DNA of 34,093 nucleotides from IMG/VR virus record IMGVR_UViG_3300034190_001487, positions 1 through 34,093 of that record, one strand, 5' to 3'. The notes beneath the pieces were generated by a model, which saw only the letters and a program-made list of their open reading frames with translations, made no database searches and was not told the DNA's origin. Source of the DNA: a virus. The position numbers and the translations under genes are program-made. Positions 1-34,093 of the stretch are shown piece by piece. Every line of letters starts with the position of its first letter. Within the stretch, counting starts at the first letter, position 1.

Positions 1-1338
1 ATCTATTATTGGTTAAGGGTTCATCAACTAGGTAGCGCCGATGTAGGACTTCCTACTAACCAACCATCATTTACAGAATACAACGAAGGCGATGCTATTC
101 TAGCAGGTGACGGATATGTATATGATGAAAATGGAGATATTTCAGGACCTAGAGATACTATTACTGGATATAACGACCTCCAACTTTCATTAGAAATTGC
201 AGAAGGCATGGCAGGCGTACATGCTGCTAATCAGTTTACTAATCCTGCCACTAGTGCCCAGTCTGGGGATGTTAGTCCAACGGATTGGGGCGGCGGAACA
301 AATGTAGAAGTTGTCGGCGGCGCACCTGGCGATCAACAAGCAGGCGACAACGCTAGAGGTAGAATATCTAGAGAATTTTCTATTACATTTAGCTCAACTG
401 CAAATAGAGATAGATTTTTTAATATGGGAGGAGAGTTGATCTTTTCTGTCAGACTAACTAATTCTTCAGGAGTTCCGTATACTAGTACCCTAACGCAAGC
501 AAAAAGAAATTGGTGGTATAATCATTTAAATGTATCTAACCCTATAGATTTTCGAGTTGACCGTTCTATTTTTAATGTACTTGGAACTGGTTATACACAA
601 TTTGTCTTAAAACTTGATTCAACCGATGCATTATATGAAATGAATCAGACTAAAGTAGAACTTAAACGTAATGCTGCTAATACAGTAATCACAGCAAAAG
701 TAACGTGTTCGGATTATGATCGATCATTAAAAGATTGGCCAGACGATCCCCGAGATGAAAATGTAAACGCCGGGGTGGCTTCTTGGGTTTCTGTAAAAAC
801 AATTACAGCTGGCACTAACCCCTTATTTAATACAGTTGGGGCTAATCCGTCAGTAACTAACGTAACTAATCCTACCTGGACAGTTTCAGCAATTACCGAT
901 GTGCCGCCGCTAGTATCTAGTCCTCCTATACCTTCTATTGGGCCATTTAGTTCCGGAGACACTAACGGTACTGCTTGGACACAAACATTTACTGTACCTG
1001 CAGATAACTGGGCAGTAAAAGTCAGAGGCGTTGCATCAAAAGCAGGTGCTTCTAATTGGACATTCTTTGGATTACTTAGAGGAAGTCCGGATATTGCAGG
1101 TACACTTCGAATACGTATTTTCCTAGGTTCAAACACTTCGGGAACAGAATTGTATAACAGTGGCATTCTTACCGGAAACAGTGCAGCAGCCGTTAATATT
1201 AACTGGGAAGCAACATTGCTAAAAACTGGTGCAGCCGCTCAAGACTACACAGTTGAATTTACAAGCTATGTTAGTTCAGTAGACGCATCTACAAGCACTA
1301 CTGTTATAGTAGAACCAACCTTTGCTGGATTTGCTTAA
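1..1338 (+). CDS. Virion structural protein, probable fibre/tail type (5' end outside window)
   Basis: The frame is open from base 1, so this is the last 445 residues of a longer protein; an internal ATG at 208 is not needed as a start. The sequence is rich in Ser, Thr, Asn, Gly and Val, nearly free of Cys, and has alternating beta-strand patterns. The stretch ISREFSITFSSTANRDRFFN followed by a Gly-rich GGELIFSVRL strand resembles the repetitive virion structural or fibre proteins of marine T4-like phages; that assignment comes from pattern memory, not a search. Thr/Val/Asn-rich repeats around residues 265-310 fit a fibrous shaft, and the last 150 residues look like a beta-sandwich. It lies immediately before the promoter of the glycosyltransferase/radical SAM island, so its product is a candidate for modification by those enzymes, which is inference only. 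Confidence 0.6.
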   Translation: MYYWLRVHQLGSADVGLPTNQPSFTEYNEGDAILAGDGYVYDENGDISGPRDTITGYNDLQLSLEIAEGMAGVHAANQFTNPATSAQSGDVSPTDWGGGTNVEVVGGAPGDQQAGDNARGRISREFSITFSSTANRDRFFNMGGELIFSVRLTNSSGVPYTSTLTQAKRNWWYNHLNVSNPIDFRVDRSIFNVLGTGYTQFVLKLDSTDALYEMNQTKVELKRNAANTVITAKVTCSDYDRSLKDWPDDPRDENVNAGVASWVSVKTITAGTNPLFNTVGANPSVTNVTNPTWTVSAITDVPPLVSSPPIPSIGPFSSGDTNGTAWTQTFTVPADNWAVKVRGVASKAGASNWTFFGLLRGSPDIAGTLRIRIFLGSNTSGTELYNSGILTGNSAAAVNINWEATLLKTGAAAQDYTVEFTSYVSSVDASTSTTVIVEPTFAGFA

Positions 1339-1347
1339 AAATCGCTC

Positions 1348-1376
1348 TTGACAACTTTAACTTTATAGTGTAATAT
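1348..1376 (+). promoter_or_regulatory. Sigma-70-like promoter, TTGACA-N17-TAATAT
   Basis: A perfect -35 box TTGACA (1348-1353) is separated by 17 bases from TAATAT (1371-1376). The predicted start near 1383 gives a short leader to the ATG at 1399, with a GGCGGAG ribosome-binding site. It is the only strong promoter seen at the head of the plus-strand glycosyltransferase/radical SAM block. Confidence 0.65.
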
Positions 1377-1387
1377 ATACTATAAAG
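1361..1387. repeat. 9-bp inverted repeat over the -10 box
   Basis: CTTTATAGT (1361-1369) and ACTATAAAG (1379-1387) are perfect inverted copies around a 9-base centre that holds most of the -10 element. The location suits a dimeric repressor operator. As an RNA hairpin it would be weak and has no U-run, so it is not a convincing terminator for the structural gene. Confidence 0.5.
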
Positions 1388-1398
1388 GCGGAGTCTAA

Positions 1399-1743
1399 AT
1401 GGATCAACGATTAAAAACAGTATTAGAAGATATACATCATATTGACACTATTAACAATCAAAAGCGTCTACTGAAAGAACAGTTTCAAGAAGCAATCATT
1501 GTATTCTTCAATGGTGGAAAGTTTACTGCTAATAAAGAACTAATTGCATTTTTACAAACAGCATTTGAAAATGAAATTAGTGTTATTACAGATGACAACG
1601 ACATTCCTATAAAAATTACTAATATTATAGAATTTTTAAAATTAGTTACTGACACATACAAGTCTGCAACGGAGACATATTTTTTGCAGTATGAAGATGC
1701 AATTTTGAAATCTCGAAAGTTAGAGGATTTGCTATCTCTATGA
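1399..1743 (+). CDS. Small protein of unknown function, 114 aa
   Basis: A 114-residue, largely helical, charged protein with no Cys, signal peptide or membrane segment. It is first in the transcript that starts at the promoter at 1348, has a good ribosome-binding site (GGCGGAG, 5 bases before ATG), and its TGA overlaps the next ATG (ATGA), so it is translationally coupled to the glycosyltransferase that follows. I do not recognise the family. Its position between a structural gene and the glycosyltransferases suggests either a small structural chaperone or an accessory of the island; the sequence does not decide. Confidence 0.7.
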   Translation: MDQRLKTVLEDIHHIDTINNQKRLLKEQFQEAIIVFFNGGKFTANKELIAFLQTAFENEISVITDDNDIPIKITNIIEFLKLVTDTYKSATETYFLQYEDAILKSRKLEDLLSL

Positions 1744-2600
1744 CAACAGGAGTACTCTTGTTTGCATATAACAACACTGCAATAGACTATGTTAAACAAG
1801 CAATATATAACGCAAAGCTAGTAAAACAGCATTTAAAATTGCCTGTAGTTATTGTGACTGACAGTGTAAGTTATCTTGAAAAAACATATCCATGGTATAA
1901 AAAATACGTAGATGATGTAATTTTTCAAATGCCACGGGAATCTAACTTTCAAAATAGAGAATTTTTCGGCGGTGAACATCACAGTATACGTGCAGAATGG
2001 AAAAATGTAAATCGAGCAAGTGCTTATGACATAACCCCGTTTGATACTACTATTGTAATAGATACAGATTACTTAATTAACAATAGCAATTTTTTAAAAG
2101 TATTAGACCAGCCATCAGATTTGTTTATGTTTAAGGATAGTTGTGATATTGCATATAAGAGAAATATAAAAGGCTTTGATAAAATATCCGACGAAGCTAT
2201 TGATTTTTGGTGGGCAACTGTATTAGTTTTTAAGAAAACTGAACGAACTAAAAAACTATTTGAACTAGTAAATTATATTAAAGAACATTATCATTATTTT
2301 AGGACATTGTATCGTATACCTCTAAAACTTTATAGAAATGATTACGCCTTTAGTATAGCATTGCATATGCTCAACGGATACCAAGAAACTAATTGGCCGT
2401 GTCAGTTACCTGGCAAAATGTTATATACTAGTCCTCAAGATGACTTGCTAACTATTAAAGATGGGAAGTATACATTTGTATTAGGACAAAAATCAAGAAT
2501 AGATAAAGTTAACATAGTCTCAGTTGAAGGTATGAATATACACATTATGAATAAACTTCACTTAAATGATCTAATCGACACGGAGTTTGTAAATGAGTAA
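1740..2600 (+). CDS. GT-A-fold glycosyltransferase-like protein (DTD motif)
   Basis: A 286-residue protein with a nucleotide-sugar-transferase pattern: an N-terminal beta-alpha unit (GVLLFAYNN), then ASAYDITPFDTTIVIDTDYL, where D108-T-D110 is a DxD metal and sugar-nucleotide site as in GT-A enzymes. A Trp/Phe-rich segment (FWWATVLVFKKT, about 181-192) follows at the place where GT-A proteins bind the acceptor. No signal peptide or transmembrane helix, so it should act in the cytoplasm. It is paralogous to the next gene: RASAYDITPFDTTIVIDTD here matches RAYEMSPYEETIVLDAD there. Starts in an ATGA overlap with the preceding gene and ends in an 8-nt overlap with the next. Donor and acceptor are unknown. 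Confidence 0.65.
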   Translation: MTTGVLLFAYNNTAIDYVKQAIYNAKLVKQHLKLPVVIVTDSVSYLEKTYPWYKKYVDDVIFQMPRESNFQNREFFGGEHHSIRAEWKNVNRASAYDITPFDTTIVIDTDYLINNSNFLKVLDQPSDLFMFKDSCDIAYKRNIKGFDKISDEAIDFWWATVLVFKKTERTKKLFELVNYIKEHYHYFRTLYRIPLKLYRNDYAFSIALHMLNGYQETNWPCQLPGKMLYTSPQDDLLTIKDGKYTFVLGQKSRIDKVNIVSVEGMNIHIMNKLHLNDLIDTEFVNE

Positions 2601-3369
2601 AGGCTATATCATTTTCGCACAGAATAACGGTAAGACTGATTATGTAAAACAAGCAGAATTGTTAGCAGCAAGTATTAAGAAATTTAATAGCATAAACAAT
2701 GTAACCATTATTACTGATAAAGACATTAAAGACGATTATGCAAAAGACAGTGAATGGAAAATAGAGAATCGCTGGCGAGCATATGAGATGTCTCCTTATG
2801 AAGAAACAATTGTACTTGATGCTGATATGGTATTTTGTCGAAACGTAGACCATTGGTGGGATAAATTTTCACAGCATGACATGTTCTTCACAACTAACGT
2901 TTTAACTTATAGAAACACTATTGCAACAAGTGACTATTATAGAAAGACTTTTGTAAAGAATAGTTTGCCTAATTTGTATACAGCATTTTATTATTTTAAA
3001 AAGACGCCTACATCTAAATTAGTGTTTGAGCTATTGAAGGATATTACACTTAATTGGAAATCTTATTATAGTAAGTTTTTAAAGAACACCTACCAGTCTG
3101 GACAAAGTATTGATTTAAACATGGCACTTGCTATAAAAATATTAGGACTAGAGGACGCTACTACTGATAATACAACAGTGCCTACCTTTATACATTTAAA
3201 ACCCAAAATGCAAGATTGGAATACACCGTCAGATACTGTAACTAATAGAATTCCAGTTTACACGTTTCACGGAAAAATTATGTTAGATTCGTATATGTTG
3301 AATGATATATTACATTATGTTGAAGACGATTTCTTACCAACAGACGTAAAGGAGTTGTTCAATGAGTAG
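2593..3369 (+). CDS. GT-A-fold glycosyltransferase-like protein (DAD motif)
   Basis: A 258-residue paralogue of the preceding gene. It starts with GYIIFAQNN and carries NRWRAYEMSPYEETIVLDAD, where D76-A-D78 is the DxD motif. The mid-region YTAFYYFKKTPTSKLVFELL parallels the WATVLVFKKTERTKKLFELV stretch of its neighbour, so the two arose by duplication and have diverged strongly. Predicted cytoplasmic. ATGAGTAA forms an 8-nt stop/start overlap with the upstream gene, so the pair is probably translated together. The sugar transferred cannot be inferred. Confidence 0.65.
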   Translation: MSKGYIIFAQNNGKTDYVKQAELLAASIKKFNSINNVTIITDKDIKDDYAKDSEWKIENRWRAYEMSPYEETIVLDADMVFCRNVDHWWDKFSQHDMFFTTNVLTYRNTIATSDYYRKTFVKNSLPNLYTAFYYFKKTPTSKLVFELLKDITLNWKSYYSKFLKNTYQSGQSIDLNMALAIKILGLEDATTDNTTVPTFIHLKPKMQDWNTPSDTVTNRIPVYTFHGKIMLDSYMLNDILHYVEDDFLPTDVKELFNE

Positions 3370-3883
3370 TATATTAGACGACATTCGTCGTCATCAGATG
3401 TTAGCTCGTACATTAAAATACTATGTGTCATACGATAGTGAAAATAGAATAACGGCTGTCTTTTCTCATTCGGGAGATGCTCCGGACAACTCTATTAATA
3501 TCAGTGAGAGTCTGGCGGAAAAATTTCTTAATGGTGACATACTTAAACACAATTATACTGTAGTGCAGTTAGGTGATAATTTTGTAATTGAAAAAATTAA
3601 CACAGATATATCTATTACAACAGAACATTCTTTTTACAAAATTCCTACAGCATCATGTAAGAATATGATATACATAAACTCAATGAATAGAACGTTACGA
3701 TTTGAAGGAGAGTTTTTAAATTCAAATGTGTTTTACGTTTGCGCAAAGAATTGTTTTCATATTTTATATAAAACAATTCTATTTGACGATGATATTAATA
3801 TACACGTAGATGAGTGCTTTACTAAAGATATAGATATATTTGTGCCTGCACATGTAGAAAACGTAGGAATAGCATATGAGTGA
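3362..3883 (+). CDS. Unknown protein, 173 aa, between glycosyltransferases
   Basis: A 173-residue protein, rich in Ile, Asp and beta-branched residues, with an N-terminal helix (residues 1-20) and predicted beta-strands after that. Three Cys lie in the C-terminal half. No catalytic motif, signal or membrane segment was recognised. It is coupled by 8-nt overlaps on both sides (ATGAGTAG upstream, ATGAGTGA downstream), so it is made in step with the glycosyltransferases and is probably an accessory of the same pathway. Confidence 0.65.
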   Translation: MSSILDDIRRHQMLARTLKYYVSYDSENRITAVFSHSGDAPDNSINISESLAEKFLNGDILKHNYTVVQLGDNFVIEKINTDISITTEHSFYKIPTASCKNMIYINSMNRTLRFEGEFLNSNVFYVCAKNCFHILYKTILFDDDINIHVDECFTKDIDIFVPAHVENVGIAYE

Positions 3884-5213
3884 TTTTCAACTAAAACTTG
3901 CAGACTACGACTTTTACTTTTTTGATCAAGGCGCACCTAATGCTGAAGAAAACTTTTATGCAGCAAAAAATGCTATACCTTGGATAGTACGAACAGATAC
4001 CTTGCCTGACAAGAACTTTTTTGCAATAACAGATGATGCAAAATTAACTAAGTCGTTTATGTCGACTCCGTTGATATTTGAAGAAAGTGTTAAGCGTTCA
4101 ACAATACATTGGAGCAATATTAGTATAGTGAACAGTTTAGCGTATTCATCTTCGGGCGTCTACTGGAAAGGTGGAGAAGATTATTCATTTGATATACCAC
4201 AATACGGAACAGTAGTTTATCATGCTACTACTGCGGAACAAGCCTATAATTCAGCATTTATAGAAATTGAAAAACTTGTTAAAGATGTTCCGTTTTCTAG
4301 TATTGATCGAAAAAAATTATTAATATGGTCTAATATTGGCAACGATGTTAAACACGGTGAATGGGCAATCAAAGGAGCAAGGGCTGCACTTAAGAAATAC
4401 CTTGCAACCAGTGAGTATAATTCGTTGCCTATTTCTGATGAACCATACACGGAATCACAGAGTAAATTCTACAAAACTGTATACAAGAGCCCGCATCGTA
4501 TTAGTAAAAGCATTAAAGAAAATATTGCAAGTCGTTATGACATTGTATTCATAAGTTATGACGAACCTAATGCAGAAGAAAATTGGCAATCATTGAAAGC
4601 TCGTTTTCCAAGAGCTCAAAGAGTACACGGAGTAAAGGGTATACATCAAGCACACATAAAAGCCGCGGAACTGTGTACTAGTCCGATGTTTTGGGTAGTT
4701 GACGGCGATGCACGTATTGATGAAGAATTTAAATTTACTTACACTGTGCCTGATAACGAATTAAAATTTGTACATGTTTGGCGTAGTAAGAATCCTATTA
4801 ATGACCTAGTTTACGGATATGGCGGAATTAAATTACTACCGAGAAAACTTACTTTAACTATGGATACTGATACTGCTGATATGACAACTAGTATTAGTCC
4901 GTATTTTAAGCCAATGCCTATTGTGTCTAATATTACTGCATTTAATACTGATCCGTTTAATACGTGGAAGAGCGCATTTAGAGAATGTGTAAAATTATCT
5001 GCTCGTTCAATCGACAGGCAGCATAACGATGAAACAGAATATAGATTAACACAGTGGCAGTATGAGGGCGCAAACAGACGCTATGGAGAATACGCACAAA
5101 GAGGAGCAAAACAAGGACAAGAGTATGGCGAAGCAAACGTCAATGATCCTACTGCTCTTAAGAAAATTAACGACTTTGACTGGCTAAGGGAACGTTTTAA
5201 AAATGAAGATTAA
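3876..5213 (+). CDS. Two-copy glycosyltransferase-like protein (internal duplication)
   Basis: A 445-residue protein made of two copies of one domain of about 215 residues. Copy 2 (from about residue 220) opens with YDIVFISYDEPNAEENW, has a DxD-like site V-D276-G-D278, a Tyr/Gly segment (LVYGYGGIKLLP), and closes with a WKSAFRECVK helix and an RYGEYAQRGAKQG helix. Copy 1 (about 9-210) follows the same order in weaker form: YDFYFFDQGAPNAEENF, ITDDA (D53-D54) where copy 2 has the DxD, then LLIWSNIG and GEWAIKGARAAL. Copy 1 has probably lost metal binding. The next gene is a third copy. A glycosyltransferase role rests on the DxD and context; it could be another sugar-nucleotide-binding enzyme. 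8-nt overlap at its start, 11-nt at its end. Confidence 0.55.
   Translation: MSDFQLKLADYDFYFFDQGAPNAEENFYAAKNAIPWIVRTDTLPDKNFFAITDDAKLTKSFMSTPLIFEESVKRSTIHWSNISIVNSLAYSSSGVYWKGGEDYSFDIPQYGTVVYHATTAEQAYNSAFIEIEKLVKDVPFSSIDRKKLLIWSNIGNDVKHGEWAIKGARAALKKYLATSEYNSLPISDEPYTESQSKFYKTVYKSPHRISKSIKENIASRYDIVFISYDEPNAEENWQSLKARFPRAQRVHGVKGIHQAHIKAAELCTSPMFWVVDGDARIDEEFKFTYTVPDNELKFVHVWRSKNPINDLVYGYGGIKLLPRKLTLTMDTDTADMTTSISPYFKPMPIVSNITAFNTDPFNTWKSAFRECVKLSARSIDRQHNDETEYRLTQWQYEGANRRYGEYAQRGAKQGQEYGEANVNDPTALKKINDFDWLRERFKNED
4557..4582 (+). repeat. 26-bp exact direct repeat, copy 1
   Basis: Identical to 5239-5264. It encodes the YDEPNAEEN motif of the duplicated domain in both genes. Exact nucleotide identity amid otherwise diverged copies suggests gene conversion or strong constraint. 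Confidence 0.85.
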
Positions 5214-6102
5214 AGATATTGATATTATATACTTGTCATATGACGAACCTAATGCAGAAGAAAACTATGCTGATCTTTTAACTAAAGCACCTTGGGCAAA
5301 ACGTGTACATGGCGTAGAAGGATCTGACGCAGCACATAAGGCTTGCGCTGAATTAAGTGAAACGGAACGATTCATTACAGTAGACGGTGACAATAAAATA
5401 TATGCCGATTTCCTAGAACAAGAAATAGACTTTAAACAACATCCTTATATGGAGAACGCTGTGCTTAGTTGGTGCGGCTATAATGTTGTTAATGGATTGT
5501 TATACGGTAATGGCGGCCTTAAATGTTGGCCAAAAGAAGTTGTATTAAACATGAAAACACACGAAGCAAGTGAGTCGGATAATATTGCTGCACAAGTAGA
5601 GTTTTGCTGGAACTTAGATTATATACAAATGAATAGTTGTTATTCTAAAGTATACAATAATGCAACTGCACACCAAGCCTGGAGAGCAGGCTTTCGTGAA
5701 GGTGTTAAAATGTGTTTAGATCAAGGAAAGAAGTTTAATCCTTCTACATTTACGCAGGAAGTGTACTGGCAAAATCTACACAGATTAATGATTTGGCAAA
5801 TGGTAGGTGCTGATGTAGACAATGGGCTATGGGCAATGTACGGAGCTCGCCAAGGCTGTATAATGACAAACTTATCAGATTGGGATTATGTTAATGTTAG
5901 AGACTTTAAATATCTTAACACAATGTGGGATAATATTAACGAAGATAACATTGAAGATGCTATTAATGAACAAGGTATTATACTACAGCGTGAATTAAAC
6001 ATTCCTGTAGATAACTTTTTAAATTCGACACAAAGCGAAATGTTTAAACAAAGCTATAGCAACACTGATCGAACAGGACAAGGATTTATTGACATTGAAT
6101 AA
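5203..6102 (+). CDS. Glycosyltransferase-like protein, third copy of the YDEPNAEEN domain
   Basis: A 299-residue protein with a single copy of the domain found twice in the preceding gene: IDIIYLSYDEPNAEENYADL, then KRVHGVEGSDAAHKACAEL, V-D61-G-D63 as the DxD-like site, GLLYGNGGLKCWPKEVVL, QAWRAGFREGVKM and GLWAMYGARQG. The last 70 residues are a unique, acidic, helical tail. Its ATG lies 11 bases inside the preceding gene, so the two products may assemble as a hetero-oligomer of three domains. The single copy keeps the acidic motif intact, so I would expect it to be catalytic. Confidence 0.55.
   Translation: MKIKDIDIIYLSYDEPNAEENYADLLTKAPWAKRVHGVEGSDAAHKACAELSETERFITVDGDNKIYADFLEQEIDFKQHPYMENAVLSWCGYNVVNGLLYGNGGLKCWPKEVVLNMKTHEASESDNIAAQVEFCWNLDYIQMNSCYSKVYNNATAHQAWRAGFREGVKMCLDQGKKFNPSTFTQEVYWQNLHRLMIWQMVGADVDNGLWAMYGARQGCIMTNLSDWDYVNVRDFKYLNTMWDNINEDNIEDAINEQGIILQRELNIPVDNFLNSTQSEMFKQSYSNTDRTGQGFIDIE
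5239..5264 (+). repeat. 26-bp exact direct repeat, copy 2
   Basis: Identical to 4557-4582, in the same codon phase of a paralogous domain. Confidence 0.85.
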
Positions 6103-7477
6103 GCTAGTTAAAAAACTTGCTCGGCGACTGAAGATTGTAAAAGATCCAATTGATCGAATGGCAGAAGTAAAACAAATTACAGATAAAGTGTCTCCAACAT
6201 TTTGTTTAGCAAAGTGGCACCACACAACTATCTATTTACAAACAGGAGAAACACACAGTTGTTATCACCCTGCTCCGCATAAGATTCCGTTACACGAAAT
6301 AAAAGAAAATCCTAGTGCGTTACATAACACCCAAGAAAAGAAAGAACAGCGTAAGCTAATGTTGCAAGGTGAAAAACCTAGTGGATGTCAGTACTGCTGG
6401 AACATTGAATGTATGGGCAAAGATTATGTCAGTGACAGGCATGAACGAAATTCGGGTATTTACAATAAACATCGACTTGCTGAAATTATTAATAACGACT
6501 GGGACTTTAATATTAATCCTGAATATATCGAAGTGTCGTTTGGTAACGAGTGTAATCTAAAATGCGGATATTGTCATCCTAAGGCTAGCAGTAGTTACTA
6601 TAAAGAAATAGAACAATTTGGCCCATATAATATGGTTAAAAATCATACCCAGCATATAAACAAATTAAACATTTACAAAAAGGAAGAAGAAAACCCTTAT
6701 GTAGCAGCATGGTGGGAATGGTGGCCCGAAGTTAGTAAAACATTAAACATTTTACGCATCACAGGCGGGGAACCATTGTTGCAGCAGAGTATGTGGAGAT
6801 TGCTAGATGAACTAGATAGAGATCCGAAGCCGCATCTTGAAATAAACATAAATTCTAACCTAGCAGTAAAAAATATTTTAGTAGTAAGACTTGCTGAAAG
6901 AGTAAACAAGCTAATAGAAGAAAAGAAAATTAAAAAGTTTAAATTGTTTACTAGTTTAGATACCTGGGGTAAACCTGCAGAGTACATTAGAACTAACTTA
7001 GATCTAAATGTATGGGAAAAGAATTTTGACACTTGGATGACAAAAACTGATCAGCCTATTACATTTATGGTTACATTTAACATACTAAGTGTAACGACAT
7101 TTCAGTCATTACTTGAAAAGTTTTTAGAATGGAGAGCGCATTATCAAAATGATACAACTCGTATCCGCTTTGACACTCCGTATTTAAAAGAACCGATCCA
7201 GTATGATATGAATATTTTGCCTAAGCACTTTATGAGTTATATGGAAAGTCATTTAGCTTTTATCCAAAGTAATCTAGATGAATATGATGTTAATAAGTTT
7301 TCTAAACTTGAATATGAAAAGTTTCGTCGTGTTGTAGACTACATGCGCACTACTGAGTACAGTCAAGACAAATTAGAAATAGGCCGCAAGGATTTTGTTG
7401 CTTGGTTTAAAGAACACGATCGCCGTAGGGGAACAAATTTTGCAGAAACGTTTCCTGAACTAGAAAACATTTTTTGA
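6089..7477 (+). CDS. Radical SAM protein with N-terminal twitch-type Cys module (rSAM 1)
   Basis: A 462-residue radical SAM enzyme. The core motif is C155-N-L-K-C159-G-Y-C162 (CxxxCxxC) in a beta-strand context (IEVSFGNECNLKCGYC), followed by LRITGGEPL for SAM binding. Ahead of the core lies a Cys module, FCLAKW (C39), HSCYHP (C58) and CQYC (C100, C103), which fits the N-terminal twitch class and probably holds an extra Fe-S cluster. The closest relative here is the gene at 16766, which repeats CLAKW, HSC-HP, PSALHN and EKP..C-YCW. No ATG suits the start: TTG 6089 or TTG 6095 follow AAGGA within the previous gene's end, and ATG (residue 24) would still keep all Cys. Substrate unknown. Its 3' end overlaps the convergent gene by 18 bases. 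Confidence 0.85.
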   Translation: MTLNKLVKKLARRLKIVKDPIDRMAEVKQITDKVSPTFCLAKWHHTTIYLQTGETHSCYHPAPHKIPLHEIKENPSALHNTQEKKEQRKLMLQGEKPSGCQYCWNIECMGKDYVSDRHERNSGIYNKHRLAEIINNDWDFNINPEYIEVSFGNECNLKCGYCHPKASSSYYKEIEQFGPYNMVKNHTQHINKLNIYKKEEENPYVAAWWEWWPEVSKTLNILRITGGEPLLQQSMWRLLDELDRDPKPHLEININSNLAVKNILVVRLAERVNKLIEEKKIKKFKLFTSLDTWGKPAEYIRTNLDLNVWEKNFDTWMTKTDQPITFMVTFNILSVTTFQSLLEKFLEWRAHYQNDTTRIRFDTPYLKEPIQYDMNILPKHFMSYMESHLAFIQSNLDEYDVNKFSKLEYEKFRRVVDYMRTTEYSQDKLEIGRKDFVAWFKEHDRRRGTNFAETFPELENIF

Positions 7478-8692
7478 TTGGTATGAGTCGTCTACCGGAC
7501 TTTGTCTAGTAATAAATCTATTACAATTTTCAGTAAATCTTAAAAATTCATTTATAGTATATTCGTTGTACTGCATTCTGTTAGCATTGTAGTCGAGCAC
7601 TTCCTTGTTCTGCATAGACCATTCGATCTGCTGACTGCGAGACATCTTCTCTAAGTGTTTGCATACTCGTATTAATTCTGCTTGCAGTTTGTCCCATCGT
7701 TTTACAATGTCAGTTTCGAAATCAAAGTCATAGTTAAACCAGTCCGTATATAGTTTGTATCCAAGTCTTTGTAGATTGTAATTTTGCCCAGTCTGTCCCC
7801 AAATGATTACGGGTACTTTATGTAATATTGGTTTGAAAGTTTTTTCGCTATAAAACAAACTAGTTTCACACCAGTCGCTCTGCATAGTTTCGTTTGTCAA
7901 ATTGAATAATACTTTGTTCTGCAAGTCGCTGCCTAAATTGTTTGCCCAGTTAGTTTGAAAGTCAGTAGTGTCAACTATCATTGGCGTATTAGTTACTAGC
8001 GTTTTCTGCATTGCGCTACTAAAGTATTTGTTGCCTCTATATTCATTGGGAGATAATTCGTCGTGACTGATTGCTCCATATTTACTCAGTCCTGATTCTT
8101 GAAGTTTGTACACACAATAACTTCTCCAGAATCTATTACGCCTATTTAAATTTAAGAAAAATGTACCGTCATACTTTTTATCAAGTTCTGTATATCTGTT
8201 ATTTCTAACTGACTCGCTACTTCCCCACTGTTTAACATTTGTGTCCCAGTGCATTATTTCAATAACATTAATTGGGTTACTAGTTTGGTTAGTGCCATTA
8301 TAGAAAATTCTAAAGTTGCTTTTTTCTCTTAAATTGCCACTTAGGAATGTTACACCAGCTGGGTCAATATTGTGTTTTATTGCACTATTATATAATGCAA
8401 CCGCAACGTTGTGATGCTCAGGTGCCCATCCTTCGTGAGTTCCGTCTAATACAAAAACACATTCTCTTGCACGAAGTTTATTTAAAAACTCTGGCTTGAT
8501 ATCTTTAAACAAATCACTGTCGCTGTATATTCCGTTTTTGTATGAGTAATGCGCAAATATTACATATTGACTATCGTACTGTTTCCTTTCAGGTCTAGCA
8601 AGATGTTTTTTGTAATGATGGAAGCAACCGATTTCGCTAACACATTCTCGAATATATCTATCATTCGATAGCCATTCTTTAAAATATTTCAT
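7460..8692 (-). CDS. GT10-like (fucosyltransferase-like) protein, putative
   Basis: A 410-residue protein, started at the ATG at 8692 because an AGGAG precedes it; a TTG at 8716 would add eight residues. The useful signature is SEKTFKPI at 282-289 followed by VPVIIWG, resembling the acceptor/donor loop (SEK..KP....P.I..G) near the C-terminus of GT10-type fucosyltransferases and of many phage sugar-transferase-like proteins. The N-terminal half has alternating strands and helices (FVLDGTHEGW at 80-89). It stands between a nucleotide-sugar dehydrogenase (divergent) and the glycosyltransferase block (convergent), which supports a glycan role. Alternative: an uncharacterised T4-like phage protein with a similar loop. 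A T4-late-like box sits upstream. Confidence 0.45.
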   Translation of the reverse strand: MKYFKEWLSNDRYIRECVSEIGCFHHYKKHLARPERKQYDSQYVIFAHYSYKNGIYSDSDLFKDIKPEFLNKLRARECVFVLDGTHEGWAPEHHNVAVALYNSAIKHNIDPAGVTFLSGNLREKSNFRIFYNGTNQTSNPINVIEIMHWDTNVKQWGSSESVRNNRYTELDKKYDGTFFLNLNRRNRFWRSYCVYKLQESGLSKYGAISHDELSPNEYRGNKYFSSAMQKTLVTNTPMIVDTTDFQTNWANNLGSDLQNKVLFNLTNETMQSDWCETSLFYSEKTFKPILHKVPVIIWGQTGQNYNLQRLGYKLYTDWFNYDFDFETDIVKRWDKLQAELIRVCKHLEKMSRSQQIEWSMQNKEVLDYNANRMQYNEYTINEFLRFTENCNRFITRQSPVDDSYQSKNVF

Positions 8693-8727
8693 GAAATTCA
8701 GTACTCCTGTTTGCAATCGCTACTATT

Positions 8728-8735
8728 CATAAATA
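8728..8735 (+). promoter_or_regulatory. T4-late-like promoter box (CATAAATA)
   Basis: CATAAATA differs by one base from the T4 late box TATAAATA. Start predicted near 8741, 29 bases before the dehydrogenase ATG. It overlaps the minus-strand box at 8736-8743 through a palindrome. Depends on the phage having a gp55-type late sigma factor, which this window does not show. Confidence 0.35.
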
Positions 8736-8743
8736 TATTTATA
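8736..8743 (-). promoter_or_regulatory. T4-late-like promoter box (TATAAATA)
   Basis: On the minus strand this is an exact match to the T4 late promoter box. Start predicted near 8730, about 38 bases before the ATG at 8692 of the GT10-like gene. Confidence 0.45.
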
Positions 8744-8769
8744 TGCGCACTTAATATGGAATAGTAGAC

Positions 8770-10014
8770 ATGAATATTGGATTTATAGGCACAGGCAAAT
8801 TAGGTATGCCTTGTGCAGAAGCAATTGCTTCAAAAGGACACAATGTTACAGGGTACGATGTTGCAAAGCATAGTAGCTATCAGGTAAAAATGTTTCCAAC
8901 TATCAAAGGTGCAGTACAAGGCAGAGACATTGTATTTGTTGCAGTACCTACTCCGCACGATCCAAATTATGATGGCAGGGCGCCTACTGCACATTTAGAA
9001 CCAAAAGACTTTAATTACGACATCGTAAAAGAAGTACTAGTAGAAGCAAACAAGCACATGACAAAGGATCAATTGCTTGTACTTATTAGCACAGTATTAC
9101 CAGGCACAACACGCAACCAATTTGTTGATCTTGTTCCTAATACTCGATTTGTTTACAATCCCTATTTAATTGCAATGGGCAGTGTAGCCTGGGATATGGT
9201 TAATCCAGAGATGGTTATGATTGGAACAGAAGATGGAAGTGAAACAGGCGATGCCAAAGAGCTTGTAGACTTCTATAAAACAATCATGGAAAATGATCCT
9301 AGATATGTAATCGGTACGTGGGACGAATGTGAATGTATCAAAGTTTTCTATAACACGTTTATTAGTGCTAAAATTGGTCTAGTAAATATGATACAGGATG
9401 TAGCAGAACGTCAGGGCAATATTAATGTTGATATAGTTACTGATGCATTAGCACAAAGTACTAAACGTATTATGGGACCACAGTATATGACTGCTGGTAT
9501 GGGAGATGGCGGCGCATGCCATCCACGTGATAACATTGCATTGCGATTTCTAGCACAAGAGCTTGGATTAGGATATGACATGTTTGATGCTATTATGAAT
9601 GCTCGAGAAATTCAAGCAGAGAATCTTGCACTTAAACTTGTTGATTTAGCAAATGAATACAATTATCCAATTTACATACACGGCAAAGCATATAAGCCTG
9701 GCGTAGAATATTGCGACGGCAGTTATAGTTTACTCGTAGGCAATTATTGTGACAAGCATGGATTTGCGCCTACGTATATCGATCCGTTAACAGGCGACAA
9801 CAACGAACCACTCGAACCTTGCGTAATACTATTAGCACACTCTGCAAGTACAACCTACAAGTACATGCAAGAAGAGGGCGATGGAACTGATAGATTGTAT
9901 TGTGTAATTCCTGCAAACAGTGTAGTAGTTGATCCTTGGCGCAAGTTTGTTTCTAATGCAAGTAAAGTAATACAGTACGGAAATACTAGACATACAGCAA
10001 AAATGGTGCTATAA
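8770..10014 (+). CDS. UDP-glucose/GDP-mannose dehydrogenase family protein
   Basis: A 414-residue nucleotide-sugar 6-dehydrogenase, normal length for the family. N-terminal Rossmann site GFIGTGKLGMP (4-14) with D30 ending strand 2, as expected for NAD+; VAVPTP is the conserved loop after strand 4; ECIKVFYNTFISAKI holds the family's catalytic Lys and Asn; C250 in MGDGGACHPRD is the catalytic thiol of the usual GGxCxPKD motif (with Arg in place of Lys). The family oxidises the C6 alcohol of a UDP- or GDP-sugar to a uronic acid in two NAD-dependent steps. Donor identity cannot be told. Being followed by radical SAM genes and preceded by sugar transferases, it likely supplies an acidic sugar nucleotide. 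The start is fixed by GGAATAG upstream. Confidence 0.88.
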   Translation: MNIGFIGTGKLGMPCAEAIASKGHNVTGYDVAKHSSYQVKMFPTIKGAVQGRDIVFVAVPTPHDPNYDGRAPTAHLEPKDFNYDIVKEVLVEANKHMTKDQLLVLISTVLPGTTRNQFVDLVPNTRFVYNPYLIAMGSVAWDMVNPEMVMIGTEDGSETGDAKELVDFYKTIMENDPRYVIGTWDECECIKVFYNTFISAKIGLVNMIQDVAERQGNINVDIVTDALAQSTKRIMGPQYMTAGMGDGGACHPRDNIALRFLAQELGLGYDMFDAIMNAREIQAENLALKLVDLANEYNYPIYIHGKAYKPGVEYCDGSYSLLVGNYCDKHGFAPTYIDPLTGDNNEPLEPCVILLAHSASTTYKYMQEEGDGTDRLYCVIPANSVVVDPWRKFVSNASKVIQYGNTRHTAKMVL

Positions 10015-10021
10015 TAGTGCA

Positions 10022-11032
10022 ATGACTGAAGGTACATTTAACAAAATTCCCTTTGACGACATTGTAAAATGTGGACAACGCACGTTACTTAACGGCGACC
10101 TATTTACAGTGAGCTGGATCCTTGGAAGATTTTGCAACTATAATTGCAGCTATTGTTGGCCTTATGCTCGCAGCAGCACTCCTGACTACCTTGAATTAGA
10201 TTGCTATAAACAAACTATTGATTCAATAAAACTTCAAGCACGTTCTAACGGTTTCAAGAACTTCCACTTTAGTTTTAGTGGCGGCGAGCCTACTGCCTAT
10301 AAATACTTTGGGGAGCTCATAGAGCATTATTGCAGTGATGCAACACCTGAATACCAGAGTATACATATGACTACAAATCTAAGTCCCGGAAGCAAGTGGT
10401 GGAATAGATGGTTAGATGCAACTAGTGGGTTAGAACGAAGAAGTATAACAGCAAGCTATCACGCAGAGTTTGCTAATGAACAAGAGTTTGGAGACAAATG
10501 TCTTCAACTAATGAAAGCAGGTGTTTATGTTACAATCAATCAAGTTATGGTTCCAGAAATTTTCGAAGAGCTTTACGGACGCTTGGAGCGATTTGCCTCC
10601 AGAGGTATTAATGTCACTCTCAAGCCCCAGTCCGATCCAACCGCCAGTCGTGTGGTACATGGGTACACACCTGAACAAGTACACACAATGCAAACAGGAT
10701 TCGTCCAACGAATCCCAGACAAGTATAAAAAGCTAGTACCGTTATATCAAGTTGAACTTGAAGACAGTAAAGGCCAAACGTATAATATAGATCAAGCAGA
10801 GCGTTTTAACGCATTTGGATTTAATAAGTTTAAAGGTTGGACTTGCAATGCAGGCTATCAAGGATGCGTTATACGTGAGAACGAAGTTAAGCGCAGCTAC
10901 AGTTGCCATGATGAACCCTTAGGCACGTTAGACGGCGGATTTGAGCTGTTTAAAGCACCAGCTAAGTGCATTACTCCTACCTGTGTAAGTAGTGCCGATA
11001 GTAAACTACCAAAGGTGAAATATGAAAGTTGA
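10022..11032 (+). CDS. Radical SAM protein with C-terminal twitch-type Cys cluster (rSAM 2)
   Basis: A 336-residue radical SAM enzyme. Core CxxxCxxC is C38-N-Y-N-C42-S-Y-C45 and FSGGEPT (86-91) is the SAM-binding GGE motif. The last 80 residues carry a second Cys set, WTCNAGYQGC, SYSC and KCITPTC, consistent with a twitch or partial-SPASM auxiliary Fe-S cluster. Enzymes with such tails usually act on peptides or, less often, small molecules. Ends in an 11-nt overlap with the methyltransferase-like gene, so the two are coupled. Substrate unknown. Confidence 0.87.
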   Translation: MTEGTFNKIPFDDIVKCGQRTLLNGDLFTVSWILGRFCNYNCSYCWPYARSSTPDYLELDCYKQTIDSIKLQARSNGFKNFHFSFSGGEPTAYKYFGELIEHYCSDATPEYQSIHMTTNLSPGSKWWNRWLDATSGLERRSITASYHAEFANEQEFGDKCLQLMKAGVYVTINQVMVPEIFEELYGRLERFASRGINVTLKPQSDPTASRVVHGYTPEQVHTMQTGFVQRIPDKYKKLVPLYQVELEDSKGQTYNIDQAERFNAFGFNKFKGWTCNAGYQGCVIRENEVKRSYSCHDEPLGTLDGGFELFKAPAKCITPTCVSSADSKLPKVKYES

Positions 11033-11627
11033 TATACAAGACGTACTATTTTGGATGGATGCAATTCGCAACAGCGATGACAAATACCGCACACTTGAAA
11101 GTTTTTGGAAAGGACAAGTCAACAGCAAAGTATGGCTTGCTGATGCATTGCGTGTAAACTACATTGACGACGATGCTCGTATTGTAATATACGGTGGATG
11201 GAACGGTGTGCTTTCTAGTATTTTATTTAACAGCAGTTTGAGTATTGAACATATTACAAGTGTTGACATTGACGAAAATTGTCAAGAAATTGCTTACACA
11301 GTTAATAAAAACTACGAAATTGCAGGACGCTTTGATGCAGTAACAGCTGACATGTGTACATACACAGAACCTGCCGACATTGTTATCAACACAAGTTGCG
11401 AACACATTACACAAGAGCAATACGAGCAATGGTTAAGTATTCAGCCAGACGATGCGCTATTTGTAATACAAAGCAATAACTATTTTGAGTTAGAAGAACA
11501 CATTCGTTGTGCAACTGACATTGATGACTTTATGCGTATGAGTAGTATTAACCCTTACTGGAGCGGCGAATTTAAAACCCCTAAGTATACTCGTTATATG
11601 ATTATAGGTGAAAAGAAAAATGTTTAA
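11022..11627 (+). CDS. SAM-dependent methyltransferase-like protein
   Basis: A 201-residue Rossmann-like protein. YGGWNG (57-62) stands where class I methyltransferases have the glycine-rich SAM loop, ITSVDID (78-84) matches the acidic end of strand 2, FDAVTADM (104-111) the region after strand 3, and DIVINTSCEHI (119-129) the post-strand-4 motif; NTSCEH is typical of a group of small methyltransferase-like proteins in phages and marine bacteria. SAM use is expected from the fold; the methyl acceptor is unknown. It is coupled to radical SAM genes on both sides (11-nt and 8-nt overlaps), so it may methylate an intermediate of their pathway. Confidence 0.65.
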   Translation: MKVDIQDVLFWMDAIRNSDDKYRTLESFWKGQVNSKVWLADALRVNYIDDDARIVIYGGWNGVLSSILFNSSLSIEHITSVDIDENCQEIAYTVNKNYEIAGRFDAVTADMCTYTEPADIVINTSCEHITQEQYEQWLSIQPDDALFVIQSNNYFELEEHIRCATDIDDFMRMSSINPYWSGEFKTPKYTRYMIIGEKKNV

Positions 11628-12687
11628 ATTTGACAAATTAAAACAATTACACTTAGAAATTACAAATAGGTGTCAAGCAAGCTGTGCAATGTGTAGCAGG
11701 AACTTTCACGGCGGCATGATTAATCCTCTAATTAGTAATCAAGACTGGACAACTGACGATTTTAAAAAAATACTTACACCTGAAGTGTTACAGCACCTTG
11801 AAGGTTTCTACTTTTGTGGTAATTTTGGCGATCCTATTATTAATAATGACCTAATAGATATGTGCCAATACAGTAAAGACACAAATCCTAACTTGTACAT
11901 TAGAATACACACTAATGGTGGCGCCCGATCTACGGATTGGTGGAAAAAACTTGCAAAAGCAATGCCTCCTGCGCATAATGTTATTTTTGCGATTGACGGT
12001 TTAGCAGATACACATAGCTTATATAGGTCTGGCACTGACTTTAATAAAGTACTAGACAACGCTAAAGCATTTATTAATGCTGGCGGAACAGCAGAATGGG
12101 CGTTTATTAAGTTTAAACACAATGAACATCAACAAGAAGCAGCAGAAGCATTGGCGAAAACGCACGGCTTTGCTAGATTTACATATAAAGACAGTGCAAG
12201 ATTTGTTGCTACTGAAAAGTTTCCAGTCTATGATCAAGATGGCAATACAGTACGTTATTTAGAACCTCCCACTGGTAGTAAAATTACACTCGTTACACAA
12301 GATATAATTGACAACTATAAAGATATTGTAGATGCAAGTGAAATTGACTGCTATATTACGCATACTAAAGAACTTTATATAGATGCATACAAGAATGTAA
12401 TGCCTTGTTGCTTTTTGGCAAGTATTCCTTACAATTATTCAGCACCGACAGACGTTGCACGAGAGATCAAACATGAAATTGAAACCCAGTATAAAGCTCT
12501 TATCACTGACCTAGGCGATACAAATGCGCTTAAATCATCTATAAAGGAAATTGTTAGCACCGATGCTTGGCAAACAGTGTGGAACAAATATTGGAATACG
12601 CAGAAACTAATTACTTGCGCTAGAACTTGCGGAGTAAACAAACTTAGCAAGCCTAAGGATCAGTTTATAGAGAAAACTGAACTATGA
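11620..12687 (+). CDS. Radical SAM protein with SPASM-like tail (rSAM 3)
   Basis: A 355-residue radical SAM enzyme, started at the ATG at 11620, which forms an 8-nt ATGTTTAA overlap with the preceding gene; a GTG at 11608 would add four residues. Core motif C18-Q-A-S-C22-A-M-C25 within LHLEITNRCQASCAMC. In place of GGEP it has CGNFGDPIIN, a variant seen in SPASM-type enzymes. The C-terminus carries ECYI-like, MPCCFLA and CARTCG cysteines that should bind auxiliary Fe-S clusters. This is the only one of the ten with this tail. It is followed by an ATGA overlap with the PP-loop ATPase gene. Peptide or protein substrates are typical of the SPASM class; none is identified here. Confidence 0.85.
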   Translation: MFKFDKLKQLHLEITNRCQASCAMCSRNFHGGMINPLISNQDWTTDDFKKILTPEVLQHLEGFYFCGNFGDPIINNDLIDMCQYSKDTNPNLYIRIHTNGGARSTDWWKKLAKAMPPAHNVIFAIDGLADTHSLYRSGTDFNKVLDNAKAFINAGGTAEWAFIKFKHNEHQQEAAEALAKTHGFARFTYKDSARFVATEKFPVYDQDGNTVRYLEPPTGSKITLVTQDIIDNYKDIVDASEIDCYITHTKELYIDAYKNVMPCCFLASIPYNYSAPTDVAREIKHEIETQYKALITDLGDTNALKSSIKEIVSTDAWQTVWNKYWNTQKLITCARTCGVNKLSKPKDQFIEKTEL

Positions 12688-13382
12688 TTTATTTTAACAA
12701 AGATTGGAAAAACATTGGTATTAGTTTAAGTGGTGGCGCAGATAGTGCTTTGCTTGCATACTTAGTATGTTCGCAAGTGATAGATACTAAGGTTCATCTA
12801 TTAAGTCATGTGCGTATGTGGAAAACTCGTCCTTGGCAGCGATATGACAGCATTAATGTTTACAATTGGCTAGTTAAACGATTCCCTCATATAGAATTTG
12901 TAAGACATGAGAACTTTATTCCACCTGATTTAGAATACGGCGACAACGGCGCATATATCATTGATGAATACGGACAAACTCGCAGTGGTGATCAAATTAT
13001 TGTAAGAGCTCATGCAGAATGGATTGCAGCTACAGAAAAATTACAAGCATGGTATGCTGGCAAAACTAAAAACCCTAGCGATCCTACAATAACTAAAGGC
13101 ATGCCCGACAGAGATATTGTAGTTGAGGATCTAAACGAACTAATAAAAGAGCATAATGGAGTTACAGTATGTCATCCATTTTTATATACAGAAAAAGATG
13201 TAGTAATTGCCCAGTATGTTGAAAACAATATATTAGATCTCTTAAATATTACACGCAGTTGCGAAGGCGACTTTACAAACTTAGATTATACTAATTATAT
13301 ACCTGGACAAGACGTGCCCGAATGCGGCGAATGTTTTTGGTGTCAAGAACGCAACTGGGCAAAGGAAAAGAATAATGTCTGA
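12684..13382 (+). CDS. QueC-like PP-loop ATPase
   Basis: A 232-residue N-type ATP pyrophosphatase, the length of QueC. SGGADS (16-21) is the PP-loop that binds ATP; near the C-terminus C193 and C214-G-E-C217-F-W-C220 match the four-Cys zinc site of QueC (7-cyano-7-deazaguanine synthase). QueC turns a carboxylate into a nitrile using ATP and ammonia. No QueD, QueE or GTP cyclohydrolase gene is in this window, and the middle (about 110-150) differs from what I recall of QueC, so preQ0 synthesis is not established. It may instead activate a carboxylate made by the neighbouring enzymes. It is wedged between radical SAM genes (4-nt and 8-nt overlaps). Confidence 0.7.
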   Translation: MIYFNKDWKNIGISLSGGADSALLAYLVCSQVIDTKVHLLSHVRMWKTRPWQRYDSINVYNWLVKRFPHIEFVRHENFIPPDLEYGDNGAYIIDEYGQTRSGDQIIVRAHAEWIAATEKLQAWYAGKTKNPSDPTITKGMPDRDIVVEDLNELIKEHNGVTVCHPFLYTEKDVVIAQYVENNILDLLNITRSCEGDFTNLDYTNYIPGQDVPECGECFWCQERNWAKEKNNV

Positions 13383-14763
13383 TTTAAAAAAGTATCAAGC
13401 TCAAATAGAACAAGTAGCCGGTACACCTACATTCTGCGTATTACCGTGGATACACTTTGCCACTCGTCCTAATGGCGACATGCGACTATGTTGTAGTGCT
13501 AATGCAAGCGGCGCAGGAGGGGACCATACTGTTGGCCTTGTCAAAATGGAAAACGGTAAAGCAGCTAACTTCGGTCGTGAAACTCCTATGGAAGCATGGA
13601 ATAACGATTATATGAAAAGTGTACGTACAACTATGCTTAACGGCGAGATACCTGCAAGTTGCACAAAATGTTTTCAAGAAGAAAAACAGGGTATTGTAAG
13701 TAAGCGAGTCTGGGAAACAGGAACGTGGCATCAAGATGATAATGGTGTAGATATTCCTGAACTCATTCGCCAAACAAAAGAAGATGGCACAGTACCAGAA
13801 GATTTAAAATATTTAGATTTGCGGCTAGGACACACTTGTAATATTAAATGCGTAATGTGTAGCCCACATGATTCAAGTAAATGGGTTGCTGATCATAAGA
13901 AACTAATTCCTGTACTACAAGACCCTGAAGTCAAAAGACAAATGCAATGGGACCGAAAAGAATTCAATAATAAATGGCACGAAAAGGATTCATTTTGGGA
14001 AGAGTTGTATGCTCAGATTCCTAATCTAAGACAAGTGTACTTTGCTGGAGGCGAGCCTCTAATGATTAAAGAACATAAAATGTTTATTGAGGAAATACTG
14101 CGTCAAGGGTATCAAGATAAAATATTACTGCGTTACAACTCAAATGGTTTGCTTGTAGACGACGATCTTGTTGAGATGTGGAGCAAGTTTAAAAAAGTTA
14201 AGTTTGCAGTAAGTATGGATGCTAGTCACGAACGTGATGAGTATATACGTTATCCTACAGACTGGGCAACGGTAGAAAAAACTTTACATATGCTAGACAA
14301 CACTCCGGACAATATACAAACTAGTTTAGCAACAGCAATACAAATATTCAACGTAAAACATTTGCCTGACTTTATGAAGTGGAAATTAGAAAGCGGATTT
14401 AAAAAGCTAAACAGCGGAACTGTTCCGGGCGGCGTACAGATGGGCGGTGGTTTAGTTAATATGCATCTATTATACATTCCTACATTTTTAAGCATACAGA
14501 TTCTGCCTAAAGAAGACAAACAAGAAGTTCGTGAACGTTTTATGGACTTTAAAGATTGGCTGTGGAACAACTACAGACAAGATGATGATTTTTGGAAACA
14601 TAATCCGTATGGATGGAAACGCTGGGAAGCAGTTCTTAAACACATGGATGCACAAGACAACAGTCACTTACTTCCGGGCTTCAAAGAGTATACTAACAAA
14701 CTAGATAAAATTCGTAACTTAAATGCAGCAACAGTATTTCCGGAGTTAGCGCACTTGTTATGA
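13375..14763 (+). CDS. Radical SAM protein with N-terminal twitch-type module (rSAM 4, type B)
   Basis: A 462-residue radical SAM enzyme. The N-terminal module has FCVLPW (C21), LCCSA (C39, C40) and SCTKC (C96, C99), with the EAWNNDYMKSVR helix between them, a hallmark of this N-twitch group. The core CxxxCxxC is C155-N-I-K-C159-V-M-C162, then YFAGGEPLM. The closest relative here is the minus-strand gene at 19924-21192: both have EAWNND, CNLK/CNIK, and F-AGGEPLM. The C-terminal 100 residues are helical with no Cys cluster. It starts a four-gene run of radical SAM genes on the plus strand. Substrate unknown. Confidence 0.87.
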   Translation: MSDLKKYQAQIEQVAGTPTFCVLPWIHFATRPNGDMRLCCSANASGAGGDHTVGLVKMENGKAANFGRETPMEAWNNDYMKSVRTTMLNGEIPASCTKCFQEEKQGIVSKRVWETGTWHQDDNGVDIPELIRQTKEDGTVPEDLKYLDLRLGHTCNIKCVMCSPHDSSKWVADHKKLIPVLQDPEVKRQMQWDRKEFNNKWHEKDSFWEELYAQIPNLRQVYFAGGEPLMIKEHKMFIEEILRQGYQDKILLRYNSNGLLVDDDLVEMWSKFKKVKFAVSMDASHERDEYIRYPTDWATVEKTLHMLDNTPDNIQTSLATAIQIFNVKHLPDFMKWKLESGFKKLNSGTVPGGVQMGGGLVNMHLLYIPTFLSIQILPKEDKQEVRERFMDFKDWLWNNYRQDDDFWKHNPYGWKRWEAVLKHMDAQDNSHLLPGFKEYTNKLDKIRNLNAATVFPELAHLL

Positions 14764-15737
14764 TAAAGGAGATTAAAAATAATCAACCAACTGATACATT
14801 ACGTATAGAGTATATGCCGGGTAATTTTTGCAATCATAAATGCCATTATTGCTTTCCTGGCAGTAATGAAGGTGATTATCCTTGGCCTGATGTCATACAA
14901 GTAATAGATAATTTTGAACACTTGCTAACGCATTACAAACTTCACGGAAAAACTAAAAGTGACATATTCATTGTAGGAGGAGAGCCTACAGTATGGAAAG
15001 AGTTGCCGATATTATGTAAGTTTTTAAAAGATAACTTTGGCTCGACTATTGAAATTAGTTCTAACGGCAGTCGAAGTTTAGAATGGTGGAAAGAAAACGC
15101 TAGGTATTTTGATCATGTAGGTATTAGTGTACATAGAGAATTTGCAAAGTTAGATCATATCATAGAAGTCTGCAATATACTTTATGAAAATAATGTTTTA
15201 GTATCTGCAGATGTGTTAATAGATCCTGATGCATACGAACAATGTGTAGACATTGTAGAATATTTAAAAAAGTTTGCTGCACACAAATGGCCAATTATTG
15301 CAAAAGTAGTTCACTTTAACGGATTGCATAGATATACTGATCAACAGTTAGAATACTTTGATGAAAGCATCAAACAATACCCGCCCTTAGACTGGTACCA
15401 TTCAGTATCTCATAAAGAACGTCGAGAAGTTACTATAACTTACGATAATAACGAAGTTGTGACTACTAATAGTGATAGTTGGTTAACACGAAATAACTTA
15501 AATTACTTTAAAGATTGGGAATGTAACATAGGTGTAGATTTTATTAAAATATTTCCTAATGGCAACATAACAGGAAACTGTCAGCAAACATTATACAACG
15601 ATAGTACTATACATAATTTTAATCACGTAGACTTTAGAAAAACATTCATGCCAACTATAGGTCCAGTAATCTGCACAAAGCAAGTATGCGGGTGTAATGA
15701 AGAAACTGTATGTAATAAAAGGAAACAATATGTTTGA
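14760..15737 (+). CDS. Radical SAM protein with C-terminal twitch-type module (rSAM 5, type D)
   Basis: A 325-residue radical SAM enzyme. Core C24-N-H-K-C28-H-Y-C31, SAM motif IVGGEPT, and ISSNGSRS after strand 4. The tail has ECNIG, GNCQQ and ICTKQVCGC, spaced like a twitch auxiliary cluster; a similar WRCAAG ... ATC ... CTRKWCTC pattern ends the minus-strand gene at 19020. Starts in an ATGA overlap with the preceding radical SAM gene and ends in an 8-nt overlap with the next, so three radical SAM proteins are translated as a unit. Substrate unknown. Confidence 0.86.
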   Translation: MIKEIKNNQPTDTLRIEYMPGNFCNHKCHYCFPGSNEGDYPWPDVIQVIDNFEHLLTHYKLHGKTKSDIFIVGGEPTVWKELPILCKFLKDNFGSTIEISSNGSRSLEWWKENARYFDHVGISVHREFAKLDHIIEVCNILYENNVLVSADVLIDPDAYEQCVDIVEYLKKFAAHKWPIIAKVVHFNGLHRYTDQQLEYFDESIKQYPPLDWYHSVSHKERREVTITYDNNEVVTTNSDSWLTRNNLNYFKDWECNIGVDFIKIFPNGNITGNCQQTLYNDSTIHNFNHVDFRKTFMPTIGPVICTKQVCGCNEETVCNKRKQYV

Positions 15738-16773
15738 TACCCTCGAACCAATCAATCCGCAAGTATTTCAAATTGCATGGGAGAGTACACTCAAATGTAA
15801 TCTTGATTGTAGCTACTGCGGCGACGGGCATGATAACAAACAACCGCATCCTCCGTTAGCAGAAAGTTTAGACACTGTAGACTTTATCGTAAATTATGTT
15901 TCGCAGATTATGAAAACACGAAAAAATAAAGAAGCAAGTCTCAACATACAAGGCGGCGAAAGTTTAGTACATCCTAAAATAGTTGAAATACTACGATATG
16001 CCAACCGCGCTGCTACTACTGTTGATTGGAAGTTATATATTAATACGATTACTAATGCAGTTGTAAAAGATAAAGTATGGCACCGTCTTGTTCCGTTTAT
16101 TAATTTCTTTACAATTAGTTTTCATTCAGAATCTTCGTACACTCAACAAGATCAAGTGCGTAAAAATATTTTGTATATAAAAGAATTAGGTAAACAGTTT
16201 CACGTATCAATACTAATGCATCCCAAGTACTGGGACACTTGCGAAAGCATGGTTAACTGGTGTAAGGAAAACGATGTAAAATATAATATACGACAAATTG
16301 ATCATCATTGGACTGACTTTAGATTTAATTATTCAAAAGAACAAATAGAATATATTACTGGTTCTGCCCCTGCGTCTGTTTTACAAATAGCAAAAGCAGT
16401 TGTTACAGGCGGGTTTGATTTATCAGCAAGCAGCAGAGAATGTTGTGGCGGCCTAGAAATGTGTACAAATCAAACAGCATGCACCAAGCGAGTTGAAAAT
16501 AAATTTAAAGGCTGGCATTGTAGTGTTGATAAACAGTTTTTGTATATTAGGCAAACTACTGGAGAAGTTTTTACTAACAAAGATTGTCGCATGAATTGGG
16601 ACGGCAAAGTAGGTCCTATTGGAAATTTAAAAGACACTGCGGCAATACTAAAACGAGTAGCCGATGGAACAAATACAATCATTTGTAAAAAGTCAAGTTG
16701 TTGGTGCGGCATATGTGCGCCCAAGGCAAAGCATAAAGAAGACTATGATAGGATTATGTTGAAGTATGTTTAA
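15730..16773 (+). CDS. Radical SAM protein with CCGG-type C-terminal Cys module (rSAM 6, type C)
   Basis: A 347-residue radical SAM enzyme; ATG 15730 is chosen because AAGGA lies 7 bases ahead and it forms the ATGTTTGA overlap. Core C23-N-L-D-C27-S-Y-C30. The SAM motif reads IQGGESL, with Ser in place of the usual Pro. The C-terminal third has RECCGGLEMC, FKGWHCSVDKQFLYI, FTNKDC and SCWCGIC, a Cys-rich layout expected to hold one or two extra Fe-S clusters. The same layout (CCGGRC, FKGWFCSVNKYFLHI, HHQTC, CGCGMC) is in the minus-strand gene at 17972, so these two are clear paralogues. Substrate unknown. Confidence 0.87.
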   Translation: MFDTLEPINPQVFQIAWESTLKCNLDCSYCGDGHDNKQPHPPLAESLDTVDFIVNYVSQIMKTRKNKEASLNIQGGESLVHPKIVEILRYANRAATTVDWKLYINTITNAVVKDKVWHRLVPFINFFTISFHSESSYTQQDQVRKNILYIKELGKQFHVSILMHPKYWDTCESMVNWCKENDVKYNIRQIDHHWTDFRFNYSKEQIEYITGSAPASVLQIAKAVVTGGFDLSASSRECCGGLEMCTNQTACTKRVENKFKGWHCSVDKQFLYIRQTTGEVFTNKDCRMNWDGKVGPIGNLKDTAAILKRVADGTNTIICKKSSCWCGICAPKAKHKEDYDRIMLKYV

Positions 16774-18010
16774 TTGGTATGTAAAAAATAAACTAGGCGA
16801 AAGTCTATGTTTAGCAAAGTGGACCAACAGCACAATGCATTTAGGCATAGGAAAGAATCACAGTTGTCATCATCCTAATCCGCATACTGTTCCTGTTGAA
16901 GAAGTTAAAGCAGATCCTAGTGCATTACATAATAGTTCATACAAACGTAGTGTTAGAGATCAAATGCTTAATAACGAAAAGCCATCAGAGTGCGATTACT
17001 GTTGGAGCATAGAAGAAACAGAAAAGTATAGTGACAGAGTACTAATGAGTAAAAAGCTCGACAGTCTTCCGTACTACAATGATATTATTTCTAGTAACAG
17101 ATATGATCCTACTATGTTAGAAGTTAGTTTTTCAAATGTTTGCAACTTTAAATGTGCATACTGCGGCCCGCAGTTTAGCAGTTTATGGGCAAGTGAAATA
17201 GAAAACAACGGTGCATATCCTACATCACAGAACTATAACGACATATACGAAAAACAAATACTAGATAGAGAAGCTAATCCATATATTGATGCATTTTGGA
17301 AATACCTGCCGATAATGTATTATGGATTGCACACCTTACGTATTACAGGTGGCGAACCTATGCTCAGTCGGCATACAAAAAAGTTGCTCAATTACATTAT
17401 AGAAAATCCTAATAAAAAACTTACCCTAGTAATCAATAGTAATCTAGGTGCACCAAAGCATGTTATTGCAGATTTTATTTCACAGTTAGAAAAAGTTCAA
17501 CATTGTGTAAAGCGTATTGAAATAGCAACTAGTGGAGAAAGCTATGGAGCAAAAGCTGAGTATGTTCGTGATGGTTTAAACTACGCACAGTGGATTGAAA
17601 ACTGTAATTATGTATTAACTGAACTTCCTAAATTAAAGTTAAGTTTAATGTGTGCGTACAATGTATTGAGTATTACTAGCTTTGATAGTTTTATTGATGA
17701 TATTGTTAATCTTAAGAAAAAATACAAGCGTGTAAAACTGAGTATAAGTTATGTTAGGCATCCTAGCTTTATGCATGTATCTCTAGCACCTAAATCTTGG
17801 CATTATATACTATTACAATCTCGTACAAAACTTAAAAAACATTTTAATAACGAAACAGTTCAACGTTTTGATTTTGTAATTTCTGAGTTTAATAAAGATC
17901 CTAATGAAACACAATTAGATGACTTCAAATCATTTATTAAAGAATACGACATACGCCGTAGTAAGAAATTTTTAGATGTTTTTAGCGAGTATAGCTGTAT
18001 AGTCGGATAG
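16766..18010 (+). CDS. Radical SAM protein with N-terminal twitch-type module (rSAM 7, type A)
   Basis: A 414-residue radical SAM enzyme and close paralogue of the gene at 6089. N-terminal Cys at CLAKW (C15), NHSCHHP (C34) and CDYCW (C76, C79), core C126-N-F-K-C130-A-Y-C133, and LRITGGEPML. Both paralogues share EANPYI/EENPYV, YNVLSIT/FNILSVT and a C-terminal KEYDIRRSK/KEHDRRRGT ending in F.E. It sits in the middle of the seven-gene radical SAM run, between the plus-strand B-D-C order and the minus-strand repeat of that order. Its 3' end overlaps the convergent gene by 39 bases. Substrate unknown. Confidence 0.87.
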   Translation: MFNWYVKNKLGESLCLAKWTNSTMHLGIGKNHSCHHPNPHTVPVEEVKADPSALHNSSYKRSVRDQMLNNEKPSECDYCWSIEETEKYSDRVLMSKKLDSLPYYNDIISSNRYDPTMLEVSFSNVCNFKCAYCGPQFSSLWASEIENNGAYPTSQNYNDIYEKQILDREANPYIDAFWKYLPIMYYGLHTLRITGGEPMLSRHTKKLLNYIIENPNKKLTLVINSNLGAPKHVIADFISQLEKVQHCVKRIEIATSGESYGAKAEYVRDGLNYAQWIENCNYVLTELPKLKLSLMCAYNVLSITSFDSFIDDIVNLKKKYKRVKLSISYVRHPSFMHVSLAPKSWHYILLQSRTKLKKHFNNETVQRFDFVISEFNKDPNETQLDDFKSFIKEYDIRRSKKFLDVFSEYSCIVG

Positions 18011-19033
18011 TTCTCGTGCCTTGGGCACACACATTCCGCAACCACAACGTTCATTAGGACAAATAATAGTCCTGTCTTTGTTGAATCTAGCATAAGCAAG
18101 TATAGCATCTATGTCTTTAAGGGTGCCTACAGGGCCTCTATCGCCGTCGTGTAGTGCTTTACACGTCTGATGGTGATACACATTGCCCGTGTGTTGATCG
18201 ATGTGTAAGAAGTACTTGTTGACGCTGCAAAACCATCCTTTAAAATGTGTATCGACTAGTTCAACTTCTTGCCACTTGCCGTTTACTTTGCCCTGCAAAC
18301 AACGTCCACCACAACATTTACGTCCTAATTCTGTTCCTGCCTTTGTTCCTTCACTAGGCTTTGCAACATTAGTGTAACTATAAAACCAATCTTGTTGTTC
18401 GTCGGTATAGTCGTGTGTTGTCCTACGCTGACTTCCATCTGTGTCAGTGAACCAACCCTTGCGTTCTACATTGCCATCACCGATAGGTCGAGGATTGTGT
18501 TTAATGCCTAATGCTTTTAGTTCTTCGCATACTGCAACACCTTCAGACCAGTTGTCTGTGTGTAGCATTACATTTACTTGCAGCCACAACCCTTTGGCAT
18601 GCAACAGTTTGATGTTGTCTAGTGTTTGTTGTTTTAGTTTAGCATGACCTTCTGTATGATAACTTACAGTAACACCTTCGAATAGCTCTGCTATGCGATC
18701 AGTGTTGCGAGGATGCCAAGCACCGTTTGTAGTTAAGCTAAGTCTAAAACGTGTTTCGGTATTTTTAATGTGTTCTGCTAGTTGCCAAAACGCAGGATTA
18801 ACTGTGGGCTCTCCGCCTGTAAAGTTTATGTTAACTAGATCAGTGTATATGCTAGTATATTCTTTTACAAACTCAAATGTACGCAACATTTCTTCGTAAC
18901 TATGTGGAGAGCTTTTATTATCATGACGACTTATTTCACAATAGCTACAATCAAAGTTACATCTGCGTCCAGTGTCCCAAGTAACCATTAAGCGTTCTGG
19001 GCCTGTTAAATTTAAAGCACTAGTTGTTATCAT
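17972..19033 (-). CDS. Radical SAM protein with CCGG-type C-terminal Cys module (rSAM 8, type C)
   Basis: A 353-residue radical SAM enzyme. Core C25-N-F-D-C29-S-Y-C32, then INFTGGEPT. The tail has KCCGGRCLQG, FKGWFCSVNKYFLHI, YHHQTC, GPVGTLKDIDAIL and RCGCGMCVPKA, the same order as the plus-strand gene at 15730 (which has GPIGNLKDTAAIL). Compared with that paralogue it keeps the standard GGEP. It is third in a minus-strand operon and its ATG lies 14 bases inside the preceding gene. Substrate unknown. Confidence 0.88.
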   Translation of the reverse strand: MITTSALNLTGPERLMVTWDTGRRCNFDCSYCEISRHDNKSSPHSYEEMLRTFEFVKEYTSIYTDLVNINFTGGEPTVNPAFWQLAEHIKNTETRFRLSLTTNGAWHPRNTDRIAELFEGVTVSYHTEGHAKLKQQTLDNIKLLHAKGLWLQVNVMLHTDNWSEGVAVCEELKALGIKHNPRPIGDGNVERKGWFTDTDGSQRRTTHDYTDEQQDWFYSYTNVAKPSEGTKAGTELGRKCCGGRCLQGKVNGKWQEVELVDTHFKGWFCSVNKYFLHIDQHTGNVYHHQTCKALHDGDRGPVGTLKDIDAILAYARFNKDRTIICPNERCGCGMCVPKARELSDYTAILAKNI

Positions 19034-19931
19034 TTACTAGTCCTTTTGTTAGCGGTATATCAGCAGCACAAGTACACCATTTGCGTGTACAAGTAATCCA
19101 TTCTTCTGGTGCTTCAAAACTTCCGTCATAAATGTTACCTAAACTGCCACCTACTCTGCAAGTAGCACGATGTACATCGCCGTCCCAGTTAATCATTAAA
19201 CTTTGAATACCAGCAGCACAGCGCCATCCTTCAAACTGATTACGTTGCTCTTTAATAATATCGTTAGCGTGTGCAAGCTCTTCATTGTCTATTACACAGT
19301 TTGGTTTTGCAGTTGACTTCTGATCAAGTATCCATTGTAGATCCTTTTCATTATATTTCATATCGTCAAACCAATCATGTTTTTCAGTCCAACGTATCCG
19401 TCTTACTACATAAGGAACATGATGTCCGTCAAACAACGTTGCACAAGTTTTTACTCTATCCATATGTTCGTGATGTGCCATTAGATTAACTTGAAATGGT
19501 ATACCTCTTTCCATGTCATTTAGTTGCGTCCAGTATAGCACATTGTTTAGACATCGTTCCCAGTTGTCATCATCTTCTACATGCAAGCTAAACACATAAT
19601 GGTTTACAGGCAGTCTAGCATACAGTTTATGCGGTAGTGTTCCGTTGGTTGTAATATTAACCCAATCAAGCCTTTGTACAGCATGCTCTACAATTTCCAT
19701 TATATGAGGATGTACACATGGCTCGCCGCCTGTGAAGCTAAGTCGTACCGGACGATCTAATTCGTATAATGCATCGATTGTATCTAGCATTACTTTTATA
19801 TTAGTGTGTTTACTAAAGTTATCGTGTATTTCGCTTGGACAGTATGTACAGTCTAGATTACATCGTTTACCGATATTCCATTCAACGTGTATACTATCTT
19901 TATGATCCCATCGACTTTCTACTTTATACAT
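19020..19931 (-). CDS. Radical SAM protein with C-terminal twitch-type module (rSAM 9, type D)
   Basis: A 303-residue radical SAM enzyme. The start at 19931 gives an 8-nt ATGTATAA overlap with the preceding gene; a further upstream ATG at 19982 would put 17 extra residues inside that gene. Core C24-N-L-D-C28-T-Y-C31, LSFTGGEPC, ITTNGT. Tail cysteines: WRCAAG, RATC, TCTRKWCTC. The layout matches the plus-strand gene at 14760, in the same operon position. Substrate unknown. Confidence 0.86.
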   Translation of the reverse strand: MYKVESRWDHKDSIHVEWNIGKRCNLDCTYCPSEIHDNFSKHTNIKVMLDTIDALYELDRPVRLSFTGGEPCVHPHIMEIVEHAVQRLDWVNITTNGTLPHKLYARLPVNHYVFSLHVEDDDNWERCLNNVLYWTQLNDMERGIPFQVNLMAHHEHMDRVKTCATLFDGHHVPYVVRRIRWTEKHDWFDDMKYNEKDLQWILDQKSTAKPNCVIDNEELAHANDIIKEQRNQFEGWRCAAGIQSLMINWDGDVHRATCRVGGSLGNIYDGSFEAPEEWITCTRKWCTCAADIPLTKGLVNDNN

Positions 19932-21192
19932 ATGATATGAATTCCGGATTAGTTGCAAGAAAGTCTTGGTCGCGAGTTTCATCTAATCTACGATTAAATT
20001 CTATACAGTCTTGCCAGTGTGTGTTGTACATACACTTTGATTCTAAGAAATTAATGTTATCTTGTATCTGCTGTAGTGTTACAGTTTCCAATAGTTTGTG
20101 CTGTTTTACTAGAGGATAATCTAATACTTCTTCTTTCATTTTTTCTAATCTTGCAACTACTTTTGTTTTTAGTTCTGGCGGCAATACTTGCGCACTTAAA
20201 CTCATAGGGTAGTTTACTCTGTGTGAATAAAATATAATACCTAGTTTGTTAATAAAGTAATCAATAACTTTGTCAATTTGCATTATGTTATTTGCTTGTA
20301 CAGTAAATGCACCAACTACTCTAGTTACATTAGGAAAACTCTTAAACACTTTGATGTTTTCTTCAATCTCACTAAATTTACCATTGCCTCTAATGTATTC
20401 ATAAACATCGTGTATGCCGTCTATGCTTACATTCACAGCAATTGATTTAAACTTGGGCCAGTAGTCGTGTATAGTACGACCGCCTTTAATGCCTAGCGTA
20501 GTTCCATTTGTTGCATATTTTAATTCTATTTGATTGCCATATTGTGCTAGCTTGTCTAGTATCTTGTAATGATACGGATCCATCAGCGGCTCGCCACCTG
20601 CAAACTCTACTCGTCTAAAGAACGGTAGCAGTTTTTCAAATGATTCCCACCAATTGTCGCTGTTATCAAATGGGCCAATATATTGCCCAGGCTTATCTAC
20701 AAGGCCTTCAATAGTTGGAATAAGATAGTTATCTTCTTTTTTGTAAAACTCTGTAACAACGTCCCAATCCTTCCAGCTAGTACTATCCAGTGGGTTGCAC
20801 ATACGACATTTTAGATTGCACAAGTTGTTTAGTTTAATCTCCATAGTTGGAAACTCAAATGGCATTGTATAATCGTCGTTTAAAGCGTCTAGTGCATCAG
20901 GGTACAAGTTGACCCTAGCTTCGGGTATTACTCCTGCTGTATGACGCTGTCGTAAGCTCTGTACACCCTGGTCTTCTAAGTCAAAGCAAGGTTTGCACAC
21001 ATCAGGTCGTTCGTTATTAAGTACTTGTCTACGTACTTCACGCATTGTATCGTTGTTCCACGCTTCTTCCAAACTTTCGTTTTGAATAAAGCCAACTGGC
21101 TGACTACGACAACATACCTTAATAGCGCCATCTTCACGAGTTGCCATTCCTGTAAATGGATGCATACAAAATGTACAAGAGTTTGTTTTCAT
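19924..21192 (-). CDS. Radical SAM protein with N-terminal twitch-type module (rSAM 10, type B)
   Basis: A 422-residue radical SAM enzyme, first gene of the minus-strand triplet. N-terminal module: SCTFC (C6, C9), VCCRS (C27, C28), VCKPC (C66, C69), with EAWNNDTMREVRRQVLNNER between, nearly the same frame as in the gene at 13375. Core C125-N-L-K-C129-R-M-C132, then EFAGGEPLMDP and KYATNGT. The C-terminal 90 residues are helical and lack a Cys cluster. No promoter was recognised in the 54-base gap to the divergent gene at 21247. Substrate unknown. Confidence 0.88.
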   Translation of the reverse strand: MKTNSCTFCMHPFTGMATREDGAIKVCCRSQPVGFIQNESLEEAWNNDTMREVRRQVLNNERPDVCKPCFDLEDQGVQSLRQRHTAGVIPEARVNLYPDALDALNDDYTMPFEFPTMEIKLNNLCNLKCRMCNPLDSTSWKDWDVVTEFYKKEDNYLIPTIEGLVDKPGQYIGPFDNSDNWWESFEKLLPFFRRVEFAGGEPLMDPYHYKILDKLAQYGNQIELKYATNGTTLGIKGGRTIHDYWPKFKSIAVNVSIDGIHDVYEYIRGNGKFSEIEENIKVFKSFPNVTRVVGAFTVQANNIMQIDKVIDYFINKLGIIFYSHRVNYPMSLSAQVLPPELKTKVVARLEKMKEEVLDYPLVKQHKLLETVTLQQIQDNINFLESKCMYNTHWQDCIEFNRRLDETRDQDFLATNPEFISYV

Positions 21193-21246
21193 ATCAATAT
21201 TTACCGTAATTAAACTAGCAGTTTATCAGAAGCGATAAGTATTTGT

Positions 21247-21912
21247 ATGTTAAGAAAAACAGGTATAATAGCTGACTCAAAAAAGATTCTAGAACTTGTG
21301 CTTGATTTAGATACAGGCAAGCATGATCTGTCGCGACCGACAGGTAGATTTTTTTATGACCCTTGGGTATTAAATGAAGAATATAAAGGTACTGAATTAG
21401 AAGTACTTTTTAATCAGCTCGAATCTCCTGGGCAAGTGCGTGTAAATGTACTTGAAGAAGGCAGAGCATACCAGCAACATGCAGATTTAGATGATAGATA
21501 TCACTTATCATTAGATGGTGTTGAGAGTTATCTTGTTGATCTTACAAATGGACAACTGCATGATACTAGAACTGATAATATAGTATACGAAATGGATGCT
21601 GGCCGGTTACACAGTGCAGTTAATTTTGGATATTATCCTCGCAAGCAATTAGTGATACGTAAGTTATTACCGTTTAATAAATTAGAAAATCCATTAAGTG
21701 TTTCACTTAGAGCAACTCCAGTTCCTAGACTAAGATATAATTTTGATCAGACATTTAGTGTATGGTTTAATAAATCTATAAAAGCAGGAATAATTGCAAA
21801 CTTTAATAAGCATAACGATTTGCATATTAGTTTTGATATAGAATTAAATGAAAGTCAACAGTTAGAAAATTTAGTTCAGTCTAGCGGATTACCGATTGAG
21901 ATAATTGTATGA
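21247..21912 (+). CDS. 2OG-Fe(II) oxygenase-like protein (Asp/Asn beta-hydroxylase-like)
   Basis: A 221-residue protein with the iron-binding triad of the double-stranded beta-helix oxygenases: QQH78-A-D80, then H122 in GRLHSAVNFG, and Arg residues at 132 and 138 (PRKQLVIRKLL) for the co-substrate carboxylate. The spacing and the H.AVN....R pattern are like aspartyl/asparaginyl beta-hydroxylases, which hydroxylate side chains using 2-oxoglutarate and O2. Its ribosome-binding site is weak. The end forms an ATGA overlap with the kinase-like gene. Substrate unknown; a protein side chain, possibly the same target as the radical SAM enzymes, is inference. Confidence 0.65.
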   Translation: MLRKTGIIADSKKILELVLDLDTGKHDLSRPTGRFFYDPWVLNEEYKGTELEVLFNQLESPGQVRVNVLEEGRAYQQHADLDDRYHLSLDGVESYLVDLTNGQLHDTRTDNIVYEMDAGRLHSAVNFGYYPRKQLVIRKLLPFNKLENPLSVSLRATPVPRLRYNFDQTFSVWFNKSIKAGIIANFNKHNDLHISFDIELNESQQLENLVQSSGLPIEIIV

Positions 21913-22463
21913 AGCTACTTGAGAAATATCATAACGGAGTACTAGGTCCTGTTAGCGATTTATACGAAGCTAGGTATTCCGAGTATGCCATGTATACACA
22001 ATTTAAAGATAGATTTTGGTTTGATAGAGAACTACAATATCATCGAGAACTACAGCACAAAAATTATTGTTACGAAATGATTGATGTTGACGTTAGTAGT
22101 ATGTTAATAGTTTACAAATATGAAAGCAATAATTTAAATCATGTATTATACGAAAACAAAAATATAGATATAGACTATAAAAAACAAGTACGTGATATAT
22201 TAGCAGATTTACAATCTGAAGGTATCTACAAAATAAACATATATCCACATACATTTTTTATTCAAGACGGAAAAATTAAAATATCAGACTTGTATGGATG
22301 CACAACAAAATTTACAATAGTGCCTCAAGACATGATAGGTGATATTATTAATGATAAAGAGCGCTTTAAGTTTGTAGATGGACATCTTGATTGTGTAGCA
22401 ACATACAATTACACAATTGAAAATAGTACAAACTATTGGCCGGAGGATTTTTTAAATGGCTGA
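21909..22463 (+). CDS. Degenerate kinase-like protein, 184 aa
   Basis: A 184-residue protein. The recognisable part is residues 105-130, GIYKINIYPHTFFIQDGKIK then SDLYG, which resembles the catalytic-loop-to-DFG stretch of small-molecule and lipopolysaccharide kinases (D.H..N.....G..K..DFG) but with the catalytic Asp and Asn not preserved. The same motif, GIYKYSMHPSSYFVVDGKLK, is in the gene at 24315. Likely an inactive or highly diverged kinase fold, perhaps a scaffold. Coupled by ATGA to the oxygenase before it and by an 8-nt overlap to the oxygenase after it. Confidence 0.5.
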   Translation: MKLLEKYHNGVLGPVSDLYEARYSEYAMYTQFKDRFWFDRELQYHRELQHKNYCYEMIDVDVSSMLIVYKYESNNLNHVLYENKNIDIDYKKQVRDILADLQSEGIYKINIYPHTFFIQDGKIKISDLYGCTTKFTIVPQDMIGDIINDKERFKFVDGHLDCVATYNYTIENSTNYWPEDFLNG

Positions 22464-23001
22464 GTATATTGGTATATGCAATACTGTAAATTGGCAAGAA
22501 TTAATTAAAAGCATCGAATCCCAAACAGCAGCGTATGTAGGCCCGCGACACGATGTAGGGCACGATGTACCAGGTGTTGAAGAAGTAGTTGGACCTCTAC
22601 GTAACGCAGGTTACAAACAAAAGTCAGAAGGCGGTAATGCAGCCTGGGATATGTTTTTGCCAGGAAAGAATTTTGATGAAGAAATAATATTTCAATTTAT
22701 GCAATTTGTTGGAATGAAAGAATACACTAATGCTTGGATAAGTCGTGTGCTGCCGGGTGATGTAGCACCGTGGCATTGGGATATCACTGACGACGAAGCA
22801 ACACTAAATGCTGGCAAGGAATTACAAAGATTTCATTGTCATGTAAGTGGGCCTGAACCTGGGCATACTATTATTGTAGCTGATAAGTGTTTGTACAACC
22901 AGCCACAGGGTGCTGTTTGGAAATGGCCTAGTCGCACAAGCTGGCATGCCGGCGCAAATGCAGGATTAGTGCCAAAGTACTTGTTTAACATTTGGGGATA
23001 A
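22456..23001 (+). CDS. 2OG-Fe(II) oxygenase-like protein
   Basis: A 181-residue protein with the facial triad H107-W-D109 (LPGDVAPWHWDITDDE) and H164 (TSWHAGANAG), followed by K174 before the last strand (PKYLFNIWG). These are the elements of a non-haem iron oxygenase on a cupin-like fold; a Lys instead of Arg as the 2-oxoglutarate anchor occurs in some families. No signal peptide. Starts in ATGGCTGA, coupled to the kinase-like gene, and ends one base before the SDR-like gene. Substrate unknown. Confidence 0.6.
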   Translation: MAEYIGICNTVNWQELIKSIESQTAAYVGPRHDVGHDVPGVEEVVGPLRNAGYKQKSEGGNAAWDMFLPGKNFDEEIIFQFMQFVGMKEYTNAWISRVLPGDVAPWHWDITDDEATLNAGKELQRFHCHVSGPEPGHTIIVADKCLYNQPQGAVWKWPSRTSWHAGANAGLVPKYLFNIWG

Positions 23002-23002
23002 G

Positions 23003-23509
23003 ATGAAAATAGTTTTAACAGGCGCATCTAGTCCTATCGGCAAAATTGTACTAGAGCATTTAAGAGACAGTCACGAAGTAGTTGCAGTATCAAGATCTAC
23101 CAATTGGGATCTAACTAATACTGATACTATGCACAGACTCAATGAAATGACTACTGACTGTGATGTTTTTATTAACTTAGCTCATATAGGCTATTTACAA
23201 GGTGTGATGTTAGGAAGTAGTAAAGCGAAAATTAATATTAGTTTTACAAGTTTAATAACACAATTTGAATGGTCTTTAATGCAATCATTTAATACTCCAG
23301 AGTATATTTCGCAAAAATTGTTCTTAGAATACGTGCATAATGAAATGGACAATAGTGCATTAGTTAGTATTTCAAACTACGGCGCCGGAATAATACCTAG
23401 CGTTACGGACGATCAAATATGTAATGCAATTGATGACATAATACAAGGCAGAAGTATATTGCCTGTGCGTATAGAAGTTAGTAATGGGATAGGTGATTTA
23501 TCCCTATAA
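23003..23509 (+). CDS. Small SDR-like NAD(P)-binding protein
   Basis: A 168-residue Rossmann protein. TGASSPIG (6-13) is the SDR cofactor loop (TGxxxxIG), NLAHIG stands at the NAG position, and Y101-I-S-Q-K105 is the YxxxK catalytic pair. At 168 residues it is shorter than the usual 230-250, lacking most of the C-terminal substrate-binding part, so it is a minimal or reduced SDR. It may oxidise or reduce an intermediate, or only bind NAD(P). It overlaps the convergent oxygenase gene by 32 bases. Confidence 0.6.
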   Translation: MKIVLTGASSPIGKIVLEHLRDSHEVVAVSRSTNWDLTNTDTMHRLNEMTTDCDVFINLAHIGYLQGVMLGSSKAKINISFTSLITQFEWSLMQSFNTPEYISQKLFLEYVHNEMDNSALVSISNYGAGIIPSVTDDQICNAIDDIIQGRSILPVRIEVSNGIGDLSL

Positions 23510-24287
23510 CTTTTCTAAACTCCGGAGTAAAAGTACAGTCAATGCGCAATCCGTATTCAACTTCGTTAGAATGTTCTCCACCGTGCCAATCTTCGTCATT
23601 CCAAAATGCAGCATTTGAATTTATGTAATGCTTATTTTGTGATTCCGGATCCCATATGTAGAAACCTCTTTTTGTGCGATATCGAATATGTATAAACTCG
23701 TTGTTGTGCTCACTGTATCCTTGCTCGTTGCCATTCTTGCCATCTAAGTCTCTATGCTCAAAAGCATGTCCATTATGATCACAGTGGAAGAATATAACTC
23801 GCCCAATACGATCAATAATATTTTCCTCTACGAGATTTTCAACCCATTTAACAACACCTGGAAAATATTGTTGTTCTTCTGTAGGTTTACGTTCTGCATT
23901 GCGCTGCTCCCATGAGCCTTCTTCCCAAAGAAAATAATAGTTGTAGGGATCGTTAGCACCTAGTACACTTTTTAGATAGCGTGTAAACAAGTTACGTTGC
24001 TTGTAGTCTTTAAAGTCTGTAGGGAATATTTCACTACCTTGTACACGAATAGGATGGCTCTCTGGCAAGTTCTGGTATTCAGCAAATGCTTGATAGATAG
24101 GTTTCCAGTTTAAAATATAGCTCATGTCGTCGAATTTAAAACCCGGCGACATCCAAGTTCCTTCTTTTGCATACTCACGTGCAAGTGCAAACCCTTTGCA
24201 TATTTCAGGGTGCAAGTTTCTAAACCCTTCTATGTCTAGGTAAGGGTCTAAGTTAATATACGGTGTTCCGCCAATTCCTCTAATCAT
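23478..24287 (-). CDS. 2OG-Fe(II) oxygenase-like protein, larger form
   Basis: A 269-residue protein; ATG 24287 is chosen for a weak AAG seven bases ahead (ATGs at 24293 and 24320 are alternatives). The iron triad reads FEH178-R-D180 and DWH235-GGEHS, with R248 in YGLRIDCTF as the 2-oxoglutarate anchor. The first half is helical, with a Trp-rich segment (NYYFLWEEGSW). This is the third oxygenase-like gene within 3.1 kb and lies on the opposite strand to the other two. It is divergent from the kinase-like gene at 24315 with almost no space between. Substrate unknown. Confidence 0.6.
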   Translation of the reverse strand: MIRGIGGTPYINLDPYLDIEGFRNLHPEICKGFALAREYAKEGTWMSPGFKFDDMSYILNWKPIYQAFAEYQNLPESHPIRVQGSEIFPTDFKDYKQRNLFTRYLKSVLGANDPYNYYFLWEEGSWEQRNAERKPTEEQQYFPGVVKWVENLVEENIIDRIGRVIFFHCDHNGHAFEHRDLDGKNGNEQGYSEHNNEFIHIRYRTKRGFYIWDPESQNKHYINSNAAFWNDEDWHGGEHSNEVEYGLRIDCTFTPEFRKVIGINHLSHY

Positions 24288-24314
24288 ACACATACTTATC
24301 AGGTAAGTAAATGC

Positions 24315-25019
24315 ATGCAACCAAAATATGAATACTATTACAACAACGTGCCCGGCAAAGGTCTGTGTAGAAACAACTTAATTTATACAAGTCTTATGAA
24401 TGAGGATAACACAGTATTCTGTCAATGGTATCATAATGACAGTGAATACCACCAAGGTAAAAACGAAGTAGTTGATCCTAAAAAGATGGATGAAAAATGG
24501 AGACGTGAAGTTAGTTTCTTAAAGCGTATGCAAGAGCATTGCCCGCAACATATTCCAAAGATACTTGATATAGATTATACACATAGAAAAGTATTCTTGG
24601 AGGTGCAGGGTGTAGACTTTTGGGAGCAAGCAGGTTGCTTAGAAGAAAATTATGATAGTGTACTTCCAGACTGGAAAGAGCAAATGTTAGAAATAACTCA
24701 AGCACATAAAGACTTGGGCATATACAAATACAGTATGCACCCTAGTAGTTATTTTGTAGTAGACGGAAAACTCAAAAGCATTAACTATTTCTTCTGTTAT
24801 GACCGCCGAGAGCCTGGCATAACTCCTCGTAGTGTACTCAGTCATATTAGCGAAGATAGACGCAAAGAGCTTCTTCCTAAGATGGAATCTATGGGCATTG
24901 ATGTAGACACTGTAGCAGATTTAGGCATGTTACAACAACTTTGCTTTAACAGTTTTAGTAATAATTACCCTGCGGACTTTGTACAAATGTCCAAACAAAT
25001 ATACCAAGATTCGGTATAA
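24315..25019 (+). CDS. Degenerate kinase-like protein, 234 aa
   Basis: A 234-residue protein. PKILDIDYTHRKVFLEVQGV (81-100) resembles the hinge region of phosphotransferases, WKEQMLEITQAHKDLGIYKY (120-139) the helix before the catalytic loop, and MHPSSYFVVDGKLKSINYFF (141-160) the catalytic-loop/DFG stretch with key residues changed. It shares GIYK...P..FF..DGK.K with the 184-aa gene at 21909. Likely a pseudokinase or diverged kinase. A run of GG/CC-paired hairpin follows its stop (see terminator). Function unknown. Confidence 0.5.
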   Translation: MQPKYEYYYNNVPGKGLCRNNLIYTSLMNEDNTVFCQWYHNDSEYHQGKNEVVDPKKMDEKWRREVSFLKRMQEHCPQHIPKILDIDYTHRKVFLEVQGVDFWEQAGCLEENYDSVLPDWKEQMLEITQAHKDLGIYKYSMHPSSYFVVDGKLKSINYFFCYDRREPGITPRSVLSHISEDRRKELLPKMESMGIDVDTVADLGMLQQLCFNSFSNNYPADFVQMSKQIYQDSV

Positions 25020-25054
25020 AAGAACCATAAAAACTATAACCATGCATTAACCAC

Positions 25055-25090
25055 AAAAAAACCGCATTAAAAACTAGGTTAAATGCGGTT
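25055..25090 (-). terminator. Hairpin terminator (9-bp stem) for the minus-strand operon
   Basis: AACCGCATT and AATGCGGTT (25060-25068 and 25082-25090) form a 9-bp stem with a 13-base loop. On the minus strand the stem runs into seven T, the classical intrinsic-terminator form, just after the gene at 25108. On the plus strand the stem is followed by CTTTAAAAAA, so it may also slow transcription from 24315, less efficiently. Confidence 0.75.
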
Positions 25091-25107
25091 CTTTAAAAAA
25101 CGTTCTA

Positions 25108-25332
25108 TTAGTTGCTTAGTAGTGCAGTGATAGCGTTTCTAATTTCTCTAATATTCTTATTGCCAGTAACAATGGTTAGTTCGCCACTAACATCATTCTT
25201 AATCCATAATGCAAACTCTGTGTTGGTTCTGTAGACTGCTGGAATGTAGTTAAAGCCTAATGCATTAACATTTATTAATGCTTCTACTTGTTCGCTTTCA
25301 ATGTTATATACACCTGATTTTAAATTTAACAT
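25108..25332 (-). CDS. Small unknown protein, 74 aa
   Basis: A 74-residue acidic protein, alternating strand and helix, without Cys. Good ribosome-binding site (AAGGAAG, 6 bases ahead). Last gene before the terminator at 25055. Not recognised. Confidence 0.6.
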   Translation of the reverse strand: MLNLKSGVYNIESEQVEALINVNALGFNYIPAVYRTNTEFALWIKNDVSGELTIVTGNKNIREIRNAITALLSN

Positions 25333-25342
25333 ATTATCTTCC

Positions 25343-26086
25343 TTAGTCTATTATTGATTCAATATCAAATACAGTACTATCTAATTGCGAAATAAATGAT
25401 ACATGAAAGTCTGCATTTCTGTGAATATGTGGATTTAATGAAATTAGTTTATTAGCGTCAGTTACCCAACTAAACATATTTTCTGCAAAAAGGTTAGTAT
25501 CTTTACCATAACGGTTTAGATATCCTAGTGGAGATTTCCAATACCATTCATTGTTAGCATTTCTATAATATGCAGATGCACCTAATTCTGAAGCCCAACT
25601 CTCAGGCCATACTTTTGAACCTTGTGGTTGCTTTGCTAGAACATTTAGTGTTGATACTGCATGGGTACAAAAATTGTTAAATGTAGCAGTATTGTCAACA
25701 TCAGTATTCAGTACTAATTCGAAAGTACTTTTTGCATCGCTTACTGGTTTGATCCATGCATTGTACGTCCAACTACCGTCGAACATGCTATGCTCTTCGT
25801 GCGCAGCGCATACTGGAACAACAATTCCTTCTGCTGACATAATAGTTCTAAACTGATTGTGTAGTTCTAATGTCGCTTCGAAGCAATTGTTTAATGTATA
25901 AATGTGTGTAGGAGTATGATACTCTATTACGTAATCATGAAGATTACGCTGTAAAATGCTATAGTACTCATCACCAGGAGGACTAAAATGCATTTTAATG
26001 CCATTAGGATGATCCAAGGCATTAAAATGTAAAGAAGTACTCTTTGATAATTTGTCTTTTAATTTGTGTAACTCAGCTGCTTGCAT
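25343..26086 (-). CDS. Unknown protein, 247 aa
   Basis: A 247-residue protein, rich in His, Asn and aromatic residues, with no clear catalytic motif. WTYNAWIKP (about 130) and YWKSPLGYLNRYG (about 190) are the most distinctive parts. A ribosome-binding site AGGA lies 8 bases before the ATG. Preceded by GATAAATA and a TATAAT-like sequence. Not recognised; the family is probably phage-specific. Confidence 0.65.
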   Translation of the reverse strand: MQAAELHKLKDKLSKSTSLHFNALDHPNGIKMHFSPPGDEYYSILQRNLHDYVIEYHTPTHIYTLNNCFEATLELHNQFRTIMSAEGIVVPVCAAHEEHSMFDGSWTYNAWIKPVSDAKSTFELVLNTDVDNTATFNNFCTHAVSTLNVLAKQPQGSKVWPESWASELGASAYYRNANNEWYWKSPLGYLNRYGKDTNLFAENMFSWVTDANKLISLNPHIHRNADFHVSFISQLDSTVFDIESIID

Positions 26087-26113
26087 GAATAAATCCTATG
26101 TCTTATTATAGTG

Positions 26114-26121
26114 TATTTATC
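26114..26121 (-). promoter_or_regulatory. Possible late-type promoter box (GATAAATA)
   Basis: One base from TATAAATA on the minus strand, about 28 bases before the ATG at 26086. A TATAAT follows at 26110-26105, but no -35 box was found. Weak on its own. Confidence 0.3.
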
Positions 26122-26126
26122 CAGAA

Positions 26127-26474
26127 CTATTTCTTTTTGAATTTGCCCTTCATAAATTTACGTGTTGTCTTAATCATATCACGTTTTACACGCTCTGTAT
26201 GTACACGGAAATCTACGGTTTGTATTTGGTCTTCATACTCGTCTAATAGTTCACCTAGCAATTCGTCAATAGTGTAACCTTCTTCGACAAGTTCTTGGGA
26301 ATTCATATCAATATCCCAAACATCGCCTTCTTTGAAAGTTACTAGTATTGACTGGAGGTACTCGACAGGAACTGCGTTAACAGTTACGTTGCCGAATACC
26401 TCCGGCCAGCTAGCAATTACATCTCTAGGTAGTTTTTTTGCCAACGCTCTTCTTCTTAGTTGGAGAAAGCTCAT
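26127..26474 (-). CDS. Conserved phage protein of unknown function
   Basis: About 115 residues if started at ATG 26474; a TTG at 26444 would give a shorter overlap (20 bases rather than 50) with the upstream gene. The pattern KKLPRDVIASWPEVFGNV, VPVEYLQSILVTFKEGDVWD and a Lys-rich tail (FMKGKFKKK) fits small proteins seen widely in marine T4-like phages; I recall the pattern but not a function. Basic ends suggest nucleic-acid contact, which is inference. Confidence 0.6.
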   Translation of the reverse strand: MSFLQLRRRALAKKLPRDVIASWPEVFGNVTVNAVPVEYLQSILVTFKEGDVWDIDMNSQELVEEGYTIDELLGELLDEYEDQIQTVDFRVHTERVKRDMIKTTRKFMKGKFKKK

Positions 26475-27048
26475 CGGCTTCCGCACGTAGTCTTTTCGCC
26501 TCTTTGTACATCGCATCAGCTTGTGAACGATATTGGGCAGCTAAGTCTTCGTCAGATAGAACACCAGAGTCATTTGACTGTGAAGGTTGAGCATCAGCAG
26601 GTGCAGTATCAACAGTTTTGTTAATGCTTGCAACTTCTGTTACCTGAGCATTGCTGCCCGGCTTTACAGTCAAGTCTTCTAGACCAATACCTCGTTGTTC
26701 AGCAATTACTTGATTTAAATCGCTTAGTAAGATACTAGTTGATGCATTCGGAACCATTTCTACGTCCTTGGTAGAAATTTTAGTTAGAATTCCTCTCTTG
26801 TGGAAAGTTGATAACATATTGTCAGCAGTTTCCGGAAGTGAGGCTCTATCTAATGCATCAGCAAGTTCGTATGCAGTTTGTCCTGCATTAGACTCGACTA
26901 CTTTAATAAGAGCGTCGTGGTCTCTGTCGTTTAGATTTTCTGTTGAAATAACTAAAGCAGAGTAAGGGTCGCCTGGAAGAGTCCGAAAAGCAACCACTAC
27001 TTTTCTCTTATTAGATACTAGTCGACCTACATGTTTAAGATCGGCCAT
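26425..27048 (-). CDS. Conserved phage protein of unknown function, 207 aa
   Basis: A 207-residue protein. The N-terminal 80 residues (KHVGRLVSNKRKVVVAFRTL, then NLNDRDHDALIKVVESNAGQ) match a small conserved family of marine T4-like phages. The second half is Ala/Asp/Ser-rich, low complexity, ending in a coiled-coil-like AMYKEAKRLRAEADEL and a Lys-rich tail. Neighbours (27053 gene, metallopeptidase/VWA, MoxR) are the usual company of this family as I recall it. Function unknown, perhaps structural or assembly. Confidence 0.65.
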   Translation of the reverse strand: MADLKHVGRLVSNKRKVVVAFRTLPGDPYSALVISTENLNDRDHDALIKVVESNAGQTAYELADALDRASLPETADNMLSTFHKRGILTKISTKDVEMVPNASTSILLSDLNQVIAEQRGIGLEDLTVKPGSNAQVTEVASINKTVDTAPADAQPSQSNDSGVLSDEDLAAQYRSQADAMYKEAKRLRAEADELSPTKKKSVGKKTT

Positions 27049-27052
27049 ATTA

Positions 27053-27358
27053 TTATCCTTGTGCTTGTGCTTCCTGCGCGGCTTTAGCTGCTTCTGCTTG
27101 CTTCTGTACCTCGTTTAGGAAACCGTTTAATTTATCGTACAATGTACCTACTGTGACCATTTCACCTGGGCGGAATGCACCACGAGCAGATGCTACGTCA
27201 ATTAGTGTACGCATTGCTGCTAGGTCTTGAATGTTCAGTTCTTTTGATTCGCCTTGTGCTGCTGCTTCCTGGGTAGCATTTTGCAGCTCTTCAGCTTGCG
27301 CAGCCGCAGCCGCTACTTGATCGTCATGTGCTTGCGCAATAGTTTTTTCTTCAGTCAT
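27053..27358 (-). CDS. Ala/Gln-rich helical conserved phage protein, 101 aa
   Basis: A 101-residue protein with an Ala/Gln-rich helix (12-38), a conserved core (LNIQDLAAMRTLIDVASARG, then FRPGEMVTVGTLYDKL) and another Ala/Gln-rich helix. The core resembles a short family common in marine T4-like phages. AGGAG sits ahead of the ATG, a strong ribosome-binding site. Four bases separate it from the next gene. Function unknown. Confidence 0.65.
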   Translation of the reverse strand: MTEEKTIAQAHDDQVAAAAAQAEELQNATQEAAAQGESKELNIQDLAAMRTLIDVASARGAFRPGEMVTVGTLYDKLNGFLNEVQKQAEAAKAAQEAQAQG

Positions 27359-27385
27359 TTTTCTTTCTCCTTTAAATGATTGCTG

Positions 27386-27421
27386 TAAAGTACTTATTTG
27401 TTGAGTTAAGTTAGTACTTTA
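27386..27421. repeat. 9-bp inverted repeat at a gene junction
   Basis: TAAAGTACT and AGTACTTTA, 18 bases apart, overlapping the stop of the gene at 27411. Not followed by a U-run on either strand, so it may be an operator or an RNA stem that regulates the next gene. Confidence 0.4.
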
Positions 27422-27689
27422 AAAGTGGACAAGCTATTTGAAAATAACTTGACTCGGATGGCTTTTCAAAGCCAATCTTAATTACGACTTTCTTGTCTTC
27501 TTCTAAACTATTTTGTTTTGCAATATAAAATCTACCTGATAAGTTGTCTTTGATCCAGACACGTATAGCAGACTCTAAATTGTAAGACATGTTATCAATT
27601 AAAACATAGTCTAGATGTTTTGCAGGGAATTCGTATTCCCTAAATTTATATAAGTCAGGAGGATTAGCCTTTCCTTTATATATAGGCAT
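27411..27689 (-). CDS. Small unknown protein, 92 aa
   Basis: A 92-residue protein, basic, starting in a TAATG junction with the metallopeptidase/VWA gene, so it is translated with it. MSYNLESAIRVWIKDNLSGR shows some likeness to the FALWIKNDVSGE stretch of the gene at 25108; both may be one small family. Function unknown. Confidence 0.6.
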   Translation of the reverse strand: MPIYKGKANPPDLYKFREYEFPAKHLDYVLIDNMSYNLESAIRVWIKDNLSGRFYIAKQNSLEEDKKVVIKIGFEKPSESSYFQIACPLLKY

Positions 27690-28999
27690 TATGCTGCCTC
27701 TTCATAGTGCGCTGTTTGCCCAAAAGGTGCCTCCAACGTTTTGTCACGATGTGAGTGAATAATAAAGACAGTATCGCAATAGTCTTCATCACCCCAGCTG
27801 TCCCAAGCATACCCGTCCGTAAACATAATGAACTTCTTAGGAACAATATCTTGTTCTTTCATATAGTTCCAATTAGCCATAAAGTCAGTGCCGCCCCCGC
27901 CCATGATCTCATAGTCTAACAAGTCTTCGCCGCCGTCGGCACTAAAGTCTTGTTCGTTGTATACCTTAGTATCAAAGCACCACAGTTTAATATTGTAGTC
28001 TTGGTATTCGTCCATAATGCCTTTGATTTCGCTTAGGAAGTCACGGGCTTGCTCGTCACCAATTGATCCACTCATATCAAGTGCAATACAAATATCAATA
28101 GTTTCGTCAAAGTTCATACCTGGTAAAATAGCACCAGTCATTTGACCCTTACGGCTTGGACGGATAAATGTATAATCGCTCTTAACAGTACTTTGGATTT
28201 GCTGACGAAGTAGCTCACGCCAGTTCATCTTAGGCTCAGTAAGCTCTTTGATCATTCGTGCAATTTCACCAGGTACATTTCCTGCTCCTGCGGTTTGTGC
28301 CGCACTCAACACGTTCTCTTTGATCTCGTCTTTGATCTTTTGCATTTCAGACTTAGAATACTTAGGCTTGCTTTTACTAGTAGCATTGCCGTTGCTGTCT
28401 TTATCTTCGCCTGCATCGCCACTGCCTTCGCCATCTTCGTCCATGTCGAGATGTTCGTCTAACATTTCACCAAGCTGCTTTAAAAACTCTTCACCGTTCT
28501 TTTCAGCATCTTTAAACAGTTCGTCATAAACTTCTTCCGAAGTCCACCCTTCGTATTTAAAATCTTGATAGCAGTCTACAATTTTAGGCTTGTGTCCAAT
28601 ACGATCGCGTACTAACAAGTTATTAACAATATAATCAGCCGCAATGTTATACAGCATAGGATTGCGATCATCTCTACGACCTAGGTGATCGAATACCATG
28701 TGTAGGATTTCGTGTGCAACAACAAACTCAATTTCTTTATTGTCCATTGCATTAAAAAATTGAGTGTTGTAAAACAAGTTACGTCCGTCTACAGCGGCAG
28801 TAGGAAGCCAGTCGTCAGCGGCTAAAATTTTAAGACGTGTTGCCATGTTACCAAAGAAAGGGTGACGTAGTAGCAATCCTACTCGTGCAACAATAATGCG
28901 ATCGTATACTTCTACACGCATTTCCTCCAACTGTTCTGGAGTAATATTTGGATCTGGTTGCCAGTTTTTAAGTTTACTTGCAGTATCTTTTTTAGCCAT
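27689..28999 (-). CDS. Metallopeptidase-like/VWA protein, MoxR partner
   Basis: A 436-residue protein started at ATG 28999, with AAAGGG ahead of it; nine extra residues upstream are unlikely. Two domains: an N-terminal metallopeptidase-like part with HEILH (96-100) and H105, plus a nearby Asp in NIAADYIVN, then a low-complexity acidic linker (about 180-215), and a C-terminal VWA-like domain with DMSGS (308-312), GGGGTDF and FTDGYAW as metal-ion-dependent adhesion site elements. Together with the upstream MoxR ATPase gene it forms the ATPase/VWA pair known for metal insertion or protein remodelling in bacteria and also seen in marine T4-like phages. Its own promoter lies directly upstream, after a terminator. 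Confidence 0.8.
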   Translation of the reverse strand: MAKKDTASKLKNWQPDPNITPEQLEEMRVEVYDRIIVARVGLLLRHPFFGNMATRLKILAADDWLPTAAVDGRNLFYNTQFFNAMDNKEIEFVVAHEILHMVFDHLGRRDDRNPMLYNIAADYIVNNLLVRDRIGHKPKIVDCYQDFKYEGWTSEEVYDELFKDAEKNGEEFLKQLGEMLDEHLDMDEDGEGSGDAGEDKDSNGNATSKSKPKYSKSEMQKIKDEIKENVLSAAQTAGAGNVPGEIARMIKELTEPKMNWRELLRQQIQSTVKSDYTFIRPSRKGQMTGAILPGMNFDETIDICIALDMSGSIGDEQARDFLSEIKGIMDEYQDYNIKLWCFDTKVYNEQDFSADGGEDLLDYEIMGGGGTDFMANWNYMKEQDIVPKKFIMFTDGYAWDSWGDEDYCDTVFIIHSHRDKTLEAPFGQTAHYEEAA

Positions 29000-29028
29000 T
29001 GTATTGCCCTTTATTAACTTATACATAT

Positions 29029-29056
29029 ATTATAGCATCTATAGTATATATGTCAA
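29029..29056 (-). promoter_or_regulatory. Sigma-70-like promoter with extended -10
   Basis: TTGACA (29056-29051), 16 bases, TATAAT (29034-29029), with GATGC just before -10 (TGn extension). Start predicted near 29022, before the ATG at 28999. Confidence 0.8.
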
Positions 29057-29075
29057 CCACAATGTTGATTCAAAA

Positions 29076-29107
29076 GAAAGGACGAGCATAAAATAACCCG
29101 TCCTTTC
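29076..29107 (-). terminator. Hairpin terminator after the MoxR gene
   Basis: GAAAGGACG and CGTCCTTTC (29076-29084, 29099-29107) form a 9-bp stem with a 14-base loop; on the minus strand it continues as TTTT. It lies 7 bases after the MoxR stop and 20 bases before the next -35 box. Confidence 0.75.
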
Positions 29108-29113
29108 GATGTA

Positions 29114-30202
29114 TTATACGCCTTGTGCGGCCTTAATGTACTTGCCAAAGCGATCATGGAACTCGTCAAAGCACTCTACTTCATCTGGATCAATGGGCAA
29201 TGCATACTGAGTAAGTGCAAGTTTAATACCCATTACAACTAGCTCAGTGTCAAAGTTATCCATTGCAAAGCGCAGGAAGTTGTTGACTTTGTCATCGAAC
29301 TTCTTATCGTTCTTATCAACTGCTTCTTTAAGCTCGTAGCACAAAGACACTGTCAAAGAGTACATAGCACTAATCTCTTTAGACTTCATTTCTTTTACTT
29401 TGCCTGCTAGGATGTCAGTTGGATTAGGCATGCTGGCAGCAACTTTGCGGTGCGCCATAAACTTGACAGCCAATCCTTCTCCTACAGCGCCCGCAAAAAG
29501 ATCAGTAGTAGTAGAATCATCTAGTCCATCGTCGAGCAACTCGCTTACAAAACTCCATGTACGAGGAGTAGCAAAGCTACGGCTTGGACTCTTAGGATCA
29601 AAGTCGTACAGGTCTTTCTTAGCAAAGGTCAAGTAACCAACAACATCTGTGTGGATTTTGTTGTCTACAGCCCACTGGAACCAATCATCAAAGTCGACAC
29701 GCAGTTCCAAGTGGATAAAGCGGTTAGCCAACGGAGCAGGCATACGATATGTAACACCTTTGTCAGCTTCGCGGTTACCTGCTGCAACAATCATAACATT
29801 GTCTGGCAATTTGTAAGTTCCGACACGACGGTTAAGAATCAACTGGTATGCTGCCGCTTGTACACTAGGCGCTGCCGAGTTCATTTCGTCTAGGAACAAT
29901 ACAATGTTGTCATACTGTGCCGCAAATTCTTCGCTCGGAAGTTCGCTAGGAGCACCCCATACCATTGTACCTGAGTTGCTGTCAAAGTACGGAATGCCTT
30001 TAATGTCTGTAGGTTCCCAAAGCGACAAGCGGATGTCAATCAAGTGTGAATTAGAAAAGCTGTCGCTGATCTGTTTTACGATGTCTGACTTACCAATACC
30101 CGGAGGACCCCACAGGAAGATTGGACGTTTCTTTTTAAGCGCATGCTTGATGCTTGCTTTTGCGCTATTCGGAGTAACAGTGCGACCTGCGACATTTTCC
30201 AT
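29114..30202 (-). CDS. MoxR-type AAA+ ATPase
   Basis: A 362-residue AAA+ ATPase. Walker A GPPGIGKS (32-39), Walker B VLFLDEMN (D106, E107), sensor 1 AAGN (N143) and an arginine-finger context in LANRF (R161). The order and the shape of the segment between Walker A and B (ADLRLSLWEPTDIKGIP-like) fit the MoxR group, which works with VWA-domain partners; the partner gene is immediately downstream. GAGGG lies before the ATG. The C-terminal 100 residues are helical. The role in the phage is unknown; a chaperone for virion assembly or host enzyme remodelling is a guess. Confidence 0.85.
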   Translation of the reverse strand: MENVAGRTVTPNSAKASIKHALKKKRPIFLWGPPGIGKSDIVKQISDSFSNSHLIDIRLSLWEPTDIKGIPYFDSNSGTMVWGAPSELPSEEFAAQYDNIVLFLDEMNSAAPSVQAAAYQLILNRRVGTYKLPDNVMIVAAGNREADKGVTYRMPAPLANRFIHLELRVDFDDWFQWAVDNKIHTDVVGYLTFAKKDLYDFDPKSPSRSFATPRTWSFVSELLDDGLDDSTTTDLFAGAVGEGLAVKFMAHRKVAASMPNPTDILAGKVKEMKSKEISAMYSLTVSLCYELKEAVDKNDKKFDDKVNNFLRFAMDNFDTELVVMGIKLALTQYALPIDPDEVECFDEFHDRFGKYIKAAQGV

Positions 30203-30253
30203 TTTGTATTCCCTCTTTTACAAAGTTGTGTATTTCTGTTTCGCTATACATAT

Positions 30254-30281
30254 ATAATAGCATCACTACGCTAGATGTCAA
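30254..30281 (-). promoter_or_regulatory. Sigma-70-like promoter with extended -10
   Basis: TTGACA (30281-30276), 16 bases, TATTAT (30259-30254), GATGC before -10. Start near 30247, ahead of the MoxR ATG at 30202. Confidence 0.78.
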
Positions 30282-30289
30282 GTTCTTTT

Positions 30290-30538
30290 TTAAGATTTTT
30301 TGAGTGCCCAGAATGTGGCGTGTTTGCCACTGAGGTATCCTGTGATAATAACACGTTGACTGTATGACGCATAATCAACGGTTGTGTGATAGGTTATATC
30401 TGTGGCTTTTTCCATACACCATTTGCCGTGTGGTGTTTGTTGCCATTGATAAATTGGTTCTGCCATATAGATTTCAACATCTTCTACATCGCCCATTTTA
30501 AATTCGTGTAGTATGTACTTACTTTTCGTATCGTTCAT
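30290..30538 (-). CDS. Small unknown protein, 82 aa
   Basis: An 82-residue protein with an aromatic, Tyr/Trp-rich composition. Ends in SGKHATFWALKKS, similar in form to the ends of the genes at 30519 (DGKNETFYRLKYERYEK) and 32044 (KKRTFFIMKYSDY). Overlaps the preceding gene by 20 bases. Function unknown. Confidence 0.55.
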   Translation of the reverse strand: MNDTKSKYILHEFKMGDVEDVEIYMAEPIYQWQQTPHGKWCMEKATDITYHTTVDYASYSQRVIITGYLSGKHATFWALKKS

Positions 30539-30785
30539 ATTTTAGTCTGTAGAAAGTTTCGTTCTTTCCGTCTAGTTCAAACCCTACTACAGTTGTAGTT
30601 AGATGCTTTCGAACATCTTTATATGTTTCGAGTATTTCTACTCGTTCCGCCTTGTCTGCTAGAAACTTAAACCAATCCATAGTTTTGTAAGCATTGTCTA
30701 GTGTATGTTCTAGATCAATACGATTTAGAGTTTGTGCTCGGATACTGTCGCCATGGTCGGGTGTGTCAAACGGAACCTTGATCAT
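30519..30785 (-). CDS. Small unknown protein, 88 aa
   Basis: An 88-residue protein. N-terminal strand, a long helix (about 20-60), then a two-strand end TTTVVGFELDGKNETFYRLK. Shares the xTFxxxK end with two neighbours. Overlaps the exonuclease gene by 20 bases. Function unknown. Confidence 0.55.
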   Translation of the reverse strand: MIKVPFDTPDHGDSIRAQTLNRIDLEHTLDNAYKTMDWFKFLADKAERVEILETYKDVRKHLTTTVVGFELDGKNETFYRLKYERYEK

Positions 30786-31203
30786 ATGCTCTACTCATAT
30801 CTTCATCTGCAATTGCTCTAGCATCGTGTAGTGCATTGTGTGGCACTTTACTGTCTTTACTGCTTAGGTCCTGTCGTATTTCCATAGTAACAGGAGGATG
30901 GTTTAGGCACAAGCCGGGTCCTGTAATCAGTGCATCACAGAAATGTTTGATATCTTCGGGCCAATCAGCAATCAAATGAATGTGAGCATACTGATGTAAA
31001 AACTGTTGCAGTTTAGTTTGAAATATGTGTGCTTCAACCGGTTCCTTTTCTAAGAATGGCATAACATTAATTTCTACCCAAAATTCAGGATTACGACATT
31101 CTAGTACTTCGTAAAACTCGTTGCCATCTTCTGCAACCAGTGCCATACTGATTAGTCGTCCGTTGAAGCCGTTAAATTCTGTGTCGATATAAAGTTTAGT
31201 CAT
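30766..31203 (-). CDS. DEDDh 3'-5' exonuclease/exoribonuclease-like protein
   Basis: A 145-residue protein started at ATG 31203, which makes an ATGA overlap with the kinase gene. RNase H-like exonuclease motifs: YID7-T-E9 (motif I), IAD80-WPED (motif II) and H122-NALH-D127 (motif III, HxxxxD) with catalytic Asp/Glu residues. The small size and the DTEF start fit 3'-5' exoribonuclease-like proteins of the DnaQ fold. It should degrade single-stranded RNA or DNA 3' ends with two metal ions. Neighbours are a PNK-like kinase and small unknowns, as in a nucleic-acid repair or RNA-processing set. Confidence 0.75.
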   Translation of the reverse strand: MTKLYIDTEFNGFNGRLISMALVAEDGNEFYEVLECRNPEFWVEINVMPFLEKEPVEAHIFQTKLQQFLHQYAHIHLIADWPEDIKHFCDALITGPGLCLNHPPVTMEIRQDLSSKDSKVPHNALHDARAIADEDMSRAYDQGSV

Positions 31204-31664
31204 ACTGCTCTCCAAATTTCTGTAAAGCCTTCTTCTTCTGTGGGCATTTCAAAGTTTGCAATCATATCAGAAACAACTTGCCAAGGAATAGATTTTCCAG
31301 GACGACTTGCTAGTCTACGCTCTAATTCGTCTTGTTCAGGAGTAGCAAACACCACAGCAATATGTTCATAGTCAGGCAGCATACGAAACTTGCGAGCACG
31401 ACTTTTTACAGTAGTACTTGTTTGATCCCAAATAATGTCGTGTCCACGTTCACGACAGTCAATAACCTGTTCAGACATTAGATTGACTGCGTTTGGCATA
31501 AACTCATCAAACACTTCGCTATAGGTTTTATCAACGCTTCGAGCATACGCTTCTACAAACGCATCAGTTGACACGATGTTCAGCCCAAGTGCCCAAGTTT
31601 GATTTTTAATCCAAGTAGATTTACCTGAAGCAGGTACTCCAATTAGTTGATAACATTTTGGCAT
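31200..31664 (-). CDS. P-loop kinase, polynucleotide-kinase-like
   Basis: A 154-residue P-loop protein. Walker A GVPASGKST (9-17); VSTDAFVE (D33 region) at the place where PNK-type kinases bind the acceptor 5' hydroxyl; WDQTSTTVKSR and FATPEQDELERRLASRPGK as lid/base-contact parts. It matches the kinase domain of T4 polynucleotide kinase without the phosphatase half. It should transfer phosphate from ATP to a 5'-OH of RNA or DNA, or to a small nucleotide. A strong promoter lies upstream. Confidence 0.75.
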   Translation of the reverse strand: MPKCYQLIGVPASGKSTWIKNQTWALGLNIVSTDAFVEAYARSVDKTYSEVFDEFMPNAVNLMSEQVIDCRERGHDIIWDQTSTTVKSRARKFRMLPDYEHIAVVFATPEQDELERRLASRPGKSIPWQVVSDMIANFEMPTEEEGFTEIWRAV

Positions 31665-31694
31665 TTTTGTCTATCTATTTGTTACAATAAACTT

Positions 31695-31723
31695 ATTATA
31701 GCATTAACTTAGAGAAGTGTCAA
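31695..31723 (-). promoter_or_regulatory. Sigma-70 consensus promoter with extended -10
   Basis: TTGACA (31723-31718), 17 bases, TATAAT (31700-31695), AATGC before -10. Both hexamers are perfect consensus matches. It overlaps the stop of the gene at 31704 and serves the kinase gene at 31664. Confidence 0.85.
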
Positions 31724-32057
31724 CTGGCTTCCATAGTTTGGCAAACTTTAGCACATTGGGCAACTCGCTATTTTGGCAAGGGACAGGTACTGCACAGCTC
31801 TTTTCGCCACCAAGTGTGTTGTTTTCGTGTCCCAAATATACTCGAGGCAGAGCAGCAATTTTTTCAAACTCTTTTCGATTTACTCGTACTACACATTTCT
31901 TAAAACTATTGTGTAACCAATCAATGTAATTTGGATTGGCACCGTGGGCTATGTGAGCGCCTAACACTGCATGTGCTACAAGAGTAGGTGTCATGTAATC
32001 TGGAAACTCGTCCAGTACTGCTATATAAAGTTTCATAGTATTGTTAGAAGTCGTCAT
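31704..32057 (-). CDS. Peptidyl-tRNA hydrolase 2-like protein, tentative
   Basis: About 117 residues if started at ATG 32057 (ATGs at 32084, 32063 and 32036 are alternatives; MKLYIAV at 32036 is the family-like start). MKLYIAV, VAHAVLGAH, DWL...KKCVVRVNRKEFEKI and a final hydrophobic strand set follow the layout of PTH2-type proteins, but the usual catalytic residues are not clear. Function as a peptidyl-tRNA hydrolase is therefore uncertain. Overlaps the next upstream gene slightly. Confidence 0.4.
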   Translation of the reverse strand: MTTSNNTMKLYIAVLDEFPDYMTPTLVAHAVLGAHIAHGANPNYIDWLHNSFKKCVVRVNRKEFEKIAALPRVYLGHENNTLGGEKSCAVPVPCQNSELPNVLKFAKLWKPVDTSLS

Positions 32058-32325
32058 ATACATATTCTTTCTGAATGTAGTCACTGTACTTCATGATAAA
32101 AAAGGTACGTTTCTTTTCTGAGTAAAAGTCAAGCATTACACAGTACTTGCTATATCCGCCATACTTGCCTATGTTATCATCCCATTCTTTGTATTCACGC
32201 TCTGTAAACCCTAGCTTGGATTTCATTTTACTTCGCAACAGCATAACACTGGGAGGATAGTCTTCCTTCAGCTTCTCTCTAAGAGCATTCCACTGTTTAC
32301 GACTGATTTCAATAGGTTTTGACAT
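32044..32325 (-). CDS. Small conserved phage protein, 93 aa
   Basis: A 93-residue basic protein. IEISRKQWNALREKLKEDYP and SVMLLRSKMKSKLGFTEREY form helices, then strands CVMLDFYSEKKRTFFIMKYS. I recall this as a short conserved protein of marine T4-like phages with no assigned function. Directly follows the ligase gene. Confidence 0.6.
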   Translation of the reverse strand: MSKPIEISRKQWNALREKLKEDYPPSVMLLRSKMKSKLGFTEREYKEWDDNIGKYGGYSKYCVMLDFYSEKKRTFFIMKYSDYIQKEYVYDDF

Positions 32326-32326
32326 C

Positions 32327-33640
32327 TCATAGTTTCTCCCCTACTTCGAATCCTCGGAATGTTTTGAAACGTGGAAAACGTAGGCTATATGTGCCGTCTT
32401 GATTCTGTGTCACAGCGTCTGCACGTACTTCTACAAGATGGCCAATAAGAGCATCACGATTATTCCAATAGTCGTCCCTATGAACATCAGTGAAGCCACT
32501 ACCGACATTAACGCGAATGTCTTTTCCGTCGTCGATGCCTTCGCAGACAATAGCACCAAGTCTGCCTTCATTCCTGCCAGTACCTTCTTCAACATCTACA
32601 ACCTCCAATGTTACTTCAATAAATGGTTTAGCTTTGAGCCAAGCATGACTGCGTTTACACTCATATGGCGCATCCAAATCTTTGATCATAACGCCTTCAT
32701 AACCACCGTCTACAGCCGCTTTATTAAGCTCTACAAAGCGTTTGTTTCCTTCTGGAGTGTCTAAGTCTACTTCTTCCCATTCAAGTGCTTGTACGTGCTT
32801 TAACACGTCCTTGTGTTCTTCTACCCAATGTTTGGTGATAGCACTGCGGAAACTCTGTGGCTTTTCCCATACACCTGCTTTGAAACAGCCCAACGGAATA
32901 GTGTCAAACAAATGTAGTACGGCATCACTATTTTGAACAGTTTCTTTGCGCTGTAGTTGCTTCATAAGGTCTTGGAAGTTAGCACTCATTACTTCACCGT
33001 CTAGTACCAATGGATACGGAACTGGATAGTCTTTGATTACTGCTTCAAGTTCTTCAATGATGTGTCCAAAGTTATGAAACTGTTTTCCGTTGCGGCTAAA
33101 CATTTCTACTTTGTTGCCTTGAATAATTGTGACAACACGAACACCGTCAAGTTTGATTTCAATCTGCTTTTTACCAGTCATCTTCTTTTCGTGATTGGCA
33201 CTGTCGTGTGCAAGCTGACAAGTAAACACAGGTACAGCATATTGTGGAAATTCTTTAGCAACTTTGTTTACTGTCTTTTCACTTACTCCGCAACGTAGAT
33301 CTTTAATAAGAATACGACGATAGAACATATTCCACTGCGTTGTAGTAGCAACATTCATTGCTAGTTCAATGGCATCACGTGCTGCATGTCCCGTAAGTTC
33401 ACGTGCAACAAGTTTGTCTGCAAGTTCTTTGAACACTGCCCAAGCAAGACCTTGTCCGTCTACAGTTGCTTCCGGTACTTGCTTTACGCCAAATGTAACC
33501 ATAGCATCTAATGCCATGCGTACACCTTCAAAGAACTCGTCTAGTCCTTCTTCCATTGCTGATCGAAGAATGTCTTCTTTGTTAAGACGACTAGGGTGAT
33601 CTTCTAGCGTTGAAATAATGTATTCTGGTTGTGTTCTCAT
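32327..33640 (-). CDS. ATP-dependent DNA ligase (T4 gp30-like)
   Basis: A 437-residue ATP-dependent DNA ligase. Adenylation motif IEIK163-LDG (KxDG), the Lys that carries AMP; MFSRNGK is the next motif, LVLDGEVM motif III, GYEGVMIKD motif IV, and WLKAKP motif V. The N-terminal 150 residues are a helical DNA-binding domain, as in T4 ligase; length is a little under T4's. Starts in ATGA with the preceding gene. It seals nicks in phage DNA replication and repair. A promoter lies 43 bases upstream, inside the preceding gene. Confidence 0.92.
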   Translation of the reverse strand: MRTQPEYIISTLEDHPSRLNKEDILRSAMEEGLDEFFEGVRMALDAMVTFGVKQVPEATVDGQGLAWAVFKELADKLVARELTGHAARDAIELAMNVATTTQWNMFYRRILIKDLRCGVSEKTVNKVAKEFPQYAVPVFTCQLAHDSANHEKKMTGKKQIEIKLDGVRVVTIIQGNKVEMFSRNGKQFHNFGHIIEELEAVIKDYPVPYPLVLDGEVMSANFQDLMKQLQRKETVQNSDAVLHLFDTIPLGCFKAGVWEKPQSFRSAITKHWVEEHKDVLKHVQALEWEEVDLDTPEGNKRFVELNKAAVDGGYEGVMIKDLDAPYECKRSHAWLKAKPFIEVTLEVVDVEEGTGRNEGRLGAIVCEGIDDGKDIRVNVGSGFTDVHRDDYWNNRDALIGHLVEVRADAVTQNQDGTYSLRFPRFKTFRGFEVGEKL

Positions 33641-33948
33641 ACTTGCCTCGGTTCTGTGCCTGTAATTGTATATAGTTTTAATATAATAGCATCAATATCA
33701 ACTTCTGTCAAGTGTCCTTGGACAGTATCTCCTTCAGCAGTAATGCCAGGTAGTTCTGTCATACTTCTAGCAACGCCGTCGCAAGCATCAAAGGCAGCAA
33801 TTTCGTACAAGCCTTTGTCACTGCCGTAGCCGTCATCAATAATGCTGAGATGATACTTGCTAAAGTCTAGCACAATCTGCCCGCCTGCTTCTGTTACAAG
33901 GCGCTTATGCTGTTGCTTAGTCATCCATTTAAAATCTGCTAGTTTCAT
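33637..33948 (-). CDS. Small unknown phage protein, 103 aa
   Basis: A 103-residue protein started at ATG 33948, just after GGTGG; reading further upstream would run into another gene. It is acidic, with strands and helices alternating (GGQIVLDFSKYHLSIIDDGY). Ends in ATGA with the ligase gene. It contains the ligase promoter at 33683-33711. Function unknown. Confidence 0.6.
   Translation of the reverse strand: MKLADFKWMTKQQHKRLVTEAGGQIVLDFSKYHLSIIDDGYGSDKGLYEIAAFDACDGVARSMTELPGITAEGDTVQGHLTEVDIDAIILKLYTITGTEPRQV
33683..33711 (-). promoter_or_regulatory. Sigma-70-like promoter with extended -10
   Basis: TTGACA (33711-33706), 17 bases, TATTAT (33688-33683), GATGC before -10. Inside the preceding coding region; start near 33676, ahead of the ligase ATG at 33640. 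Confidence 0.75.
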
Positions 33949-33949
33949 A

Positions 33950-34093
33950 TTACCACCCTGGTGCTGAATAGTCTGTGTGTTTCTTGTACATTGCCATACC
34001 GTCTGCACCATATGCAGGACACACTGAAATGTACTCAGGCAATCCCATGTCGTCCTTTTCTCCGCCTTCGCCGCAGATAAAGTAAACACCTTC
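33950..34093 (-). CDS. Small conserved phage protein, 3' part (5' end outside window)
   Basis: The minus strand is open from 34093 down to a TAA at 33952-33950, giving 47 residues that end in YKKHTDYSAPGW. YFICGEGGEKDDMGLPEYIS and VCPAYGADG are distinctive; the ending resembles a small phage protein I recall from marine T4-like genomes, without known function. The stop is one base before the ATG at 33948. Too short a coding stretch for a standard ORF cut-off but in-frame and well supported by its spacing. Confidence 0.6.
   Translation of the reverse strand, partial: EGVYFICGEGGEKDDMGLPEYISVCPAYGADGMAMYKKHTDYSAPGW

Follow-up and report, generated by a model that had tools for sequence, protein, structure and literature searches.

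A recurrent radical SAM gene set of jumbo phages and a possible pathway for tailoring the fibre or host surface

Five to six radical SAM (rSAM) enzymes, accompanied by constant partners, form a fixed set found in 67 phage loci, which suggests a real biosynthetic route maintained by viruses. The set lies in an island of a viral DNA stretch of 34,093 nucleotides (IMG/VR record IMGVR_UViG_3300034190_001487), referred to here as the window. With somewhat less than even confidence, we propose that in jumbo phages of the T4 superfamily the island encodes a viral tailoring pathway of several enzymes, with a product for the fibre or host surface; the most likely product is a modified group for the virion or host surface. 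The rSAM-rich phages found in the literature are described through gene counts or cassettes, with the product unnamed, and a description of the fixed viral rSAM/QueC-like/methyltransferase set was not found in the literature searched.

Ten radical SAM proteins and their cysteines

A first-pass annotation had claimed ten rSAM enzymes within 15 kb, and profile searches confirmed this count. All ten ORFs (320–462 aa) contain CxxxCxxC within the rSAM domain and match PF04055, with E-values from 7.8e-5 to 1.8e-14. Eight of them passed the curated Pfam cut-off in hmmscan; R06089 (23.3 bits) and R16766 (26.9 bits) fell short of its 29.5 bits and were placed in the superfamily by the N_Twi_rSAM model NF033640, whose cut-off is 170 bits and which they matched at 324 and 293 bits. 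NF033640, a family whose description names no reaction, clearly includes four of the ten (293–400 bits) and not the other six. In addition, a direct genome search for rSAM sequences located ten places, and no more, that lack internal stops; nine of them exceeded the cut-off, one of which did so only together with its neighbours in frame. The motifs start at nt 6551, 10133, 11671, 13837, 14829, 15796, and 17141 on the plus strand and occupy 18938–18961, 19839–19862, and 20797–20820 on the minus strand; the positions first assigned to them were gene starts (low ends on the minus strand).

The auxiliary cysteines follow four layouts, one more than had been claimed. An N-terminal set, of N-terminal-twitch type, is present in R06089 (6089..7477, +; PF04055 E 7.8e-5), R13375 (13375..14763, +; NF033640 400 bits, SPASM PF13186 at residues 21–99), R16766 (16766..18010, +), and R19924 (19924..21192, −; NF033640 328 bits, SPASM E 1.4e-7); in R06089 the conserved residues are Cys 39/58/100/103 and 155/159/162. 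A C-terminal set of four to five cysteines marks R10022 (10022..11032, +; four Cys, PF04055 E 2.4e-11), R14760 (14760..15737, +; five Cys, E 2.1e-13), and R19020 (19020..19982, −; five Cys, E 9.4e-13). R15697 (15697..16773, +; E 1.2e-7, start possibly at 15730) and R17972 (17972..19033, −; E 1.8e-14) have nine and eight C-terminal cysteines, respectively, as judged from Cys conservation. The fourth layout, C248/CC267-268/C337/C341, is C-terminal and belongs to R11608 (11608..12687, +; E 6.6e-7, start possibly at 11620 or 11626). R11608 is also the one exception to the GGE motif, which nine proteins retain as first noted; it carries GNFGDP, and GN-x-GDP is invariant across 16 aligned relatives.

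For each protein, up to 120 of the 10–170 homologues found were aligned; the three core cysteines and four or more auxiliary ones were 95–100% conserved. This near-invariance among relatives bears out the earlier view that all ten proteins carry extra Cys sets and look functional, by sequence, rather than decayed.

No core rSAM protein scored above the cut-off of any family with a known reaction in an NCBIfam-type profile search. Viperin-like counter-defence or antiviral-type nucleotide chemistry is very unlikely: the five short rSAM proteins match viperin models weakly (best 50.2 bits), but all fall far below the NCBIfam cut-off of 180 bits for NF038283 and the matches span the rSAM core only. 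Likewise, PADLOC, run on ten window proteins (eight rSAM, all but R06089 and R16766), gave only weak viperin/QueC-type matches, with pVip the best among the eight at 51.9 bits. The conserved C-terminal Cys sets are not a known feature of viperins.

The gene set across viral loci and its partner proteins

The first-pass annotation had also proposed a survey for the same island, and in viral relatives the rSAM set and its partners were indeed retained. Loci were collected in five scans with four seed proteins (R13375, Q12684 twice, R17972, and g11022), keeping the best 80 matches each, and those sharing at least 30% of sampled 30-mers were merged, reducing 365 loci to 196 including the window. 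Among the 67 non-redundant loci that contain the QueC-like gene with at least 6 kb on each side, R19924 and R19020 were present in all 67, R13375 in 66, R11608 in 65, g21247 in 65, g22456 in 61, g11022 in 60, R10022 and g23478 in 53 each, and R14760 in 49. The counts for R13375 and g11022 are partly biased because both were scan seeds, whereas R19924, R19020, R11608, R10022, R14760, and g21247 were never queries.

Such density had been called unusual, but within this lineage it is not: by best hit, 5–13 rSAM ORFs are present in 31 of 33 non-redundant relatives, and one 117-kb record has 22 PF04055 matches. The T4-like genome TARA_ERS488813_N000010 is similarly rich, with 12 rSAM genes (Nishimura 2017, PMC5332604); compared by description, it differs in that the genes are counted there as Fe-S genes, in a section that names no conserved rSAM/QueC-like/methyltransferase set. 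By ORF count, rSAM density is thus a trait of the lineage. The multistep radical pathway that the density was taken to indicate nevertheless retains a basis, since five to six rSAM genes form a core that reappears with constant partners, which is consistent with such a pathway.

Two runs of genes are conserved: R10022, the methyltransferase fold, R11608, N-twitch R13375, and R14760 form one, and the QueC-like gene, N-twitch R19924, R19020, and R17972 form the other. It is improbable that no single pathway exists and that the island is a hypervariable hotspot collecting unrelated rSAM genes. R06089, R15697, R16766, and R17972 are indeed patchy (13, 5, 6, and 14 of 33 loci), and gene order and strand vary between loci, but certain gene pairs are conserved and the core proteins co-occur almost obligately despite divergence to about 36–50% identity.

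The partner Q12684 (12684..13382, +; phrog_1550 E 1.1e-7) is a QueC-like protein of the PP-loop type, carrying SGGADSA together with a C-terminal set of four conserved cysteines; in an alignment of its homologues, the PP-loop motif (SGGxDS type) and these cysteines are invariant. A C-terminal Cys set is a criterion for QueC. The AF2 model (pLDDT 86) aligned in Foldseek with QueC at TMt 0.58–0.64 and with CBASS Cap9 at TMt 0.69, with rmsd values of 5.5–7.1, so the predicted fold match to QueC is modest. Q12684 also scored below the gathering score of the QueC family PF06508 (17.8 vs. 22 bits), and its closest PDB fold by E-value was the thiolase NcsA. Its relatives further set it apart from QueC: 478 were viral, and the GTDB scan yielded one from 539 pattern matches, located in a Muricauda MAG, on a contig of phage-like character. 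Of 296 genomes from the phylum of that MAG, two had NF033640 matches above the cut-off, and one of these matches was on a contig resembling a phage. The core protein g11022 (11022..11627, +) has a predicted class-I methyltransferase fold (AF2 pLDDT 86; Foldseek match to ChlM 4qdj, TM 0.64–0.66), found by the fold search although its profile returned nothing against PDB sequences.

Downstream, g21247 (21247..21912, +) is an aspartyl/asparaginyl beta-hydroxylase-type oxygenase (profile against the beta-hydroxylase PDB 7v4f, E 2.2e-18). It is followed, here and in other loci, by the small g21909 (21909..22463, +), kinase-like in sequence by eye. The motif of g22456 (22456..23001, +) appears oxygenase-like by eye, with no Pfam family assigned, and a short SDR/RmlD-like protein (23003..23509, +) matches PF04321 below the Pfam cut-off (E 6e-4). 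By its HxD...H motif, g23478 (23478..24320, −) is a putative 2OG oxygenase; H189, R190, D191, H246, and R259 are invariant in 14 sequences, and its profile gave no meaningful match against PDB sequences. Last, g24315 (24315..25019, +) has a protein-kinase-like fold (profile against TTK kinase, E 1.2e-6) with catalytic motifs that look degenerate by eye.

The QueC-like fold and Cys set raise the question of a nucleobase pathway (DNA, tRNA, or free nucleotide) following QueC/QueE-like logic. Phages with 7-deazaguanine DNA exist, and a separate ORF at 2645–3652 of a sister genome (G001, described below) appears QueE-like by eye. Against this, none of the ten rSAM proteins reached the QueE model TIGR03963 (best listed 32.2 bits vs. 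a cut-off of 260.1), no QueD, FolE, or TGT family was seen among the window proteins scanned, several small ORFs being excluded, and an aspartyl-hydroxylase-type gene would be out of place. We therefore regard a nucleobase product as quite improbable.

Genomic slot and the proposed pathway

The window is not chimeric. A record of 34 kb may be a fragment, but a separate 159-kb IMG/VR contig (G001, the sister genome) is colinear with it at 94–98% identity, with window positions 30785–32349 as the sole inner stretch lacking a counterpart, and further contigs (e.g. L082 and L101) share the gene order; the probability of a chimeric assembly is practically nil. G001 carries a T4-type capsid gene, absent from the window itself. 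The phage origin first claimed is supported. Its major capsid protein is 70–72% identical to those of the nearest relatives listed, the jumbo phages Phosso, Vibrio phage 2.275.O, and PA5oct, so that the lineage may be that of Rak2-like jumbo phages. The earlier label 'marine T4-like' fits only loosely, because these nearest relatives are jumbo phages. The INPHARED collection contained no near-identical DNA, and when two of the ten rSAM proteins were searched against it by tblastn, 4 records matched at 24–28% identity.

In four of seven long contigs (G001, G007, G018, and G020), the island has baseplate/fibre-like genes on one side and a VWA/MoxR pair on the other; no fibre-like neighbour was seen in the other three. 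The window begins with the 3′ end of an ORF (1..1338, +) that is structural-looking by position and length, with no family match; its counterpart in G001 leads into a series of very long ORFs, at the far end of which is a baseplate wedge homologue. Between the fibre-like genes and the island are two glycosyltransferase-like genes (1740..3369, +), at 1740–2600 by eye and at 2593–3369 by PF11051 (E 9.8e-5), which keep this position in G007, G018, and G020. The related genes g3876 and g5203 (3876..6102, +), one family in clustering, look glycosyltransferase-A-like by eye, and g3876 precedes R10022 in 54 gene pairs. Then come the hypothetical g7460 (7460..8716, −), which matched neither a Pfam nor a PHROG family at E 0.001, and a UDP-glucose/GDP-mannose dehydrogenase family protein (8770..10014, +; PF03721 E 1.1e-17, PF00984 E 8.8e-17, phrog_9148 E 1.6e-95).

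The tailoring pathway is proposed because the ten rSAM proteins have intact catalytic and auxiliary cysteines and because the core is near-constant in 67 loci with conserved gene order. Surface decoration is suggested by the slot adjoining fibre-like genes and by neighbouring genes for a nucleotide-sugar dehydrogenase and glycosyltransferase-like proteins. It is also suggested by the pelagimyophage host-recognition region, which holds tail fibres, glycosyltransferases, and in some cases rSAM cassettes (PMC7029224); that comparison concerns another phage group and is by description. We infer the order of steps, substrate, attachment site, and purpose as follows. The QueC-like PP-loop enzyme would adenylate a carboxylate or amide, the rSAM enzymes would perform successive radical steps with the extra Fe-S sites handling substrate or electrons, and the methyltransferase and oxygenases would complete the group. 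Glycosyltransferases might then attach it to a phage fibre or host envelope glycan, which could alter adsorption, exclude rival phages, or mask the virion.

Several observations weaken the tailoring reading. The tightest core contains no glycosyltransferase, the core rSAM proteins lie below all known-reaction cut-offs, and Q12684 is under the Pfam QueC cut-off with NcsA as its closest fold. Moreover, fibre-like homologues occur in just 3 of 89 island loci of at least 18 kb, where 10-kb flanks seldom reach that distance, and the label 'fibre' was given to these ORFs for their size and place: for the one that was checked, matches were mostly to hypothetical proteins, and 1 of the 12 rows listed read 'tail fiber protein'.

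A possible ribosomally made substrate and a second radical SAM system

The island could instead serve RiPP-like modification of a ribosomally made protein, probably a virion protein, encoded elsewhere in the genome. SPASM/twitch-type rSAM enzymes, an Asp-hydroxylase, and a methyltransferase fold together resemble peptide-tailoring sets. Furthermore, in G001 a separate rSAM array directly follows two small proteins whose (CHxS)3-RGRR tail is invariant; rSAM genes are therefore linked to candidate protein substrates in this phage group. However, from 10022 to 21192 each gene overlaps its neighbour, which leaves no intergenic room for a precursor beside a maturase, as in RiPP gene clusters. None of the ten rSAM proteins exceeded the cut-off of the RiPP-maturase families listed, no (CHxS)3 tail occurred in the island loci scanned, and no island homologue above 80 bits occurred in (CHxS)3 loci. 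On balance, we consider RiPP-like modification rather unlikely, and retain the tailoring pathway as the preferred reading.

The second array of G001 lies outside the region matching the window and follows the two small proteins, which end in CHxSCHxSCHxSRGRR. This tail was present in 79 of 80 viral stretches among the matches listed, a set that was not deduplicated and includes contigs already met (in G012, 77 kb were scanned for the tail). A reversed-motif control and a homology count were applied to its rSAM neighbours. No paper with the tail motif was found in the open literature searched. Cultivated jumbo phages resemble the window in having rSAM clusters (PF04055 matches: Phosso 4, Atu_ph07 4, FLC6 4, Vibrio K566 6); they differ in that the clusters of Phosso (a Sinorhizobium phage with S. 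meliloti as host), Atu_ph07, and FLC6 surround a (CHxS)3-tail protein and so belong to the separate second system.

We think it possible, though well short of probable, that at least two distinct rSAM systems remodel the phage adhesion apparatus. The island would supply a dedicated viral pathway, cofactor- or glycan-like, serving fibres or the host surface, and the tandem rSAM enzymes of the second, widely shared system would modify the invariant CHxSCHxSCHxSRGRR tail of small proteins whose genes adjoin structural genes. If true, virion proteins would be subject to radical enzymology, a class of chemistry not found described for phages in the literature searched. Because some phages with the (CHxS)3 system are in culture, ordinary mass spectrometry could test for rSAM chemistry on phage proteins; in Phosso, the tail protein is XYS97446.1 and its tail is CHTSCHASCHSSRSRR.

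An island of ten radical SAM proteins in a phage

ORF calling and Pfam searches identified ten radical SAM (rSAM) proteins at 6089-21192 of the window, seven on the plus strand and three on the minus strand, confirming the ten enzymes in 15 kb proposed by the first-pass annotation. Moreover, alignments of each protein with up to 120 homologues showed its three core cysteines and four or more additional ones to be near-invariant; therefore, none of the ten looks decayed, in agreement with the first-pass annotation. Four auxiliary-cluster layouts were counted instead of three, and the positions first taken for CxxxCxxC motifs proved to be gene ends, the motifs lying elsewhere. Four of the ten proteins matched NF033640, an N-terminal-twitch rSAM family, with 293-400 bits, and the remaining six reached no NCBIfam cut-off among the matches listed (best 25 families per protein).

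The window, a whole IMG/VR record of 34,093 bases, is colinear in reverse orientation with the separate IMG/VR contig G001 (3300025849_000010, 159,618 bases), with identities of 93.6% (1-993), 97.7% (996-20998), 95.7% (21002-30785) and 96.7% (32349-33640), which argues against the chimeric assembly considered earlier. This colinearity is broken by about 1.5 kb of the window (30785-32349) for which G001 gave no match; the segment contains an AAA_33-domain gene and several small ORFs. The T4-type Gp23 capsid protein encoded by G001 shares 70-72% identity with its counterparts in Phosso, Vibrio phage 2.275.O and PA5oct. The best INPHARED matches of the VWA protein at window 27689 were PA5oct and relatives (43.6%), in agreement with the capsid relationship, and both results support the phage origin assigned at first. 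In addition, the records with island relatives reached 265,680 bases, so the island-bearing phages are likely of jumbo size.

PF04055 matches were present in all 24 long related viral records, ranging from 22 (117-kb record) through 17 (221-kb record) and 15 (G001) down to 1 per record. A non-redundant set of 33 loci, chosen for the methyltransferase-fold gene and 7 kb or more on each side, included 31 with 5-13 ORFs having an rSAM best hit; the other two held 1 and 3. High rSAM density is a trait of this lineage. It is not new by itself, because the available text of Nishimura 2017 (PMC5332604) gives 12 rSAM genes for a T4-like genome and that of PMC7029224 describes two pelagimyophages differing by rSAM cassettes within the host-recognition region; the density is thus less unusual than first thought.

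A conserved core gene set

Core genes were counted in a non-redundant set of 67 loci, each carrying the QueC-like gene with 6 kb or more on both sides; the loci were gathered by five scans seeded with R13375, Q12684 (the QueC-like protein), R17972, and alignments of Q12684 and g11022 (methyltransferase-fold). The rSAM genes R19924 and R19020 were each present in 67/67 loci, followed by R13375 (66), R11608 and the hydroxylase-type g21247 (65 each), g22456, whose motif looks oxygenase-like by eye (61), g11022 (60), R10022 and g23478, a putative oxygenase by motif (53 each) and R14760 (49); the R13375 and g11022 counts are partly biased because both seeded scans, and the other counted genes were never queries. 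The commonest same-strand neighbours were R13375-R14760 (92), R19924-R19020 (84), Q12684-R19924 (72), R10022-g11022 (71) and g11022-R11608 (70). Accessory genes were patchy, with R06089 in 13, R15697 in 5, R16766 in 6 and R17972 in 14 of 33 loci. These patchy genes fit hotspot accumulation of rSAM genes, a weaker reading that we consider improbable and against which the recurring core speaks.

A pattern search matched 522 viral stretches (not deduplicated), among which the QueC-like protein had 478 relatives. A GTDB scan returned only one, on a phage-looking contig of a Muricauda MAG with methyltransferase-like, N-twitch, R11608-like and QueC-like genes in one row. On this contig (NHBR02000105.1, Muricauda sp. 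TMED12) the core module is present in divergent form. The core gene set was not found described in the available text of the literature searched.

The AlphaFold2 model of Q12684 (pLDDT 86) was nearest among PDB folds to the thiolase NcsA, QueC (TMt 0.58-0.64) and Cap9 (0.69), with rmsd of 5.5-8.7. The g11022 model (pLDDT 86) adopts a class-I methyltransferase fold (ChlM, TM 0.64-0.66), and g21247 matched a solved beta-hydroxylase with an E value of 2.2e-18. As readings of the island, nucleobase chemistry is weaker and quite improbable, and viperin-like chemistry, also weaker, is highly improbable. Small kinase-like proteins (window 24315-25019 and 21909-22463) recur across island loci; the former is protein-kinase-like (E 1.2e-6). 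These proteins may be pseudokinases, since catalytic motifs look degenerate by eye.

Island position and putative role

In G001 and the long related contigs G007, G018 and G020, the island is bordered on one side by a run of long structural ORFs with two glycosyltransferase-like genes, and on the other by the VWA/MoxR pair. The G001 run has at its far end a homologue of a baseplate wedge protein (36-39% to jumbo phages among the matches listed), and the nearer long ORFs were termed fibre-like from size and position. One of these matched 40 INPHARED records; the 12 listed were mostly hypothetical, with one 'tail fiber protein'. This neighbour was not seen in G010, G022 and G024, and the fibre link rests on the long contigs because only 3 of 89 loci showed fibre-like homologues at 10-kb flanks. 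Adjoining sugar-type genes encode a UDPG_MGDP dehydrogenase, a mannosyltransferase-like protein and an RmlD-like protein (RmlD score under Pfam's cut-off). Given this position, the presence of sugar-type genes and the host-recognition regions reported before, we tentatively favour a putative pathway that would tailor a surface group on either the fibre or the host envelope. Modification of a protein substrate unlinked to the island ranks next and seems unlikely.

A second array and the (CHxS)3 tail

In G001, CxxxCxxC occurs in 19 ORFs of at least 180 aa: ten belong to the island, and nine lie at 112630-122655. This second array (with tail proteins, G001:110101-122655; L398:10101-10858 and L398:12630 to L399:2655 in fetched stretches) directly follows two paralogous small ORFs of 124 and 127 aa with a C-terminal CHxSCHxSCHxSRGRR, ending RICH(A/S)SCHYSCHGSRGRR. 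Five related rSAM ORFs of this array (L398:12630-18193) read GPTD by eye where GGE is usual. Elsewhere in G001, a QueE-like ORF (by eye, L393:2645-3652) stands far from the island, so a separate deazaguanine pathway may be present.

Sixteen loci were retrieved with the 127-aa protein as query, 15 of them with both paralogues and all 16 with rSAM-motif ORFs. The DNA pattern (CHxS)3-R-x-RR occurred in at least 120 viral stretches, of which 80 were fetched; tails were present in 79, and 99 of 100 tails ended the protein without any residue after, with L443 a chance repeat. CxxxCxxC frames of 150 residues or more were found in 71/80 of these stretches (reversed motif control, 0/80), and homologues of a G001 second-array rSAM protein in 74/80 (E at most 1e-8). 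With the tail removed, 98 proteins fell into groups of 52 and 41 plus five singletons; therefore, one tail sits on differing proteins. The pattern was found in 0/395 genomes of the Muricauda phylum, three tail strings had no match in an open-literature text search, and the small proteins had no meaningful NCBIfam match. Among 24 long island records, many of them fragments, only G001 showed the tail, indicating that the island and tail systems are separate.

The pattern was confirmed in the cultivated phages Phosso (XYS97446.1, L258:10910-11830), Atu_ph07 (gp170, L542:9001-9891) and FLC6 (gp72, L541:7001-7561), and protein matches alone added FLC8 and SURPRISE13. In cultivated jumbo phages of two lineages, the tail protein is surrounded by relatives of the G001 rSAM genes. 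FLC6 belongs to another, phiKZ-related lineage: the available text of PMC8066314 places it in the RSL2/RSF1 clade, which that of PMC5468394 relates to phiKZ-type phages. Despite this, four FLC6 proteins matched the G001 second array with identities of 33-59%; three of these are rSAM proteins (33, 48 and 59%). Furthermore, gp170 lies at the edge of Atu_ph07 CDS 170-215, which the available text of PMC6102473 describes as one of three clusters of genes in which MS-detected virion proteins abound.
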